Below, piece by piece: positions 1 through 64,000 of a stretch of 64,000 bases of DNA. The notes under the pieces were generated by a model. That model was not told the DNA's origin. It did not search any database and was given only the letters and a program-made list of their open reading frames with translations. The number at the start of each line of letters is the position of its first letter. Position 1 is the first letter of the stretch. The DNA lies in NCBI RefSeq assembly GCF_031191185.1, contig NZ_CP133465.1, positions 1,794,001-1,858,000 of the forward strand. Reading direction: 5' to 3'. Origin of the DNA: Prevotella nigrescens. Lineage in GTDB: Bacteria; Bacteroidota; Bacteroidia; Bacteroidales; Bacteroidaceae. The position numbers were made by a program, and so were the translations under genes.

Positions 1-24
1 AACGACAAGTCGCAGATAGAAGTA

Positions 25-783
25 ATGTCGGCATTCAAATGGAGGAGACTGTACGAGATCGTGATGTTTCAGAACGTACTCGACTATTTCGTCCGGGGCG
101 TGAACAACAACGCCAACGACAAGAACCTGAACTTGCCCGACAAGCTCGTCGAAGAAATACAAGCCAAATTAGACCTGCAGGAAGAAAGAAGGGCCGGTAC
201 ACAAGCCGGAAAGGTTGTCGGCGAAGAAACGGAACTAAGCAACAGCCTGCTGAACAAAAGGTTTCATAAGATAATCTACAATGAGATGCACAGTATTGAT
301 ACGTCTGTCGAAACATTAAGAATGTTGCAGCTCATAGTCTTCAATACGAATGCAATGCTGAATCGTGGCATAAACCTTGACGGCATTATACGGTTAGGTC
401 AGTTCCTGAGAGGCAAAGGAGACAAGGTTGATTTCCTGAAACTGGAGAACTGGCTGTCATCGCTCCATCTGCAACGAATGGCACAACTGCAAGGAAGCAT
501 TCTTATAGCCGTATTCGGTTTCGGAAAGGACGAAATAGACTTCGTGAAGAAAGAAGAACCAGTTGCCTACAAACTGACCATTAAGATTATCTCTAACCTC
601 GTCAAAGATACTGTCGGAGAATGGCACTTCAGGCAAAACGCTGCAGGGTTCGTACAAAACAACGGCAAGATGTTGCGCAGGAACTTGCGCAGAAGTTATA
701 AATATATGAGATATGCACCGTTAGAGACAACCAGCAACTTTATCAATGGCTTTATTAAAGGCCTTTCGGAGATAGAAGAATAA
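25..783 (+). CDS. Conserved-looking hypothetical protein, 5' end possibly outside window
   Basis: I do not recognise a named family. The product (252 residues from this ATG) has no signal peptide or clear membrane segment. It has a charged, probably helical stretch near residues 40-75 and a basic patch near 215-230 (RRNLRRSYKYMR). The frame is open from base 1 to this ATG, so the true start may lie upstream of the window; ATG 25 is only the first visible one. Base composition and codon use look like the neighbouring genes, and the long uninterrupted frame supports a real gene. It converges on yaaA with 46 bases between the stop codons. Confidence 0.75.
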   Translation: MSAFKWRRLYEIVMFQNVLDYFVRGVNNNANDKNLNLPDKLVEEIQAKLDLQEERRAGTQAGKVVGEETELSNSLLNKRFHKIIYNEMHSIDTSVETLRMLQLIVFNTNAMLNRGINLDGIIRLGQFLRGKGDKVDFLKLENWLSSLHLQRMAQLQGSILIAVFGFGKDEIDFVKKEEPVAYKLTIKIISNLVKDTVGEWHFRQNAAGFVQNNGKMLRRNLRRSYKYMRYAPLETTSNFINGFIKGLSEIEE

Positions 784-829
784 GCACAGCAAGCTTCCAG
801 GAACATAGACTCCCCTCGCCCGACAATAC

Positions 830-1612
830 CTAAGATAGTAGCCAGAGCAACTCGGTAACTCCTTTAGGAAGATTATTTGATAATGATGATTCGGAAGAAA
901 AAGTAAAACCTTCGTATTCAAAACCGATTAAACGCTTGGGATCTGTTATTTTGTTCTGAAGCACATATCGTGCCATGGCACCGCGACAGCTTTTTGCATA
1001 GACTGTTATGTTCTTCAGCCTGGTTCCATCAAAGACTTTAAAAAGTGGCTGAACAACAGTAACCTCGTTTAGAATTCTTTTCCAGTCGAATATATGCTGA
1101 TATTCTTCTGTAGACAAATGCAACAAGACACCATCGTCTGCCTTGACCGAATCTATGAGAACATCGGTCAGCAGAGGTTTCCAGAAATCGAATATACTTC
1201 TTCCGCAGCTTGCTTCGGGCACAACCTTGCCCTCAAGTCTATAAGGGTGAATTAAGTTGTCAGGACGCAACATGCCATACAAGAAACTTAATATCCATAA
1301 ATGTTTGTTGCCAAATTCTGCCTCGTCGTCTGTAAGCGTATGCGCCTTCAGGCATTTATAAGCTTGTCCATTATAGGCTAAGATTGCAGGTAACCTGTTC
1401 TCTTCATTAAAGAAATCGAGAAAATTAAGTTTGGCTACCTGTGCTAAGCTCATACTGCACTTTAGTTCCGATTTAAGTTCTTCAACAGAATGTTGTCCTA
1501 ACTCAAGTGCAAGTTTCTCTGCTTCGTGTTGGAATAATGGATTTGTATATCCGTTTCGATTTATATTTGTGGCAACATTCATCAACTTAGCCGAGGAGAG
1601 TATAATTTGCAT
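830..1612 (-). CDS. yaaA: YaaA family peroxide stress protein
   Basis: At 260 residues this matches the usual length of the YaaA/UPF0246 family. Seen in the sequence: the N-terminal IILSSAKLM segment, the central FGNKHLWILSFLYGMLRPDNLIHPYRLEGK stretch (the family's LYGxLRPxDxIxPYRLE region, near residues 105-132), and the late ITVYAKSCRGAMARYVL helix. In E. coli YaaA limits intracellular iron and protects against hydrogen peroxide; that role is carried over by homology only. It follows the phosphatase gene by 11 bases on the same strand, so the two are probably cotranscribed. Confidence 0.93.
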   Translation of the reverse strand: MQIILSSAKLMNVATNINRNGYTNPLFQHEAEKLALELGQHSVEELKSELKCSMSLAQVAKLNFLDFFNEENRLPAILAYNGQAYKCLKAHTLTDDEAEFGNKHLWILSFLYGMLRPDNLIHPYRLEGKVVPEASCGRSIFDFWKPLLTDVLIDSVKADDGVLLHLSTEEYQHIFDWKRILNEVTVVQPLFKVFDGTRLKNITVYAKSCRGAMARYVLQNKITDPKRLIGFEYEGFTFSSESSLSNNLPKGVTELLWLLS

Positions 1613-1623
1613 ACGTATATTTT

Positions 1624-2124
1624 TTAGATTTCAACAAGCGAACACAACAAGCCCCGACAACCATCTTCTATCAAATCCAATGCAAATTCAAAATCTTTTG
1701 CATCTCCATAGTATGGATCAGGTACAGACGTTTCGCCTTTATGCCGAGAAAAGAAATCTTTCATCTTAACAACCTTGCTCCTTTGCCTGGCATTTTTTGC
1801 TTGGACACATATTTCAGAATAGTTATCATCGTCCATTACGATGATATAGTCAGACGCATCAAAATCTGTCACTTTATTAAATTGTCGTGCTATGTGGTTA
1901 ATATTATAGCCGCGTTTTGCTCCATGTTCGCGCATTCTTCTATCTGGTAGGTCGCCAACATGCCAATTGCCAATTCCTGCAGAATCGATACTAAACTTAT
2001 GCGACAGTTCCTTGCTTTCTACCAAACGGTGCATTACTGCGTCTGCTGCTGGCGAACGACAAATGTTTCCTAAACAAATAAACAGTAATTTATAATGGTT
2101 TGCTTTATTTGATGGCGTATTCAT
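1624..2124 (-). CDS. Low-molecular-weight protein-tyrosine phosphatase
   Basis: A cytoplasmic phosphatase of 166 residues, typical for the family. The active-site P-loop CLGNICRS (the C-x5-R-S signature) sits near residue 17, and the general-acid motif DPYYGD lies near residues 136-141, as in Wzb/Etp/Ptp-type enzymes. Members of this family dephosphorylate tyrosine kinases controlling capsule or exopolysaccharide export, or metabolic phosphoproteins. No kinase gene is adjacent here, so the substrate is unknown; the Wza-like gene at 28.8 kb is too distant to link directly. It is likely the first gene of a two-gene unit with yaaA. Confidence 0.94.
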   Translation of the reverse strand: MNTPSNKANHYKLLFICLGNICRSPAADAVMHRLVESKELSHKFSIDSAGIGNWHVGDLPDRRMREHGAKRGYNINHIARQFNKVTDFDASDYIIVMDDDNYSEICVQAKNARQRSKVVKMKDFFSRHKGETSVPDPYYGDAKDFEFALDLIEDGCRGLLCSLVEI

Positions 2125-2234
2125 ATTCTGATATCCTTATTTGTAATCTGTATTTTTATGTATGCTAAAGTTTTCTTTCAACTTAATTTATCATTTAGTT
2201 TAGGGCTGTATACAAAACTTCATACAAGTAGTCT

Positions 2235-2879
2235 CTATTTAGAGCCTTCTAAACTGCGCGAAACACTGAAGTTTTTCTTATCGAGTAGAGCTTCTATTGT
2301 ATAGCAAACACCTGGAACAACATCTATAGTAATAGTTTTACTGTATAGTGTGTTATGGGCAAAGCTCTTTTTAAATATATTATATTCAAAGCATTCTAAC
2401 TCTATTTTGTGTTTGCCTTTGGCTATTAAATAGCCTTTTGTCCATGAAAAGCAAACGCCACGACCATTTACAATGCCATCGATACTTCGAATTGATACAC
2501 ATTCAATATGTTGAGACTTAAATTTTTCTGGTAGTATTAACCTACCATATTTTGGATTCTTACGTACCCAACTATTTTTTGCAACTATAAACACTATACC
2601 AATGCTACTTAGCCATAAGAGGGGCATAATGTAACTTACTATGGAGAGGAGAGATATCGTATAGCCACAAAACGAAAGGGGGTGAAAAGAGTAATTAGAA
2701 TTTAACAGCCAGTAGACGGTTGCAATAACTGCAAATGTTTCTAACAATATAGACACTATTGCCCAAATGGGAAGTGTTTTAAGGCTTGGAAGAGGGAGAG
2801 GTTTCAAGTATTTAGATATTGCATAATACATAAGCCAAAGCAGAATGAATGCAAATCCGTTTGCAACTATAGACTCCAT
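2235..2879 (-). CDS. Small membrane protein with C-terminal soluble domain, function unknown
   Basis: A hypothetical protein of 214 residues. The N-terminal half holds three or four hydrophobic segments (about residues 5-25, 38-60, 70-88 and 88-108). The C-terminal half (about 125-205) is soluble and beta-rich, with a stretch (GKHKIELECFEYN, then ITIDVVPGVCYTIEA) that resembles the PEGA/DUF2846 style of beta domain; that resemblance is weak and by eye. The gene is more AT-rich than its neighbours. A Bacteroidota-type promoter lies about 120 bases upstream, and the IS30 element begins about 190 bases upstream, leaving that promoter intact. Confidence 0.7.
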   Translation of the reverse strand: MESIVANGFAFILLWLMYYAISKYLKPLPLPSLKTLPIWAIVSILLETFAVIATVYWLLNSNYSFHPLSFCGYTISLLSIVSYIMPLLWLSSIGIVFIVAKNSWVRKNPKYGRLILPEKFKSQHIECVSIRSIDGIVNGRGVCFSWTKGYLIAKGKHKIELECFEYNIFKKSFAHNTLYSKTITIDVVPGVCYTIEALLDKKNFSVSRSLEGSK

Positions 2880-2956
2880 ATTGTTGTAAGTTATTTCATT
2901 AAAAAATAGTATTCCCTTGTAATTTAATAAAGCAGGTTATACGTTAATAACACCTA

Positions 2957-2995
2957 TGCCGAATGTTCAACTTTACTTAATATTTCTATTCGGCA
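2957..2995. repeat. Inverted repeat TGCCGAAT...ATTCGGCA in a leader region
   Basis: Two perfect 8-base arms, TGCCGAAT at 2957-2964 and ATTCGGCA at 2988-2995, flank a 23-base AT-rich loop. They lie just downstream (on the minus strand) of the -7 box at 2999-3006, so they would fall at the very 5' end of the mRNA of the small membrane protein. This could be an operator or an mRNA hairpin. A perfect 12-base palindrome, ATACAGCTGTAT, lies nearby at 3020-3031. Confidence 0.4.
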
Positions 2996-2998
2996 CTG

Positions 2999-3006
2999 CA
3001 AATTTA
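2999..3006 (-). promoter_or_regulatory. Bacteroidota -7 promoter box (TAAATTTG)
   Basis: On the minus strand this reads TAAATTTG, matching the TAnnTTTG consensus, upstream of the membrane protein gene that starts at 2879. The leader would be about 110 bases long. Confidence 0.5.
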
Positions 3007-3088
3007 TAGTTTTAATTCTATACAGCTGTATCTTTCTCTACATTTTAACGTTAATATCTATATGTAGAGTCCAACAGCAAATGCAAAA

Positions 3089-4054
3089 TTAGTGAAAAGT
3101 TTTGAAGAAACAATTTATTGGTGTATCGAAATTGAGTTTTTCCCTTGGTCTTCTGTTCAATTTCTTTTGAATATTCATGATACGTTTGTGGCTGAACTTA
3201 TCAAAATTCGCTTTCTTTGGAATGTATTTTCTGATGAGTTTGTTTGCGTTTTCGACCGTTCCTTTCTGCCATGAAGCGTATGAATCTGCGAAATATACCA
3301 CTACTCTGTCTTTCCCTTTGATGCTGAGTTTCTTTGATATTTCAAGGTGTGCTGCGAATTCACACCCGTTGTCTGTGGTGATGGTCTTCAATGATTCTCT
3401 GTATGGGAATAGCAGCCTGCACACGACCCGGGCCGTTGGCAAGACCTTGCGTCCCTGTTCGAGTTTCTCCATGAGTATGAAGTTTGTGGAACGTTCTGTG
3501 AGCGTTAGAATAGCATGTCCGTATGAATCCACTATGGTGTCCATTTCCCAATCTCCCAAACGCGTCCCGTCTGCCTCTGCGGGACGTTGATGTATGCTGA
3601 CTCTGTCGGCAATATTGGTGGCTTTGGTGGGGCGTATGGCTTTGCATCTTCTTGTATATTTCAGTTCGTGTGGCATGTGTGGGCGCAATTTGCCGGTGCT
3701 GTCTGCATGGACATGATTGTAGATGGTCTGCTTGACGATGTGAATTCCTTCTTTCCGCAGCACACCGGCAATCTGTGAGGGAGACCAATCCTCTGTCAAT
3801 ATCATTTGCTCTATACGCCACCATAGTTCCGGCGGCTTTCGATGGTTGCCTTTAAGACCGTGACGCCGGCCATCACATTTGCGCTGGGCGTTCAGCCAGA
3901 CATATTCTCCGGAAGCGTTACTGTTCCTACGTATTTCCCTGATCACCGTCGAGGGGTGAACATTTATTTCTCTTGCGATGCGACTTTTGCTCCAAAATCG
4001 CTTGATTCCAAGGTAAATTTCGTACCTTTGTTCTGAGGTTAAATGATTTGACAT
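3089..4054 (-). CDS. IS30 family transposase
   Basis: A DDE transposase of about 321 residues. The N-terminal helix-turn-helix (SREQRY-like start MSNHLTSEQRYEIY, then SRIAREINVHPSTVIREIRR, residues about 1-50) binds the IS ends. The catalytic core shows LGDWEMDTIV (first Asp), ITTDNGCEF (second Asp) and QKGTVENANKLIRKYIP (Glu), the IS30 signature. An upstream ATG three codons earlier (4063) exists, but MSNHLTSEQRY is the usual family start. A -7 box ends only six bases before this ATG. The frame is intact, so the element could be active. Confidence 0.93.
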   Translation of the reverse strand: MSNHLTSEQRYEIYLGIKRFWSKSRIAREINVHPSTVIREIRRNSNASGEYVWLNAQRKCDGRRHGLKGNHRKPPELWWRIEQMILTEDWSPSQIAGVLRKEGIHIVKQTIYNHVHADSTGKLRPHMPHELKYTRRCKAIRPTKATNIADRVSIHQRPAEADGTRLGDWEMDTIVDSYGHAILTLTERSTNFILMEKLEQGRKVLPTARVVCRLLFPYRESLKTITTDNGCEFAAHLEISKKLSIKGKDRVVVYFADSYASWQKGTVENANKLIRKYIPKKANFDKFSHKRIMNIQKKLNRRPREKLNFDTPINCFFKTFH

Positions 4055-4060
4055 ACAATA

Positions 4061-4068
4061 CAAAGTTA
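4061..4068 (-). promoter_or_regulatory. -7 box of the transposase (TAACTTTG)
   Basis: The minus strand reads TAACTTTG. It ends six bases before the transposase ATG at 4054, so the transcript would start at or next to the start codon (leaderless or nearly so). Confidence 0.5.
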
Positions 4069-4079
4069 GTTAATCTTAG

Positions 4080-4095
4080 GGAGACTTAGGTCTCC
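4080..4095. repeat. Perfect hairpin GGAGAC-TTAG-GTCTCC inside the IS
   Basis: A six-base perfect stem with a TTAG loop between the right inverted end of the IS and the transposase promoter. This position suits either a transcription block that protects the transposase from outside read-through, or a transposase/host-factor site; which one cannot be decided from sequence. Confidence 0.5.
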
Positions 4096-4404
4096 TTTCT
4101 TCTTTTTGTATTGCTGTCGGACGCTCCCGGGGACTTTGCGCCCCCGCCGCTGTGGCGACTCCCGCAGTGTTTTTCATGGATTTAAGGCTGCGCCTGAACA
4201 AAAAACGTTGCGTTTCTAAATGGAATCTTCAGAGTTTTTCAAATCTTGTTCCTGGCAAACTCATCAATTCAACACTTAGTTGTCGCAGCGTAAACAATAC
4301 TGCTTATCAATATAAGACTATCTTCTCCTATTTGTTACCTTGCCATCTATACGATGCGAATTTGCCCGGAAGACTTGAGTTCTCTGAATGAAAGAATCAA
4401 CAGG

Positions 4405-4567
4405 CACCACATACGGTATTTTTATGGAGCTACAGCAAGGATGCTTATGATGTTTATAGCATGGGGCGAAAGATAGTTGCGCATTCTCCAGCACTTTCAA
4501 AGTGCTCGAAGACGGCTATGTCGAGGACTCGTTCGACACGTATTACAGAGGCAATAACGTGAAATAA
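4405..4567 (+). pseudogene. C-terminal remnant of an unidentified gene, frameshifted
   Basis: Two coding-like stretches sit in adjacent frames and are read as one decayed C-terminus. The first (about 4405-4490) encodes TVFLWSYSKDAYDVYSMG; the second (4493-4567) encodes KVLEDGYVEDSFDTYYRGNN and ends in a TAA stop. A one-base shift separates them. The compositional character (acidic and aromatic, well-ordered codons) is unlike random intergenic sequence. No start codon or N-terminal half is present, and I do not recognise the family. It lies between the right end of the IS and another corpse, so the region has lost genes. Confidence 0.45.
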
Positions 4568-4732
4568 CAAGTAGGTGCATACAGTAAGAACGCTGGCTGA
4601 TTTCGGTTAGTGTGCACTAAAATCCCTCCATTCTGCTTGTCTGAATTCGACTGTAGGTTGTATTTTTTGAATATCAACGGAAAAGTACAATCTTTTTTCG
4701 GTTTAAATAACTCTATAAAAAGAAAATATTGC

Positions 4733-4740
4733 TACCTTTG
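4733..4740 (+). promoter_or_regulatory. -7 box TACCTTTG of the decayed dehydrogenase
   Basis: A consensus TAnnTTTG box lies 48 bases before the ATG of the dehydrogenase remnant. It is still perfect although the gene downstream is not. Confidence 0.5.
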
Positions 4741-4788
4741 CGAACGATGATAATAAACAAACAACAAACAGATTAAAGGATAACGACA

Positions 4789-5024
4789 ATGGAACAGAAA
4801 GTAATCATTTTCACCAGAACAAGCAGTGGTATAGGATATGAAACAGCCGACGGAAGGAACGATGGCTGGTAGACAACGCTGGTTATGGCTCTTATGGAGC
4901 GGTCGAAGACGTAAGCATGGAAGAGGCGTGCTATCTCATAGGAATGGGTGCAAAACCGCTCGTTTTCATGCATAGCATTCTTCCGACACGATGGTTCGAC
5001 CGGATTATGATGCACGCAAGCTAA
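4789..5024 (+). pseudogene. Short-chain dehydrogenase/reductase, heavily deleted
   Basis: The remnant starts with MEQKVIIFTRTSSGIGYETA, the SDR cofactor motif (normally TGASSGIG; here the first Gly is changed). It stops at TAG 4870. In the next frame the sequence resumes at 4869 with VDNAGYGSYGAVEDVSMEEA, the NNAG region, and runs on to GAKPLVFMHSILPTRWFDRI and a TAA at 5022-5024, which is the C-terminal end of this SDR subgroup. About 80 codons remain of an expected 260-280; the catalytic YxxxK region is deleted. It is therefore non-functional. A good promoter box remains upstream. Confidence 0.85.
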
Positions 5025-5093
5025 CCGCATACAGGCGAGTTGCCAAATTAGGAACACAATAATTATTTCCCTACTACTGTTTTACATTGCAAT

Positions 5094-5175
5094 AACAGCT
5101 GTTTTGTGATGCAAAACCTACGCTATTAGAAGGCAAAAGAGCCGCTTTTGGAATGCAGAACAATAGGTCTTGCAA
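5094..5175. repeat. Phased palindrome array, about 22-base step (copy of the 23.95 kb array, inverted)
   Basis: Palindromic cores are centred at about 5098.5 (AACAGCTGTT, perfect), 5119.5 (AAAACCTACG..., right arm decayed), 5142 (AAAAGAGCCGCTTTT, near-perfect) and 5164 (AACAATAGGT, weak). Steps are 21, 22.5 and 22 bases. Bases 5133-5168 are identical, in reverse complement, to 23946-23981, and the similarity extends over about 73 bases without gaps. It lies between the dehydrogenase remnant and the nitroreductase gene. No ORF is evident in it. Confidence 0.75.
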
Positions 5176-5353
5176 TGCACTGACAACAAGTAGATTACAC
5201 GACAACTGTATTTGTGGGAAATATTTACAGTCCATCGTGTTCTTCTCTTTCAACAAATAAAGTTGCTGTGTCTGTGTTTCGGCAGTCTCGGTATTTCGGT
5301 CGGGCAACAGAAAACAGCTCTAAACGACAACCCATTAATTTGAAACTGACAGT

Positions 5354-6100
5354 ATGAATATTCAAGATTATCTTTACGAAGCGATGTTTCACAGAAAGAG
5401 CATCAGGAAGTTTAAAGACGAAATGCTCGATAACAATGTTGTACGGAGCGTAGAAGAAAGAATAAAACAACTACGCCCACTCTTTCCGGAAGAACAGATA
5501 GTCTTCCGTATACTTTCCGACGACCAGATTAAAGGGCAGGTTAAAGGCTCAACACATCATATAGCCGTCTATGCAAAACAAGGTCTGAAGTCTTATGTCA
5601 ATGCAGGGTTTATGATGCAGCAGATGGATTTATGGCTTTCGGCAAATGGTATGGGAAGTTGGTGGCATGTCAGTTCGAAACCCTCAAAGCAGTGGGGTGC
5701 TGTTGAGGGACTGCCTTTTGTGTTCCTCATAACATTTGGTATTGCGGACGAAACGTTATACAGAGAGCCTTCCGATTTTAAGCGTAAGCCCGTGTCGGAA
5801 CTCACGAACTGTGCAGAAATACATAAGTTTGTAGAACCCGTAAGGTTTGCACCATCTGCTTTCAACCAACAACCTTGGTTCTTTACCTGCTGCGATGGCA
5901 AGATACTGATGTACTGCAAGAAGGCGAACTCCCTGCTTTCTTTGTTCTTTGGCAATATGTCTCGCCTGAACGCAGGCATAGGACTCTGCCATCTTTGGCT
6001 GGCTATTGAACATGAGGGCAAGTGCTTCCATGTGGAATGTGAAGGCAATGCGCCCTATCTTGGAAAGAAAATGGAATACATTTGCAGTATCAAAGACTAA
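5354..6100 (+). CDS. Nitroreductase-fold protein, TM1586-like
   Basis: A protein of 248 residues resembling the putative nitroreductase TM1586 family (FMN-dependent NADH oxidoreductase fold in two tandem halves). Seen: the N-terminal FHRKSIRKFKDEMLDN segment with the RxSxRxF motif of nitroreductases, a central GMGSWWH stretch near residue 95, and RFAPSAFNQQPWFF near residues 165-178, the family's APSAxNxQPW substrate/flavin motif. The likely role is reduction of nitro-aromatics or quinones; the real substrate is unknown. I see no clear -7 box directly upstream; the upstream interval holds the palindrome array and plain sequence. Confidence 0.85.
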   Translation: MNIQDYLYEAMFHRKSIRKFKDEMLDNNVVRSVEERIKQLRPLFPEEQIVFRILSDDQIKGQVKGSTHHIAVYAKQGLKSYVNAGFMMQQMDLWLSANGMGSWWHVSSKPSKQWGAVEGLPFVFLITFGIADETLYREPSDFKRKPVSELTNCAEIHKFVEPVRFAPSAFNQQPWFFTCCDGKILMYCKKANSLLSLFFGNMSRLNAGIGLCHLWLAIEHEGKCFHVECEGNAPYLGKKMEYICSIKD

Positions 6101-6669
6101 CCATAAGGCAGTCTTGGCTGACTTTAATAAAAATCATCTTTCAAAACGGAGCAATTCCTTTGTAAAGCCTGACCATCTATGTTGCTGATATGTGGACGGA
6201 TGACAGGGGTGGAAATCATTCCATTCCTTCACGTGAGTTCGATGAAATAAAGACGATATGGATTCAGCAATATTCTTCTTCTGAATAAGTACTAAAATCG
6301 TAACTCCGTTACGCCAATTGTCGCAACGGGGTTACGACAGTTGTAGTAACGGAGTTACGGCAGATGTCGTTACGAAACAGATAGACACAGCTGCTCTCCA
6401 ACACCGTGAATAGCGGTATTCTGATGATTGAAGAACGATGAACTCGTGCATGGGCAATTCGCCAAACTCACGTATTTACTTCTGCATTGTAATTTCTTCG
6501 TTGTTAGAGACGTGGTAAATCATGCTCCTATCCTTTTTCCACTGCCCGTTTTGCTTGTAGATGGGACTTTATAAACACAAATACGGTACTGCCCATTGTA
6601 AGGCAATCCCGCGAATATTGCTGTGCTTTGAAAAATCGTTTGTTCTGCAATGAAGCTTGAAATAACCAC
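6101..6669. other. Convergent intergenic region, no gene
   Basis: No coding region is supported here. It contains the 23-base palindrome array at 6298-6374. At 6510-6530 there is a motif ACGTGGTAAATCATGCTCCTA that is similar to ACGTGATAAATCACACCCCTA at 24145-24165 in another 3'-flanking region. The remainder shows nothing I can interpret. Confidence 0.6.
6298..6374. repeat. Phased palindrome array, 23-base step, core GTAAC-N3-GTTAC
   Basis: Three direct units of exactly 23 bases start at 6298, 6321 and 6344, with a partial fourth at 6367. Each carries the dyad GTAAC-N3-GTTAC (TCC, then GCAAC-GGG-GTTAC, then GGA), centred at 6306, 6329 and 6352. The middle triplet varies while the arms are kept. 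The array lies between the convergent nitroreductase and DUF4301 genes. Confidence 0.85.
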
Positions 6670-8187
6670 TTACTGGTGCTGCTCGCGCAACAAGTCGTTT
6701 ACGGTCTTTACAGGATTGAAAGTAATTGCTGGCACTTCTACAAAAACGGTGTTCCAGTTGCTCATTGCTCCGTTCCAAAGACCGGGGAGTTCCAATGCCT
6801 TCAGCTCTTTTCCGTTCTTCGACTTGCTGCTGATGAAACCTGTGGCAGGGTCTACGAACTGTGGCAAATCGAACGGTTTTCCTGCATAGTCTTTCGTGGC
6901 GCAAACCAAGTCTACGGGGTTGAAGTGGGTTCCCTCCTTGAACATTCTCACCGATTCGGCGTCGTTGCTGTCTATCTGCGAACTTTCAAGTATCTGCAAA
7001 CTGACGGTGTTATCGGCATTATAGGCATAGAACGGACCGCCACCGGGTTCGCCACTGTTCCGTACCATTCCGCAAACACGCATAGGACGGTTGAACTTTT
7101 CGAGCAGGTAGGCTGCCAATTCATCGTTGTTCAGCTGGTCGATGTCCTTGCGGCGACAGTGCAAATCGTTCTCCAAGAAGTTCTTCATACACTGCAGGTC
7201 GGCTGGCGTATGGTCGGCAGCCTTAAGCTTTCTGACGTATTCGAAAGTTTTTTCCTGCAACGTTACCAATACGCCTGCTATTACCTTCTTCCACGTTACG
7301 GTTTCAGGTTTCAGTCGGTCGGGCGTTACGTTGTCGATATTCTTAATGAATATCACGTCGGCATCTATGTCGTTAAGATTCTGAATGAGCGCGCCGTGCC
7401 CACCGGGGCGGAACAAAAGCGAGCCGTCGTCGTTGCGGAAAGGCGTGTTGTCGGGGTTTGCTGCTACGGTATCGGTGCTTGGCTTCTGCTCAGAGAAAGT
7501 AATGTAGAAGCGTGTATGGTACTTTTCCTCGTACATAGGTTGCTTTTGGACAGCCTTTTCCTTGAAAAGTTCGAGATGTTCGTGCGATACCGTGAAGTGA
7601 ACGTGCGCCTCTGTACCGCACGCTGCGTATTGGGCAGCCTCAACAAGGTGTTCTTCCATTGCCGTGCGTTCGCCTTCGGCATACTTGTGGAATAGCAGTA
7701 GACCCTTCGGCAACTGCCCGTAGTTAAGTCCGTCGGTGTGCAAGAGTGTTGCTACAATGGCTTTATGGTTGCCTGCTTCCATGAGTTGCGCAATGTCTTT
7801 TCCGTGTGTAGTCCTGCACTTTTCGTTCAGTTTGTTGTAGAAAGCGAAATGTTTCAGATTGTCGAAAAAGAATTTTTCAAAGTCGGTTGTAGGCACTTCG
7901 TACGCTGCTTCAAGGAATGCGAAAAGGTTTTTGAACATTCTGCTGGCTGCCCCAGAGGCAGGAACAAACTTCACCACCTTGTGTTTTTCGGCTTTGTAGC
8001 TGTCCCAAGCTGTTGTAAATTGCTTTACTTCGTTTTCCTTTAAACGCACAACGCCATTGCCAACCGTGGCTGCGCTCTCTATTTTAAGGAAAGGAAAACC
8101 GTTTTTAAAGTCGGCAAGTTGCTTTTCAAAGTCGGAAACCGCAATGCCTTTTGAGTTCAATAATAGTTCGTCTTGCTTTGTTAACAT
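6670..8187 (-). CDS. DUF4301 family protein
   Basis: A cytoplasmic protein of 505 residues, typical of the Bacteroidota DUF4301 family. Near residues 75-90 it has FVPASGAASRMFKNL, reminiscent of the glycine/serine-rich phosphate loop of sugar nucleotidyltransferases, followed later by FRPGGHGALIQNLND (about 255-270) and RVCGMVRNSGEPGGGPFYA (about 370-388). A nucleotide-sugar or phosphotransfer role is an inference from these loops only. Its promoter region (-7 box at 8257-8264) is shared back to back with that of the divergent rel gene. Confidence 0.85.
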   Translation of the reverse strand: MLTKQDELLLNSKGIAVSDFEKQLADFKNGFPFLKIESAATVGNGVVRLKENEVKQFTTAWDSYKAEKHKVVKFVPASGAASRMFKNLFAFLEAAYEVPTTDFEKFFFDNLKHFAFYNKLNEKCRTTHGKDIAQLMEAGNHKAIVATLLHTDGLNYGQLPKGLLLFHKYAEGERTAMEEHLVEAAQYAACGTEAHVHFTVSHEHLELFKEKAVQKQPMYEEKYHTRFYITFSEQKPSTDTVAANPDNTPFRNDDGSLLFRPGGHGALIQNLNDIDADVIFIKNIDNVTPDRLKPETVTWKKVIAGVLVTLQEKTFEYVRKLKAADHTPADLQCMKNFLENDLHCRRKDIDQLNNDELAAYLLEKFNRPMRVCGMVRNSGEPGGGPFYAYNADNTVSLQILESSQIDSNDAESVRMFKEGTHFNPVDLVCATKDYAGKPFDLPQFVDPATGFISSKSKNGKELKALELPGLWNGAMSNWNTVFVEVPAITFNPVKTVNDLLREQHQ

Positions 8188-8256
8188 AACAGTATAAGTT
8201 TTTATGTACTAAGATGCAGCAACGGAACAGGGGTGCCGCAATTGTTGTCTCTTTCG

Positions 8257-8264
8257 CAAATTTA
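8257..8264 (-). promoter_or_regulatory. -7 box TAAATTTG for the DUF4301 gene
   Basis: The minus strand reads TAAATTTG, 69 bases before the ATG at 8187. It lies about 50 bases from the divergent -7 box of rel. Confidence 0.5.
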
Positions 8265-8306
8265 CTTACTTTTTCTTAATTTAGAGAACAATCAGCCGTT
8301 TTTTTG

Positions 8307-8314
8307 TACCTTTG
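8307..8314 (+). promoter_or_regulatory. -7 box TACCTTTG for the rel gene
   Basis: A consensus TAnnTTTG box lies 25 bases before the ATG at 8340. It overlaps the alternative TTG start at 8304, which therefore cannot be on the mRNA. This settles the start of the gene. Confidence 0.65.
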
Positions 8315-8339
8315 TATTGTATTATTAAAGGCATCTAAT

Positions 8340-10538
8340 ATGATTTTTACAGACGACGAGCTAAAAAGTTTTCATGCTCTTACCGAGGAATTGAACGAAG
8401 AGTTGGCAGACTACGTAACAGAACAAGACAAGGAAAAGCTGGCCTCCTACATTAAATTAATGGAAGAAAAGGGAGCTATGGGACGCAATGTCTTCGGTCT
8501 GAGCGAACTGCTTTGTGCTATGCAGACATCGCTGATAGCCGTTCGCAACATCGGACTGAAACGTGACTCAGTATTTGCTGTTGTGCTGTATACAGGTTAT
8601 GAAAGTGGCGCACTGGATATAAAGCAAATAGAAACCGATTTCGGCAAGAGTGTCGCACAGATTATTCAAGGATTGGCACGCATTCAGAACCTGTATAAGA
8701 AGAATCCTATCATCGAGAGTGAGAATTTCCGCAATCTCTTGCTTTCGTTTGCAGAAGACATGCGCGTCATACTGTTGATGATTGCCGACCGCGTGAATCT
8801 GATGCGACAAATACGCGACACCACCAACAAAGAGGCACAACGACAGGTCGCAGAGGAAGCAAGCTATCTATATGCACCGCTCGCTCACAAGTTAGGTCTC
8901 TATCAACTGAAGAGCGAACTCGAAGATTTGTCGCTGAAATACTTGGAGCACGATGCCTATTACCACATAAAAGAGAAGCTGAACGAAACGAAAAAGGCAC
9001 GCGATGCCTACATAAAGGAGTTCATAGAACCTGTCAGCAAGGAGCTTCAGAATGCAGGATTGCGCTTTCATATAAAGGGCAGAACGAAGTCGATACACTC
9101 CATCTGGCAGAAAATGAAGAAGCAGAAGTGTGCGTTTGAGGGCATATACGACCTGTTTGCCATAAGAATCATCTTGGATTCACCAGCTCAAAAGGAGAAA
9201 ATGCAATGCTGGCAAGCCTACTCTATCGTAACAGATATGTATCAACCCAATCCGAAACGCCTGCGCGATTGGATATCCGTGCCCAAATCGAACGGCTACG
9301 AGTGTCTGCACATTACGGTTTTGGGACCTAATAGCAAATGGGTGGAGGTGCAAATACGCACCGAACGTATGGACGAAGTTGCCGAACACGGCTTGGCAGC
9401 GCACTGGCGATACAAGGGAATACAGGCAGAAGAAGGAATGGACACGTGGTTGGCGTCTATCAGAACGGCATTGGAGGCAGGCGACAACTTAGAAGTGATG
9501 ACGCAGTTCAAGCGCGACCTGTACGACAAAGAGATTTACGTGTTCACGCCGAAAGGCGATTTGCTGAAGTTTCCTAAAGGTGCTACCTTGTTAGACTTTG
9601 CCTATCACATTCATTCAAAGATTGGAAACCAATGCGTTGGTGGAAAGATAAATGGCAAGAATGCCTCTATAAGAACCGAACTGCACAGTGGCGACACCGT
9701 GGAAGTAACGACGTCAGCCACGCAAAAGCCGAAACAAGAATGGCTGAACATAGCAAAATCAGCTCGTGCGAAGTCGAAAATACGCCTTGCACTGAAGGAA
9801 ACGCAGGTGAAAGAGGGCGTGTATGCAAAGGAAATGCTCGAAAGAAGGTTCAAGAACAAGAAGATTGAAATAGAGGAACAAACGCTTTTCCACCTTATAA
9901 AGCATCTTGGATTCAAGGAAATTACGGAGTTCTACAAGCAGATAGCCGACGAAAAGCTCGATGTAAACAACGTGATAGAAACGTATCAACAGCTCTACAA
10001 TCAGACACACAACCAGAATACGCAGAAGGAAACTGAAAGTGCGGAGAAGTTCGAGCTTGCCAATGAAACGGCAGAACTGCTGAAGAGCAACGAAGACGTG
10101 CTCGTAATAGACCAGAATTTAAAGGGCATCGACTTCTCGCTGTCGAAGTGTTGCAACCCTATTTATGGCGACCCCATCTTCGGATTCGTTACCGTGAACG
10201 GCGGAATAAAGATACACCGAGAGGACTGTCCCAACGCTCCCGAACTGCGCAAACGCTTCGGCTACCGTGTAGTGAAAGCCAAATGGAGCGGCAAAGGCGG
10301 GGCAAATTACAGCATAACGCTGCGCATTATAGGGCACGATGATATTGGAATAGTGAACAACATTACCAATGTGCTGTCGAAAGAAGAGAAGGTTGTGATG
10401 CGTTCCATCAACATTGACTCGCACGACGGCCTGTTTTCGGGAAACCTCGTTGTGCTGATTGAAGACACATCGAAGCTGAACGCGCTCATAAAGAAGCTGA
10501 AAAATATAAAGGGAGTAAAACAAATTATAAGGTTATAA
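8340..10538 (+). CDS. RelA/SpoT-family (p)ppGpp synthetase with degenerate hydrolase domain
   Basis: A protein of 732 residues with the long RSH order: N-terminal hydrolase-like region (about 1-170), synthetase (about 220-370), TGS (about 385-450), then a cysteine/histidine segment (SKCCNPIYGDPIFGF, about 605-620) and a C-terminal ACT domain (about 660-732). The synthetase keeps GRTKSIHSIWQKM, IYDLFAIRIILD, RLRDWISVPKSNGYECLH and VEVQIRT. In the hydrolase region the HDxxED metal site is missing: where LLHDVVEDT is expected the protein reads VVLYTGYESG. It should therefore make, but not degrade, the alarmone in the stringent response. The start at 8340 follows from the promoter position. Confidence 0.9.
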   Translation: MIFTDDELKSFHALTEELNEELADYVTEQDKEKLASYIKLMEEKGAMGRNVFGLSELLCAMQTSLIAVRNIGLKRDSVFAVVLYTGYESGALDIKQIETDFGKSVAQIIQGLARIQNLYKKNPIIESENFRNLLLSFAEDMRVILLMIADRVNLMRQIRDTTNKEAQRQVAEEASYLYAPLAHKLGLYQLKSELEDLSLKYLEHDAYYHIKEKLNETKKARDAYIKEFIEPVSKELQNAGLRFHIKGRTKSIHSIWQKMKKQKCAFEGIYDLFAIRIILDSPAQKEKMQCWQAYSIVTDMYQPNPKRLRDWISVPKSNGYECLHITVLGPNSKWVEVQIRTERMDEVAEHGLAAHWRYKGIQAEEGMDTWLASIRTALEAGDNLEVMTQFKRDLYDKEIYVFTPKGDLLKFPKGATLLDFAYHIHSKIGNQCVGGKINGKNASIRTELHSGDTVEVTTSATQKPKQEWLNIAKSARAKSKIRLALKETQVKEGVYAKEMLERRFKNKKIEIEEQTLFHLIKHLGFKEITEFYKQIADEKLDVNNVIETYQQLYNQTHNQNTQKETESAEKFELANETAELLKSNEDVLVIDQNLKGIDFSLSKCCNPIYGDPIFGFVTVNGGIKIHREDCPNAPELRKRFGYRVVKAKWSGKGGANYSITLRIIGHDDIGIVNNITNVLSKEEKVVMRSINIDSHDGLFSGNLVVLIEDTSKLNALIKKLKNIKGVKQIIRL

Positions 10539-11124
10539 GCTGCAAATTCTTTCTCTCAGTTGCTTTAATTATTGGATAGGAAACGGTGTCCTCAATATGA
10601 GACAATGGGAATGCTGGTCTGGTCATGAATTCTCTGATGGCTCATAAACATGATTTATTTATTAAAGCGAATGCCACAAGCAATGTAATGGCTTTCGTTC
10701 CCGTCGTTGGCACAGTCATGGTTTTGAGTTTTCTCTTCGTGTTCCACGCAGTCGCAGTAGTAATTTCTATTCTGTTCTTTTAGGCTTGATCCGTAGTGAA
10801 AGCAAAGAACGTGTAAGATTATTTAATCTTCTTTACACCAAAGTCTTACCCAGGGCAGATAGGTGAAATATCTGGAGCTATCTATGGGCGCAATTATAGT
10901 AAACAGCAGGTGTCTTACTTGAACAATAGTTGCCGTGAAGACGTTGGACAATAGCTCGTTATTCAGCATTATATCGATGGAAGCCACTTTTGTAGCCAGA
11001 TAGGAAAAGAAATCAGACAAGTCTGCACTTTCCCTTAGTATGTGCAGGCAACAATGGCAGACGAATGCTATCAGGGAACTTTCGCTGTGAAAGAAGAAGT
11101 AAATATGCGGGGTAGTTCGGTTCG
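10539..11124. other. Convergent intergenic region with a decayed coding fragment
   Basis: No intact gene. Bases 10655-10820 carry a minus-strand coding remnant, described separately. A short perfect inverted repeat, AAGATTA-TT-TAATCTT at 10815-10830, may form a small terminator-like stem for the minus-strand operon. The interval 10835-11124 is open in one minus-strand frame but has no recognisable protein character. Confidence 0.45.
10655..10820 (-). pseudogene. Possible C-terminal remnant of an outer-membrane protein
   Basis: On the minus strand a frame runs about 55 codons from an upstream in-frame stop to TAA at 10655-10657, with no start codon. It encodes HYGSSLKEQNRNYYCDCVEH and ends in NESHYIACGIRFNK. 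The alternating aromatic/hydrophobic end is typical of the last strand of an outer-membrane beta barrel. The rest of the gene is absent. Short length makes this tentative. Confidence 0.3.
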
Positions 11125-11760
11125 TTACATCACAGAAGTTCTTAGATTGAACACGTAAACTATTATGTAGAACAGTTGAACAAGGAGGATATACATTGGA
11201 AATAGTTTGCTGCAAAACATCAGACCGCTCGAAATAGAGTTGTATATCTCCGAGAGCGTCTTTAATTTTCCACATGCTATACCATACGACAGAGAGGAAA
11301 CAACGACAATGAGCGATAAAGCCGGAACAAGACTTGAAGAAAAGCTGCTTGGAAACAAACTGCCTGTAACGCTTAGCAAGGGTGCTTCCGGCAACATGGT
11401 AAACACAATGCTTAGGGCTATGAAACACAAGAAACCGAACAGGACCAGCCTTATGCCTACCCGTTCTCTATAGCGGAGTTCTGAAAAGCTACAGTGTCGG
11501 CGCAGCAATTTACACAATATGTTGTGAAGTCCACTCGTCTTATACACGCCCCAATCGATAGAAAGAAGCATCAGCCATACAAGCATATTATTCTTCAGGT
11601 TGTTGGTAAACTGTCCGGCAAACCACCGAAGACCTCTGCCGCTCAATAAAGAATTGATATTGACCTCGGGGAAAGCTGCAGTTATTAGCCATGAACTGAA
11701 CACAATTAATAACTGCAGCACTATCAAGCCTAATGCTATAGTCCCGTATTTATTCTTCAT
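11125..11760 (-). CDS. AbgT-like membrane protein, half length
   Basis: An inner-membrane protein of 211 residues with about five to six hydrophobic segments. Motifs resemble the N-terminal part of the AbgT (p-aminobenzoyl-glutamate) transporter family: GRGLRWFAGQFTNNL near residue 42, then MLVWLMLLSIDWGVYKTSGL, and LPEAPLLSVTGSLFPSSFSS near residues 122-142. AbgT transporters have about 500 residues, so this is roughly half length; the frame is intact and the end looks natural rather than frameshifted. It overlaps the response-regulator gene by 11 bases, as third gene of a signalling operon. A role as transporter or signalling accessory is inference. Confidence 0.7.
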   Translation of the reverse strand: MKNKYGTIALGLIVLQLLIVFSSWLITAAFPEVNINSLLSGRGLRWFAGQFTNNLKNNMLVWLMLLSIDWGVYKTSGLHNILCKLLRRHCSFSELRYRERVGIRLVLFGFLCFIALSIVFTMLPEAPLLSVTGSLFPSSFSSSLVPALSLIVVVSSLSYGIACGKLKTLSEIYNSISSGLMFCSKLFPMYILLVQLFYIIVYVFNLRTSVM

Positions 11761-12475
11761 CTGAATGCAGATTGTCTATGTCTATGATTCGTAACTCTAA
11801 GGCACGCACTACCAATCGGGTTGCATTTATGCTCATTCCCTTACGCTCGCTGCCAAACAACTTCTGTACAAGTTCGTTCTGCCGCTTCTCCAGACTCTTT
11901 ACCCCGAAAGGCATACCGCGCAAGTTCGTAATCTGTTCTTTCGTATAACCTAATGCCAAATGCCGTAGAAAGCGTTCATCGTATTCGTCTATTTCGTAGT
12001 CTATCAGGGCTTCCTGGTGCATCAGTTCGTTGTTAATGCTGTTCTTGAATCTCTCTACTATCTTTTGCAGTATGGGCTGATTGAAGACCAGACGCTTTCC
12101 GCTCATTACGCTCGATACGTCGCCACGCGTAAGCAGTTCTCCGCTCTTCAGGCAAATACCATCGGCACCTGCGTCCAAAACGTCTACCCAAAGTTTCTCG
12201 TTCAACAGCTCGCCCGTAAATATCAGTACTTTTAGGTTCGGGTACAGCTCTTTCGTCTGTCTGCAAATTTCGACACCAATGGTCGTTGAACCTCCCAGTC
12301 CTAAATCTAACAACACTAAGTCCGGCAATTCTGCCTTCATCAGTTTCCAGTAGGCAATTTCGTTTTCGGCAGTGCCTATTATGTGTGCTTCTGGTATTTC
12401 GTTACGAAAGATACCTTCTGTGCCCTTTAGCTCTAAAGGTACGTCTTCAACAATAATTACTTTAAAATTCTCCAT
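11750..12475 (-). CDS. Response regulator with helix-turn-helix output
   Basis: A protein of 241 residues. The receiver domain (about 1-125) has the acidic pair VEDVP near residue 10, the phosphoacceptor in PDLVLLDLGLG near residue 57, and the conserved Lys in ICLKSGE near residue 110. The C-terminal part (about 165-235), LRHLALGYTKEQITNLRGM onward, looks like a LuxR/GerE-like DNA-binding domain, though less canonical than usual. Such regulators in Bacteroidota are encoded beside DUF5112-type sensor kinases, exactly as here (14-base overlap with the kinase gene). Its targets are unknown. Confidence 0.87.
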   Translation of the reverse strand: MENFKVIIVEDVPLELKGTEGIFRNEIPEAHIIGTAENEIAYWKLMKAELPDLVLLDLGLGGSTTIGVEICRQTKELYPNLKVLIFTGELLNEKLWVDVLDAGADGICLKSGELLTRGDVSSVMSGKRLVFNQPILQKIVERFKNSINNELMHQEALIDYEIDEYDERFLRHLALGYTKEQITNLRGMPFGVKSLEKRQNELVQKLFGSERKGMSINATRLVVRALELRIIDIDNLHSDEE

Positions 12476-15400
12476 ATTCTTTATTGTTCTTTTTTGCTTG
12501 CGATAATGTTATACTAAGTGTGGTGCCTCGTTCCGTATTATGAGCTATAATGCCACAACGATGCCGGTTGAAGCATTCGCCATTCTCGCGCACTATTTGT
12601 TTGCAAACCATATATGGCACGTGCTTTATGTCGGGTGCAAACAGGTTGACGCAAGCCTCGTCGGATAGTTGCAACTGCGACATGTACAAATGGAATACTA
12701 TATATTTGGGCGATAAGTCGTCGATGTCTACTTTTATACTCTCTCCTCCGTCTTGCTTCTGCAGCAATTCGAATAAATATTTCAACAAGTCTACATCGCC
12801 TAAGACCACGAGCTTTCCCTTTTCGGGCGACAAGAGTTGCATATTCTTGGCAAGCAGCGTGCTCGCTTCTATTCTGCCATACATAGGTTTCAGCATAGAA
12901 GCCTGCTGTATGGCTTGCTTGCTTAGCGTAGAATAAAGTTCCTTATAGTATGCCGACAACTCGTCAATGGTATCTAACTCGGCATCTCTTTTAGAAAGAA
13001 GCTGACCAATCTTTGAAGGATAATACATGGTTTCGTGCTTCAGTGTGGAGAGACAGTTGTCTAAGATGTTGTTGCTTACGTGCAGTCTGTTGCTTTCGAG
13101 TTCCATTCTGTGCAGCTCGTCTTTCGCCAGCTCTATATTGGTGGAGCTTTCATTATAGCTGATAACAGACTTTTCCAACGCATCGTTAACTTTCTTTGTA
13201 ATTTCTTTCAGGCTCTCGGGGAACTTATTTGTTGCTATGGTTCTTATCATCTGTTGCTTTTCGGCAAGCGTATTGTTGCTTAGAAGTATTGCGTTTATCT
13301 GTCGGATACTCTCAACATACGACTGGTATCGGAACCGTTGCCGATAGTACATAAAGTAATACAAAGGGAAAATGGAGAGCAGAAGCAGTATCAGCAGAAC
13401 AATGGCTACATTCTTGTTCGATTCTGACCGCTGCATCATTCGGCAATATGCGCTTAGGTTCTTGTCGGCTGAATTCTCTTTAAACAATAAGGTATAAACG
13501 TTGTTGTTGTATTTGTACAGGTCCCAGTCATGCAAAGCCAATGCCGCAACGGCGCTCTCGTTGCGGATGTCAAGTATAATGCTGAAATTCATTGGTAAGT
13601 TTTCGTGCAGCCAATACACCTCGGCAGGTATTATGTTGTCATCGGCAATACGTTTCATCAGGTGTCTGCCATTGGGCTGCAGTTTCAGATAATACTTATT
13701 CAGGTAATACCGGCAAGTATCAGAGAAATCTAAAGTGCGCTTATAAGTTCCTTTTATATTGCTGAAATAGGCAGAGTCTGCATAACGGTTTGCCATGTCG
13801 AGTTCGTGTAGAAATGTATTGTGTACGTTCGGTTGCGCATTCGCATAGGTCTTGAAGTCGCTGCCATACGATGAAAGCGAGGTTGTAAACAGGAAGATTG
13901 AAAGCAAGATACGGACAACTCCTTTAGGAAGACGGAAATAGAACCTGCTACCTTTTCCCGGTTCGCTGTCAACGCCTATCATGCAAACTGAAAAGAGCCT
14001 GCTTACCTTCTTGTATTTATTGATAATTCCATTGCAGTTCATAAGACCGAATCCATGCGACCTCTCGTTTTTGTTGTCTACAATAGTCTTTCTATCGAAG
14101 ATATGGCTCGCTGTCTCGGCATTGATGCCTATTCCTGTATCTTTCACAGATATCTCTACAAAATCGGGGCTCTCGCAGGCAGATATAGATACGGTGCCAT
14201 TTGGAGGTGTGAACTTTCGGGCATTCTCCGCCAGTGTGTTTAGCATGAACAAGGTAAGCACCTTGTCGGCTTTCACGGTAGACTGTGTTCTCTCGATATT
14301 TAATGTTATGCCTTTCAGCTGGAAACCCATCTTGGACTTTGCTACGATATCGAATACCTGCTGCAACGGAAAGCTCTCGATGTGCAGGGAGAGTTCTCCT
14401 TGTTGCAGCTGAATCCATTGCGTCAGCACATTGTTATAATTGTTTATGTCGTCGGTAAGCTCTGCTATATAGGCATAACGCTCATTGCGCAACACATCGG
14501 TTTCTTTATTCTTTTTCAATAGGCTAACTTCATGAACCATTCTGTCTATTAAAGGATTTAGCGTATTTACAAGAAACAGCTTAGCACGTCTTTCTATGTT
14601 TCGCTTCTTGTCCTTCACCACATTGGCATATGCTATGTCGCAGACTTCCTGTACTTCCTGATACTCTTCGTTTAGCTTCTCAAGTTCTTTCTTGTTCCTG
14701 GCTTGCCATTCTTCTAAAGGTGAAAGAAGGTCTTTCAACGAATTTCCATCTGCTTTTCTTTTCTTTAAATAGTGGAATAGCAGAAGCAAGCCGACAACAA
14801 GGACTATCATCAGTAGTACTGCAGCTATCATGAGGTTCAACTGGTGCGAGCTCTTCTCAAGTATTCCGGCACGCGATTCCAAATACCTGTCTTGTCGTGT
14901 CTGTTCCTGCAGGTCGAGATAGATGTTTCGGTTAAAGTCGCTTCCTTGTTTATCATTGACTGCTGCATAGACTACACTTAATTGCTCACGGATAGAAGCT
15001 ATCAGGTCGGGTGCCTGATTAATGGCCCTGTTCCTTTCCAGTGCATCTTGCAGGCAGACGATAGCTGACTGATAATCTTTTATCTGCCAATAGCACGATG
15101 CCAACGTGCGGAAAGCACTTGCTATCTGGTAGACATCTCCATACCTGATGAACAAATCGGTTGCCCGTTCGGCCAAGTTCCCGGCCAGCAAGCTGTCGGG
15201 TACGTTGTCTGTATTTATAAATCGTATGGACGAATAGTTGTCTTCTATCAGTTCATCGCGCTCCGCAGACAGCAGATGCTCGCTTAAGCCTTGCAACGAG
15301 TTTGCCTGCCAATACACATTGCCCGTCTGTTGTGCCGTTATGAAGCAGCGCATCAAGTAATCGAATTCCTGCTGTACAACCTCCTTCTGCGTTCCATTGC

Positions 15401-16043
15401 TCAGGACACCTCCCGCTCCAATATTATAAAGATATTTAAGATATTGCGCAGTATCTTCGCGGGCTATCTGTTCTTCGTTTACGGATTCCATGGCTTGTGC
15501 CGACAGATTGCGCAGACCTACATAATAATAATAGGTGGAAGAGACGATGCTGAATTCGGAGTTGGCATAAACCATGCGCTTGCGCAGATGTTCCGTCAGC
15601 AAGTCTTCTTCTTCGGCAATGCGCCTTTGCCGCCTAAGAGCCTTCTCCCTGTAATCGTAGAAATCTTTGTTCTTCGACTCCCGTTGGCACAGGCGCATCA
15701 ATTGTACGTCGGCAACCAGAAGTTCCACCTGGTTGTCCGTAATGGAAAGAACACTGTCGAGCTTCTCGTAAGCCTTCTTGTAATCCATTCTCACAATGTC
15801 GACAAACGCCAGGTTGTTCAATGCTTCTGCCTTTCCTGCATCATAACCTTTCGACAGGTGCAATGCCCTGACTGCATAGACGTATGCCGAATCAATATTG
15901 CGATAATGAAAAGAATAGGAAAGACCGTTCAGCCTGTCCACTTTCTCTTTGTCTGTTCGTGAACAAGCTGAAAAAAAGGAACACAGAACAAACATGGAAA
16001 TATGTATGAAGCATGTTCCGAATCGATTTCCTATTACTCGCAA
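12462..16043 (-). CDS. Long double-module sensor histidine kinase, DUF5112/DUF5113-like
   Basis: About 1,193 residues in two sensor-kinase-like modules. Module 1: lipoprotein-like signal (VLCSFFSACS), a TPR-like helical periplasmic region (about 50-390), a membrane helix (about 405-425), a coiled coil, and an ATPase domain with N box LAENARKF, G1 DTGIGI and G2 HGFGLMN. Module 2: a second membrane anchor (about 715-735), another extracytoplasmic region, a membrane helix (about 880-900), a coiled coil, LKHETMYYP (a likely phosphoacceptor His) and an ATPase-like end without clear G boxes. The start is uncertain: ATG 15995 gives a very short signal, and TTG 16043 gives a better one (MRVIGNRF...). 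The 16079 start lies upstream of the promoter box and is excluded. Confidence 0.83.
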   Translation of the reverse strand: MRVIGNRFGTCFIHISMFVLCSFFSACSRTDKEKVDRLNGLSYSFHYRNIDSAYVYAVRALHLSKGYDAGKAEALNNLAFVDIVRMDYKKAYEKLDSVLSITDNQVELLVADVQLMRLCQRESKNKDFYDYREKALRRQRRIAEEEDLLTEHLRKRMVYANSEFSIVSSTYYYYVGLRNLSAQAMESVNEEQIAREDTAQYLKYLYNIGAGGVLSNGTQKEVVQQEFDYLMRCFITAQQTGNVYWQANSLQGLSEHLLSAERDELIEDNYSSIRFINTDNVPDSLLAGNLAERATDLFIRYGDVYQIASAFRTLASCYWQIKDYQSAIVCLQDALERNRAINQAPDLIASIREQLSVVYAAVNDKQGSDFNRNIYLDLQEQTRQDRYLESRAGILEKSSHQLNLMIAAVLLMIVLVVGLLLLFHYLKKRKADGNSLKDLLSPLEEWQARNKKELEKLNEEYQEVQEVCDIAYANVVKDKKRNIERRAKLFLVNTLNPLIDRMVHEVSLLKKNKETDVLRNERYAYIAELTDDINNYNNVLTQWIQLQQGELSLHIESFPLQQVFDIVAKSKMGFQLKGITLNIERTQSTVKADKVLTLFMLNTLAENARKFTPPNGTVSISACESPDFVEISVKDTGIGINAETASHIFDRKTIVDNKNERSHGFGLMNCNGIINKYKKVSRLFSVCMIGVDSEPGKGSRFYFRLPKGVVRILLSIFLFTTSLSSYGSDFKTYANAQPNVHNTFLHELDMANRYADSAYFSNIKGTYKRTLDFSDTCRYYLNKYYLKLQPNGRHLMKRIADDNIIPAEVYWLHENLPMNFSIILDIRNESAVAALALHDWDLYKYNNNVYTLLFKENSADKNLSAYCRMMQRSESNKNVAIVLLILLLLSIFPLYYFMYYRQRFRYQSYVESIRQINAILLSNNTLAEKQQMIRTIATNKFPESLKEITKKVNDALEKSVISYNESSTNIELAKDELHRMELESNRLHVSNNILDNCLSTLKHETMYYPSKIGQLLSKRDAELDTIDELSAYYKELYSTLSKQAIQQASMLKPMYGRIEASTLLAKNMQLLSPEKGKLVVLGDVDLLKYLFELLQKQDGGESIKVDIDDLSPKYIVFHLYMSQLQLSDEACVNLFAPDIKHVPYMVCKQIVRENGECFNRHRCGIIAHNTERGTTLSITLSQAKKNNKEYGEF

Positions 16044-16068
16044 GATGGTTCCCGTATTTAATTTGATA

Positions 16069-16076
16069 CAAAAATA
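16069..16076 (-). promoter_or_regulatory. -7 box TATTTTTG for the sensor-kinase operon
   Basis: The minus strand reads TATTTTTG. The transcript should start near 16062, so a start codon at 16079 is impossible, and the TTG at 16043 or the ATG at 15995 are the candidates. Confidence 0.5.
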
Positions 16077-16244
16077 CAAAAGAAAACTGAATAAAGCACG
16101 AAAACATATTTATTTTTATAAGCTGGTTCTAAAAACCACCTTGCCGGATTTTGCATTTTCAATAGTACCCCTCGTGTTTATTGATGGCTGCGAAGGCAGT
16201 GAAAATAGTTTACATATTCAAGACGAATATAATCTTTTTTCAGG

Positions 16245-16390
16245 AACGAATATACTTATTTTTCAGAAGATATATATCTTCCAGGAAAAAGGTATATACT
16301 TTTCAGGCAAAAACATTATACTTTTCATACAAAAAGTATATACTTTCTTGGTAAAAAGTATATACTTTTTTCTGAAAGAAATAATGTTCT
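16245..16390. repeat. Phased palindrome array, 22-base step, core GTATATAC
   Basis: Symmetry centres fall at 16251.5 (GAATATAC), 16273.5 (AAGATATATATCTT, perfect 14-mer), 16295.5 (GTATATAC), 16317.5 (CATTATAC, degenerate), 16339.5 (AAGTATATACTT) and 16361.5 (AAAGTATATACTTT). Every step is exactly 22 bases. A decayed unit with AGAA...TTCT arms is centred at 16383.5, still in phase. The sequences between cores do not match one another well, so spacing and symmetry are kept rather than full sequence. Confidence 0.85.
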
Positions 16391-16490
16391 TGTATATATC
16401 TGATATTCAATTAATTATACTTTCTCCCACAATCAGGGAAAACGCATTATAATTTCTTCCTGTTCATAATCTCTTTCCTTTTATAATTGC

Positions 16491-16498
16491 TACCTTTG
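16491..16498 (+). promoter_or_regulatory. -7 box TACCTTTG upstream of a small ORF
   Basis: A consensus box ending six bases before the ATG at 16505, so any transcript would be nearly leaderless. Confidence 0.5.
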
Positions 16499-16504
16499 TA
16501 TGCT

Positions 16505-16735
16505 ATGAGTATAGCAGAACAAAAACACAGCAGAGAGCAGTTAGTCATCATTTCCGGTGAGATAGCCCGCCACGACACCCGTATGGAGCGTTGCAGGATA
16601 CATGATGCACAGACCATCTTTCAGGGAAATGATGGAAAAGGTAAGCAAAAAGAAAGACTTATAATGTGTTTTCCCTGTACTGAGGTTTATAATAAAGGTA
16701 CGATGGTTTCGAAAAGAAAGAATATCAGCATTTAA
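16505..16735 (+). CDS. Small ORF of unknown function, possibly a gene remnant
   Basis: Encodes 76 residues starting MSIAEQKHSREQLVIISGEI. I do not recognise it. The first 45 residues are charged and protein-like (SREQLVIISGEIARHDTRME); the last 30 are basic and of poor character, as expected of either a small protein or the first part of a gene that has lost its remainder. A perfect -7 box directly upstream is the main support. It sits between two phased palindrome arrays. Confidence 0.35.
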   Translation: MSIAEQKHSREQLVIISGEIARHDTRMERCRIHDAQTIFQGNDGKGKQKERLIMCFPCTEVYNKGTMVSKRKNISI

Positions 16736-16810
16736 AAATGTAACCTATTTTCATGACACAGACAGCTTGTAACCGGGTAAGGAATGCTATGAAGAATATA
16801 CCATATTTAC

Positions 16811-16892
16811 ATGCAAAGTGCATTCCCTCACTTTAGCACCATTGCTAAAAGAACTTAGCACCGATGCCGGACAATCCGGGCAACGGTGCTAA
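16811..16892. repeat. Phased palindrome array, 22-base step, core GCA-N4-TGC
   Basis: Units: ATGCA-AAG-TGCAT (centre 16817), TTTAGCA-CCAT-TGCTAAA (16840.5), GCA-CCGA-TGC (16862.5) and GCA-ACGG-TGC (16884.5). The last three are exactly 22 bases apart. TTAGCACC occurs at 16833 and 16855, and GGTGCTAA at 16885, so the last two units can also fold together as one long hairpin (TTAGCACCG with CGGTGCTAA, plus CCGGA with TCCGG inside). It lies between the small ORF and the convergent DUF4738 gene. Confidence 0.75.
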
Positions 16893-16955
16893 ACCAATTG
16901 ACTTTTGTATATCTATGGATAGACAAACCTGACGTTATGGTTCCGCATGCTGGTT

Positions 16956-17576
16956 CTACATACCTTCCTCTTCTGCCATTTCCAGTTCTGTCTTGGGTTT
17001 TCCTTGTGGTTGTTTTTCTGCATCGTCGCCTTCGGTATCCAGCTGAACTGACGACGTTATCTTTACTGCGCCCAAGTTGTTTATGGCTACATCAATCGGA
17101 ATAAACTCGTCGCTGTTAGGGTCGGGCGAACCTACGCTGGCACCAAACTTTAGGTTGTTGCCTTCAACCTTATCGAACATAAAGCCTATGAAAGCACCTT
17201 CCCTGCCATATTTGTTGTCGGTGAACTGCCTGAAATCGCCTTTCTGGAACGTGCGCTTAAAGAATTCTGTCCCATCGGCACGTGTAATCACGACCTCGAC
17301 CTTATTGTCGTAGTACTTCTTTCCATCACTGTCGGTAACCATGGGAAGCCCCTTGTCGGCACGACGCTTAATAACGATCGTATAAGAATTGCCCAGCCAT
17401 TCCACCTGTTTCTTATATTCGAAATCAGAAAGCTGTTGCGGTTCGTGCGACGACACTGTTTGTGGCCTTATCTTGGTTATGATGTTATCCGTCTTTTTTT
17501 CTTTCTTACAAGAGGTTGCAGACATCAAGAGTAGTCCGCACAATAAAAGCAACGATGTGTTTCTTATAATTTTCAT
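16956..17576 (-). CDS. DUF4738-like lipoprotein
   Basis: A lipoprotein of 206 residues when started at MKIIRNTSLLLL. The signal peptide ends in a lipobox (MSATSC, Cys near residue 23), followed by a Lys-rich stretch. The mature part contains WLGNSYTIVIKRRADKGLP and TDSDGKKYYDNKVEVVITR, typical of the DUF4738 family found in Prevotella and Bacteroides; function unknown. The C-terminal tail is acidic and Gln-rich. The further-upstream start of the same frame (17645) lies before the -7 box and was rejected. Confidence 0.8.
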   Translation of the reverse strand: MKIIRNTSLLLLCGLLLMSATSCKKEKKTDNIITKIRPQTVSSHEPQQLSDFEYKKQVEWLGNSYTIVIKRRADKGLPMVTDSDGKKYYDNKVEVVITRADGTEFFKRTFQKGDFRQFTDNKYGREGAFIGFMFDKVEGNNLKFGASVGSPDPNSDEFIPIDVAINNLGAVKITSSVQLDTEGDDAEKQPQGKPKTELEMAEEEGM

Positions 17577-17603
17577 CTGACAAATATTATATATGTGTGC
17601 ATG

Positions 17604-17611
17604 CAAAAGTA
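17604..17611 (-). promoter_or_regulatory. -7 box TACTTTTG for the DUF4738 gene
   Basis: The minus strand reads TACTTTTG, 27 bases before the ATG at 17576; this supports that start. Confidence 0.5.
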
Positions 17612-17651
17612 GTGATTTTTCTGAAATCAACCAAACAGCACACAAGTTAAT

Positions 17652-18854
17652 CTATTTTGTATCAAGCGTTATATGGTACAAGTTTGCATACGCCCCGTCC
17701 AAGTGTGCAAACGATACAACCACGGCAAAGCTGTCGCCCGCCTTATTGTGCATGGGGTGATCCAACACGAAATTGCCATTCATTGAACGGTAATCGCCTC
17801 CGCCAAGCAGTCTGTAGCCATACGAAAGAACCTCTCCGGCAAAGTTCAGCATCTCTTCTTCCGACCACGTATAGAGATTTACACGCTGTGCCGTGAAGCG
17901 ATTGCCCATTCTTACGCCCCAGAACCCCATCTGCCGGGGCTGTTTTCCGGTAACTATGTCTTTGTTTGCATCCTCGTCGTACTGCATGTTATGGCTGTAG
18001 GTCAGTTCTTCCTGCGCTCCGTAACCTTTTATTACTTGAGCCAATGTCAGTCCGTACGAGGCTCCTATGCCATCGAAGAAATGCATCTCATTGGTGCGCA
18101 GGTCTCCACCTGCTAATAGTTCGTATAATGGTCCAAACCTAAACTGCTTGTCGTTGCGTGTTACATTGCTCTTCTCTGCCGAAGTTGCAGAAATATCTTC
18201 GGCAGGAGGATACCTCACGTTTCTTGCAAAGTCGGTTGTAGCCGTGTGTTCGGATTCAGCAGTCTGAGAGGATTTGGGATTTGTGGAACGGTATCTCTCC
18301 ACAAAATCGTCTTTCCCCGTAGCCTTGTTTATGTATTTGTCGGTACCACCGGCATGTTCACTCACCCTTGTTCCATTCTTCCAAACCGCAGTATACTCCA
18401 GTTTCCCATGTTCTGAATAAGTGTACGTTGTTCCGTTCAGCACTCCGTTCGTATAGTTCAGCTTCATTCCTACATTTCCATTAGCAAAGAACGACACCGC
18501 CCTTCCGTTGGCTTTTCCATTGCTGTACGTCATTATAGATTCTATTCGTCCCGATTTATAGAACGTAAGCGCAATGCCTGTAAGTACCGTTTGCTTGTCA
18601 TCTACTTTATTAATACTTATATAATGCTTTTCTGCATAGAGCTGCCCCGTAATGTAATAGTCGTAAAACACTTTCTGTCTCTGCCTGTCTACAGTCAGCA
18701 CACGATAATAAGCAGCTTGCTTAGCCGAGCCTACACCCTTCCAGTTACGATTGTAGAAGATGGCATTCTTAGGAATACGGTATTTCACACGCTCTTGTGC
18801 CAATAGTGAAAAAGGCGACAACAGAATAACAAGAAATAAGAGAAATCGTTTCAT
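17652..18854 (-). CDS. Secreted YwqK/MORN-repeat-like protein
   Basis: About 400 residues from MKRFLLFLVILL, with a signal peptide ending near LLAQE. Between about residues 85 and 165 there are tandem YwqK/MORN-like units (FYKSGRIESIMTYSNGKANG, FFANGNVGMKLNYTNGVLNG, YSEHGKLEYTAVWKNGTRVS). The C-terminal half is unrelated, contains GLTLAQVIKGYG and ends in a beta-rich segment; it has no family I can name. YwqK was proposed as an antitoxin-like component, but in Bacteroidota such secreted repeat proteins are common and unproven. The upstream start at 18914 precedes the -7 box and was rejected. Confidence 0.75.
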   Translation of the reverse strand: MKRFLLFLVILLSPFSLLAQERVKYRIPKNAIFYNRNWKGVGSAKQAAYYRVLTVDRQRQKVFYDYYITGQLYAEKHYISINKVDDKQTVLTGIALTFYKSGRIESIMTYSNGKANGRAVSFFANGNVGMKLNYTNGVLNGTTYTYSEHGKLEYTAVWKNGTRVSEHAGGTDKYINKATGKDDFVERYRSTNPKSSQTAESEHTATTDFARNVRYPPAEDISATSAEKSNVTRNDKQFRFGPLYELLAGGDLRTNEMHFFDGIGASYGLTLAQVIKGYGAQEELTYSHNMQYDEDANKDIVTGKQPRQMGFWGVRMGNRFTAQRVNLYTWSEEEMLNFAGEVLSYGYRLLGGGDYRSMNGNFVLDHPMHNKAGDSFAVVVSFAHLDGAYANLYHITLDTK

Positions 18855-18875
18855 AAACTCTTTATATTTGGTGTG

Positions 18876-18883
18876 CAAATATA
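18876..18883 (-). promoter_or_regulatory. -7 box TATATTTG for the YwqK-like gene
   Basis: The minus strand reads TATATTTG, 21 bases before the ATG at 18854. Confidence 0.5.
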
Positions 18884-18953
18884 CAAAAGAAGTTGAAGAC
18901 CACAGTTGCTTCACCCGTCTTTTTTCACCTTTCTATGCCTCCGTCCTATCTTA

Positions 18954-19865
18954 TCAGATGTTCTTTGCCTTATTTACAACAAATACACCGACAAGAATAA
19001 GCGCACTGCCAGCATAGGCAATGGGTGTCATTCGCTCGTTCAGAACAAGTGCACTCGCTATTACTGTGGTTACGGGATTAAAGTAAATATAGTTAGAAGC
19101 ACGCAATGCGCCTAATCGTGTAATGACCCACGCCCATGCAGCAAAGCATACAAACGATGCAACAACACCAAGATAAAACAGATTAAAACCAATTTCGGGT
19201 GTAAACAATTGTGCGAACGGAATCGTCCAAGGGTGCACGGCAAACACAGGCAGTATGGTTATCAGTCCGTAAAAAAACACTTTACGCGTGATAAAGAAGG
19301 GGGAATAATGCGATGCAAAGTTCTTCATTACCAACGAATAGATTGCCCAACTCGTAGCTGCAGCCAATGCAAGAAGATCGCCCAAAGGGTCGAGATGCAG
19401 TACAAAATGACCATTAAATATAACAAGAGCCACACCCAACAAAGCAAGCACAGAACCTATGGCAAGTGGAAGACTCGCCTTTACGCTCTTAAGGAGCAAC
19501 AAAGCCAAAATAACCGTAACCAACGGAGTGGTGCAAACAATGAAACTAACGTCGTTTGCAACGGTTAGCTTTAAGGCATAGTTCTCTGTAAGGAAGTAAA
19601 GCGAACTGCCAAAGATGCCCAATAGCAGCACTACGAGTTCGTCTTTCAGTGTATCACAAAACAGTTTCTTGGGCGAAATGAACCATATACATATATAACC
19701 CAACAAGGTTCGTAACACGTATATTTCTTCAGGAAGTAATCCTCGGTCTATCAATACACGTGTATTAACAAACGTTCCTCCCCATATCATTACTACCATC
19801 AATGCTACAATGTGAGCGAGCAATCCGCTCGGCTTAACACTATTAGAGATTTCGTTGTTATTCAT
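18954..19865 (-). CDS. EamA-type DMT superfamily transporter
   Basis: An inner-membrane protein of 303 residues with about ten membrane helices arranged as two EamA repeats (about 15-145 and 160-300). Seen: MVVMIWGGTFVNTRVLI at the start of the first repeat and VICTTPLVTVILALLLL near residue 108, both common in drug/metabolite exporters of the RhaT/EamA type. It probably exports amino acids or other small metabolites; the substrate cannot be told. A -7 box directly abuts the start codon. Confidence 0.92.
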   Translation of the reverse strand: MNNNEISNSVKPSGLLAHIVALMVVMIWGGTFVNTRVLIDRGLLPEEIYVLRTLLGYICIWFISPKKLFCDTLKDELVVLLLGIFGSSLYFLTENYALKLTVANDVSFIVCTTPLVTVILALLLLKSVKASLPLAIGSVLALLGVALVIFNGHFVLHLDPLGDLLALAAATSWAIYSLVMKNFASHYSPFFITRKVFFYGLITILPVFAVHPWTIPFAQLFTPEIGFNLFYLGVVASFVCFAAWAWVITRLGALRASNYIYFNPVTTVIASALVLNERMTPIAYAGSALILVGVFVVNKAKNI

Positions 19866-19870
19866 AGGTG

Positions 19871-19878
19871 CAAAGATA
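19871..19878 (-). promoter_or_regulatory. -7 box TATCTTTG for the DMT transporter
   Basis: The minus strand reads TATCTTTG, ending five bases before the ATG at 19865. The transcript is expected to be leaderless. Confidence 0.55.
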
Positions 19879-19993
19879 CACAGATTTTGTTAATGATGGT
19901 GGTTAATGTGCAAGATATAATTGAGCACACAACTATATATAGAGTATAAACACTATGCGTGCTATATATAAAAATAATACTTTAAAAACATTA

Positions 19994-20998
19994 TTAATTT
20001 CGTTTCAATACAATGTGTGCTGTACTTTTCAATTCGCTTGGTCTAACATTCACGCTGTCGGTTAAATCTTTTACCCACGAATCAGCTGCAAAGTTAAGTG
20101 TTCTATGACGCTGAATGAAGTACAAGGCAGACTTATTCTCAGCAGTTGCAGAATTTAAAGAGTGAGCTTGCAAGGTCGTGTTATCGTTCTTAATAGTAGC
20201 TTTCCCACCGGAAGTAGCAATCGAATCATCTTTCATTTCAATCGGTCCACTATAATCGTAACGCTCTCGTGCCGTTTCTATATCAACCTCTATATACAAT
20301 GTTTTATCGTCAGATACGTGAGCAGAACCATTCATTCTACAATATTTATCGACGTTTTCTTGTGTCGTTTCAGAGTGTTTCATCGTCTTAAATTCGAACA
20401 CTGGCATTGCGTAAGGTTGCCAATAAGCTTTAAGCCACGCATCAAGACCAGGACAAAAGCCCAAGAAGACAGCTTTAATCATCTTCGTTGGAAAATGTTT
20501 TATCTCTTCTGCAAACATTTCCTTGGTAACTTTCTTATTAGGAAACTGCGATTTTAGGAAGTCGTAAAAGTTCAATAACAAGTCTGTTTGGTTTACCAAT
20601 ATCCATTGTCGTGTCCCCCACTCTACCTTTATAACAGGCTTTATGCGCTGGAAAGTCTGCTGAATCTGTTCTACAAGCAACTTGTCTTCCTCAACTGTAA
20701 AACTCTTTGGTATTGCTACCTTCGTTATATTGAGTTCGAGAGTAGTGTTGTTTTCATCTGTTTCCAATACTTTCAAACTGAAGTCATTGCTCAACTCGTC
20801 ATCGAAAGACTGAAGTGGGAACATAAAAGACACATCGTTGAACAGCCAATCATCTTTATAATGCCAGTCTAAGTTAGCCACATAACTATAAGAAGCACTT
20901 TGCCCGACAACGAATTGCGGGCAATAGTACTGCTTATTTTGCGCCGTAGATACAAGTGCTATAAGAGAAAGCAAGACGAAAGACAATAACTTTTTCAT
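19994..20998 (-). CDS. Secreted protein of unknown function
   Basis: A protein of 334 residues with a clear signal peptide (MKKLLSFVLLSLIALVSTAQ) and no further membrane segments. The mature part is mostly soluble with many aromatic residues, an acidic Thr/Asn-rich segment around 255-285 and a C-terminus RPSELKSTAHIVLKRN. I do not recognise a family. It follows ilvE by 16 bases on the same strand and no promoter is seen between, so it is probably the last gene of the xseA-xseB-ilvE operon, though a functional link is not evident. Confidence 0.75.
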   Translation of the reverse strand: MKKLLSFVLLSLIALVSTAQNKQYYCPQFVVGQSASYSYVANLDWHYKDDWLFNDVSFMFPLQSFDDELSNDFSLKVLETDENNTTLELNITKVAIPKSFTVEEDKLLVEQIQQTFQRIKPVIKVEWGTRQWILVNQTDLLLNFYDFLKSQFPNKKVTKEMFAEEIKHFPTKMIKAVFLGFCPGLDAWLKAYWQPYAMPVFEFKTMKHSETTQENVDKYCRMNGSAHVSDDKTLYIEVDIETARERYDYSGPIEMKDDSIATSGGKATIKNDNTTLQAHSLNSATAENKSALYFIQRHRTLNFAADSWVKDLTDSVNVRPSELKSTAHIVLKRN

Positions 20999-21014
20999 CT
21001 AAAAGACTTTTATC

Positions 21015-22028
21015 TTACATCACTTCCATTGTCCAGTTGTGCGTATCCTCTATGGTTCCATATTGTATTCCACGCAGTGTTTCGTATAATTTCACTGACC
21101 ATGGACCTGGCTTATCGCCGAAGTTGTAAGTCTTTCCTTTCTCCAAATCGTCCAAACGAGAGATTGGCGAGATGACCGCTGCTGTGCCACAAGCTCCCGC
21201 TTCCTCGAAAGTAGCAAGTTCTTCTGCAGATATTGGGCGACGCTCTACAGTCATTCCAAGGTCTTCGGCTATCTGCATCAAGCTCTTATTCGTAATAGAT
21301 GGCAATATGGAAGTAGACTCCGGAGTGACGTAAGTGTTATTCTTGATACCAAAGAAGTTGGCAGCACCGCATTCGTCCACATACTTCTTCTCCTTGCAAT
21401 CAAGGTAAAACTCAGAAGCATATCCCTTTTCGTGAGCTATCTGGTTAGCTTTTAAAGAAGCTGCATAGTTTCCTCCTACTTTGTAAGTACCGGTTCCCAA
21501 TGGAGCTGCACGGTCAAAATTACGCATAATTACATACGGATTTGTAGAGAAACCACCTTTAAAATAAGGACCAACCGGAGTTACAAATATCAACAGTAGG
21601 TACTCTTCTGCAGGTCGGACACCCACTTGTGCACCCGTACCAATGAGCAATGGACGAATATAAAGCGTAGCACCGCTCTCGTAAGTAGGTATGTATTCCT
21701 GATTTAAGCGTACAACTTTCTTCACCATTTCTATAAAAAGACTTGTTGGTGGCTCTGGCATTACAATACCACGACATGTGCGTTGCAACCTGGCAGCATT
21801 CTCTTCTGGACGGAACACACGTACTTTTCCATCAGAACAGCGATATGCCTTTAGTCCTTCGAAAGCTTCCTGACCATAGTGCAAACACGTTGCAGCCATA
21901 TGTATATTTATGTTTTCGTCGGAAGATACTTCTATTTCTCCCCACTTACCATCACGATAGTAACACCGAACATTGTAGTCGGTTTTCTGGTAACCAAACG
22001 AAAGGTTTTCCCAATCTATTTTCTTCAT
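21015..22028 (-). CDS. ilvE: Branched-chain amino acid aminotransferase
   Basis: A PLP-dependent class IV aminotransferase of 337 residues, the last step of Ile/Leu/Val synthesis and the first of their breakdown. Seen: HYGQEAFEGLKAYR near residues 50-65, RPEENAARLQRT, LYIRPLLIGTG near 145-155, GTYKVGGNYAASL with the PLP-binding Lys near residue 180, and EKKYVDECGAANFFG near 215-230. The length fits the IlvE type II (about 340). The gene lies downstream of xseB with about 105 bases between, in which I see no promoter box. Confidence 0.96.
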   Translation of the reverse strand: MKKIDWENLSFGYQKTDYNVRCYYRDGKWGEIEVSSDENINIHMAATCLHYGQEAFEGLKAYRCSDGKVRVFRPEENAARLQRTCRGIVMPEPPTSLFIEMVKKVVRLNQEYIPTYESGATLYIRPLLIGTGAQVGVRPAEEYLLLIFVTPVGPYFKGGFSTNPYVIMRNFDRAAPLGTGTYKVGGNYAASLKANQIAHEKGYASEFYLDCKEKKYVDECGAANFFGIKNNTYVTPESTSILPSITNKSLMQIAEDLGMTVERRPISAEELATFEEAGACGTAAVISPISRLDDLEKGKTYNFGDKPGPWSVKLYETLRGIQYGTIEDTHNWTMEVM

Positions 22029-22133
22029 AATCTTAAACTTTGTGCCTCGTTCCTGTTCTCCATATCAGCGAACAACAAGAACTTGGCGGTTAGTAATTGT
22101 CCATTGCCTTTATTTGTTGTTTAAGTTTCTCTG

Positions 22134-22313
22134 TTATTCCGTTTCGAGTAACTTCTTTATTTCTTCATCAGTATGTGCCAGTTTGTCCTTGCACACTTTT
22201 ATTAACCCCTGAGCTTTCTTTAACTCGCTTGCCAACGTATCAATATTCATGTCGCCACGTTCCATTTTCCCAACAATGGCTTCCAGTTTTGCAAGTGCTT
22301 CTTCGTATTTCAT
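22134..22313 (-). CDS. xseB: Exodeoxyribonuclease VII small subunit
   Basis: A protein of 59 residues translated directly from the sequence: it begins MKYEEALAKLEAIVGKMERG and ends EEIKKLLETE. The pattern YEEALxxLExIVxxMExG is the XseB signature. XseB subunits wrap around XseA in the exonuclease VII complex that degrades single-stranded DNA in both directions. The start ATG is at 22313 and the stop TAA at 22134-22136. It is 17 bases downstream of xseA, the usual order. The gene is short enough to be missed by size-filtered gene calling. Confidence 0.93.
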   Translation of the reverse strand: MKYEEALAKLEAIVGKMERGDMNIDTLASELKKAQGLIKVCKDKLAHTDEEIKKLLETE

Positions 22314-22330
22314 ACTTTATTCGTAATTGT

Positions 22331-23629
22331 TTATTTCTTCACTACCGACGTTATTGTGCCAGTTTCAAGGCGTGTCGTAATTTCGTCGCCTACTCTTAGC
22401 TCGTTTATATTGCGCAACACATGACCGTCTTTATAGGTTAAGCTATAACCTAAATGCAACATTCGTTCGGGGTTTACAGCCTCGATGCGTTGCGACAGCA
22501 GTTGTAGCCGATGCTGTTCTGCCATAAATTTATTCGTTACAGCTGGTATAATTTTATTAGAAAACAACTCTATATTCATTCGGCATTGCTGCAAGTACAA
22601 CATAGTACGTTGCAAAAGCGCATGCCAATAGTTGTCCAATCGTGCATCTTCTCTATTCTTGACCATTGAGAAGAGTATGGGAATACGCGCAGACAGCTGT
22701 TGCAAATGCAATTTTTCATGCTGAATTGTATGTTCCACAATGTGCTGAATAGATGTTTGCGCCTGCTCTATACGATGCAATGTAGTATCCAGATGGTCTA
22801 TTAAAAAAGCTGCAGCAGCTGTTGGGGTCTTAACTCTTGTATGTGCCACCATATCAAGAATGCTCTCGTCGCGTTCGTGTCCGATGCCTGTTATGATAGG
22901 TAAAGGAAAGTTTGCCACATTCTCTGCCAATACCAACGTATCGAAACCGCTAAGGTCGGCAGTAGCTCCGCCACCACGAATGATGACCACGCAGTCGAAT
23001 TCGTCTTCTCGTTCGTTTATTTCGTTCAACGCCGCAACAATGCTTTGCTCCACTTGTTCGCCCTGCATAATTGCTCCGAAGAGTTCCGTCTGAAAGCTAA
23101 ATCCATACTCATTGCCGTACAACTGGTTGCAAAAGTCGCCATATCCTGCTGCCGAAGCTGAAGAAATAACGGCGATGCGCTGTGCAAACAAAGGCAGGTG
23201 CAGCTCTCTCTGCAGGTCGAACACGCCTTCTGCCTTCAGCTGCGCGATGATTTCGTGCCGCTTGCGTGCCATATCGCCCATTGTATATTCGGGATTAATA
23301 TCGTCTACTATCCACGAAAAGCCATACTGCGCATGAAACTGAGCGTGCACTTGCACCATTATCTGCAAGCCTGCACGAAGCTGTACGCCTGCGACACGTT
23401 CGAAATGAGGTCCTATCATCAACCAGGAAGAACGCCAACACTTGGCAGAAGCACGTGCTATGGGTATATTGGTACTTTCGTCTTTCTCTATCAGTTCCAA
23501 GTAAAGATGCCCCCTGCTCTCTCTTGCTTCCGAAACCTCAGCTTCGACCCAGTATGATTGTGGCATAGCAACGTTGATGAGTTCGGCAACCAAAGAGTTG
23601 AGTTCGTATAGCGTTAGCGCTTTTTTCAT
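22331..23629 (-). CDS. xseA: Exodeoxyribonuclease VII large subunit
   Basis: The catalytic subunit of exonuclease VII, 432 residues. N-terminal OB-fold (about 1-105: YWVEAEVSEARESRGHLYLELIE), then the nuclease domain with IAVISSASAAGYGDF near 150-165, VVIIRGGGATADLSGFD near 215-232 and IITGIGHERDESILD near 248-262, all family hallmarks, then a long coiled-coil and a C-terminal beta strand (GTITSVVKK). It works with XseB in DNA repair and recombination by trimming single strands. First gene of the operon; its -7 box is at 23653-23660. Confidence 0.96.
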   Translation of the reverse strand: MKKALTLYELNSLVAELINVAMPQSYWVEAEVSEARESRGHLYLELIEKDESTNIPIARASAKCWRSSWLMIGPHFERVAGVQLRAGLQIMVQVHAQFHAQYGFSWIVDDINPEYTMGDMARKRHEIIAQLKAEGVFDLQRELHLPLFAQRIAVISSASAAGYGDFCNQLYGNEYGFSFQTELFGAIMQGEQVEQSIVAALNEINEREDEFDCVVIIRGGGATADLSGFDTLVLAENVANFPLPIITGIGHERDESILDMVAHTRVKTPTAAAAFLIDHLDTTLHRIEQAQTSIQHIVEHTIQHEKLHLQQLSARIPILFSMVKNREDARLDNYWHALLQRTMLYLQQCRMNIELFSNKIIPAVTNKFMAEQHRLQLLSQRIEAVNPERMLHLGYSLTYKDGHVLRNINELRVGDEITTRLETGTITSVVKK

Positions 23630-23652
23630 AATGTGTATAGTCCTTTCATTCG

Positions 23653-23660
23653 CAAAGATA
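23653..23660 (-). promoter_or_regulatory. -7 box TATCTTTG for the xseA operon
   Basis: The minus strand reads TATCTTTG, 23 bases before the xseA ATG. Confidence 0.55.
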
Positions 23661-24246
23661 AGAATAAAATTAGAATAAAACTACAATGGTATTAAAAATC
23701 TTTTATTTTTCCAACACGGTCTTCAGTCCATGATGACGGAAAGCGATAAAAACATTCTCGTTTTACTGTAGCAACCCCGCACGCTTAACACAGCCTATTT
23801 ACACAGCAACCACAAAAGGGCTTCCAAGTAACGGAAACTAAATGGGAACTATCTATTTTATGAACGAAAAGAGAGAAATATGCCTGTAAATATTTTTTAC
23901 AAACGTAACTGTTACGTAATCATCTCATCGTCAGCGCATTCCAAAACCTATTGTTCTGCATTCCAAAAGCGGCTCTTTTGCATGGTAAAAACGTAGGTTT
24001 TACAGCGCAAAAGAGCCGCTTTCGCAATGTCAAAACGTAGTTGTCACTTTTTAACAATGTTATCTTTACAAAATTGTAGCGTAAATATAGGGGGACGATT
24101 CTTTGCCTTCATCATATTTAGGCTGCTTCTTCTTTTGTTTGGGAACGTGATAAATCACACCCCTACCTGCCATTCTGCATTATATTTTTCCTTAATAAAC
24201 AGCAACTACCCCATAGTTTGTATTCATAGAAACCAAGCCAATGGCA
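23661..24246. other. Intergenic region, no gene
   Basis: About 590 bases between the xseA promoter and the 3' end of the sulfatase-fold gene. It contains a perfect 15-base palindrome ACGTAACTGTTACGT at 23903-23917, the phased palindrome array at 23945-24043, and the motif ACGTGATAAATCACACCCCTA at 24145-24165 that has a relative at 6510. No coding region is supported. Confidence 0.6.
23945..24043. repeat. Phased palindrome array, 22-base step, AAAAGCGGCTCTTTT class
   Basis: Symmetry centres at 23950 (AACCTATTGTT), 23972 (AAAAGCGGCTCTTTT), 23994.5 (AAAACGTAGGTTTT), 24016 (AAAAGAGCCGCTTT, with outer GCG...CGC) and 24038 (AACGTAGTT). Steps are 22, 22.5, 21.5 and 22 bases. Bases 23946-23981 are the exact reverse complement of 5133-5168. 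Relative to the 5.1 kb copy three units align; the neighbouring unit there has a different but still palindromic core. Confidence 0.8.
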
Positions 24247-26217
24247 TTAGCATTTCGCAAAGGTTTGCTGGAAAAACACGATGCGAAGAAGGTTGCGGGC
24301 ATTTACAATGCGCTGGGCCTGTGCCTGATAGGCAGGACAAGCAAGCAGCTGTTCCACGTTGGCACTGTAATACGTGCTGTCTGCAACACCCTCTTTTAGC
24401 AGGTTGTTGCCCAAGCACATATATTTCGTATTGCGGAAAGCAAAGGGTGCAAGCGTAGCCAATATGTCGTCGTGGCTTCCCCAACGATTGGTCATGCTAC
24501 GATAGCTTTCTTTACGAAGATAAGGTGGCAGGTAGATATAGAGCGGCACAGAACGCTCCCAACGCTTGTCTACCTGTGTGTAATCGAGAATAGAACGCAC
24601 GTTATGGTCGCCCGATATGATGACAATGGTGTTTTCAGCAGCCTTCGATTGCTTGAATTTATCGAGGAAGTCGCCCAAGGTTTTATTGGCATAACGAAAG
24701 CCGGTGATATACTTTTGCAACACTTCGTGGTTCTTTTCAGCAAAGCACTCATTATTATAATAGTCGTCTGGCACTGCCTTCAGCTGCACATCTTTGGGAA
24801 ATTCAAACGGCGGGTGGTTGGTTGTAGTCATACACAGCAGCATTTGCGGCTTAGCTGTATGCTGGTCTAACCGTTCCTGTATGCTGCGGAAAAGATAATG
24901 GTCGAACACTCCGATGCTGTTATACTCGTATTCAGGGTGCTGCTCTTTCAGTGTGAACTTACCCGTAACTTTCGTGAAGTGTTGGTATTTCAGTGCTTCG
25001 GCACAGTTTTCCCACGCTACGTCCATACCCGAAATAAACTCTGTGGTGTAGCCACTTTCGTTAAAAGGCAACGCTACCGACGACGGCAAGCAATGGAAAC
25101 GATAGGGCGATGAGAAGAAACGAGGAAACGGAACACTGCTCACGATGTTCTCAATGGAAGCGATTGTGCCGTTGCCTACCGACTGGAAATTGCGAAAGAG
25201 CAAATCTTCTTTTAAATGGCGGCGCATTCCAAGCAGCATATCGCAGCGGCGACTGTCTAAATTCATCAGGTAGTTGCTCCAACTTTCCTCATAGATTATC
25301 AGCACATTGGGCTGTTTGTGCTTCATCGTATCGGGCACAGTGCGGAACAATGCCGTGCGCAGGGCAGCCAAAGTGTCGCCCTGCAAACGTATCGTATCCG
25401 AGTTTGTGTAAACGTTTATGGCCTCTTGCAGCGACTTGAACTTATATTCGGAGAGCAAACTCTCGATGCTACGAAAGGCAAAAGCATTTTTCTTTTCCTT
25501 CACAGCCTTCTTCAACATATAGGCGGCGTTGGGCACAAGGTCGTTAATCTGCTTACTGCTCGAGACAAACGAGTCTTCTACCTGCAAGGGGAAACGCCAT
25601 ACCGACCCACGAAGGCATACCACTTCGGCAACTAAAAACAGAACGATGAGGACGATGGTTTTGCGGTTTACTGCCAAACTTTCTTGCTTGTTTTCGCAGT
25701 TCAATGTACCTTTTGCAATCTTCCGGGCAAGTATATAGATGCCAAAACTCGCCAAGCCTACTATTGAAAGATAGAGTATGACGTGGTATTCTTCCCAAAT
25801 GGTTTGCAGCAAACTCAACGGATTCTCATTGAAAAAGTCAAAGAAGGTAATGTTGATATGCGAATGGAAATTGCTGTAAAAGCCTATATCGACAAGCGCA
25901 AGTATGAGGAGGACGATTTCGAGCACCACATAATAAGTACTGATAAACCTCGACAACCAGCCTGCTACACTTCTGTTGCGCACAAAAAGGCATACCAAAA
26001 TAACGAGAAAAGGCAGAATGGCAACGTATGCAGCTACTTGAAGATCGAAGCGCAATGCGTTGAAAGCTGCAAAAGGCAACGACTTGGCATACACTTCAAA
26101 AGTGGTAAAAGGCACAAAGCAGACAGCAAAAAGCAATCTGACAATGAAGAAAATACTCACTATAACAAGCGTATGTTTTAGTATTTCAGTTAGTTTTGCA
26201 GTAAAATAATTCATCAT
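24247..26217 (-). CDS. LTA-synthase-like sulfatase-superfamily membrane enzyme
   Basis: A protein of 656 residues. Five N-terminal membrane helices (about residues 12-185) are followed by a large extracytoplasmic alkaline phosphatase/sulfatase-fold domain (about 300-610). Seen: NVLIIYEESWSNYLM (metal Glu/Asp region; family reads ExxS), NFQSVGNGTIASIENI with the nucleophile Thr of the family's TxxS-like motif, and IVIISGDHNVRSIL near residue 540 (conserved Asp-His metal site). Homologues transfer phosphoglycerol or phosphoethanolamine onto lipid or glycan acceptors. Bacteroidota lack lipoteichoic acid, so the acceptor (lipid A, a capnine lipid or a glycan) is unknown. The start could also be the next Met. 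Confidence 0.88.
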   Translation of the reverse strand: MMNYFTAKLTEILKHTLVIVSIFFIVRLLFAVCFVPFTTFEVYAKSLPFAAFNALRFDLQVAAYVAILPFLVILVCLFVRNRSVAGWLSRFISTYYVVLEIVLLILALVDIGFYSNFHSHINITFFDFFNENPLSLLQTIWEEYHVILYLSIVGLASFGIYILARKIAKGTLNCENKQESLAVNRKTIVLIVLFLVAEVVCLRGSVWRFPLQVEDSFVSSSKQINDLVPNAAYMLKKAVKEKKNAFAFRSIESLLSEYKFKSLQEAINVYTNSDTIRLQGDTLAALRTALFRTVPDTMKHKQPNVLIIYEESWSNYLMNLDSRRCDMLLGMRRHLKEDLLFRNFQSVGNGTIASIENIVSSVPFPRFFSSPYRFHCLPSSVALPFNESGYTTEFISGMDVAWENCAEALKYQHFTKVTGKFTLKEQHPEYEYNSIGVFDHYLFRSIQERLDQHTAKPQMLLCMTTTNHPPFEFPKDVQLKAVPDDYYNNECFAEKNHEVLQKYITGFRYANKTLGDFLDKFKQSKAAENTIVIISGDHNVRSILDYTQVDKRWERSVPLYIYLPPYLRKESYRSMTNRWGSHDDILATLAPFAFRNTKYMCLGNNLLKEGVADSTYYSANVEQLLACPAYQAQAQRIVNARNLLRIVFFQQTFAKC

Positions 26218-26248
26218 TTATAGCTTTCAGACTTTAAGAAATCGGGGG

Positions 26249-26256
26249 CAAAGATA
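26249..26256 (-). promoter_or_regulatory. -7 box TATCTTTG for the sulfatase-fold gene
   Basis: The minus strand reads TATCTTTG, 31 bases before the ATG at 26217. Confidence 0.55.
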
Positions 26257-26318
26257 TTATTTTTCTATAAAACAGAAAAGAGAATAAAACAAAAAAGCAA
26301 ATAATAAGATATAAAAAC

Positions 26319-26349
26319 TTTGTGGATTGATGTTTATTTCTTATTTTTG
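26319..26349 (+). promoter_or_regulatory. Complete Bacteroidota promoter for dapA
   Basis: A -33 TTTG at 26319-26322 and a -7 TATTTTTG at 26342-26349 are separated by 19 bases, the consensus spacing. The dapA ATG follows after 92 bases. Confidence 0.7.
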
Positions 26350-26441
26350 CATAATATTAGAAGGACTACTTTATTTTATAAAGAAAATGTCCTCAAAATT
26401 TGATTGATTAGAACGGAAAAGCTTTTAAAGCCAATATTTAT

Positions 26442-27329
26442 ATGAAAAATATCTTTCACGGATTAGGAATAGCATTGGTAACACCATTCAAACAAAATGG
26501 AGAGATAGACTATGATGCATTAAAAAGACTGATAGAATATCAAATAGAAAATGGTGCTGACTTCTTTGCCATTCTGGCAACAACAGGTGAATGTCCCTGC
26601 TTATCCACCGAAGAGAAGAACGAACTCACCGAAACCATTATCTCGGTTGTAGACGGTCGTGTCCCCATATTAAAATATTGTGGTGGAAACAACACTGCTG
26701 CTGTCGTGGAAGAGATAAAACAAACCAACTGGAAAGGTATCGATGGCATTCTCAGTATCTGCCCTTACTATAACAAACCCAGCCAAGAAGGGTTATATCA
26801 ACACTTTAAGGCAATAGCAAAAACCAGCCCACTGCCCATCGTATTGTATAATGTACCAGGACGCACTGGTGTAAATATGAAAGCGGAAACTACGGTAAGA
26901 ATTGCCAACGACTTCCCAAACATCGTGGCAATAAAGGAAGCTGCTGGCAGTTTGGAACAGGTAGACGAGATAATAAAGAATAAACCGAAGCACTTCGAGG
27001 TGATTAGTGGCGACGACGCACTGACGTTTCCGATGATAGCCAGTGGTGCTGTCGGCGTGATTTCAGTCATCGGCAACGCACTGCCAAAAGAGTTTTCGCG
27101 TATGATTAGGTTGGAGTTTAACGGCGAATACGATGCCGCACGCATCATTCACCACCAATTCACAGAACTCTACAAGCTGCTCTTCGTAGACGGGAATCCA
27201 GCAGGCTGCAAGGCTTTGCTGAACGATATGGGAATGATAGAAAACGTGCTGCGACTGCCACTTGTGCCCACACGCATCGAAACAAAACAGAAAATGAACG
27301 ATATACTAAAAAAGATGAGACTCAGTTAG
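26442..27329 (+). CDS. dapA: 4-hydroxy-tetrahydrodipicolinate synthase
   Basis: A TIM-barrel enzyme of 295 residues that condenses pyruvate with aspartate semialdehyde, the first step of the lysine/diaminopimelate pathway. Seen: GIALVTPFKQNGEIDYDAL near the start, ATTGECPCLSTEEK near 47-60 (the TTGE pyruvate-binding motif), IVLYNVPGRTGVN near 131-143 with the catalytic Tyr, and VAIKEAAGSLEQ near 160-171 with the Schiff-base Lys. All catalytic landmarks are present and length is normal. Single-gene transcription unit: a full promoter upstream and a strong terminator overlapping the stop codon. Confidence 0.97.
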   Translation: MKNIFHGLGIALVTPFKQNGEIDYDALKRLIEYQIENGADFFAILATTGECPCLSTEEKNELTETIISVVDGRVPILKYCGGNNTAAVVEEIKQTNWKGIDGILSICPYYNKPSQEGLYQHFKAIAKTSPLPIVLYNVPGRTGVNMKAETTVRIANDFPNIVAIKEAAGSLEQVDEIIKNKPKHFEVISGDDALTFPMIASGAVGVISVIGNALPKEFSRMIRLEFNGEYDAARIIHHQFTELYKLLFVDGNPAGCKALLNDMGMIENVLRLPLVPTRIETKQKMNDILKKMRLS

Positions 27330-27342
27330 GGAGTCTCATCTT
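27312..27342 (+). terminator. Terminator overlapping the dapA stop codon
   Basis: A perfect 12-base stem, AAGATGAGACTC with GAGTCTCATCTT, has a seven-base loop that contains the TAG stop of dapA. A T-rich stretch follows. It also faces the convergent ansA gene (ends at 27390) and may act in both directions. Confidence 0.85.
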
Positions 27343-27389
27343 TGTTTAAACGCCTAATATTCCATCCTTTTTGGTCCGTCTTTCTATCT

Positions 27390-28439
27390 CTAAATTAGAA
27401 TAGAAGGAATTGTTATTTCGCCGGCTATAGACTTATTCATATATTCACGGACTTTAGTATGGTCGCCATACTTGGCTTGAAGCAGCATAAGTTTGGTTAG
27501 TGCAGCCTCTACCGTTGTATCATAACCACTGATAACACCCGCCTCTTTCAACTGATATCCCGTATCATAACGATTCATATCGGCTTGCCCACTGATACAC
27601 TGACTTACATTCACAGTTACAACACCACGTTGCGTAGCTTCTTTCAATAACTTTACGAGCCAAGGAGCATGGGGCGCATTGCCACTACCATATGTCCGCA
27701 TAATAATTCCGCGAAGTTCTGGAGCATCAAACGTATGACGAACAATATGCTCTTCAGCACCAGGAAATAAAGAAAGTACAAACACATTGCTATCCAATTT
27801 GAAGTGTGGTGTCATTGGCTTGCTGTAATCAGGCGTTAATATATGATGCGTCTGGAAGTTGAAACTTACTCCTGCCTCGCAGAGATGAGGGAAATTGAAT
27901 GACTCAAAAGCATTCAATTCATCGGCATTCTGCTTTGTAGAACGGTTGCCACGCAGCAAGTGTCCGTTAAAATAAATACATACTTCGGGCACCATGGGCG
28001 TTCCATCATGATGGTGTGCCGCTGCCAATTCAAGACTTGTCATAAGGTTTTCCTTACCATCAGTGCGTAATTGCCCAATAGGAAGTTGTGAGCCGGTAAG
28101 TATAACAGGCTTAGTAAGGTTCTCAAGCATAAACGACAATGCAGATGCCGTATAAGCCATAGTGTCTGTACCGTGCAGAATAACAAATCCGTCGTAGTTG
28201 TCGTACTTATCAACGATTATTCTTACAATGTCTGCCCAGTTCTTCGGAGACATATTTGAAGAGTCGATGGCAGGAACAAATTGATAGGTGTCGATGGCTG
28301 TTGGAATCAGCTTAAATTCAGGTACATTATCAGCAAGGTGGTCGAAATCCAAAGGTTCTAAAGCACCTGTCGCAGGATTACAGCCCATTCCGATTGTTCC
28401 ACCAGTATAGATTAACAAAACTTTTTCTGTTCTTTTCAT
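27390..28439 (-). CDS. ansA: Type I L-asparaginase
   Basis: A cytoplasmic asparaginase of 349 residues that converts asparagine to aspartate and ammonia. Seen: LLIYTGGTIGMG near 8-19 with the first catalytic Thr, VILHGTDTMAYTASALSFML near 83-102 with the second catalytic Thr-Asp pair, and PVILTGSQLPIG near 109-120. There is no signal peptide, consistent with the low-affinity cytoplasmic type. The gene is transcribed alone from a -7 box at 28462-28469 and converges on dapA. Confidence 0.95.
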   Translation of the reverse strand: MKRTEKVLLIYTGGTIGMGCNPATGALEPLDFDHLADNVPEFKLIPTAIDTYQFVPAIDSSNMSPKNWADIVRIIVDKYDNYDGFVILHGTDTMAYTASALSFMLENLTKPVILTGSQLPIGQLRTDGKENLMTSLELAAAHHHDGTPMVPEVCIYFNGHLLRGNRSTKQNADELNAFESFNFPHLCEAGVSFNFQTHHILTPDYSKPMTPHFKLDSNVFVLSLFPGAEEHIVRHTFDAPELRGIIMRTYGSGNAPHAPWLVKLLKEATQRGVVTVNVSQCISGQADMNRYDTGYQLKEAGVISGYDTTVEAALTKLMLLQAKYGDHTKVREYMNKSIAGEITIPSILI

Positions 28440-28461
28440 GACTGTAGTATTATCTTTGTGG

Positions 28462-28469
28462 CAAAGATA
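28462..28469 (-). promoter_or_regulatory. -7 box TATCTTTG for ansA
   Basis: The minus strand reads TATCTTTG, 22 bases before the ansA ATG. Confidence 0.55.
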
Positions 28470-28829
28470 GTAATTTATTTTTAGTAATAACCTACTAAAC
28501 TTTATCTTTTTTTCACCTATATTTAATCCATTATAAAGCCTTTACTTACTATAAGCAGGTAAAAATAAAAAGGCATATAGCTTCGAGGTATTTGTAACGA
28601 AAGGATAACTACAAACTGATACTAGTATTTCTGATTACACAACATAATGACAGGAAAAGTTTTTTACGATTAGAAGTCATTTTGTTTACCTTGTTGCAAA
28701 AGTCAATTAAACTTTTGCCATTCTCAAAAATTAATAGTATTTTTGCATCATAATTACGGTGGAGAATTTATAATGGATAGAATAGACCACCTTGGTGACT
28801 GAGAAATAACGTTATCGCACTTATATTTT
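28470..28829. other. Divergent intergenic region upstream of the export lipoprotein
   Basis: About 360 AT-rich bases. A complete promoter lies at 28714-28745. Its leader of about 75 bases carries a nine-codon ORF (MDRIDHLGD, 28773-28802) and short complementary ends (GGTGG and CCACC). Nothing else is recognised; I see no inverted repeats of the kind that flank invertible capsule promoters. Confidence 0.5.
28714..28745 (+). promoter_or_regulatory. Complete Bacteroidota promoter for the Wza-like gene
   Basis: A -33 TTTG at 28714-28717 and a -7 TATTTTTG at 28738-28745, 20 bases apart. The coding start is 84 bases further on. Confidence 0.7.
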
Positions 28830-29606
28830 ATGAAGAAATTACTTTTCACTATTGTGGTATGTGCCATGATTTTAATGATGGTAGGCTGCACTTCAAGCAA
28901 GCAAGTAGCTTACTGGCAGAACATTGACTCTATTAGTTTGGCTGCATCTAAAGGTTTATACGATGCCAAGATTATGCCCAAAGATGAATTAACCATTTTA
29001 GTTCAGACCACAGATCCTCTCTCTTCAGAGCCTTTTAATTTACGTTCGACATCACAGGCAAATAGCAAGAATCCTGTTACAACCTATTTGGTTGACAATG
29101 ATGGTATGATTAGCTTTCCAATTATCGGCAAAATTCATGTTGCGGGGCTGACTAAAACAGAATGTGAAGACCTTATTAAAAGTAAAATTCAACCCTATTT
29201 AGCACGCACAGAAAACCCTCTTGTTTCCGTTAGAATGAGTAGTTTTCACATAACTGTGCTTGGAGAAGTGAACCGTCCGGGGGTTATTCCTGTATCAACC
29301 GAGAAGATTAGTGTTGTAGAAGCATTGGCAGAAGCAGGCGACATGACTGTCTACGGCAAACGAAATAATATTCTTCTGCTCAGAGAAGATAAGACTGGCG
29401 AGAAGCATAAGGTTCGCTTAAATATGAATGATGCAAATATTATAAACTCACCATATTACTATCTACAGCAGAACGATGTTATTTATGTTGAACCACATAA
29501 GGTTAAGGCAAGAAATACGTTCTTCGGTAGTAACACAAGCATATTCTATTCCATTATAGGAATCACATCATCACTTGTAACACTATTAGTTACAATCTTA
29601 AGATAA
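28830..29606 (+). CDS. Polysaccharide export lipoprotein, Wza/BexD family
   Basis: An outer-membrane lipoprotein of 258 residues with lipobox MMVGC (Cys near residue 20). It has a Poly_export domain (about 45-135, with YLVDNDGMISFPIIGKIHVAGLT) and a SLBB domain (about 140-225, ITVLGEVNRPGVIPVS), and a hydrophobic C-terminus (about 238-256) that could be the outer-membrane helix. The family forms the channel for capsule or exopolysaccharide export. No Wzc-type kinase or glycosyltransferases are next to it here; the following gene is glmS, which supplies amino-sugar precursors, so the pairing may be metabolic. Confidence 0.93.
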   Translation: MKKLLFTIVVCAMILMMVGCTSSKQVAYWQNIDSISLAASKGLYDAKIMPKDELTILVQTTDPLSSEPFNLRSTSQANSKNPVTTYLVDNDGMISFPIIGKIHVAGLTKTECEDLIKSKIQPYLARTENPLVSVRMSSFHITVLGEVNRPGVIPVSTEKISVVEALAEAGDMTVYGKRNNILLLREDKTGEKHKVRLNMNDANIINSPYYYLQQNDVIYVEPHKVKARNTFFGSNTSIFYSIIGITSSLVTLLVTILR

Positions 29607-29680
29607 ACGTCATTATATAGAAGAAACAAAAAGTTTAAAGATAAAACAAGTATAAAAAGAAAAAGGACAATATATATATT

Positions 29681-31528
29681 ATGTGTGGAATTGTTGGATA
29701 TTTAGGTACAAAAAGACAAGCTTATCCAGTCCTAATAAAGGGACTCAAACGACTTGAATATAGAGGTTATGACAGTGCAGGCGTTGCACTTATCAATAGC
29801 AACAACGAATTGAATGTATATAAAGCAAAAGGCAAAGTAAGCGAACTAGAGGCGCTTTGTACCGATAAAAATACAGAAGGTACTATTGGTATAGCACATA
29901 CTCGATGGGCAACACATGGGGAGCCATCTTCAACAAATGCACACCCACACTACTCTGAATCGAGAAATTTAGCCATAATACATAATGGTATCATCGAAAA
30001 TTATGCAGAAATAAAGAAGAAACTTCAAAGTAAAGGTATCCATTTTGTCTCTGATACTGACACGGAAGTATTAGTACAGTTGGTAGAATACGTTCAATCA
30101 AGAAAGAAGTTAGATTTACTTACAGCAGTTCAGGTAGCTCTCCATCAAGTAATAGGAGCTTACGCAATTGCAATTCTTGATAAACGACACCCCGACACAA
30201 TTATTGCTGCAAGAAAGCAGAGTCCACTCGTTGTTGGAATTGGCGATAATGAATTTTTCTTAGGCTCGGATGCAAGTCCTATTATAGAATATACAGACAA
30301 GGTTGTTTACCTCGAAGACGAGAATATAGCAGTAATGAAATTGGGTGAAGAATTAAAGATTGTAAATATCCAGAACGAATCTTTAGCACCCGTAATAAAA
30401 AAAGTGGATATTAATCTTGGACAAATCGAGAAAGGCGGTTATCCACATTTTATGCTCAAAGAGATATTCGAACAACCTGATTGTCTGATTAACTGTATGC
30501 GAGGTCGTATCAATGTTGATAATGACAATGTTACATTAAGCGCCATTATCGATCACCGTCAACGCCTATTAAACGCAAAGCGCATAATTATTGTTGCATG
30601 CGGAACAAGCTGGCATGCAGGTCTTATTGGTAAACAACTACTCGAAACCTTCTGTCGAATACCTGTAAACGTAGAATACGCCAGTGAATTCCGTTACAGA
30701 AACCCAGTGGTCTCCGCTGATGATGTAGTAATTGCATTATCACAAAGTGGCGAAACGGCAGATACGCTTGCAGCTATAGAGTTGGCAAAAGAACACGGAG
30801 CATTCATCTATGGAATATGTAATGCCATTGGCTCAAGTATTCCACGAGCAACTCATACTGGTACTTATATTCACGTAGGGCCTGAAATTGGTGTAGCCTC
30901 AACAAAAGCTTTCACTGGTCAGGTTACTGTTCTTACAATGCTTGCACTCACCTTAGCCGAAGCAAAAGGAACTATTAAGCACGACGAATATGTCAGAGTG
31001 GTAGAAGAATTGGCGAAAATCCCGAAGAAAATTAGGGAGATATTAAAGTCAAATGAAGCCATTGCAGACTTGGCACGAACATTTACCTATGCACAGAATT
31101 TCCTTTATTTAGGTCGTGGTTTCAGCTATCCTGTCGCACTGGAAGGTGCTCTAAAGCTGAAAGAAATTTCATACATACACGCTGAAGGCTATCCTGCTGC
31201 AGAAATGAAACATGGTCCCATTGCTTTGATAGACTCTGATATGCCTGTCGTTGTTATAGCAACACACAACTCTATGTATGAAAAAGTACGTAGTAACATA
31301 CAAGAAATTAAGGCTCGTAACGGTCGTGTAATAGCATTGGTATCAAAGGGCGACAAAACGGTTTCGCAGATAGCAGATGCCGTCATCGAACTTCCCGACA
31401 CAATGGACTGCTTAGAACCACTTGTAGCTACAATACCATTACAATTATTAGCTTATCATGTAGCTGTATGTAAAGGTAAAGATGTGGATCAACCACGAAA
31501 TTTGGCAAAATCAGTAACGGTAGAGTAA
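29681..31528 (+). CDS. glmS: Glutamine-fructose-6-phosphate aminotransferase (isomerising)
   Basis: Makes glucosamine-6-phosphate from fructose-6-phosphate and glutamine, the entry to UDP-GlcNAc for peptidoglycan, lipid A and capsules. A protein of 615 residues. The N-terminal glutaminase begins MCGIVGYLG with the nucleophile Cys2, then AHTRWATHGEPS and HNGIIENY. Two SIS domains follow (about 285-430 and 460-605), with CGTSWHAGL, ALSQSGETADT and the C-terminal DQPRNLAKSVTVE. All key residues are present. The gene follows the Wza-like gene on the same strand and precedes the PurF-like gene by 26 bases. Confidence 0.97.
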   Translation: MCGIVGYLGTKRQAYPVLIKGLKRLEYRGYDSAGVALINSNNELNVYKAKGKVSELEALCTDKNTEGTIGIAHTRWATHGEPSSTNAHPHYSESRNLAIIHNGIIENYAEIKKKLQSKGIHFVSDTDTEVLVQLVEYVQSRKKLDLLTAVQVALHQVIGAYAIAILDKRHPDTIIAARKQSPLVVGIGDNEFFLGSDASPIIEYTDKVVYLEDENIAVMKLGEELKIVNIQNESLAPVIKKVDINLGQIEKGGYPHFMLKEIFEQPDCLINCMRGRINVDNDNVTLSAIIDHRQRLLNAKRIIIVACGTSWHAGLIGKQLLETFCRIPVNVEYASEFRYRNPVVSADDVVIALSQSGETADTLAAIELAKEHGAFIYGICNAIGSSIPRATHTGTYIHVGPEIGVASTKAFTGQVTVLTMLALTLAEAKGTIKHDEYVRVVEELAKIPKKIREILKSNEAIADLARTFTYAQNFLYLGRGFSYPVALEGALKLKEISYIHAEGYPAAEMKHGPIALIDSDMPVVVIATHNSMYEKVRSNIQEIKARNGRVIALVSKGDKTVSQIADAVIELPDTMDCLEPLVATIPLQLLAYHVAVCKGKDVDQPRNLAKSVTVE

Positions 31529-31554
31529 TATTTAAAGAGAAAAGACCTTAGTAA

Positions 31555-33444
31555 ATGGAAAAAGACATACATGAAGACTGTGGTGTGGCAATGTTAAGAC
31601 TGCTAAAGCCACTAAGTTACTTTAAAGAGAAGTACGGAACTTGGATGTACGGCTTGAATAAGATGTATCTTATGATGGAAAAGCAGCACAACCGAGGACA
31701 AGAAGGTGCTGGTATAGCAAGTGTCAAGCTTGAAACACAGCCTGGAAACGAATATATGTTCCGAGAACGAGCCGAAGGAAAGAATGCCGTTACAGAAATT
31801 TTTGCCAATATTCATAAGCAATACAAAGACTACACCGATGCAGAAATTGCTGACGTAGATTTTGCACAAAGGCATTTACCTTTCGCAGGCGAACTTTATA
31901 TGGGACATTTGCGTTACTCTACCACTGGAAAAAGTGGCTTATCGTATGTTCACCCATTTTTAAGGAGAAACAACTGGAGGGCTAAAAACCTTTCGTTTTG
32001 TGGCAATTTCAATATGACCAACCTCAGTGAGATATTCGAACATCTCACTGACTACGGTCAATGCCCACGCAAATACAGCGATACCTATTTGCTTCTTGAG
32101 TTCATGGGACATCGCTTAGACCGTGAAGTAGAGCGCAATTTCCGCGATGCGAAAGCACTTGGATTAGAGAAATTCGATATTACGCACTACATCGAAGACC
32201 ATGTAGAGATGAAGAATGTCCTACAAACCACAATGCAATACTTCGACGGAGGTTATGTAATATGTGGTATTACAGGGTCCGGAGAGATGTGCGCCATGCG
32301 TGACCCTTGGGGCATTCGTCCTGCTTTTTTCTATATGAATGATGAATATATGGCATTAGCGAGCGAGCGTCCAGTTCTTCAAACTACATTCGATTTAGAC
32401 TGTGAGGACATAAAAGAATTATTACCGGGGCAAGCATTAATTGTAAACAAACGCGGTGAAAGTTCATTACATCAAATATTAGAATCCAACAAGAATTCTG
32501 CCTGTTCATTCGAACGCATATATTTCTCGCGCGGTTCCGATCGAGATATATATAAGGAACGTAAGAAATTAGGCGAACAACTTACTGAAAAGGTATTGAA
32601 ATCGATTGACAATGATACCAACCACACTGTAATTTCTTTTATTCCAAACACTGCTGAAGTAGCTTTCTACGGATTACTACAAGGTTTTGAGAAGTGGTTG
32701 AACACTAAAAAAGCAGAAGAAATAAAGGCTTTAGGAAGTAATGCAACCGATGTTGAAATAGAGAAAATATTAAGTCAGTCTACCCGTTCCGAGAAAGTAG
32801 CATGGAAAGACATTAAGCTACGCACCTTCATTACCGAAAGCAATTCACGCAACGACTTAGCTTCACACGTCTACGACATAAGCTACGAGAGCATTACGCC
32901 CAACGAAGACAACCTCGTTATCATTGACGACTCCATCGTTCGTGGCACTACATTGAAAGAAAGTATCTTGCGAATACTTGACAGACTTTACCCAAAGAAG
33001 ATTATTATCGTATCGAGTGCCCCACAAATCCGCTATCCTGACTACTATGGCATTGACATGCCACGCTTAGAAGAGTTTTGCGTATTCGATGCAACTATCG
33101 AGCTGATTAAGGAACGCAATATGGAATCGCTCCTTACCGAAGTCTACGAGGCTTGTAAAAAGGAAGTTGCCAAAGGAAAAGGCGAAACCATCAACAATGC
33201 TGTCTGCAAGGTTTACGCACCATTTACAGTAGAAGAAATCAATAAAAAGATAGTGGAAATGTTGCGTCCGAAAGGTATGACCACTCCCGTAGAACTTGTT
33301 TATCAAAGCATCGAAGGCTTGCACGAAGCCATTCCAAACCACAAAGGCGACTGGTACTTTACGGGAAACTTCCCTACTCCTGGCGGAATGCGCCTTGTAA
33401 ACCAAGCATTCATAAACTTCTACGAACAAGTTTATCACAAGTAA
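31555..33444 (+). CDS. PurF-like amidophosphoribosyltransferase
   Basis: A protein of 629 residues, longer than usual PurF (about 470-510). N-terminal class II amidotransferase domain: the likely nucleophile is Cys9 (HEDCGVAMLRL), so exposure needs loss of an eight-residue leader, as in the propeptide-bearing PurF of Bacillus. HNRGQEGAG and GHLRYSTTGKSG follow. The PRPP site LVIIDDSIVRGTTLKES is near residues 460-478. It resembles the enzyme of the first purine step that makes phosphoribosylamine; Bacteroidota often carry more than one such gene, so the exact role is uncertain. It sits between glmS and carA, all glutamine-using genes. Confidence 0.85.
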   Translation: MEKDIHEDCGVAMLRLLKPLSYFKEKYGTWMYGLNKMYLMMEKQHNRGQEGAGIASVKLETQPGNEYMFRERAEGKNAVTEIFANIHKQYKDYTDAEIADVDFAQRHLPFAGELYMGHLRYSTTGKSGLSYVHPFLRRNNWRAKNLSFCGNFNMTNLSEIFEHLTDYGQCPRKYSDTYLLLEFMGHRLDREVERNFRDAKALGLEKFDITHYIEDHVEMKNVLQTTMQYFDGGYVICGITGSGEMCAMRDPWGIRPAFFYMNDEYMALASERPVLQTTFDLDCEDIKELLPGQALIVNKRGESSLHQILESNKNSACSFERIYFSRGSDRDIYKERKKLGEQLTEKVLKSIDNDTNHTVISFIPNTAEVAFYGLLQGFEKWLNTKKAEEIKALGSNATDVEIEKILSQSTRSEKVAWKDIKLRTFITESNSRNDLASHVYDISYESITPNEDNLVIIDDSIVRGTTLKESILRILDRLYPKKIIIVSSAPQIRYPDYYGIDMPRLEEFCVFDATIELIKERNMESLLTEVYEACKKEVAKGKGETINNAVCKVYAPFTVEEINKKIVEMLRPKGMTTPVELVYQSIEGLHEAIPNHKGDWYFTGNFPTPGGMRLVNQAFINFYEQVYHK

Positions 33445-33480
33445 ATCAGCTAACATAAAATCATCAACATACGAATTAAA

Positions 33481-34557
33481 ATGAGGAATGTAACTTTAGT
33501 CTTAAATGATGGTACAGAATTTCATGGAAAATCATTCGGATATGACAAGCCTGTTGCAGGCGAAGTTGTATTCAACACAGCAATGATGGGATACCCCGAA
33601 AGTCTTACCGACCCTTCCTATGCAGGTCAAATGCTTGTCATGACATTCCCCTTGGTCGGCAACTACGGTGTTCCACCATTTACGATTGAGAAGAATCATA
33701 TTCCTTCGTTCATGGAAAGCGACAAGATTTATGTCTCTGCACTCATCGTTTCCGATTATACGGAGGAGTACTCTCACTGGAATGCCGTTGAAAGCTTGGC
33801 ATCATGGCTCAAGCGCGAAAAGGTTCCTGGAATCACAGGCATTGATACACGCGAGCTTACAAAAGTATTGCGCGAACACGGCGTAATGATGGGACAAATC
33901 ATTTTCGACGACGAAGCTGACAACATTCCTACTGCCCACTATGAAGGAGTAAACTTTGTAGACCTTGTTTCTACAAAGGAAATCATTCGTTACAATGAAG
34001 GAGGCGGAAAGAAAGTAGTGTTAGTAGACTGCGGTGTAAAAGCCAACATCTTGCGCGAATTGATAAATCGCAACATCGAAGTGATTCGTGTACCTTGGAA
34101 TTACGATTATACATCATTGGAATACGACGGACTTTTCCTTGCCAATGGTCCTGGCGACCCAGATATGTGCAGCGATGCAGTAGAGATTATCCGCAAACAA
34201 ATGAATGAAAGCACAAAGCCAATATGCGGTATTTGTATGGGAAACCAACTTATGGCAAAGGCTGCCGGTGCAACCATCTTCAAGCTAAAGTATGGTCATC
34301 GTGGACACAATCAGCCTGTCAGATTAGTAGGAACAAACCAATGCTACATTACTTCTCAGAACCACGGTTATGCTGTTGATGCAAAAACATTGGGCAAAGA
34401 CTGGGAAGAACTCTTTGTAAATATGAACGATGGCAGCAACGAAGGAATCCGCCATAAGACAAATCCTTGGTTCAGCTCACAGTTCCACCCTGAAGCAAGT
34501 TCGGGTCCGATAGATACAGTATTTATGTTTGATAAATTTGTAGAAGCACTGAAATAA
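33481..34557 (+). CDS. carA: Carbamoyl-phosphate synthase small subunit
   Basis: The glutaminase subunit, 358 residues, that feeds ammonia to CarB for pyrimidine and arginine synthesis. N-terminal domain (about 1-140) has GEVVFNTAMMGYPESLTDPS and GITGIDTRELTKVLREHG. The class I amidotransferase domain (about 175-358) has LANGPGDP, ICGICMGNQLMAKAAGA with the catalytic Cys near residue 250, and the His-Glu pair FHPEAS near residue 340. The residue after the Cys motif is Asn where many homologues have His (GNQ instead of GHQ). The last base of its TAA is shared with the carB ATG. Confidence 0.97.
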   Translation: MRNVTLVLNDGTEFHGKSFGYDKPVAGEVVFNTAMMGYPESLTDPSYAGQMLVMTFPLVGNYGVPPFTIEKNHIPSFMESDKIYVSALIVSDYTEEYSHWNAVESLASWLKREKVPGITGIDTRELTKVLREHGVMMGQIIFDDEADNIPTAHYEGVNFVDLVSTKEIIRYNEGGGKKVVLVDCGVKANILRELINRNIEVIRVPWNYDYTSLEYDGLFLANGPGDPDMCSDAVEIIRKQMNESTKPICGICMGNQLMAKAAGATIFKLKYGHRGHNQPVRLVGTNQCYITSQNHGYAVDAKTLGKDWEELFVNMNDGSNEGIRHKTNPWFSSQFHPEASSGPIDTVFMFDKFVEALK

Positions 34558-37500
34558 TGAAAGACGAATCAATAAAGAAAGTCCTGTTACTTGGTTCAGG
34601 CGCATTAAAGATAGGTGAAGCTGGTGAATTTGACTATTCTGGTTCGCAAGCACTAAAAGCACTGCGTGAAGAAGGTGTTTCTACCGTTCTCATCAACCCA
34701 AATATTGCAACCGTTCAAACATCGGAAGGCGTGGCAGACCAAATCTATTATCTGCCCGTTCAGCCTTATTTCGTAGAACGTGTTATCCAAAAAGAACGTC
34801 CCGATGGTATTCTTTTGGCATTTGGTGGACAAACCGCGCTGAACTGTGGCGTAGAGTTAGACCGTCTCGGCATACTCGAAAAGTACAATGTAAAGGTGCT
34901 CGGTACACCTGTAAAGGCAATTATGAACACCGAAGACCGTGAACTTTTCGTGCAGCAATTAGACGAAATCGACGTTAAAACCATTAAGAGCGAGGCTTGT
35001 GAAACCGCAGAACAAGCACGCAAGGCAGCTGCAACATTGGGCTATCCTGTCATTATCCGTGCAGCTTACGCATTGGGTGGACTCGGCAGCGGCTTTGCCG
35101 ATAACGAAGAAGAACTCAACAAACTTTGCGAAAAGGCCTTCTCGTTCTCACCTCAAGTATTGGTGGAAAAGAGTTTAAAGGGCTGGAAAGAAATAGAATA
35201 CGAAGTGGTACGCGACCAATACGATAACTGTATTACGGTCTGCAATATGGAAAATTTCGACCCATTAGGTATCCACACGGGCGAATCTATCGTAATTGCA
35301 CCTTCGCAAACCCTTACCAATAGCGAGTATCACAAGCTCCGCAAATTAGCAATAAAGATTGTACGCCACATCGGAATAGTAGGCGAATGTAACGTACAAT
35401 ACGCTTTCGACCCCAAGAGCGAAGACTACCGTGTAATTGAAGTCAATGCACGCCTCTCTCGTTCATCGGCTTTGGCAAGTAAGGCGACGGGCTATCCCCT
35501 TGCTTTCGTGGCAGCCAAATTAGGTATGGGCTATGGTTTGTTTGAATTAAAGAACTCTGTTACAAAGACTACATCGGCTTTCTTCGAACCAGCACTCGAC
35601 TATGTTGTCTGCAAGATACCACGCTGGGACTTGAGCAAGTTCCGTGGTGTAGACAAGGAATTAGGCTCAAGCATGAAGTCGGTTGGCGAAGTTATGGCTA
35701 TCGGCCGCAACTTCGAGGAAGCCATACAAAAGGGATTGCGCATGATTGGGCAAGGCATGCACGGCTTTGTAGAGAACAAAGAACTTGAAATTGACGATAT
35801 AGATGCTGCATTGCGCGAACCTACCGACAAGCGTATCTTCGTTATTTCAAAGGCAATGCACAAAGGTTATACCATTGACCAAATTCACGAACTTACCAAA
35901 ATCGACCATTGGTTCCTACACAAGCTAAAGCATATCATCGATGTTGATGAGCAATTAAAGACTTGCAACATCAACACACTCGATAAAAACTTGCTCCGCA
36001 CAGCAAAGGTATATGGCTTCACCGATTTCCAAATCGCTCGTGCAGTAGGTTTGGAAGACGAAGTTGGCAATATGCACAAGGCTGTCTTGGTGGTTCGCCA
36101 GTTGCGTAAAAGCTATGGAATCCTCCCTGTTGTCAAGCAAATCGATACGCTTGCAGCCGAATATCCTGCACAAACCAACTATCTTTACGTTACCTACTCG
36201 GGCGTAGCTTCTGACATTAAGTTTGAAACCGACCGCAAGAGTGTCATCGTTCTTGGCTCGGGTGCTTACCGCATCGGCTCTTCTGTCGAATTCGACTGGT
36301 GTGGCGTTCAGGCATTAAACACCATTCGCAAGCAGGGCTACCGCTCTATCATGATAAACTACAACCCCGAAACCGTATCGACCGACTACGATATGTGCGA
36401 CCGTCTTTACTTCGACGAACTCACATTCGAACGTGTTATGGACATCATCGATATGGAAATGCCACAAGGCGTAATTGTTTCTACGGGCGGACAAATTCCT
36501 AACAACCTCGCCATACATCTTGATGCAGAGAACGTTCCCATACTCGGAACAAAGGCAAAAGACATTGACAACGCCGAAGACCGTGCCAAATTCTCTGCCA
36601 TGCTCAACGATATTGGTGTGAACCAACCAGAGTGGCGTGCGCTGACAAGTATGGCAGACATTCAGGAATTTGTAGACCGTGTGGGCTTCCCCGTACTTGT
36701 TCGTCCTTCTTACGTTCTTTCCGGAGCAGCCATGAACGTTTGTTCCAACAACGACGAGTTGGAGCGTTTCCTCCAGTTGGCAGCCAACGTGAGCGAAGAC
36801 CACCCAGTGGTTGTAAGCAAATTCATTGAGAATGCGAAAGAAATAGAAATGGACGCAGTGGCTCGTGATGGCGAAATCATGGCTTACGCAATATCTGAGC
36901 ACATCGAGTTTGCAGGTGTTCACTCAGGCGATGCTACCATTCAGTTCCCGCCACAGAAGCTCTATGTAGAAACTGTACGCCGTGTTAAACGCATCAGCCG
37001 ACAAATTGCCAAGGCATTACACATTAACGGTCCGTTCAACATACAGTTTATGGCGCGCGACAACGATATACTCGTTATTGAGTGTAACCTTCGTGCCAGC
37101 CGCTCGTTCCCATTTGTGAGCAAGGTGCTGAAACTGAATTTCATCGATTTGGCTACCAAGATTATGCTTGGCATACCAGTGGAAAAGCCAAACAAAAACC
37201 TCTTCGACCTCGACTATGTGGGTATCAAGGCTTCTCAATTCTCGTTCAACCGCTTGCAGAAAGCCGACCCTGTGTTGGGCGTAGATATGAGTTCGACGGG
37301 CGAAGTGGGCTGCATTGGCGAAGACACACACACGGCATTGCTGAAGAGTATGCTCTCTGTTGGGCAGCGAATACCTGCAAAGAACATACTTCTTTCTACT
37401 GGTGGAGCAAAGCAAAAGGCAGAAATGCTCGATGCTGCGAAGATATTAAAGGCTCATGGCTATAATCTTTTTGCAACTGGTGGTACTTCTAAATACCTCA

Positions 37501-37781
37501 CAGAAAACGGTTTAGAAAACACATTGGTATATTGGCCATCGGACGAAGGCAAGCAACCACAGGCATTAGACCTTCTACACGAGAAGAAAATAGATATGGT
37601 GGTGAACATTCCGAAAGACCTTACGCCACGCGAACTTACCAACGGTTACAAAATCCGCCGTGCGTCAATCGACCTCAACATACCATTGCTCACCAACAGC
37701 CGCCTTGCAAGTGCTTTCATTGCGGCGTTCTGCAATGTGAAGTTAGACGATATTGACATCAAGGCTTGGGGCGAATATTAA
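34557..37781 (+). CDS. carB: Carbamoyl-phosphate synthase large subunit
   Basis: A protein of 1,074 residues with two homologous ATP-grasp halves. Seen in half 1: LGSGALKIGEAGEFDYSGSQ, AFGGQTALNCGVELDRLGI and IEVNARLSRSSALASKATGYP. Half 2: VLGSGAYRIGSSVEFDWCGV, VSTGGQIPNNLAIHL and IECNLRASRSFPFVSKV. The C-terminal MGS-like allosteric domain (about 935-1074) includes LFATGGTSKYLTENGL. It makes carbamoyl phosphate from bicarbonate, ammonia and two ATP. ATG overlaps the carA stop (TAATG), so the pair is translationally coupled. Confidence 0.98.
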   Translation: MKDESIKKVLLLGSGALKIGEAGEFDYSGSQALKALREEGVSTVLINPNIATVQTSEGVADQIYYLPVQPYFVERVIQKERPDGILLAFGGQTALNCGVELDRLGILEKYNVKVLGTPVKAIMNTEDRELFVQQLDEIDVKTIKSEACETAEQARKAAATLGYPVIIRAAYALGGLGSGFADNEEELNKLCEKAFSFSPQVLVEKSLKGWKEIEYEVVRDQYDNCITVCNMENFDPLGIHTGESIVIAPSQTLTNSEYHKLRKLAIKIVRHIGIVGECNVQYAFDPKSEDYRVIEVNARLSRSSALASKATGYPLAFVAAKLGMGYGLFELKNSVTKTTSAFFEPALDYVVCKIPRWDLSKFRGVDKELGSSMKSVGEVMAIGRNFEEAIQKGLRMIGQGMHGFVENKELEIDDIDAALREPTDKRIFVISKAMHKGYTIDQIHELTKIDHWFLHKLKHIIDVDEQLKTCNINTLDKNLLRTAKVYGFTDFQIARAVGLEDEVGNMHKAVLVVRQLRKSYGILPVVKQIDTLAAEYPAQTNYLYVTYSGVASDIKFETDRKSVIVLGSGAYRIGSSVEFDWCGVQALNTIRKQGYRSIMINYNPETVSTDYDMCDRLYFDELTFERVMDIIDMEMPQGVIVSTGGQIPNNLAIHLDAENVPILGTKAKDIDNAEDRAKFSAMLNDIGVNQPEWRALTSMADIQEFVDRVGFPVLVRPSYVLSGAAMNVCSNNDELERFLQLAANVSEDHPVVVSKFIENAKEIEMDAVARDGEIMAYAISEHIEFAGVHSGDATIQFPPQKLYVETVRRVKRISRQIAKALHINGPFNIQFMARDNDILVIECNLRASRSFPFVSKVLKLNFIDLATKIMLGIPVEKPNKNLFDLDYVGIKASQFSFNRLQKADPVLGVDMSSTGEVGCIGEDTHTALLKSMLSVGQRIPAKNILLSTGGAKQKAEMLDAAKILKAHGYNLFATGGTSKYLTENGLENTLVYWPSDEGKQPQALDLLHEKKIDMVVNIPKDLTPRELTNGYKIRRASIDLNIPLLTNSRLASAFIAAFCNVKLDDIDIKAWGEY

Positions 37782-37857
37782 AACACTGTCCCGTCTATCA
37801 ATAAAGGCATACACGATGCCAACAACGTATTACCTAATTTAACTAACAAGATTTTAT

Positions 37858-38616
37858 ATGAAGAAACTTTTATTTTTAGCTTTTACAGCTATCTTAGGAA
37901 TGAGTGTGAATGCACAAGAAACATTGCTCTCTGAGCGTCCGGAAGGTATCGTTAAAGTTTACGACCGCGCAGGTAAGGGCATCAAACTACAACAGGGAGA
38001 CGATGGTTCTCTTGAAATGACCAGTCTTAATCTATCAGAAGCATCTGACTTCGAAGTTGTTTTCATGGCTGACAACAAGACTGTTTACGTGAAAAATCCG
38101 ATTGTTGCGCTACCTGAGACATTCTCAGACGTAACCAATCGTTGGGTAAAAGGAAGTATTAAAGACAACAAAATAACAATTCCACACAAATCGTTAATCT
38201 TCTCAACCAAAACCGACCAAGGCGAAGATGTCTCAATATATATGGGATACTATGGAATAGAAAACAATCAAGCTGTTCCCGTTAATCCGTCAGTAGATGT
38301 TACCTATACAATTAATGATGACAAAATCACACTCGATGCACCGAAAAACGACAAAACCTATCTACTCTCGTGTATTGCAGCAGATGGCACATGGTTTAGA
38401 ATGAGCGAATATACTGGAGCCGTTTATACCTTAAATAAGGAAAAAACACCGAACGATATTAAGAAAACAAATAAAGAGAATGAATCGAACATTACAAACG
38501 AAGTCTATTACGATCTCTCTGGTCGCAAAACTTCAAAATCAACTAAAGGTGTTACAATAAAACTGATGAAGTTCAATAATGGTACACAAAGATGCATTAA
38601 ATCTATAAATAAATAA
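37858..38616 (+). CDS. Secreted protein with Prevotella-type C-terminal tail, function unknown
   Basis: A protein of 252 residues with a signal peptide (MKKLLFLAFTAILGMSVNAQ). The middle is beta-rich with no family I recognise. The end, VYYDLSGRKTSKSTKGVTIK followed by a basic finish RCIKSINK, resembles the short C-terminal domain seen on many secreted Prevotella proteins and on type IX secretion substrates (usually DLSGRxV...KGIYI). That it is a secretion signal is an inference. The gene starts 76 bases after carB; a strong terminator follows. Confidence 0.8.
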   Translation: MKKLLFLAFTAILGMSVNAQETLLSERPEGIVKVYDRAGKGIKLQQGDDGSLEMTSLNLSEASDFEVVFMADNKTVYVKNPIVALPETFSDVTNRWVKGSIKDNKITIPHKSLIFSTKTDQGEDVSIYMGYYGIENNQAVPVNPSVDVTYTINDDKITLDAPKNDKTYLLSCIAADGTWFRMSEYTGAVYTLNKEKTPNDIKKTNKENESNITNEVYYDLSGRKTSKSTKGVTIKLMKFNNGTQRCIKSINK

Positions 38617-38678
38617 GTTCCCCCATATCTCGTAACCTAACATAAGTCTTTAAAAATTGAGGCGTAATGAACATTTGA

Positions 38679-38706
38679 TAGGCTGGTTATTCCAGCCTAC
38701 TTTTTT
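38679..38706 (+). terminator. Terminator after the secreted-protein gene
   Basis: Perfect eight-base stem TAGGCTGG/CCAGCCTA with loop TTATT, followed by CTTTTTT. It lies about 60 bases after the stop codon. Confidence 0.85.
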
Positions 38707-38947
38707 ATATTTAGGAATCCATCTATGAATTTCTTTTTATTAGCCTCATTTTTTTTCAGTTGTATAGCTCGCTATAATCTTTCAAAAAGGAAAAACATAC
38801 ATACTCTACGACCGATTAGGGTTAAAAAACGTGATTGCCACAAGTTTCTTGTCAATAACTGTCAAGCTTGATTGGAAATTGGTGAGGTAAGCTAAAAAAG
38901 TAGGTTGTTGAACTGAGGGGAATCAACTCTACAACGTACAAAAAGCC

Positions 38948-38999
38948 AGTCGACTGCTTTGCGTAAATTAGATATCTGCCACTCTCATTTCAGATATCT
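38948..38999. repeat. Phased palindrome array, 22-base step, core AGATATCT with one variant
   Basis: Three eight-base perfect palindromes start at 38948 (AGTCGACT), 38970 (AGATATCT) and 38992 (AGATATCT), exactly 22 bases apart. The first keeps AG...CT ends and full symmetry but has a different centre. The same AGATATCT core at the same step forms the array at 57.8 kb. Confidence 0.8.
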
Positions 39000-39260
39000 T
39001 ATTTTTAGGCGTAATGGATATTCTTCATACATATAGCCATTTAAGGTGTTTCTGTACAGAACGCCTTGCAGTTCTTAACTTTCTATATGTATAAATCTTA
39101 ATACTTGCAGTCATTCTTAAATAACCCAAGTATTTTCTTGAAGTTAATCGAGCAATAGCAATAAAAGAATATCTTTTATTAAAAGGACTTATAAAAAAAG
39201 GGCAGCACATATATAAAGTATGCTCCCTTTTTGTATTATGGATATTATCAATTCTTACAC

Positions 39261-39294
39261 AAAATAAAAAACCGCTGGACGCTAAGTCCAACGG
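39261..39294 (-). terminator. Terminator of the small lipoprotein gene
   Basis: On the minus strand, CCGTTGGAC-TTAGC-GTCCAGCGG forms a nine-pair stem (one G-T pair) followed by TTTTTATTTT. It starts about 30 bases after the stop codon at 39325. Confidence 0.85.
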
Positions 39295-39324
39295 CAATTT
39301 CTTAATAGCAAAGTAATACCTGGA

Positions 39325-39519
39325 TTACTTAACGTGAGCTGAGTCAGCGTGAGCTTCTACTGCAGGTGAATCAACTTTGTTTGTATCTTGCTTTGTTGTA
39401 TCTACATTAGTTGTATCTACTTTAGATGTATCTACATTACCAGCAGGTTTACCTTTACCATTACAAGATGTCAAAGAGATAGCTGCGCAAGCTACTGCTA
39501 CAAATAATAACTTTTTCAT
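39325..39519 (-). CDS. Small Asp/Thr-repeat lipoprotein
   Basis: A lipoprotein of 64 residues from MKKLLFVAVACAAISLTSC: the lipobox Cys is at residue 19. The mature part is a low-complexity tail built on KVDTT/VDTTK-like units (GNVDTSKVDTTNVDTTKQDT) and then an Ala/His/Asp end. It may be a surface spacer or cell-envelope linker; no function can be assigned. A -7 box at 39570-39577 and a good terminator bracket it as a single-gene unit, which supports expression. The longer upstream start (39552) was rejected because the MKKLLF signal start is clear. Confidence 0.8.
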   Translation of the reverse strand: MKKLLFVAVACAAISLTSCNGKGKPAGNVDTSKVDTTNVDTTKQDTNKVDSPAVEAHADSAHVK

Positions 39520-39569
39520 TTTCTTTGCTTTTTTAATCTGTAAAACGATCATTAATTCTTAAAACGATG

Positions 39570-39577
39570 CAAAGGTA
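39570..39577 (-). promoter_or_regulatory. -7 box TACCTTTG for the small lipoprotein
   Basis: The minus strand reads TACCTTTG, 50 bases before the ATG at 39519. Confidence 0.6.
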
Positions 39578-39823
39578 GACATTTTTTCTTAATAGCCATA
39601 CATTTTTTTATACTTTTTTTTTAGATTTCTAAGAGATTTCTATATATTACTGATTATTAACTAATTACATAGCACTTCTCAACTGTTAAATATTACTAAT
39701 ACGTTTTTTATGTTCGAACAAAATGTGTGTATACAGACAAAAAAGAAAAAATAATGAGTTTATTTGTCGGTTTATAAAACCACTTTTCGAATTCGGAAGA
39801 CTATCAACCAAATAAAAATTACC
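39578..39823. other. AT-rich divergent intergenic region
   Basis: About 250 bases, part of a 370-base gap between the lipoprotein and TonB-receptor starts. I looked for a cobalamin-type riboswitch or other structured leader and see none. No coding region. Confidence 0.5.
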
Positions 39824-39831
39824 TACTTTTG
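39824..39831 (+). promoter_or_regulatory. -7 box TACTTTTG for the TonB-receptor locus
   Basis: A consensus box 57 bases before the ATG at 39889. The in-frame TTG at 39829 lies inside the box and cannot be the start. Confidence 0.6.
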
Positions 39832-39888
39832 AGTATTGTGTCAATCGCTATTCTTTCTAATTTTGCATATAAGAATCACAATGCAAAA

Positions 39889-42618
39889 ATGAGGCGAACA
39901 AGATACATACTTTTTTCTATATTTGTTTTTCACGCCATTATAGGTTTTGCACAAAATGTAACAGGTGGACTCGTCTTGGAAAGCCTAACGCATCAACCAG
40001 TTATAGGGGCTTCCATAACGCTTGCAGAAACCAAGAATGTTGTGGCAATAACCGATATGAACGGACGTTTTACGGCGAAAAACATAAATGGGAAAACTAT
40101 CCGTATAAGCTATATTGGCTTTAAGCCATTGGTTGCAAAAGCTACCAAAGATGCTACCTACTATTTAGTAGAAGACACAAACGCATTGGCAGAAGTGGTG
40201 GTTACGGCACAAGAGTCGCGCGGATTGGCTTCTGCCTCTACCATTGGCAAGAAGGCTATGGAGCATTTGCAGCCTTCCACCTTCTCCGACTTGTTGGAAT
40301 TGTTGCCTGGCGGACGTTCTGCCGACCCTTCGCTGAATAACCCGAACAGCATTCGGCTGCGCGAAGCGGCATCGAACAGCGGTGCAAACTATGCCACTTC
40401 GTCGCTTGGAACCAGTTTCGTCATCGACGGAGCACCCGTTTCAAACAATGCCAATATGCAGTATATGAAAGGGGCTTGGGACTCGCCTGTTACCAATCGC
40501 GACTTCACCAATAAGGGCATTGATATGAGAACCATATCAACCGACGATATTGAAAAGGTGGAAATAGTGCGTGGTATTCCTTCCGTGGAATACGGCGACC
40601 TTACCACGGGACTTGTAAAGATAGAACGCCGTCGTGGTGGCAGCAATCTGAGTGCCCGTTTAAAAGCCGATATGAGCAGCAAACTCTTCTATTTGGCAAA
40701 GGGTTTCGAGTTCGGAAAGCGTTGGACACTCAACATTAGTGCCGACTATCTTGATGCCAATCGCGACCCACGCAATTCGTTGGAGCGTTACTCGCGCGTT
40801 ACTTTCTCGGCACGTAGTGGCGCAACTTGGACAAAAAACAACTATACCTTGAAGTGGACGAACAACTTCGACTATGGCGGTTCGTTCGACGGTGAGAAGT
40901 TAGACCCCGATTTGAACAAAGGAAAAATAGATACTTACAAATCGAAATACAACCGTTTCGCCTTCAATACGGCACTCAACGTAGCATTCAAACACAAACT
41001 CTGGTTGAAGTCGGTAAACGCTACGCTCTCTTCAAGCTATCAGCACGATGTCATTTCACGCACGCGTTTGGTGCAATTATCGCAAATGACGCCTGCCGTA
41101 ACCACCACTGAGGAAGGCGAATACAACGTTCCCATTCTGCCCTACACCTATTATGGCACCCAAGATGTAGACGGAAAGCCGCTCAATATATTTGCTCAGC
41201 TGAATGCAAAACTGCAGGTTCCATCTACCATCATAGCCAACACGTTGCTTGTTGGTGCGTCTTGGACATTGGATAAGAACTATGGCGACGGACAGATATT
41301 CGACCCTCTGCGCCCACCTTATACAGGTATTTCCGTCCGGCAGCGTAAACTTTCAACCATTCCAGCCATGAGTACGCTTGCCGTTTATGCCGAGGAACAG
41401 CTGCGCATACCCTTTGCACGCCACACGTTTGAACTAAATGGAGGTATCAGAGCGAGCCAAATGCTTAATCTGCCGACGTCCTACACCATGCACGGACATT
41501 GGTATTTCGACCCACGAATGAATCTTGGGTGGTCGTTTCCGCAATTCAAGGTAGGTAAATGGGCAACAAACGTCCGCATACAAGGCGGTGTAGGTCAGCA
41601 CACGAAGAACCCAACAATGGAGTATCTCTACCCCGACCCACGCTATTTAGACATTGTGCAGCTCAGCTACTACCACCCCAACAACGATTACAGAGTCATC
41701 AACGTGCGCACATTCGTTATCGATGCCACCAACAAGGCATTGAAACCCGCCCGAAATCTGAAGTGGGAGTTTGGCACAGACATAAATATAGCAGGCAACA
41801 GCCTCTCTGTTACCTACTTCAAAGAGAATATGACGTCGGGGTTCCGCAGCAACACCGTTTACCGCCCCTATACTTTCAAGCAATACGATACATCGGGTAT
41901 CGACCCCAACAGCATAACGGCAGCACCCGATGTTGCTACCCTACCCTACACCATGGTGCAGGAATTGTTTGGACGAAGCGAATATACCAACGGCAGTCAG
42001 ACGTTAAAGCGAGGCATAGAATACACCTTTGCCACACGCCGCATACCGTCGTTGCACACCCGACTTACGATAAACGGAGCGTGGTTCAGAACCATTTACC
42101 GCAATTCGCAGGTCGTTGCCTACCGTCCTTCAGCGGTTATCGACAACAAACAAATACAGTATGTTGGCTTATACCGCGATAACGACGGAGTGAAAAACGA
42201 AATGGCAAATACCAATTTCACGTTCGACACCGACATTCCAAAGCTCCGTTTGGGTTTTTCGCTATCAGCTCAATGCCTTTGGTTCAGCTCTACGCAGCGA
42301 CTTCCGTTAAGCAATGAGCCCGACCAATATATCTCGCCCGACGGCACGATACACGATTGGCAAAAGGAATATGCAAACGATACGTATCTGCGCTTCCTCG
42401 TTCGCAACCACTCGGCAGTTGAATACAAAAAATATATCGTACCGTTTTCAATGAATTTGAACTTAAAGGTAACGAAGAAGTTGCTCAACGACCGCCTCAA
42501 CATTGCGATGTTCTGCAACAGAATCTTAGACTACACCCCTGATTACGAACAAAACGGCATCAAGATAAGACGCAGTGTGCGCCCTTATTTTGGCTTGGAA
42601 ATCAATGCAAAATTATGA
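39889..42618 (+). CDS. TonB-dependent outer-membrane receptor
   Basis: About 909 residues from MRRTRYILFSIFVF, with a signal peptide ending near FAQN. Then a carboxypeptidase-regulatory-like beta domain (about 25-105: VTGGLVLESLTHQPVIGASI), the plug (about 110-240: AEVVVTAQESRG ... VEIVRGIPSVEYGDLTTGLV) and a 22-strand-type barrel ending RPYFGLEINAKL. Such receptors import large or scarce ligands using TonB. There is no SusD partner; instead a small lipoprotein overlaps by four bases, then a DUF6850 barrel and a DUF4876 lipoprotein follow. This context suggests metal, haem or peptide uptake rather than glycan uptake, but that is inference. Confidence 0.94.
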   Translation: MRRTRYILFSIFVFHAIIGFAQNVTGGLVLESLTHQPVIGASITLAETKNVVAITDMNGRFTAKNINGKTIRISYIGFKPLVAKATKDATYYLVEDTNALAEVVVTAQESRGLASASTIGKKAMEHLQPSTFSDLLELLPGGRSADPSLNNPNSIRLREAASNSGANYATSSLGTSFVIDGAPVSNNANMQYMKGAWDSPVTNRDFTNKGIDMRTISTDDIEKVEIVRGIPSVEYGDLTTGLVKIERRRGGSNLSARLKADMSSKLFYLAKGFEFGKRWTLNISADYLDANRDPRNSLERYSRVTFSARSGATWTKNNYTLKWTNNFDYGGSFDGEKLDPDLNKGKIDTYKSKYNRFAFNTALNVAFKHKLWLKSVNATLSSSYQHDVISRTRLVQLSQMTPAVTTTEEGEYNVPILPYTYYGTQDVDGKPLNIFAQLNAKLQVPSTIIANTLLVGASWTLDKNYGDGQIFDPLRPPYTGISVRQRKLSTIPAMSTLAVYAEEQLRIPFARHTFELNGGIRASQMLNLPTSYTMHGHWYFDPRMNLGWSFPQFKVGKWATNVRIQGGVGQHTKNPTMEYLYPDPRYLDIVQLSYYHPNNDYRVINVRTFVIDATNKALKPARNLKWEFGTDINIAGNSLSVTYFKENMTSGFRSNTVYRPYTFKQYDTSGIDPNSITAAPDVATLPYTMVQELFGRSEYTNGSQTLKRGIEYTFATRRIPSLHTRLTINGAWFRTIYRNSQVVAYRPSAVIDNKQIQYVGLYRDNDGVKNEMANTNFTFDTDIPKLRLGFSLSAQCLWFSSTQRLPLSNEPDQYISPDGTIHDWQKEYANDTYLRFLVRNHSAVEYKKYIVPFSMNLNLKVTKKLLNDRLNIAMFCNRILDYTPDYEQNGIKIRRSVRPYFGLEINAKL

Positions 42619-42998
42619 AACAGGTACTTCAGATAATATTTCTTGCACTCATCGGCACAGCTTTAACAGCCTGCCACAATAGCACCGACGACTACATGGC
42701 TTCGGTTACCATCGTCATCAACGGTGGCGACACTTTGCGAATAGACCGTGTTCAGGCAACCGCTACCATAAGAAACCTCAACACAAAACAGGTTATCACT
42801 TCCACGAACTTCAATGGCAACGTTCTCAAACAGCAGTTGCTGCGTGGTGCTTATCAAGTTAGTGTAGACGGTAGCATACAATACACCAACCAAAAGCAGC
42901 AAACCCGCATACGTTCGTTTCGCAGTCAGACCGATTTTATTGCCTTTGGCGACAGCAACGACTACACTCTTGAAATGAAACCCATATTTACAGATTAA
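42615..42998 (+). CDS. Small lipoprotein of the TonB-receptor locus
   Basis: A lipoprotein of 127 residues with lipobox ALTAC (Cys near residue 19). The mature part is a single predicted beta-sandwich-like domain (VTIVINGGDTLRIDRVQATA ... RGAYQVSVDGSIQY), similar in style to carbohydrate/carboxypeptidase-regulatory-like folds and to the start of the DUF4876 protein two genes on. It overlaps the receptor gene (ATGA) and its stop is immediately followed by the next start. Its role is probably as a surface or periplasmic partner of the receptor; no named family is recognised. Confidence 0.8.
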   Translation: MKQVLQIIFLALIGTALTACHNSTDDYMASVTIVINGGDTLRIDRVQATATIRNLNTKQVITSTNFNGNVLKQQLLRGAYQVSVDGSIQYTNQKQQTRIRSFRSQTDFIAFGDSNDYTLEMKPIFTD

Positions 42999-44507
42999 AT
43001 GAGAATACTCCGACTGCTATATATTATAATAGGTGTAGCATCTGGCAACCTTGCCTTCGCGCAAGATTCGGCACGCTATGAGAGGGCAACCATTGCGAAT
43101 TTGCCTTATCGAACAGCGTGGCAGAATCCTGCTGTCTACGGTACTGTCTTTCGGTTTACACAAAACGAACTTATGCTGACAGCCTATTACTCGCACGCAT
43201 CAGCCCCTTTGCTGCTTGAAAAAGGCGATGGACATTCGGCAGCAGAAGCCAAAACCACAGCCTATATTCACCTTTCCAACCATACAACAGTGTGGGGTAA
43301 AGCAGCATATACAACCAAAAGAACGTCCAACATACGGTGGAACTCCACTTCCGACTACGATTTGCTTGCTCCATACGTACTTGCCGATACCGTAGGAGGC
43401 AACACACAGGGCGAAAGATACACCTTTTCGGGAGGCTACGCTACTGCTATTGGCAAATGGAACGTAGGTGCCGAGATGCTGTTCCGTGCCGAACAAGAAT
43501 GGAGAAACCGCGACCCGCGTATGCGTGGCATTGTTTCCGACCTTACAATAAAAGTTGGTGCAGCCTATCAGACCACAGGCAACTACCAGCTGGGGGCATC
43601 TCTTTCGGGCAATATATACAAACAGTCGAACGATGTAGACCTATACAACGAACAGGGAGGAGCAGCCCAATACGTGATGACGGGATTGGGAACGCACTAC
43701 AAACGCTTCTCTGGGTTTGCTTCCGATGTAAACTATACAGGTAGCGGAAGTACACTTCTGCTTTCGGCGCAACCACTTACGCAACGTGGTTTCTATGGCG
43801 ATATAACTCTGGAGAGCAGCCGATACAAACGTATCAGCAACGAATACAACTCGTTACCGCTCACAACATTATACAACAACAATGCAGCTATAACCGCAGG
43901 CTACAGAAACAAGGGAGTAAAAAGCCAATGGACAGCATTTGCGCACTACGCTTTCGACTGCAAGCACGGCGACGAACACGTTGCAGGCGATGCCGTTGCA
44001 GGTGTTTATCCTGTATTGGCAGACCTCACAATGTACAAGCATTACCACACTACGACATACGCAGGTGCAATGTTTACTGCTCTTTCAAAGAGTCAATGGG
44101 CTATCGGAACAAAACTGGGCTACATTTCCAACCGTTCAAAATATGTTTATCCAAGCAGAAAAATAAACTTTTCGCATATCTTCACCGAAGCTACCACACA
44201 GTTGTTGTCGCACATTGGCAAACGTTGGCTTACCGATTGCCAACTAACGGCTGCTTATTTCGCAAAGGCAAATGCAACCATTGATATGCCATATACCGAC
44301 ATGGAACCCTTCTTTGTGCAGATGGTAAACTACAATTATATACAGCAGCGTGCCAGCTATGGGCATATCAACGCCCGCTTTCGCACCGACTACAAGCTCA
44401 ACAACCCACGTTATGGTATGTTTGCCGAACTACAAGGCGCAACAACCTTCACGTCAGAACATAAGAAACAAACGACGATGAGCCTTACAATGGGGCTTAC
44501 GTTCTAA
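42999..44507 (+). CDS. DUF6850-like outer-membrane beta-barrel protein
   Basis: A protein of 502 residues with a signal peptide (cleavage near AFAQD). The rest alternates short polar turns and amphipathic strands, and it ends in a strand with aromatic finish (TTMSLTMGLTF), the usual signature for an outer-membrane barrel. It matches the DUF6850 family of outer-membrane barrels in position and length as far as I can judge. It sits between a lipoprotein and a DUF4876 lipoprotein in an operon headed by a TonB receptor. It has no plug or TonB box, so it is not itself a TonB receptor. Confidence 0.75.
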   Translation: MRILRLLYIIIGVASGNLAFAQDSARYERATIANLPYRTAWQNPAVYGTVFRFTQNELMLTAYYSHASAPLLLEKGDGHSAAEAKTTAYIHLSNHTTVWGKAAYTTKRTSNIRWNSTSDYDLLAPYVLADTVGGNTQGERYTFSGGYATAIGKWNVGAEMLFRAEQEWRNRDPRMRGIVSDLTIKVGAAYQTTGNYQLGASLSGNIYKQSNDVDLYNEQGGAAQYVMTGLGTHYKRFSGFASDVNYTGSGSTLLLSAQPLTQRGFYGDITLESSRYKRISNEYNSLPLTTLYNNNAAITAGYRNKGVKSQWTAFAHYAFDCKHGDEHVAGDAVAGVYPVLADLTMYKHYHTTTYAGAMFTALSKSQWAIGTKLGYISNRSKYVYPSRKINFSHIFTEATTQLLSHIGKRWLTDCQLTAAYFAKANATIDMPYTDMEPFFVQMVNYNYIQQRASYGHINARFRTDYKLNNPRYGMFAELQGATTFTSEHKKQTTMSLTMGLTF

Positions 44508-44542
44508 ATAAATTATTCAGTAATCAATTAAATAGAAAGAAA

Positions 44543-45766
44543 ATGACAAAGAAAATTTTAATGAGCACAATGCTGCTCTTAGTTATGTGTCTTGGTTTTG
44601 TGTCTTGTTCAGACGACAAGGACCAGCCAACAGCAACCTCTTCGGTGGTTATCAATCTTGAAATGCCGCTTACAATCCAAGGCGGAGAGCTCACCGATGC
44701 ACAGATTGTACTTATCAACAAGAAGTCTGCACAACCCTATACAACACAGCAGATTAAGAAAACAGACAACGGTTACACAGCAACCATAGAGAATGTACCC
44801 GTAGGTTCGTACTCGGTAGTGGCTGTTGGAACTGCCAAATTCACAGTAGACGGCAAGCAAACCACCACCAAGGTAAAGGCTACGAACGAGAATGTAGAGA
44901 TTGTTGATAACCAATCAGGCAACACCGTTAAGCTCTTGTTCAACGTTTTCACAGGTAAAGAAGGCTTTGTAATCTCTGAAATATTCTTCCGTGGCTCACC
45001 AAGAGACGGCGGTGCTCCATACAACAGAGACCAATACTTTAAGATTACCAACAACAGCGACCAGATTTTGTATGCCGACAGCATTATTATCATGGAGTCA
45101 GCTTTCAGAAACGACAATCCACAGAAGTATCTGAAAGACTTGCGTAACGAAGGTTTTGCCGCACAAGCCATTTATATGATACCTGGAAGTGGAAAAGATG
45201 TTCCTGTAAAACCAGGCGAAAGCCTTTTAATAGCACTGAATGCAAAAGACCACAAATCAGTAAACGGTGCCTCTTTCGACCTCAGCAAGGCTGACTTTGA
45301 GTTCTACGATGAGTCTAAGGTAAGCGTAAAGGACGAGGACAACCCATCTGTCAAGAACCTCGACAAGTGGTATTGCTATACCCAGTCTTTCTTCATTCTC
45401 AACATGCACGGCAACAATGCGTATGCGATAGCTAAGATTCGTGGCACAAAAGACGACTTCCTGAAGAACAACACGTACGATGCACAATACCACGCTACCA
45501 ACGGTAAGCTCATGACAACCAAAGCCTACTTCGTACCAAATGCGTGGATTATTGATGCCGTAAACCTCTCTTACAAGGACAACGACCACCAATGGCGCGT
45601 AATGTCTATATTGCTCGACAAGGGCTATACTTATTGTTCAGACAACAAAGACGACAAGAGCGGTATTGGAACAGTCGTTGTACGCAAAGCGGTAAACGGC
45701 AAATATGCCGATACCAACAACTCGACCGAAGACTTCACACCGAAGGCTACACCAACCGTCAAGTAA
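44543..45766 (+). CDS. DUF4876 lipoprotein
   Basis: A lipoprotein of 407 residues with lipobox GFVSC (Cys near residue 20) and acidic residues after it (SDDKD), compatible with surface export in Bacteroidota. An N-terminal beta domain (about 30-125) precedes the DUF4876 part: EIFFRGSPRDGGAPYNRDQY near residues 150-170 and NNSDQILYADSIIIMESAF after it. The family is found with TonB receptors and DUF6850 barrels. Ligand binding at the surface is an inference from this context. It is the last gene before a strong terminator, and the M16 protease follows. Confidence 0.85.
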   Translation: MTKKILMSTMLLLVMCLGFVSCSDDKDQPTATSSVVINLEMPLTIQGGELTDAQIVLINKKSAQPYTTQQIKKTDNGYTATIENVPVGSYSVVAVGTAKFTVDGKQTTTKVKATNENVEIVDNQSGNTVKLLFNVFTGKEGFVISEIFFRGSPRDGGAPYNRDQYFKITNNSDQILYADSIIIMESAFRNDNPQKYLKDLRNEGFAAQAIYMIPGSGKDVPVKPGESLLIALNAKDHKSVNGASFDLSKADFEFYDESKVSVKDEDNPSVKNLDKWYCYTQSFFILNMHGNNAYAIAKIRGTKDDFLKNNTYDAQYHATNGKLMTTKAYFVPNAWIIDAVNLSYKDNDHQWRVMSILLDKGYTYCSDNKDDKSGIGTVVVRKAVNGKYADTNNSTEDFTPKATPTVK

Positions 45767-45774
45767 ATTTCTCT

Positions 45775-45818
45775 AAGCTGTTGGAGGCGCGAAAAGCGTT
45801 CTCCAACAGCTTTTTTTC
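45775..45818 (+). terminator. Terminator after the DUF4876 gene
   Basis: A perfect 12-base stem AAGCTGTTGGAG/CTCCAACAGCTT encloses a loop that itself can pair (GCGC/GCGT), followed by TTTTTT. The M16 gene starts 15 bases after it, so its expression may need read-through or a promoter I do not see. Confidence 0.88.
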
Positions 45819-45832
45819 ATTATAAAAACATT

Positions 45833-48652
45833 ATGAACAAACTTTTTTCACAGCTGCTTGTCGCACTCCTCCTGCCGCTTTCGCTATCGGCACAGACGAT
45901 GGAGACAGACAAGTCGTACAGAATGGGTAAGCTGGAAAACGGACTTACCTATTATATTCGCCACAATTCTAAAGAACCAAACCTTGCTGATTTCTACATC
46001 GCACAGCGTGTTGGGTCTATCCTGGAAGAGCCTCGCCAACGTGGTCTGGCACATTTCTTGGAACATATGGCGTTCAATGGTACAAAGAACTTTCAAGGAA
46101 AAGGCAGCTCATTAGGCGTTGTGCCTTGGTGCGAAAGCATCGGTGTGAAGTTCGGAACAAACCTAAACGCCTACACCAGCGTAGAACAAACCGTCTACAA
46201 TGTATCTGCCGTACCTGTAAAACGCGAGGGAATTGTAGATTCTACCTTGCTTATTCTGCACGATTGGAGCCATTTCCTGTTGCTCAACGACGACGAAATA
46301 GACAAAGAACGTGGCGTTATCCACGAGGAATGGCGCACGCGTCGGGCAGGAATGGCAGTGCAACGAATGATGGAACGTGTGCTTCCTGTGGTCTACAAAG
46401 GCACGAAATACGAGGATTGCCTGCCTATTGGCTCAATGGATATTGTAGACAACTTCCCTTATAAAGACTTGCGCGACTACTATCAGAAATGGTATCGCCC
46501 CGATTTGCAAGCCATTATCGTGGTGGGCGACATTGACGTGGACAAGATGGAACAGAAAATCCGTCGTACATTTGCCGACGTTCCCAAGCCCACAAACCCA
46601 GCCGAAAGAGTTTACTATCCCGTTGCCGACAACGACAAGATGATAGTTGCCATCGACAAAGACACCGAGCAACCCATTATGCTCGTAAATCTCTACATGA
46701 AACAGGAAGCCACTCCCGACAGCGAAAAGAACCTTGTGGCAACTGCGCGTAAGAGTTATGTAACAGAACTTGTTACCTCTATGATAAACAGTCGCCTTGC
46801 CGACATCAAGAAACAAGCCACACCACCTTTCCACAGTGCATCGGTGGGCGCAGGACAATTCCTTATTTCAAAAACGAAAGATGCCTTTTCGCTTTCGTTC
46901 GGCTGTCTGCAAGAGAACGTGAAAGGTTCGTTCCAAGCTGCCATTGCCGAGACACAGCGTGCCCGACAGCACGGTTTCACGGAAAGCGAATTGCAACGTG
47001 CAAAAGCAGGATTCCTGAAAGCTGCCGAACGCAGATACACCGAGCGCAACGACCGTCGCAACCGTTACTTTGTAAAGGCTGCCCTGCAAAACTTCTTGGC
47101 AAGCGAACCGATAACGACAGCCGAATACGATTACAAGCTGATGCAACAGTTCGACAAGGAAGTTACGCTGACCGACGTGAACAAGGAGGTTGCCGAACTT
47201 GTTTCAAACAAGAACCAAGTGCTTACGATATATGCGCCCGACAAGCCCAACTTCCCCATTGCCGACGCGCAAACCTTTGAGAAATATGTGCTCGATGCGC
47301 AAGCAAAGAAGTACGAACCTTACAAGGAGGAGTCTGCAGGAAAACAACTCATAGACAAACTGCCGAAGAAAGGCAAGATAAAGAGCGAGCAGAATTGGGG
47401 CAAGTTCGGTGTGAAGAAACTTGTATTGAGCAACGGCGTGGAGGTTTATGTGAAGCCTACAGACTACGCAAAAGACCAAATCAGCATGCGTTTCTTCGGC
47501 GAAGGTGGCACATCGCTCTACCCCGACACCGATGCACTGAACTTCCACATGCTTACAAGTGCCATTACTGATGCAGGAGTGGGCAAGTTCGACAACGTCC
47601 AGCTCAGCCGAATGCTCAGCGGAAAATCGGTTCGTATAAGTCCAAGTATCGGATACGAAACGCAAGCCATCAACGGCAACTCCTCGGTAAAGGACTTGCA
47701 GACACTCTTGGAACTCACTTACCTTTACTTTACTGCACCACGCAAAGATACAGAAAAGTTCAAAGGCAGCATTGCCACTATGCGCTCGTTCCTCAAAAAC
47801 CGCGAAGCCAACCCACAAGTGGCTTACAACGATTCGGTTTCGGCTATTCTTTACGGCAACCACCCACGTTTGCAGTCCATAAAGACAAGCAACATCGACC
47901 GTGTGTCGTACGACCGCATCTGGCAAATCTACAACGAACGCTTCAGCGATGCATCAGGCTTTAAAATGGTCTTGGTGGGCAACATTGATATGGAAAAGCT
48001 ACGCCCACTGCTCTGCCAGTATGTTGCAACACTGCCGTCAAAGGGGAAACGTGATACAGTAAAAGACACTTACCCCGCAGTGCGCAACGTAAACGAGACG
48101 CATACCTTCAAGAAGAAGATGAACACACCTTCTACCTTGGTGAGCGTTTTCTATACTTTCGACGAACCTTACACGGCAAAAGCTGACCTTGCACTCGATG
48201 TTTTCAAACGTGTACTGACCATTGCTTACACCGATTCAATACGCGAGGAGAAAGGCGGAACGTATGGTGTAAGCGTGCAGAGCGAACTCGACAGGAACTC
48301 AAAGCCTACTACTTTGATAAAGATAGGCTTCCGCACCGACCCTGCAAAGTACGAAATGCTGATGCCTATCGTTTACAGACAGATAGAGAACATTGCCAAC
48401 AATGGGCCGTTGGCAGAGAGTATGGCGAAAGTAAAAACATATTTACTGAAAGCATACCAACAGAACGCTATCACGAACAACTATTGGGACTATGTTATTT
48501 ACAACAATCTGCGACACGGCGTAGACTTCCACACAGGTTATGAAGACCTTCTGAACGGAATTACTGCGCAAGACATACAGCAGATTGCAAAAGATATGCT
48601 GAAGTCCAATCGCCGCATCGAAATAACAATGATGCCGGAATATATGCAATAA
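45833..48652 (+). CDS. M16 family zinc metalloprotease, secreted
   Basis: A protein of 939 residues with a signal peptide (cleavage near LSAQT), with two M16 repeats. The inverted zinc motif HxxEH is AHFLEHMAFNGT near residues 68-79, followed by the downstream EEWRTRRAG segment. The second half contains the inactive M16 module typical of pitrilysin-like proteins (about 510-930, RFFGEGGTSLYPDTD). Periplasmic M16 proteases degrade peptides, and in some systems they process receptor-delivered peptides. Its place directly after a TonB receptor locus suggests peptide degradation after uptake, though a terminator lies between. Confidence 0.93.
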   Translation: MNKLFSQLLVALLLPLSLSAQTMETDKSYRMGKLENGLTYYIRHNSKEPNLADFYIAQRVGSILEEPRQRGLAHFLEHMAFNGTKNFQGKGSSLGVVPWCESIGVKFGTNLNAYTSVEQTVYNVSAVPVKREGIVDSTLLILHDWSHFLLLNDDEIDKERGVIHEEWRTRRAGMAVQRMMERVLPVVYKGTKYEDCLPIGSMDIVDNFPYKDLRDYYQKWYRPDLQAIIVVGDIDVDKMEQKIRRTFADVPKPTNPAERVYYPVADNDKMIVAIDKDTEQPIMLVNLYMKQEATPDSEKNLVATARKSYVTELVTSMINSRLADIKKQATPPFHSASVGAGQFLISKTKDAFSLSFGCLQENVKGSFQAAIAETQRARQHGFTESELQRAKAGFLKAAERRYTERNDRRNRYFVKAALQNFLASEPITTAEYDYKLMQQFDKEVTLTDVNKEVAELVSNKNQVLTIYAPDKPNFPIADAQTFEKYVLDAQAKKYEPYKEESAGKQLIDKLPKKGKIKSEQNWGKFGVKKLVLSNGVEVYVKPTDYAKDQISMRFFGEGGTSLYPDTDALNFHMLTSAITDAGVGKFDNVQLSRMLSGKSVRISPSIGYETQAINGNSSVKDLQTLLELTYLYFTAPRKDTEKFKGSIATMRSFLKNREANPQVAYNDSVSAILYGNHPRLQSIKTSNIDRVSYDRIWQIYNERFSDASGFKMVLVGNIDMEKLRPLLCQYVATLPSKGKRDTVKDTYPAVRNVNETHTFKKKMNTPSTLVSVFYTFDEPYTAKADLALDVFKRVLTIAYTDSIREEKGGTYGVSVQSELDRNSKPTTLIKIGFRTDPAKYEMLMPIVYRQIENIANNGPLAESMAKVKTYLLKAYQQNAITNNYWDYVIYNNLRHGVDFHTGYEDLLNGITAQDIQQIAKDMLKSNRRIEITMMPEYMQ

Positions 48653-48756
48653 GTATACCATTGATTGTAGACGAATTAATGTTAGAAATTTAGGGTTTTA
48701 TGCTAAAGATGGGCAAAGATAGGTCAATGTAATGACGAAAGCAAGAGAATATTTCT

Positions 48757-48764
48757 TACTTTTG
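48757..48764 (+). promoter_or_regulatory. -7 box TACTTTTG for the comEC-like gene
   Basis: Lies 35 bases before the ATG at 48800. Confidence 0.55.
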
Positions 48765-48799
48765 CAGCAGAATTAAAAACAATGTGAACAATCTATGTT

Positions 48800-50353
48800 A
48801 TGAGGCGGAGTACTGACGGCGACATGAATCCATTGGTAAAAGTGGCTGTAGCCCTTATTATAGGCATGACACTCGGGCGATATGGTGCAACTGCCGTTCC
48901 GTTATGGAGTTGGTCTGCAATGGCTGCCTTGTGCTTGGCAATCGTGCTTTTTAGTGGGAAAAGACGATTGTCGGGCAGCTGGTCATTGCTTTTGGCTGTG
49001 GCTTCGGTAGGCGGATTGCTTATGGCGGATACAGAAATAAACTTGCAAAGGAAGTTCATTACAGAACCGTTCCGCTACGATGCCGTGTTGCTTACAGAGC
49101 CTGTGCAACACGGAAAAGTGATGAAGACAGACTTGGCTATATCTACAACTGAAGGAATGATAAAAGTAAAGGCGTCGATATTGCGCGATACTGTTTACAA
49201 TAACTATAAACGGTTGCATGTGGGCGACGGCATTACGGCTTATTCGCAGCTGGAAGAGCCTGTGAACTTTCGGGATTCGGAATTTGACTATGCCCGCTGG
49301 TTACGTTTGCACGGTTTCGATGCTGAGACATTCATCTACTATCGGAACTGGAAGAAAGCGTCGGTGGACCTGTCGTTCCTCAACATTGTGGACCGTACGC
49401 TCATAGAACTGAAGCGAGCCAAGCAACAATGGCTGCAAACCTATATGCGCACTGGGCTTAGCGGACAGACGGCTGCCGTTGCAATAGCGATGACCTTGGG
49501 CGACAAGCAGCATATATCGGAAGAGGTGAAAGACGACTATTCTATTTCGGGAGCAAGTCATGTGCTGGCACTTTCGGGCTTGCATCTCAGCATTATCTAC
49601 GCCATCTTTCTGTTCGGATTCAATCTTTGCAAAGGCATTCCCTACATTAGCACCCTCGTCAGATACCATTTAAGCGACCTGCTCGTGCTGCTGCTTATCT
49701 GGCTATACGCACTGTTGGTAGACTTTTCGCCGTCGGTGGTGCGTTCTGCCACCATGATTACCGTCTACAGCATGGTGGGATTGCTGAACAGAGACAAGTT
49801 CTCGCTGAACACACTGGCATTAACTGCCATAATATTGCTGGCAGCACGACCACAGAACTTGTGGGACGTAGGTTTCCAAATGTCGTTCATGGCGATGCTT
49901 GCCATCGTGCTCTTTGCTCCCCTGCTCTATGGTCTGCTCTCTCGGGAACGACTTCAACGCCATTGGTTGCTGCGCTGGGTGTGGGGGCCGGCTACGGTCT
50001 CGGTTGCTGCACAGGCAGGGACGGTTCCTTTGGTTGCATATTATTTCGGACGATTCAGCTGCTATTTCCTGCTTTCCAGCTTTGTTGTCATTCCGTGTGC
50101 CACTATTGTTCTTTATGCTGCAATACTATTGCTGGCATGTTTTTCCGTTCCAACAGTACAGTTCATTGTAGGAAAGACGTTGCTTACAGTAGTTGGTTTC
50201 ATGAACACTGCCTTGCACCGCATAGCCCATCTGCCAGGTGCAAGCATAGAAGCGTTGCACCCCAGTGTGTTGCAGGTGTCTCTTTGCTTTGCATTCCTGT
50301 TTTGCATGTACTATTCAGCTACTTTTATCAACAATGAAACCAACTTGAGATAA
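48800..50353 (+). CDS. ComEC/Rec2-family membrane protein, without metallo-lactamase domain
   Basis: A polytopic inner-membrane protein of 517 residues related to the DNA-uptake channel ComEC. Seen: two or three N-terminal helices, a periplasmic OB-like segment (DUF4131-like, about 75-190), and the Competence domain (about 220-500) with the hallmark SGASHVLALSGLHLSIIYAI near residues 250-270. The C-terminal metallo-beta-lactamase-like nuclease domain of full-length ComEC (about 750 residues) is absent, as in many Bacteroidota. Starts at ATG 48800; ATG 48824 (MNPLVKVAVA) is an alternative. Natural DNA uptake is possible but not shown by one gene. Confidence 0.88.
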   Translation: MRRSTDGDMNPLVKVAVALIIGMTLGRYGATAVPLWSWSAMAALCLAIVLFSGKRRLSGSWSLLLAVASVGGLLMADTEINLQRKFITEPFRYDAVLLTEPVQHGKVMKTDLAISTTEGMIKVKASILRDTVYNNYKRLHVGDGITAYSQLEEPVNFRDSEFDYARWLRLHGFDAETFIYYRNWKKASVDLSFLNIVDRTLIELKRAKQQWLQTYMRTGLSGQTAAVAIAMTLGDKQHISEEVKDDYSISGASHVLALSGLHLSIIYAIFLFGFNLCKGIPYISTLVRYHLSDLLVLLLIWLYALLVDFSPSVVRSATMITVYSMVGLLNRDKFSLNTLALTAIILLAARPQNLWDVGFQMSFMAMLAIVLFAPLLYGLLSRERLQRHWLLRWVWGPATVSVAAQAGTVPLVAYYFGRFSCYFLLSSFVVIPCATIVLYAAILLLACFSVPTVQFIVGKTLLTVVGFMNTALHRIAHLPGASIEALHPSVLQVSLCFAFLFCMYYSATFINNETNLR

Positions 50354-50360
50354 AATTGCG

Positions 50361-50368
50361 TACCTTTG
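50361..50368 (+). promoter_or_regulatory. -7 box TACCTTTG for truA
   Basis: Ends seven bases before the truA ATG, so the mRNA is probably leaderless. Confidence 0.6.
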
Positions 50369-50375
50369 CAGCACT

Positions 50376-51158
50376 ATGCAAAGGTATTTTATTAAATTCT
50401 CATACGACGGCACAAACTATCACGGCTGGCAAATTCAGCCGAACGGAATAACGGTACAGGAAGTCTTGGAAAAGGCTTTGTCTACATTGCTGCGCTCAAA
50501 GACAGGCGTAGTTGGTGCCGGACGAACCGACTCGGGAGTCCATGCACGCACTATGTTTGCTCATTTCGACTGTTCAGAAGAAGCCATAGACTGCAAACAG
50601 CTATGCTACAAGCTGAACCGCTTGCTGCCTCGCGATGTTGCCGTTACTGCCGTGTTTCCGGTTGGAAACGAGTTGCACGCACGCTTTTCGGCTACATCGC
50701 GCACCTATCACTATTACATGCACCATGGCAGAAACCCATTTCTTAAGGCTTATTCGTGCGAAATGCCGTACGTATTGGACTATGACAGAATGAACAAAGC
50801 TGCAAGTTACCTTGTAGGTGAGCACGACTTTAAATGCTTTTGCAAGGCGGGGGGCGACAACAAGACCACCATTTGCAACCTGACAGAGGCTCGTTGGGAG
50901 CGTTGCAACACGCAGCTTTCCATTCGCGACAATGTAGAAGAAGCAGGGCAATGGTGCTTCGTAATAACAGCCAACCGTTTTCTTCGCAACATGGTCCGTG
51001 CCGTTGTGGGAACGCTGGTAGAGGTTGGAAGATACAGGATTTCGCCCGACGAGTTCCAAAAGATTGTAGACCATGGCACCCGCAGCGATGCGGGAGAGAG
51101 CATGCCAGGCAATGCCCTGTTTCTTTGGGACGTAGAATACCCCCTCTACCGCAAGTAG
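50376..51158 (+). CDS. truA: tRNA pseudouridine synthase A
   Basis: Converts uridines 38-40 in the tRNA anticodon stem to pseudouridine. Normal length (260 residues). Seen: the start YFIKFSYDGTNYHGWQIQPN, the catalytic Asp in GAGRTDSGVHARTMFAHFD near residue 52, SRTYHYYMHHGRNPF near 108-122, and FLRNMVRAVVGTLVEVGR near 205-222. It follows the comEC-like gene by 22 bases but has its own promoter box. It ends just before a palindrome array and converges on the cytochrome maturation genes. Confidence 0.96.
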   Translation: MQRYFIKFSYDGTNYHGWQIQPNGITVQEVLEKALSTLLRSKTGVVGAGRTDSGVHARTMFAHFDCSEEAIDCKQLCYKLNRLLPRDVAVTAVFPVGNELHARFSATSRTYHYYMHHGRNPFLKAYSCEMPYVLDYDRMNKAASYLVGEHDFKCFCKAGGDNKTTICNLTEARWERCNTQLSIRDNVEEAGQWCFVITANRFLRNMVRAVVGTLVEVGRYRISPDEFQKIVDHGTRSDAGESMPGNALFLWDVEYPLYRK

Positions 51159-51208
51159 CATTGTATCTATATAACACCAATCCTTCTACCTCCTTGTATC
51201 CTATGCTT

Positions 51209-51280
51209 AACACCCTCACGAGGGTATCATGCAATACCCTCACGAGGGTGTCAGGCAATACCCTCATGAGGGTATTATAT
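51209..51280. repeat. Phased palindrome array, 24-base step, core ACCCTCAYGAGGGT
   Basis: Three direct units of exactly 24 bases start at 51209, 51233 and 51257. Each carries a 14-base dyad: ACCCTCACGAGGGT twice and ACCCTCATGAGGGT (perfectly symmetric) once, centred at 51218.5, 51242.5 and 51266.5. The ten linker bases differ by several positions between units. The array lies between convergent truA and ccsA, followed by a separate 16-base palindrome TATATAGTACTATATA (51310-51325) and a terminator. Confidence 0.88.
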
Positions 51281-51330
51281 GACGTCGTATAATAGAGTTG
51301 ATAGGCATCTATATAGTACTATATATACAG

Positions 51331-51364
51331 AGAGGACACACCACAATCGGCGTGTCCTCTTTTA
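51331..51364 (+). terminator. Terminator between truA and ccsA
   Basis: A nine-base stem AGAGGACAC/GTGTCCTCT with a 12-base loop is followed by TTTT. A-rich sequence is lacking on the other side, so it mainly serves the plus strand. Confidence 0.75.
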
Positions 51365-51404
51365 TGCGTCTTACAGTTTATGTCGTCTAAATATTGCTGT
51401 TAGC

Positions 51405-52202
51405 CTATTGCATATTGTAAGTATGTACACTTGTGCCTTGCGCAGAAGGCAGATAGTTAATGCCCCACCAACACATTTGCAGGAGCACAAAGTTCACGAT
51501 GAGTATCCACATAGCCACCTCCAAATCGCACTTCTTGCGCAAGCGGTAGTGAATATAGGTAAGATAAGCCAGCCAGGTGGCAGCTGCCCAGGTCTCTTTC
51601 GGGTCCCAAGCCCAGTAGTGCCCCCAGGCATCTTTTGCCCAGAGCGCACCCGTAAGCATGCCCAGCGACAGGAATGCCCAGCCAATGTAGACAAGGTTGT
51701 CCGTAATGTCAAGTTCTTTATGCGTAACTATCTTGCTCTTCTTAAAGAACAACAGATAGACAGCCATGACAAAAGCTGCTCCTAAAAGCGCGTAGGCAAA
51801 CATGTAAATGATGACGTGCGGAGCAAACCAGGGGCTCTGCAGTGCGGGCATAAGTGTCTTGCTGTGAATTTCGGGCTTCAGCAGATTAATCCCAATGAAG
51901 ACCAATGCCAAAATGGTAGAGAACGACAGCAGCCATTTATAGTCCCATCGGCTGTAAACAATGATACCGGCTAATGGCAAGAAGAAAGAATACCACAGAC
52001 GTGTCTCGCCCATGGTACGCATTGGGGGACGGTCGAGCGAAATCCACATGATGAGTATATAGCTAAAGAAAACAACCAGTCCGGCTATCGTGGCACTATA
52101 TGCCACAGCCTTCCTGTCTTTCCAAGCCGCGCAGGCACCCGCTGCCCAGAGCAGCACCGCTACCATGGCAAAGTATATAAAGTAATTCCAAAATGCAGTC
52201 AT
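51405..52202 (-). CDS. Cytochrome c maturation protein CcsA-like
   Basis: An inner-membrane haem-handling protein of 265 residues with about seven to eight membrane helices. The haem-binding WWD-type motif is clear: DAWGHYWAWDPKETWAAATW near residues 200-220, with a conserved His earlier (PHVIIYMFAYALL). It works with ResB/Ccs1 in the system II pathway that carries haem to apocytochromes. The gene overlaps the resB-like gene by four bases (ATGA) and lies downstream of nrfHA, whose nine haem sites require this machinery. Confidence 0.92.
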   Translation of the reverse strand: MTAFWNYFIYFAMVAVLLWAAGACAAWKDRKAVAYSATIAGLVVFFSYILIMWISLDRPPMRTMGETRLWYSFFLPLAGIIVYSRWDYKWLLSFSTILALVFIGINLLKPEIHSKTLMPALQSPWFAPHVIIYMFAYALLGAAFVMAVYLLFFKKSKIVTHKELDITDNLVYIGWAFLSLGMLTGALWAKDAWGHYWAWDPKETWAAATWLAYLTYIHYRLRKKCDLEVAMWILIVNFVLLQMCWWGINYLPSAQGTSVHTYNMQ

Positions 52203-53506
52203 TTCTTTCCTTCCTCCTTCTTGTATTTATTACGCCCTGCAGTTACAAACATGAGAACTGCGCCAATAATCAGCAAGTAGATCCCCACATAGGTGGCAGG
52301 CAGCCAAGGATCCGACACAAGTTCGTACACACTGAGCGTGCTCCATTTGCCCTGCTCCTTGTTAAAGTCGAGCTGGTAAATCTTCCACGTGCCTACGGTA
52401 ACAGGCTTGTTTACCTCTATGCGTGCCTTGAAGGTCTGGCCATCTTTGGTATAGATATTAACGTCGGAAGCGTAACGCAATGGTTCGCGAGCCGACATGG
52501 CTATCTCTGTCCTCTTGTCGAGCTTCAGCGTAGACATAGGGAACATGTAACTTCCCGAGCTCACCCAGCCTTCCTTCACCACGTTCCCTTTCTGCGCCCT
52601 GACAAGGATAGCCGTAGCAGCACCCTTATCCTTGTATTCAACGAAACCACCTGCATTAATGCGCATGCCAAGATCGTCCATTCTCATCATCTTCATCATC
52701 TGCGCCGGCATGCCCTTGATCATTTTAAGCATACCCGCAGGCAGTGCGTCTTCAATGTACTTCACGACCGTAATGTTCCAACCCATCAGTTCGCCCGAGG
52801 TGAACCCCCTCTCGACAATAATGTTCTCTGGCTTGTCGGCAGGCAGGCTCTTGCCCGACTTGGTGTCGAATATAGCCAGCTTGGGAGGATACTCGTCGAT
52901 ACTGAACTTCTGCAGTTCGATGGCAATCGGCAGTTCGTGCACCTGCTGGAAGTTGTCAATGCCACGCCATTCAGGCTTGCCTTCTTCGCAATACATCTTC
53001 AGACGTTGCATGTCGGCAGAGCCTAATGTTCCACAAGTAATGAAGATAAACAGTCCGATATGACTGACGAGCGAAGGAATGAACCGCTTCTGAAAGTGCA
53101 TAAGCTGGTGTATTCCTACTTCTGCCACGATTACAACGCTCCAGAGATAGATGAGAACGAACGGCCAGAAACTAAGCATGCGGCTGAGCCCGACAGGATC
53201 CATAGCCGGGTGTCCATCGGCAACCTGTCTGCTTAGTCCCATAATAACGGTAAGTACAGATGCAGTGGCAAGCGCAGGCACGGCAGCCTCAACCTGCGTC
53301 ATGAAGCGAAACAGATATACTTTAGAGCGCAGTGCATAAAACAGCCCTGACACTATGACAAGTGCAGTTAGGCCAATGATGTTGGCTGGCCACATGAACA
53401 CGAGCCACTCCATTGCTCCTATAGAGACTTGTAATAGGGCTCCTGTTATCAGAAGCCCTATACTTATTGCAAATCCCTCACGATATTTCCAAGGTTTATT
53501 CCACAT
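52199..53506 (-). CDS. ResB-like cytochrome c biogenesis protein
   Basis: A protein of 435 residues with membrane helices near residues 12-32, 35-58, 72-92 and 125-145, then a large periplasmic domain, and a last helix near 405-425. This is the layout of ResB/Ccs1, the partner of CcsA in system II cytochrome c maturation. Motifs: IGLLITGALLQVSIGAMEW and GRNKYKKEEGKK at the end. It is located between nrfA and ccsA in one minus-strand cluster, the standard nrfHA-resBC arrangement of Bacteroidota. Confidence 0.9.
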   Translation of the reverse strand: MWNKPWKYREGFAISIGLLITGALLQVSIGAMEWLVFMWPANIIGLTALVIVSGLFYALRSKVYLFRFMTQVEAAVPALATASVLTVIMGLSRQVADGHPAMDPVGLSRMLSFWPFVLIYLWSVVIVAEVGIHQLMHFQKRFIPSLVSHIGLFIFITCGTLGSADMQRLKMYCEEGKPEWRGIDNFQQVHELPIAIELQKFSIDEYPPKLAIFDTKSGKSLPADKPENIIVERGFTSGELMGWNITVVKYIEDALPAGMLKMIKGMPAQMMKMMRMDDLGMRINAGGFVEYKDKGAATAILVRAQKGNVVKEGWVSSGSYMFPMSTLKLDKRTEIAMSAREPLRYASDVNIYTKDGQTFKARIEVNKPVTVGTWKIYQLDFNKEQGKWSTLSVYELVSDPWLPATYVGIYLLIIGAVLMFVTAGRNKYKKEEGKK

Positions 53507-53548
53507 AATTTATGTCCTGTAAACAATTCTTGTTGCCAGTTATTGTCA

Positions 53549-55045
53549 TTACATTGGTTTGGTAATGAAGCGTCCATGCTTCTTTGCTGCCTGAATCCAT
53601 TTAGGAACCACGGTGTTGATGAAGTCTTTCTTCTGAGCTTTAAGTTTCTTCATGTCGAGACCAATGTAAGACTGTGCCTTTTCCTTTGTAGAAATGTCTG
53701 GCATTGGAACAGGCTTGCTGTAACCATGGCGTGCAAGAATACGAGCTATTTCAACACGTGCAGTCTGTGCGTAGTCGAGAGACATGGCGAGCAGACGAGT
53801 AACCTCTTGTGGTGCATGGAAGCTGGCTCCATGACTTGCTACAGCGTAATCCCAGCGCCATTGGCTCTTGCGCAATGCCTTTAATACTGGCTCCATCTCT
53901 TTGGCAGTAGCGCCCTTGTCCCAAGCGAACTTGGCTTCGATATGTGCACGAGACAGTTCTTTCTCCACACGGTTGCGAACCTGAAGCACTTTCTCCTGAC
54001 GCTCATATACATTCTGCCTTAGTGTCTCTTCACTCTGACGGTGGCAAGTCTGACATGTGCGGCTGATGTTTGCCAATGGAGAAGTAATATGGTGGTCTGT
54101 ATATTTCACGCCACCTTCTTGAACGTAAGGCATGTGACAGTCAGCACAACTCAGACCACGCTGACCGTGAATACCTTGCTTGAAGAGCTCGTATCCAGGG
54201 TGCTGTGCCTTTAAGATCTTTGTTTTAGAAAGTGGGTGTATGTAGTCGTAGAAGCCGATAGAGTCGTAATATTCTTCAGCTGCTTCGCAGGTCAGTCCCT
54301 TATCTTGTGGAAACTTAAGATACTGACCGTTGTCCTTTTCAAAGTAATACTCGGTATGGCACTGTGCACAAACCAACGAACGCATTTCTTGATGACTGGC
54401 TTTGTTTACATCTTTGCCGGCACGTTGCCATGCCTCATAGAGAGCAGGACGAGCTGGTTTCAGTTCCATCGTACGTGCATCATGACAGTCTGAACAGCCA
54501 ACGGTGTTCATCATCTCATTTCCCCACTTGCTCCACTTTGCAGCATAGAAAGCATTCTTACCCTTCTCGCGCATCAGGCGGGGAACGTCAGGACCTTTAC
54601 AAGTCCAACAGGTACCAGGCTGCATGTCGTCTTGCCCATCTACACCAGGCGAACCTGTACGCAAGATTTTGCGTAAGTCTTCAATAGCATGGCGATGCCC
54701 GCGAGGAGTATTGTAATCACGAGAGAATGCATAACCAGCCCACAAGATTACCATTTCCGGGCGTTGTTCCAAGACATCAGCCTCTTGTGAAGAATTATAT
54801 TTACTTACGAAAGAAGTGTCTTCCGTCATCGCCCAGGTTTGGTATTCCCTCGGGAAATCTTCAGCAAACTTCTCATTCTGACTTACAATAGAATCGGTCA
54901 TCACTACTCGGCGGTTATTAAACACTGAGGCAACTTCTGCGCGACGCTCCAACATAGAAGAACAGAGCATACCGAGAACGAAGATGATAAACATTGCTCC
55001 GCCGAAGAGCAACCATCCTTGCCATTTCTTTAATTGTTTAGCCAT
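53549..55045 (-). CDS. nrfA: Pentahaem nitrite reductase NrfA (cytochrome c-552)
   Basis: Reduces nitrite to ammonia with six electrons in the periplasm. A protein of 498 residues with an N-terminal membrane-anchor/signal segment (about 10-30). Five haem sites are visible in order: CWTCK near residue 147 (the catalytic haem with Lys ligand, diagnostic for NrfA), CSDCH, CAQCH, CADCH and CQTCH. The catalytic loop includes HGQRGLSCADCHMPYV and KYTDHHITSPL. It lies 11 bases downstream of nrfH. The active-site layout supports full function, letting the organism respire nitrite or detoxify it and nitric oxide. Confidence 0.97.
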   Translation of the reverse strand: MAKQLKKWQGWLLFGGAMFIIFVLGMLCSSMLERRAEVASVFNNRRVVMTDSIVSQNEKFAEDFPREYQTWAMTEDTSFVSKYNSSQEADVLEQRPEMVILWAGYAFSRDYNTPRGHRHAIEDLRKILRTGSPGVDGQDDMQPGTCWTCKGPDVPRLMREKGKNAFYAAKWSKWGNEMMNTVGCSDCHDARTMELKPARPALYEAWQRAGKDVNKASHQEMRSLVCAQCHTEYYFEKDNGQYLKFPQDKGLTCEAAEEYYDSIGFYDYIHPLSKTKILKAQHPGYELFKQGIHGQRGLSCADCHMPYVQEGGVKYTDHHITSPLANISRTCQTCHRQSEETLRQNVYERQEKVLQVRNRVEKELSRAHIEAKFAWDKGATAKEMEPVLKALRKSQWRWDYAVASHGASFHAPQEVTRLLAMSLDYAQTARVEIARILARHGYSKPVPMPDISTKEKAQSYIGLDMKKLKAQKKDFINTVVPKWIQAAKKHGRFITKPM

Positions 55046-55056
55046 ATTGTTTTATT

Positions 55057-55662
55057 TTATTTCTTTTCAAGTAAATTTTGTAACCACTGTGGCACTGGAG
55101 AAGAAGGAATAGGGGTCTGAGTTTCTGCATTCGGAGTGCTGCTCAATGTATTCATTCCCCCATGGGGAACTTCACGATGGCAGTCCCAGCATGCTTTTCC
55201 TGCACCACGTTGTGCTTCCATATAGTCTATTCTTCCAGTGCGCACTACTCTTGTATTGAGCTCTTTGTGGCAGCGAATACAATTATCCATTATAACTTCT
55301 GCCGATGCCTCTTCAGCCATTATAGCCTGTCGTTCCGATTTCGTAACAAAATAAGCCACGTGCTTCATACCGTCCATACCTTTAAATAGATATTTAGCAG
55401 CAAGGCTTGAATGTGGTACATGGCAATCGTTACACGTTGCATCTCGTCCATGACTGGAATGCGCCCATGTGGCGTAGTAAGGAGTCATAATGTGACAGTT
55501 TACACAAGCTGCGGGATCATCGCCTATAAGATAAGTCTGCATTCGCAGAAGATAGAAAAACAATCCTCCTAATCCCACAATCACACCCGACAAGATGAGC
55601 GATACCACTTTCTGTCGGTAACTTAACTCGGGAAACCATGATGTAAGCTTTCGCAAATTCAT
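55057..55662 (-). CDS. nrfH: Tetrahaem quinol dehydrogenase NrfH
   Basis: The membrane partner of NrfA, which takes electrons from menaquinol. A protein of 201 residues: a single N-terminal membrane helix (about 18-42) is followed by four haem sites, CVNCH, CNDCH, CIRCH and CWDCH, as in the NapC/NirT/NrfH family. The C-terminal tail (about 180-201) is Pro/Thr-rich. The first gene of the nrfHA-resB-ccsA cluster, with a -7 box at 55708-55715. Confidence 0.95.
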   Translation of the reverse strand: MNLRKLTSWFPELSYRQKVVSLILSGVIVGLGGLFFYLLRMQTYLIGDDPAACVNCHIMTPYYATWAHSSHGRDATCNDCHVPHSSLAAKYLFKGMDGMKHVAYFVTKSERQAIMAEEASAEVIMDNCIRCHKELNTRVVRTGRIDYMEAQRGAGKACWDCHREVPHGGMNTLSSTPNAETQTPIPSSPVPQWLQNLLEKK

Positions 55663-55707
55663 CGTAATTATGTTTATTCTATTATTCTAAATAAAAGTCT
55701 TTTCGTG

Positions 55708-55715
55708 CAAAGATA
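55708..55715 (-). promoter_or_regulatory. -7 box TATCTTTG for nrfHA
   Basis: The minus strand reads TATCTTTG, 45 bases before the nrfH ATG. Confidence 0.55.
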
Positions 55716-55815
55716 GTTAAAATAGTACAACTCATCAACAGTTTATCCCTATTTATTAGGATTAAATTATTTAAAAAACGTTTAATCAATTAATATATCA
55801 TAAAATAACAAATTG

Positions 55816-55831
55816 GGTAACAAATGTTACC
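55816..55831. promoter_or_regulatory. Candidate FNR/CRP-family operator GGTAAC-AAAT-GTTACC
   Basis: A perfect dyad with six-base arms and a four-base centre, the geometry of FNR-type sites. It is centred at 55823.5 between the divergent nrfH and PepSY genes. Relative to the -7 box at 55853-55860, the centre falls about 43 bases upstream of the expected transcription start, the usual place for a class II activator. A CRP/FNR-family regulator such as HcpR, known to control nitrosative-stress genes in Bacteroidota, is an attractive but unproven candidate. Confidence 0.55.
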
Positions 55832-55852
55832 ACTTGAGTAAAGCAACATTCG

Positions 55853-55860
55853 TATTTTTG
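55853..55860 (+). promoter_or_regulatory. -7 box TATTTTTG for the PepSY gene
   Basis: Lies 31 bases before the ATG at 55892 and about 22 bases downstream of the dyad at 55816-55831. Confidence 0.55.
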
Positions 55861-55891
55861 CTGATTAAGTTCAAAGCAAGTATAAGACTAA

Positions 55892-57373
55892 ATGAAAAAA
55901 ATGCATCGTTGGTTCGGACTAATACTTTGTCTGTTCCTCATAGGTTTTTGTGTCTCGGGTATTATTTTAAATCACCACGAGTTATTCTCGAGTATAAATG
56001 TCTCTCGCTCGCTTATGCCCAACACTTATGAATATAAGAACTGGAATCAAGGTCTGATGCGAGGTACGATTGCGAAAGGAGACAGTGTTATTATATATGG
56101 TGAAAATGGTTTCTTTCTTACCGACAGCCTTGGGTCGAACATACGAGACTTTAATAAAGGAATGCCCTCTGGAGTTGAGATGCGCAATATACGGAATGTA
56201 ACGCGTACTCGTTCGGGTGATATATGGGCTGTGGGAAACTTCCAGCTGTTTCATCTGGAGAATAGTAATGTGTGGGAGACTGTCGAACTGGACGGTCTTG
56301 ATACACGATTAACTGATGTTACTTCTCGTGGTGATTCTGTAGTGGTGGCATCTCGTAATCATCTTTGGTTATCTCCCAATACGGACAAACCTTTTAGGCA
56401 AATACAGCTTCGGGCAGGTACCGACTATGATGGGAAAGTGTCGCTTTTGCGTACAATATGGCTGATACATAGTGGTGCGCTCTTTGGTACTATCGGCAAG
56501 ATAATAGGCGATGCAGTTGCCATTGTTTTGATAATTCTTAGCATTTCTGGTGTCTGGTTTTTTATTGCCCGTAAATCTCGTGCAAGCAGAACACAGCTAA
56601 AAACGTTATATTGGATACATCGACGCATAGGCAGAATAACCATTGTGCTCACCTTGTTTGTAACAATAACAGGCTGGTTTCTGCGTCCGCCTGCAATGAT
56701 TGCTATTGTTAAAGGTCGTGTACCTGCGCTGCCTCTTTCAGTGCAAAGTTGCGATAATCCGTGGAACGACCAACTGCGTGCTGTCCGCTACGATTTCGCC
56801 AAGAAAGATTGGCTCATCTATACTTCTAATGGCTTCTATGTCCTACAGGATCTCTTCTCAACTCCACGACCAGTGAATGGTACACCAAAGGTTAGCTTTA
56901 TGGGCTTGTCATCATTCTATCAGGTAAAAACAGGTCAGTGGCTCATCGGGTCGTTCAACGGTCTATATTTATGGAATCGTGATGCTCAAGAAGGTGCACC
57001 AAGAGTCCTACCAATCGACAAGGACATAACGATGGCAGGATTCAGCAACGATTTCAAAGGCCCCATTCTCATTGATTATTACAAGGGAACAACCTATCCC
57101 AAGATGCCTGCCCAATTTAAAGATCTCCCGATGTCGCTTCATATGGCTGCGCTCGAAACCCATACAGGGCGTATCTACACTTTCATAAAAGACGGCAGTA
57201 ATGTCTTTTATATTGCAATTATTGGTCTGGCGATTGCATGGTGTCTCTGGACGGGCTACTACAGACCACGTAAGAATCGTAACAAGAAAAACAAAGACAC
57301 AAAGAAGCCTAAGAAGAGACGTCAGCATCTTAGGTTAGAAGAGGATAATGAAATAAATGAAACAAATGAATGA
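55892..57373 (+). CDS. PepSY-associated membrane protein
   Basis: A protein of 493 residues. The start KKMHRWFGLILCLFLIGFCV resembles the first helix of PepSY_TM proteins, which often carry a conserved HRW motif. Further helices lie near residues 205-228, 245-270 and 435-455, with a large extracytoplasmic part between the first two helices (about 35-195) and another (about 280-430) that both contain repeated beta-propeller-like turns (LFHLENSNVWETV, NGLYLWNRD). The C-terminus is very basic. PepSY_TM proteins are linked to iron/haem reduction or transport; divergence from nrfHA makes a redox role plausible. It overlaps the DUF488 gene. Confidence 0.8.
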   Translation: MKKMHRWFGLILCLFLIGFCVSGIILNHHELFSSINVSRSLMPNTYEYKNWNQGLMRGTIAKGDSVIIYGENGFFLTDSLGSNIRDFNKGMPSGVEMRNIRNVTRTRSGDIWAVGNFQLFHLENSNVWETVELDGLDTRLTDVTSRGDSVVVASRNHLWLSPNTDKPFRQIQLRAGTDYDGKVSLLRTIWLIHSGALFGTIGKIIGDAVAIVLIILSISGVWFFIARKSRASRTQLKTLYWIHRRIGRITIVLTLFVTITGWFLRPPAMIAIVKGRVPALPLSVQSCDNPWNDQLRAVRYDFAKKDWLIYTSNGFYVLQDLFSTPRPVNGTPKVSFMGLSSFYQVKTGQWLIGSFNGLYLWNRDAQEGAPRVLPIDKDITMAGFSNDFKGPILIDYYKGTTYPKMPAQFKDLPMSLHMAALETHTGRIYTFIKDGSNVFYIAIIGLAIAWCLWTGYYRPRKNRNKKNKDTKKPKKRRQHLRLEEDNEINETNE

Positions 57374-57725
57374 ATTAAGAATTAAGCGTATTTATCTTTC
57401 ACCAGAGGAAGATGATGGTTATCGGCTCCTCATCGACCGTTTGTGGCCACGAGGAATTTCAAAAGTAAAGGCGAGTCTCGATGAGTGGGACAAGACTGTA
57501 GCACCTTCAACAGAGCTTCGTGAATGGTTCGGACACAAGGAAGAGAACTTTCCCGAATTCGAGAGAAAGTATCGTATAGAATTAGACAACAACCCAGATG
57601 CAGCAAATTTTGCACAACATGTTAAAAAGCTTCTTAAAACAGGCAACGTAACATTGCTGTATGGAGCCAAGGACGAAACTTGCAATCAGGCTGTTGTTCT
57701 TAAGACTTGGGTATTAAGTAAGTAA
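57357..57725 (+). CDS. DUF488 family protein
   Basis: A small soluble protein of 122 residues. The family signature is present: IKRIYLSPEEDDGYRLLIDR then LWPRGISK near residues 30-37, WDKTVAPSTELREWFGHKE near 45-63, and VTLLYGAKDETCNQAVVLK near 99-117. DUF488 proteins are widespread and uncharacterised. It overlaps the PepSY gene by 17 bases; ATG 57366 is an alternative start that would cut the overlap to 8. Likely cotranscribed with the PepSY gene and under the same control. Confidence 0.92.
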   Translation: MKQMNELRIKRIYLSPEEDDGYRLLIDRLWPRGISKVKASLDEWDKTVAPSTELREWFGHKEENFPEFERKYRIELDNNPDAANFAQHVKKLLKTGNVTLLYGAKDETCNQAVVLKTWVLSK

Positions 57726-57806
57726 GACAGAAAGAATTAAATATAAAACCAAGTCTGTAGGATATAAGTATTAAGACGTAACGAAGTGTCTTCACCACAT
57801 AAAAGA

Positions 57807-57884
57807 TTAGATATCTCAAACCCACAAATTAGATATCTAACACGCTCGTTTCAGATATCTGTCACGCACGAATTAGATATCTGT
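57807..57884. repeat. Phased palindrome array, 22-base step, core AGATATCT
   Basis: Four perfect AGATATCT octamers start at 57809, 57831, 57853 and 57875, exactly 22 bases apart. Unit 2 extends to the 12-base palindrome TTAGATATCTAA; the others are shorter. Linkers differ (for example CAAACCCACAAATT and GTCACGCACGAATT). The same core and step occur at 38970-38999. Confidence 0.9.
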
Positions 57885-58005
57885 TTTTATAACGCCCTTC
57901 GAGAGGCTTTGAAAAGTATATAAAAATAGTAGATAAACGGTATAATAATCGATTTCGGCTAAACTGCATAACAACAATATGGACGAAAAGAATAATACAT
58001 ATCAG

Positions 58006-58054
58006 TTAATGCAAAACAAGACCATCTTGAAAAGATAGTCTTGTTTTGCATTAA
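58006..58054. terminator. Strong bidirectional hairpin between DUF488 and cupin genes
   Basis: Arms of 17 bases, TTAATGCAAAACAAGAC and GTCTTGTTTTGCATTAA, are perfect complements. The 15-base centre pairs further (ATCTT with AAGAT after one C-A mismatch), giving about 22 base pairs with a three-base loop. It lies 26 bases beyond the cupin stop and about 280 beyond DUF488. There is no long T run on either side, so it could be a terminator, an mRNA 3'-end stabiliser, or a palindromic element. Confidence 0.65.
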
Positions 58055-58080
58055 GTCGTTGTTGAGAATAATAGTCTGTT

Positions 58081-58401
58081 TTATCCTCTCACCATTGTAA
58101 TTATCATCTTAAAGCGTTGCTCAGCTTTCACAGAATGGAGCGCACCAGCTGGAATGATGAAGCTCTCTCCAGCCTTAATGTGGTTGTCTGTACCCTCCAC
58201 ATTGAGTACCATCTCTCCATCTATAACCTGAATAAACGCATCGAAAGGTGCAGTGTGTTGCGAAAGTCCCTGCTCCGCGTCGAAGCTAAAAAGTGTAACG
58301 CTACCAGCATTGTTATGAATTAACTCTTTGCTTACTACGCCACCATCAGTATAATCTACCAATTCGTTGGCATTGAAAATTTTTCCTTTTTCAAATTTCA
58401 T
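58081..58401 (-). CDS. Small cupin protein
   Basis: A single-domain cupin of 106 residues. The barrel motif is seen as AEQGLSQHTAPFDAFIQVIDGEM (about 42-64; the usual GxHxHxxxxE has here Gln-His and a Phe-Asp stretch, so the metal set is partly changed) and GESFIIPAGALHSVKA (about 78-93) with the late His. Such small cupins bind metals or small ligands; the exact function is unknown. Monocistronic: -7 box at 58442-58449, hairpin downstream. Confidence 0.9.
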   Translation of the reverse strand: MKFEKGKIFNANELVDYTDGGVVSKELIHNNAGSVTLFSFDAEQGLSQHTAPFDAFIQVIDGEMVLNVEGTDNHIKAGESFIIPAGALHSVKAEQRFKMIITMVRG

Positions 58402-58441
58402 AATCTCTTCTCTTTATTTTGTTGTCATTATTAATCTTCAA

Positions 58442-58449
58442 CAAACTTA
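58442..58449 (-). promoter_or_regulatory. -7 box TAAGTTTG for the cupin gene
   Basis: The minus strand reads TAAGTTTG, 40 bases before the ATG at 58401. Confidence 0.5.
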
Positions 58450-58709
58450 CAATATGTATGCCATATTAAGATAACAGCCGAACAAAAAGTAGTGTCCTAA
58501 AAAATGTGTAAGTTCTTTCTTTGTTTTTATTCATTCTTCTTTCTTCTGCTTCCAGAATTTCCATTGATAAATCTTCCTGGCATATGTTGTTTCTGTCTCT
58601 TCCATGGCAACACTTGTCAGGAGGAAAAAATCGGTGCGTGAAAAAGACGCTTTTTATCTTGCTGAAACAACGTCGTACCAGCAAAGAAATAAAAGGAATT
58701 TTGCGTTGC
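58450..58709. other. Intergenic region downstream of the subtilisin gene
   Basis: About 260 bases, T/C-rich, with one small stem AAAAAG-ACG-CTTTTT at 58641-58655 that may end the minus-strand protease transcript. No gene is supported. Confidence 0.4.
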
Positions 58710-60809
58710 TTAATGCTTTACAAACTTCTGATGATTGCGAACGTATATGCCACGTGGCAATTTGGCTTCGGAAGTTCCCGCATAGCGTCCGTCAAGATGG
58801 TAAATGCGCTTGTCGCTCTCAGACGGTTGAATACTTTCATGTTGCGTAATGCCTGCCGCAGCCATTTGCAAAACCTCTTTCAGACCTTCATATACATTTA
58901 TTTCGCCATAGCCATACCAATTGTTCGGATAGGCCAGTGCCGTGTCGTAACGCGTGCACGTCTTGCGAAACACCTCCAAGCAATCCTGCGGTGTAAGGCG
59001 AGGGTACGCCTGAAGCCACAAGGCAATGGCACCGGCGACGACCGGCGACGACATTGATGTGCCGCTGTTGGCGTTCCAAGCATAGGTTCTGCCATTGTGT
59101 TCAAAGTGCTTTACATCTGATGCCAACGGTGCTCCTGCATTCTTCGGATTCATTATGAAATAACTGCTGTAAGCCGAAACGACATTCTGTCCCGGTGCCA
59201 TCACATCGGGTTTGGTTCGCCCATCTATGGTCGGACCGACACCGGAGAACGATGTCCGCCGTCCGTCAGTGCCTTTGTCGTAGTCTTTCCATTCGCCTAA
59301 ATAGTTCAGAAAGCCTCGTCTGTAAGCCGTTGCTCCTACCGAAATAACGCTTGGCGCACTCGACGGCGAGTGAATGCTGTAACTATTATCGCCCATCTTT
59401 AACATCGGATTTTGGTCGTGTGGTGGCAGGAACCCCCTTATGCGATAAAGGTCTATCGTTGCTTCGCTACTTGCAAATTCTATCGAAACAGGCACATCGT
59501 ATCCTAAATTAGGGCGACTTGCAAGGCGAATATCGTAAACCACGTCTTCCGCTTTATAACTTGACGGATAGCCAAGAACACGCCATTCGTACATCTGACT
59601 GCCTATCTTAACGGAATCAATCAGCAAGGAGTCTTTGCAAGCAAGCACCTTCTCCATTGGTATTTCAACGACTTGGGCGGTAGGACTGTTGGCGGGAACT
59701 TTCATTCGGAATACGAACGGCTTGTCGGTCTTAGCCGTAAAGTAGGCACTTTCGCGGTTTCCCCACAACAACGATTCTATATTCGGAATGCCTTTGGGCT
59801 TGTGCACATAGTTTATCCAATCGGCATCGTTGCCTGCTGAAGCAACGATGATATGCCCTGCACCTGTCATTTTGTCGAGCATTTCGTAGTATAGTTGGTC
59901 GTAACCGTGGAAATCCTGATGCCCACCCTCGCTAAAGTTAATCACACAGGGCTTGCCTTGGCTGTCGGCATAGTCGAAAATATACTTAAAGCCCAACGCA
60001 TCGGTGGCGTAGGTGTACTTGTAATAGTCTTCCTTGTCGATGAGTTCGATATTATCGCCTGCAGCATTTGCCACCATAATAATATCTGCTTCGTAGGCTA
60101 TACCACGATATGGGCTTGTCTTGCCCGCTCCTTCTGCCCCACTTCCGGCTGCTATTCCTGCCGTATGTGTGCCGTGCGTCTGCGTAAGACCGTCTAAAGG
60201 ATGCCCTATCTGCAATAGTTCTGCCGTACCACGGTAGTCGCGCCCCACTGGCAACGTGCTGCCCTGCGTGTCTTTCGACAGTTGGTCCCAAAGGGCTTTG
60301 ATGCGGTATTCCGTCATATCGGCATTGTAAAAAGTTGGGTGAGTCAGGTCGAAGCCAATGTCTTGCACTCCTACCACGACACCCTTACCCGTGTATGCCT
60401 GTGGCAAGCCTTGTCCGCTGTACACCGGCAAGGCATTCACCATTGTTACGGTAGTGTCCATTTGCACCCTATTGCCATTGCCTGCTTCTATTCGCAATAC
60501 GTTCCTTTCGTTTGAAAGACCTGCCAATTGGTTCAGGGGAATAGACAATATGTATATATCGTCTGCCTTTGCAAGCTGCCGACAGCCGTACTTCTCTATC
60601 GTATTCTCGGCATTGCTGCTAAACTTTGCAAATGCAGTGATAGTGGGCTGAAACTTCTTCGGACTGACCGAATTTACCTGCCTGCTTTGTCGAATGGCAT
60701 CGGTGGCAGCTTCACGCACCAGCGGCGACATCTTCGTGTAGTCGGGACGCTGTGCAAAACTGCCCAATACAAATAATAAAAGTACTTGCAAAAGGAGTAT
60801 TTTCTTCAT
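58710..60809 (-). CDS. Secreted subtilisin-like serine protease (S8)
   Basis: About 699 residues from MKKILLLQVLLLF with a signal peptide ending near GSFAQ. A prodomain-like segment (about 20-125) is followed by the S8 catalytic domain: Asp in GVVVGVQDIGFDLTHP, His in THGTHTAGIAAGSG, and Ser in SGTSMSSPVVAGAIAL. A long insert (about 330-470) sits between His and Ser. The C-terminus ends RIYHLDGRYAGTSEAKLPRG then IYVRN, like the short tail on other secreted Prevotella proteins and type IX substrates. Probably a surface or secreted protease that feeds on host proteins; specificity unknown. Confidence 0.93.
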   Translation of the reverse strand: MKKILLLQVLLLFVLGSFAQRPDYTKMSPLVREAATDAIRQSRQVNSVSPKKFQPTITAFAKFSSNAENTIEKYGCRQLAKADDIYILSIPLNQLAGLSNERNVLRIEAGNGNRVQMDTTVTMVNALPVYSGQGLPQAYTGKGVVVGVQDIGFDLTHPTFYNADMTEYRIKALWDQLSKDTQGSTLPVGRDYRGTAELLQIGHPLDGLTQTHGTHTAGIAAGSGAEGAGKTSPYRGIAYEADIIMVANAAGDNIELIDKEDYYKYTYATDALGFKYIFDYADSQGKPCVINFSEGGHQDFHGYDQLYYEMLDKMTGAGHIIVASAGNDADWINYVHKPKGIPNIESLLWGNRESAYFTAKTDKPFVFRMKVPANSPTAQVVEIPMEKVLACKDSLLIDSVKIGSQMYEWRVLGYPSSYKAEDVVYDIRLASRPNLGYDVPVSIEFASSEATIDLYRIRGFLPPHDQNPMLKMGDNSYSIHSPSSAPSVISVGATAYRRGFLNYLGEWKDYDKGTDGRRTSFSGVGPTIDGRTKPDVMAPGQNVVSAYSSYFIMNPKNAGAPLASDVKHFEHNGRTYAWNANSGTSMSSPVVAGAIALWLQAYPRLTPQDCLEVFRKTCTRYDTALAYPNNWYGYGEINVYEGLKEVLQMAAAGITQHESIQPSESDKRIYHLDGRYAGTSEAKLPRGIYVRNHQKFVKH

Positions 60810-60966
60810 ATTATTCATTGCCTGTTGTTATCTATTCTTCTTGCAAAGAAAAGAAAAAAAAACCGAATTAAGCAAATATTCACAATATTTCAAACTGTAT
60901 TTACGTTTCTCTTAACATAGTCCCCAATATATAATAATTTCAAAACAAACATTTAAAACTATCGAA

Positions 60967-61848
60967 ATGGAAACTAAAAAGTTATACCCTTGGCGCACAA
61001 TCGCTTCTTTCCTGCTTGTTCTTCTCTCAATGCCGTTAGGGCATGCACTTATGATTATCATGGAAAAGACAATGTCTGAAAGTGCCGTTCATACTGCAGG
61101 CTTCTTGTTAGGACTTGTTGGTTTGATAATGGTTATAGTGGGTGTGTTCGTGAAAGGAGACACACGACAAACCCTTTGGGGCTTCATCGGTGGCTTGCTG
61201 TTTTGGACAGGGTGGGTGGAATTTTTGTTTATGTACTACGCCCGTCGCTATGGTGTGCCACCGGAAATAGAGAATAATGTTGTTGTTACCAAACCCGAAT
61301 ACTTGATTATGCCTGCTTCGTTCGGTATGTGGGCAGCTATTATGGTGATGTATATATTCTCAACACGCAACGGTTGCGACTTTATAACATGGATTCAGCG
61401 CAAATGTTTCGGCAAAAAACAACGCACCATCTGTGCACAACCCATGACACGCCACACCAGCATCGTTACTTTTATGGAAACAATCATGATGCTTTGGGGA
61501 CTGTATCTGCTACTGATGTTCTGCTACGATAAGAGTTTCTTGGGCGATCACCACCCTGTAACCTTCCTTGTGGGCTTCGGTTGCTTCATAGGTTCGCTGT
61601 TTATGTTTAAACGACAGCTGCATTTGGCATCGTGGGGAGCCAACATTCGCATGTCTATTGCTACTGTTATCGTGTTCTGGACACCCGTGGAAATACTCGG
61701 ACGCATCAACTTTTTCAAAGAGTTTTGGGTTGAACCAGAGAAATACGCCTGGCAAATGACGCTTATATTGCTTGCGTTCATTGTGCTCGGAGTTTACCTT
61801 TGGATTAAGGGAACTAAACGAAAAGCAAAAAAGAACCAAAGCAATTAA
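60967..61848 (+). CDS. Multi-pass membrane protein, function unknown
   Basis: A protein of 293 residues with about eight hydrophobic helices (near 10-32, 42-62, 70-92, 116-133, 168-188, 197-215, 225-245 and 262-282) and a basic tail (KGTKRKAKKNQSN). There is a small polar insertion with CxxxxC-like spacing (KCFGKKQRTIC) between the two halves. I do not recognise a family. It starts about 150 bases from the divergent protease gene and ends just before a strong terminator, so it is likely its own unit. Confidence 0.75.
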   Translation: METKKLYPWRTIASFLLVLLSMPLGHALMIIMEKTMSESAVHTAGFLLGLVGLIMVIVGVFVKGDTRQTLWGFIGGLLFWTGWVEFLFMYYARRYGVPPEIENNVVVTKPEYLIMPASFGMWAAIMVMYIFSTRNGCDFITWIQRKCFGKKQRTICAQPMTRHTSIVTFMETIMMLWGLYLLLMFCYDKSFLGDHHPVTFLVGFGCFIGSLFMFKRQLHLASWGANIRMSIATVIVFWTPVEILGRINFFKEFWVEPEKYAWQMTLILLAFIVLGVYLWIKGTKRKAKKNQSN

Positions 61849-61875
61849 ACTAAGAAAACAAAGAGATTAAAACAC

Positions 61876-61918
61876 AATAACCGCCTCGACAAATCTTTTC
61901 GAGGCGGTTATTATGTTT
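61876..61918 (+). terminator. Strong terminator between membrane protein and restriction genes
   Basis: A perfect 14-base stem, AATAACCGCCTCGA and TCGAGGCGGTTATT, with a nine-base loop, then ATGTTTTTG. It can also serve the convergent DpnII-like gene that ends at 61987. Confidence 0.88.
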
Positions 61919-61986
61919 TTGTTTATATCCCTATACGCTAAACAAGACAAGAGTTTATCAGCCAAACCTTCTGAAACAGCTTTGAT

Positions 61987-62808
61987 TTACTTAATCAAAT
62001 CAATGAAATTAGAAACACTTGTAAGATTATAAACACTTGGAATGATGCTGTAGGCTTCTTGAAGTTTATTCTTTGCAGACCTCCAACCGACCCCATCAGT
62101 AATCCAAACGAACTCGAAACCTTCAACAGAATTAATCTTCAGAGCTATATCTGAATAAGAACGAGCAACCTCGTTAAGCTTAGAACCACCGCCACTATAG
62201 AAATTAACCTCAATGAGATAGGTCTTTTCCAGAGTTTCAATAACAAAGTCAAAACGCTTCTCGTCATCACCAAGTACAGCCTGCAAGTCAGTCCATTCAG
62301 TAGAATAGACTTCCTTACGATAAGTTATATCGTTGTCTGAAAATATCTTTTCAACCACATTTTCCATTACAACTCCACTTCTATTTTTGCGAGCATTGGT
62401 ATCAAGACCAGTCTCAATACCAAATACATAATCTACCAAATCTTTGATTTTACGCTCTCTAAAGATTTCAGCAAGACCTGTGCCTTCAAGGTATTCAATT
62501 ACGCCATCAACACTTTCAAACAGCCTATTAAGAAAAATACATTCACCCTTGGAATTTAGAACTTTCCTTTCTCCTTTGCTGCGAACTGCAATAAGAATGT
62601 CCATAATGCTGAAAGCTGTTTTATCACGATGCCAAATTGCTTCTACGCTCTTGCGAAGGTCGGTCGTACCAATAAGGCTGTTCAACATACAAAGGCTCAA
62701 CTTGATATTATCAACATTATTGGAAATCTTTTTGAAATCGCAGAAGAAATTCAATGTTTGGTTTGTCTCTTGAAGTTGAGACATGAATTGTTCAAAGTTC
62801 TTTTCCAT
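61987..62808 (-). CDS. DpnII-family type II restriction endonuclease
   Basis: A protein of 273 residues that fits the DpnII/MboI family, which cuts GATC when unmethylated. Seen: NRSGVVMENVVEKIF near 143-157 (the conserved RSGxxME region), KRFDFVIETLEKTYLIEVNF near 190-210 with the PD-(D/E)xK-like acidic residues (Asp and Glu), and YSGGGSKLNEVARSY right after. It lies eight bases downstream of the Dam-like methylase on the same strand. The specificity is inferred from family membership, not proven. Confidence 0.92.
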   Translation of the reverse strand: MEKNFEQFMSQLQETNQTLNFFCDFKKISNNVDNIKLSLCMLNSLIGTTDLRKSVEAIWHRDKTAFSIMDILIAVRSKGERKVLNSKGECIFLNRLFESVDGVIEYLEGTGLAEIFRERKIKDLVDYVFGIETGLDTNARKNRSGVVMENVVEKIFSDNDITYRKEVYSTEWTDLQAVLGDDEKRFDFVIETLEKTYLIEVNFYSGGGSKLNEVARSYSDIALKINSVEGFEFVWITDGVGWRSAKNKLQEAYSIIPSVYNLTSVSNFIDLIK

Positions 62809-62816
62809 AGTTTTCG

Positions 62817-63812
62817 TTATGAAGATAGTGCTTTCTTTAAACCATAGTTGTTTGTCGCATCTCTTTCCGCCACATATTCAGGTTCTAACATAAAGTTGTC
62901 TGCATAAGCATTAGCCTTGGTATTTAAATAGTTATGCACCAATATCTCTGTCAGTTTACCTCTTTTCTGCGAATTAGAGTTAATGCTTCGGGCAGCCCAG
63001 ACCCGCTCAATCTTATATGCACCATAAAGAACATCGAAGAAATTGTCGGTTTCGTCCTTTCCTTTACAATCAGAATTACTGAGCATGAACTTATAGCCAG
63101 CTGCATCAATCCTATCGCAAAATTCCTTCAGACGAGCTTGCGCATCATCATTGAATGCCTCTTTGGTATAATTATTAAAACTCGAAGTATCGCTCAACGG
63201 GCGATAGGGAGGATCGAAATAAAAGAATGTATCGCCATGAGCATGGGTAAATGTTGCTTCAAAATCGCCTGTCAAAATCTCTACACGCTGAAGTAAAGTA
63301 CTGTCTTTGCGTATGGTATCAGGATCGCAAATAGTTGGATTGGCGTATTTTCCAAAGGGAACATTAAACAAACCTTTCTTATTTACCCTGTAAAGACCAT
63401 TGAAACAAGTGCGATTCAAAAAGAAAAACATAGTTGTATTCTCTATCGAATCCAGATTTTTTTGATTGTATCGAGCACGCGCAGCCATAAAGAACGCCTT
63501 GCGTTCTTCTTCGGTATCAAGCGATAAATAAGCGATTTCTACCTGCCCAAGCGATTTTATAAGTTCTTCGGGGGTATCGCGAACAACCTGATAACAAGTC
63601 GTTAAATCTGAGTTAATATCATTAATTACAGCATGCTTGATATTTGGATACCGTTGCAACATGTAGAAAAGCATAGCTCCACCACCTACGAAAGGTTCAA
63701 TATAGGTAACATTCTTCCATCTGCTAAAGTCAGCCGGAAGTTGTGCATCTAATTGTTCGATAAGTTGGCTTTTACCACCCACCCATTTAATAAAAGGTCT
63801 TGCTTTTGCCAT
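62817..63812 (-). CDS. Dam-family DNA adenine methylase (GATC type)
   Basis: A protein of 331 residues of the D12/Dam family that methylates adenine, in this context most likely in GATC. N-terminal KWVGGKSQLIEQL; SAM-binding motif YIEPFVGGGAMLFYML near residues 36-51; catalytic motif FYFDPPYRPLSDTSSF near residues 198-213; and the central recognition part between. Unlike the DpnII system of Streptococcus there is no second (DpnA-like) methylase in this window, though the window ends close by. It should be transcribed first, protecting the chromosome before the endonuclease appears. Confidence 0.94.
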   Translation of the reverse strand: MAKARPFIKWVGGKSQLIEQLDAQLPADFSRWKNVTYIEPFVGGGAMLFYMLQRYPNIKHAVINDINSDLTTCYQVVRDTPEELIKSLGQVEIAYLSLDTEEERKAFFMAARARYNQKNLDSIENTTMFFFLNRTCFNGLYRVNKKGLFNVPFGKYANPTICDPDTIRKDSTLLQRVEILTGDFEATFTHAHGDTFFYFDPPYRPLSDTSSFNNYTKEAFNDDAQARLKEFCDRIDAAGYKFMLSNSDCKGKDETDNFFDVLYGAYKIERVWAARSINSNSQKRGKLTEILVHNYLNTKANAYADNFMLEPEYVAERDATNNYGLKKALSS

Positions 63813-63875
63813 TTCTCATCTTCAAATACCCTCTAAAGGTGTTTATTAATATTCACTATTACTTTAATTCAGTCG

Positions 63876-63883
63876 CAAAGTTA
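63876..63883 (-). promoter_or_regulatory. -7 box TAACTTTG for the restriction-modification operon
   Basis: The minus strand reads TAACTTTG, 63 bases before the methylase ATG at 63812. The remaining bases to 64000 hold nothing recognised. Confidence 0.5.
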
Positions 63884-64000
63884 TAAAAAAAGTAATAAAT
63901 AATCATGCCTTTTTCTTATGAAATACAGTTCTATATTTATCGTAAAGATATTTTTAGATGGCTCAATTGAAGATTATCCTTAAATTTATTACATCGTTTA

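What the first reader, a model, noticed from the sequence alone, without database searches (positions are those of the whole stretch)
5094..57884. A family of intergenic arrays of short palindromes at a fixed 22-24 base step
Seen directly: at eight intergenic loci (5.1, 6.3, 16.3, 16.85, 23.97, 38.97, 51.2 and 57.8 kb) short dyads recur with symmetry centres 22, 23 or 24 bases apart. The dyad sequence differs between loci and, at some loci, between units, but the step and the symmetry are kept. 22 bases is close to two helical turns, so all dyads at a locus face the same side of the DNA. That fits either cooperative sites for a dimeric protein or a minisatellite/MITE type of element. Porphyromonas gingivalis has BrickBuilt MITEs with 22- and 23-base tandem repeats; whether these are relatives is unknown. 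None overlaps a gene, and at least five of eight lie between convergent genes.
Basis: partly seen in the sequence, partly recalled or inferred. Interest (0 to 1): 0.85.

Follow-up and report, generated by a model that had tools for sequence, protein, structure and literature searches.

The report
Intergenic elements with 22-base palindrome arrays
Short stretches between genes in oral Prevotella bacteria carry rows of small repeated units, often palindromes, spaced mostly exactly 22 bases apart in many families with unrelated sequences, which suggests that the spacing itself matters.

Summary
The arrays are real, but the eight loci are not one thing. They fall into at least five dispersed families, F1-F5. 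The 6.3 kb array lies in a MITE whose ends match insertion sequences of this genome, with an empty site in P. pallens. 5.1 kb is a truncated F2 copy; 16.85 kb is a hairpin with one relative in the sequence held.

The larger result is the period. Of 203 intergenic tandem arrays sampled in six Prevotella genomes, 121 have period 22, in 16 sequence-unrelated unit families; no other period has more than 4. In P. pallens, 31 F1 arrays keep 102 of 102 steps at 22; dyads vary at 0.007 per site, spacers at 0.30; no step changed where flank rates predict 15-29 indels.

Best reading: mobile-element families maintained as phased sites for palindrome-reading protein(s). No protein was identified. Against: one orthologous F1 pair shows little extra dyad constraint; F2 core covariation and slot re-use failed their tests; 3 of 8 window loci are convergent, not five.

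The parts
5073..5184 (-). truncated copy of the F2 element (the '5.1 kb' locus)
   Evidence: match C2:1799073-1799184 minus, 83%; aligned as L065, consensus positions 1-150 of 189
6231..6473 (+). F3 element (MITE) with inverted ends 6231-6246 and 6458-6473 and a 23-base array at 6298-6373
   Evidence: inverted ends, TRF period 23, aligned copies, IS elements with the same ends, empty site of another copy in P. pallens
16180..16433 (+). F5 element; array of AAAAGTATATACTTTT-like units at about 16217-16385, step 22-23
   Evidence: TRF, genome matches, aligned copies with shared TAGTTTACA left end
16833..16892 (+). hairpin with repeated TTAGCACC (the '16.85 kb' locus); not an array family in the sequence held
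   Evidence: one relative, P. pallens L293:3083-3159, 88%; dyad steps 11 and 21.5
23885..24075 (+). F2 element, about 190 bases, four units AAAA-N7-TTTT at 22 bases
   Evidence: copies in the genome, sharp ends, 40 copies aligned, same element at the orthologous place in P. pallens L293
38970..38999 (+). F1 array without leader or tail, two AGATATCT dyads
   Evidence: C2:1832970-1832999; step 22
51209..51280 (+). F4 array, three ACCCTCAYGAGGGT dyads at 24 bases
   Evidence: other genome places
57806..57883 (+). F1 array without leader or tail, four AGATATCT dyads at 22 bases
   Evidence: F1 array in the orthologous intergenic region of P. pallens, F2 element in that of P. falsenii

Best explanation
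These are several families of short intergenic elements of oral Prevotella, spread as MITE-like units, whose middle is a row of repeated, often palindromic units at a fixed step: 22 bases in most families, 23 or 24 in a few. In F1 the palindrome and the step are kept while the spacer drifts, so the array is more than a passive minisatellite. I propose that each dyad is a site for a dimeric, sequence-specific DNA-binding protein and that neighbouring dimers must sit in register; 22 bases is two turns at 11 bases per turn. Different families would carry different specificities. Shown: families, dispersal, shared period, conservation of dyad and step in P. pallens F1. Inferred: the protein, its cooperativity, and the register.
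For: Five families dispersed in the own genome. F3 is a MITE with an IS partner and an empty site. 121 of 203 intergenic arrays have period 22, in 16 unit families. 31 P. pallens F1 arrays: 102 of 102 steps at 22 with 17-27 allowed; dyad 0.007, spacer 0.303 changes per site; flank indel rates predict about 15-29 indels in 1,428 spacer sites, no step change seen. Tail-only anchoring in 1.2 Mb: 96 of 96 near-perfect dyads at 22, 0.012 against 0.336. Other families: F7 20 of 21 and F10 37 of 38 steps at 22, own F1 27 of 27. The symmetric dyad AGACGTCT occurs 9 times in 250 dyads where independent changes predict about 1.3; copies are related, so this is not a probability.
Against: No binding protein found or sought experimentally. 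In the clearest orthologous F1 pair (L042, L257) dyads differ at 3 of 32 sites and spacers at 6 of 42 (counted on the alignment). F10 shows hardly any contrast (0.076 against 0.09; nearly all dyad changes at the two central bases). With two mismatches accepted, 13 of 196 F1 steps are not 22. Part of the 31 arrays were fetched because they hold an exact 22-step pair, and dyads with more than one mismatch ended a chain. Most 22-24 base units have no significant palindrome: 29 of 131 at p 0.05 or 37 of 131 by another measure. F3 and F4 are not 22.
Confidence: 0.45

Rival explanations
1. BrickBuilt-like passive minisatellite: mobile elements that happen to carry a tandem repeat. Arrays change by slippage, have no function, and dyads only help hairpins form during replication.
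For: Leader-array-tail anatomy and varying unit number; IS partner of F3; lineage-specific amplification, F1 274 pairs in P. pallens and 15 in the own genome; adjacent units slightly more alike than others, 8.8 against 8.0 of 14.
Against: No step change where flank indel rates predict 15-29; dyads far less variable than spacers; 16 unrelated families share period 22; all pairs of units within an array are hardly more alike than units of different arrays, 8.2 against 8.0 of 14.
Confidence: 0.28
2. Single-strand hairpins act: transcribed arrays fold and serve as bidirectional terminators or RNA stabilisers, or ssDNA hairpins are read by a nuclease or transposase.
For: Strong predicted RNA folds on both strands (z -2.8 or lower) at 7 of 8 window loci; 14 of 37 classifiable own-genome loci between convergent ORFs against 38 of 160 baseline regions.
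Against: Any inverted repeat folds this way; the 5.1 kb locus does not fold better than shuffles on + (z -0.05). A loop of 13 or 15 bases would do as well as 14, so a fixed step is not explained. F2 core covariation not significant, 427 of 5000 permutations reach the observed value. No Rfam match in the window. The convergent excess is weak.
Confidence: 0.14
3. A DNA-handling machine with a 22-base ruler (transposase, polymerase or reverse transcriptase) creates the tandem units, so the period reflects how they are made and not a use.
For: One period, many unrelated units, most of them without a significant palindrome.
Against: No candidate machine; Y1 transposase (PF01797) absent in 4 of 4 genomes searched. 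Does not explain why F1 dyads stay while spacers drift. F3 is 23 and F4 24.
Confidence: 0.13

Closest known systems
BrickBuilt MITE of Porphyromonas gingivalis (PMC4596501)
   Same: Intergenic, dispersed, leader - tandem array of 23 bases - tail, unit number varies; predicted stem loops; IS-like ends
   Different: Several families at once with unrelated units, mostly 22 bases; F3 ends are ACGTNAGTTCGA, not the BrickBuilt ends GAGACCTTTGCA; conservation of dyad and step measured here
MITE239 of P. gingivalis (ends as printed in PMC4596501, Table 2)
   Same: First 13 bases of the left end identical to F3 at window 6231-6243; length about the same (name 239; F3 here 243 bases)
   Different: The paper does not report a tandem array inside MITE239 (sections 5, 7 part 1, 8, 9, 10 read); interior not compared
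REP/BIME palindromes with RAYT transposases (PMC3733652 seen as a search listing; otherwise recalled)
   Same: Many intergenic palindromic copies in one genome
   Different: No Y1 transposase in 4 of 4 genomes; tandem arrays at a fixed 22-base step
Phased operator or nucleoid-protein site arrays (recalled)
   Same: Palindromic sites about two helical turns apart would allow cooperative, same-face binding
   Different: No protein known here; more than a dozen different units; carried by mobile elements

Membership tests
MITE (F3) | terminal inverted repeats shared with an autonomous element in the same genome | tested here: met
   Ends AYGTNAGTTCGAYRAA on F3 copies and on elements of 1,025, 1,093 and 1,425 bases; the ORF of the 1,425-base one matches PF13612; the longest ORFs of the shorter ones printed are about 150 aa
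MITE (F3) | target duplication and empty site | tested here: met
   One copy (L070) is missing at the orthologous place in P. pallens L249, with an apparent duplication of about 5-7 A/T-rich bases read by eye; the window's own copy shows no clear duplication
MITE (F1, F2, F4, F5) | terminal inverted repeats shared with an autonomous element | tested here: inconclusive
   F2 has short similar ends TGTAAA/TTTACA and F5 TAGTTTA, read by eye; F1 ends not resolved; no partner IS searched for these
BrickBuilt | leader - 23-base tandem - tail architecture | tested here: met
   F3 23-base array inside conserved flanks; F1 leader and tail with a 22-base array
BrickBuilt | BrickBuilt terminal repeats GAGACCTTTGCA | tested here: not met
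   F3 ends are ACGTNAGTTCGA; the BrickBuilt ends are printed in PMC4596501
BrickBuilt | BrickBuilt repeat sequence | not tested
   The 23-base sequence was not fetched; the paper reports no nucleotide match outside P. gingivalis and P. gulae
REP/RAYT | Y1 transposase (PF01797) in the genome | tested here: not met
   0 of 4 genomes (own, P. pallens, G017, P. falsenii); control genomes ring in 5 of 14
Phased operator array | conserved dyads at a fixed step with drifting spacers | tested here: met
   P. pallens F1; against it, the ortholog pair and F10
Phased operator array | a protein that binds the dyads cooperatively | not testable with these tools
   needs pull-down or footprinting
Known structured RNA | match to an Rfam family | tested here: not met
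   0 matches at gathering score in the window

The most novel reading that the evidence does not exclude
Prevotella has a 22-base rule that does not depend on sequence: at least 16 unrelated unit families in intergenic DNA share the period because a widespread DNA-binding or nucleoid-organising system needs sites every 22 bases, and mobile elements are the vehicles that supply and renew these arrays.
Probability: 0.3. Interest if true: 0.88.

Novelty: new variant of a known kind. Interest (0 to 1): 0.7.

Why it matters
A minisatellite inside a MITE has been described in P. gingivalis (PMC4596501). Here the same architecture appears in several families at once, with one shared period across unrelated unit sequences, and in P. 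pallens the dyads are conserved while spacers drift. If the period is functional, it is a physical rule (register every 22 bases) that moving one dyad by five bases can test, and the arrays are ready-made bait for an unknown DNA-binding protein of oral Bacteroidales. If instead it reflects how the arrays are made, it points to an unknown machine with a 22-base ruler.

Tried and rejected
REP/RAYT origin: no Y1 transposase in 4 of 4 genomes. Known structured RNA: no Rfam match in the window. Covariation of the 7-base F2 cores: striking single cases (L112, L117, L099, L105), but permuting unit 4 among the 40 copies reaches the observed value 427 of 5000 times, and 527 of 5000 with the 34 distinct triples, so it is not claimed. 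Re-use of one intergenic slot by different families: seen at window 51.2 kb (F4; P. pallens L250 has a TTTACRYGTAAA array), L083 (F4; P. pallens L248 has F1), 57.8 kb (F1; P. falsenii has F2) and L055 (F2; P. pallens L173, chosen for F1, has F1), but the systematic test of 41 orthologous intergenic pairs (of 188 own regions) gives 1 both, 2 own only, 3 P. pallens only, 35 neither, Fisher p 0.27. Convergent-gene bias: of 43 own-genome family loci 14 convergent, 19 co-directional, 4 divergent, 6 in an ORF; P. pallens F1 5, 7 and 2 of 14; baseline regions 38, 86 and 36: weak. Curved DNA from phased A-tracts: fits F2, F5 and the AGCTTATAAGCT family by eye, not the GC-richer F3 and F4; no curvature was computed. 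Outgroups: E. coli 100 kb has no intergenic array at score 45; 20 kb of each of two other Bacteroidales genomes has none at 22, too little to conclude.
Full report
WHAT WAS GIVEN. Eight intergenic loci in a 64 kb window were said to carry short dyads at a 22-24 base step. The window is C2:1794001-1858000 of a 2.68 Mb genome with contigs of 2,105,254 and 567,798 bases. The relatives found for the protein encoded at 55,892-57,370, just before the 57.8 kb array, are Prevotella pallens (90%), P. falsenii and P. aurantiaca (81% each). The two contig sizes recall P. intermedia (from memory; not tested).

THE OBSERVATION. A dyad scan, the repeat tools and reading of the sequence confirm regular units at 57.8, 38.97, 51.2, 23.97 and 16.3 kb, and a 23-base tandem with weaker dyads at 6.3 kb. 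16.85 kb is a hairpin with a repeated TTAGCACC; in the sequence held it has one relative, in P. pallens. 5.1 kb is a truncated, inverted copy of the element at 23.97 kb. Three of the eight lie between convergent ORFs, four between co-directional and one between divergent ones, not five convergent.

CHANCE. In 264 intergenic regions of the own genome, strict dyads (four or more pairs, no loop) occur 22 bases apart 22 times against 2 in dinucleotide shuffles; five regions have three or more at that step against 0.0. Six stretches had been picked for hits; without them it is 9 against 3 pairs and two regions against 0.1 (shuffle maximum 2), both in the window. The independent tests matter more. 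In 400 kb of P. pallens taken at even intervals, 12 of 165 regions have three or more such dyads at step 22, none at other steps from 12 to 47 except 4 at the harmonic 44, shuffles 0.0; with looser dyads it is 5 at step 22 and one or two at 15, 17, 19, 20, 37 and 44. Ten F1 arrays in that sample all lie outside ORFs of 100 aa or more.

FAMILIES. F1 (AGATATCT; 57.8 and 38.97 kb): 15 exact pairs in the own genome with a reversed-pattern control of 0, 274 in P. pallens with a control of 4, none in P. falsenii, P. aurantiaca or G017, and 2 of 393 sampled genomes of the order, counting the own one. F2 (23.97 and 5.1 kb): 59 matches, 40 copies aligned, about 190 bases with sharp ends, four units AAAA-N7-TTTT; in relatives 4 of 60 genomes counting the own one, strong in G017 and weak in two others. 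F3 (6.3 kb): 42 matches. F4 (51.2 kb): 5 matches. F5 (16.3 kb): 15 matches. Match counts include both strands and overlapping pieces, and for F2, F3 and F5 only 40 first-look candidates were scored, so they are neither copy numbers nor complete.

MOBILE ANATOMY. F3 copies share ends ACGTNAGTTCGA and a central 23-base array of varying length. A pattern search finds the same ends on elements of 1,025, 1,093 and 1,425 bases; the reading frame of the 1,425-base one matches PF13612, and the frames of three shorter ones printed are about 150 aa and alike. One F3 copy (L070) is absent from the orthologous place in P. pallens, with an apparent duplication of about 5-7 A/T-rich bases. The first 13 bases equal the left end of MITE239 of P. 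gingivalis as printed in PMC4596501 (abstract and sections 5, 7 part 1, 8, 9 and 10 read). F1 in P. pallens has a leader of about 110 and a tail of about 150 bases around the array; the arrays at 57.8 and 38.97 kb lack them, by eye. F2 at 23.97 kb is present at the orthologous place in P. pallens.

THE PERIOD. Tandem Repeats Finder at score 45 or more finds 203 intergenic arrays of period 10-60 in the samples of six genomes (own, P. pallens, G016, G024, G017 and, separately, E. coli with none); 121 have period 22: own unbiased set 20 of 39, of which 3 in the window; own chosen set 7 of 10; P. pallens 77 of 118; G017, chosen for F2, 10 of 16; G016 5 of 14; G024 2 of 6. So five Prevotella genomes contribute the 203. 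Inside ORFs period 22 is rarer: 2 of 41 in P. pallens, but 4 of 14 in the own unbiased set, where it is the commonest; whether those ORFs are genes was not checked. Shuffled own intergenic DNA gives none at 22 in three runs. Grouping units by best-rotation identity of at least 66% (single linkage) gives 16 families at 22 and at most 4 at any other period. Examples: AGATATCT, TTTACTTACGTGTAAGTAAAAC, AGCTTATAAGCT, AAAAGCTCGCGAGCTTTTTCAA and ACGGGTGTAGGACCCGTGGGGC in P. pallens, ATATGATGTCATAT in the own genome, AAACGTTT in G024. A contiguous palindrome is significant (p 0.05) in 29 of 131 units of period 22-24 and 4 of 72 others; by total pairing, 37 of 131 and 8 of 72. So the period is more general than the palindrome.

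CONSTRAINT. In P. pallens, 31 F1 arrays found through the start of the tail give 102 steps, all 22 although 17 to 27 was allowed. Dyads (at most one mismatch accepted) differ from consensus at 0.007 per site, spacers at 0.303, leader at 0.279 and tail at 0.272. Leader and tail carry 0.020 and 0.011 indels per site, so 1,428 spacer sites should hold about 29 or 15; no step changed. Some of these arrays had been fetched because they hold an exact 22-step pair. Anchoring on the tail alone in 1.2 Mb of even samples gives 33 hits; 96 of 96 dyads with at most one mismatch are at 22, dyad rate 0.012 against 0.336 in spacers; dyads with two or three mismatches are at 22 in 27 of 46 cases; 3 hits gave no unit and one ran into another repeat. 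Accepting two mismatches, F1 steps are 22 in 183 of 196 cases and the rates 0.058 against 0.314; F7 20 of 21 steps, 0.027 against 0.215; F10 37 of 38 steps, 0.076 against 0.09; own F1 27 of 27 steps, 0.054 against 0.323. The symmetric change AGACGTCT occurs 9 times in 250 dyads where independent changes predict about 1.3; copies are related, so this is indicative only. Units within an array are hardly more alike than units of different arrays (8.2 against 8.0 of 14; neighbours 8.8).

RESULTS AGAINST. In the clearest orthologous F1 pair (L042, L257) dyads differ at 3 of 32 and spacers at 6 of 42 sites. F10 shows hardly any contrast. F2 core covariation and slot re-use fail their tests. RNA folds are strong on both strands at 7 of 8 loci, as for any inverted repeat. 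Six of 43 own family loci have their centre in an ORF of 100 aa or more. No binding protein was found.

PRINT. Searches on Prevotella with palindromic intergenic repeats, tandem repeats, MITEs, REP and minisatellites, on Bacteroid- palindromes (12 of 29 papers listed) and on tandem period list no paper whose title or abstract start describes such arrays in Prevotella; the library holds open-licence papers only. PMC5771137 and PMC3940949 were seen as passages, PMC3733652 as a listing with the start of its abstract.

VERDICT. Real, and broader than reported. As elements they are a new variant of a known kind (MITE with an internal array). The shared 22-base period across unrelated families, and its conservation in P. 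pallens F1, is the part that is hard to explain and directly testable.

Noticed in passing
window 16434-16677: A 244-base stretch with 42-base, 74% complementary inverted ends (CAGGGAAAACGCATTATAA...), next to the F5 array; looks like another MITE-type element.
   Followed up: no
window 23641-24225 and L293: The intergenic region with F2 at 23.97 kb looks nearly identical in P. pallens (by eye about 97%), while neighbouring-gene matches elsewhere run at 74-86%; within the array four adjacent bases differ together (ATGG against AACA-type). Recent exchange between species is possible.
   Followed up: partly
F2 copies L064, L067, L068, L097, L099, L105, L108, L112: The 7-base cores of F2 units appear in swapped order or inverted between constant arms, as if single units flip or exchange.
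   Followed up: partly
L013, L014 and P. pallens samples: A second, smaller group of AT-rich intergenic tandem repeats has period 21 (2 in the own unbiased set, 11 in P. pallens).
   Followed up: no
window 58006-58054: A near-perfect 23-base inverted repeat (TTAATGCAAAACAAGACCATCTT) between convergent genes, 120 bases after the F1 array; probably an intrinsic terminator.
   Followed up: no
L019:6243-6388: A long 22-base array (6.6 copies, unit TACTGTTGCCAATGAATTGTCA) unrelated to the other families.
   Followed up: no
L166 and L250 (P. pallens): F1 arrays that end with a different palindrome, TGACGTCA inside AAATATGACGTCATATTT, placed at the same 22-base step.
   Followed up: partly
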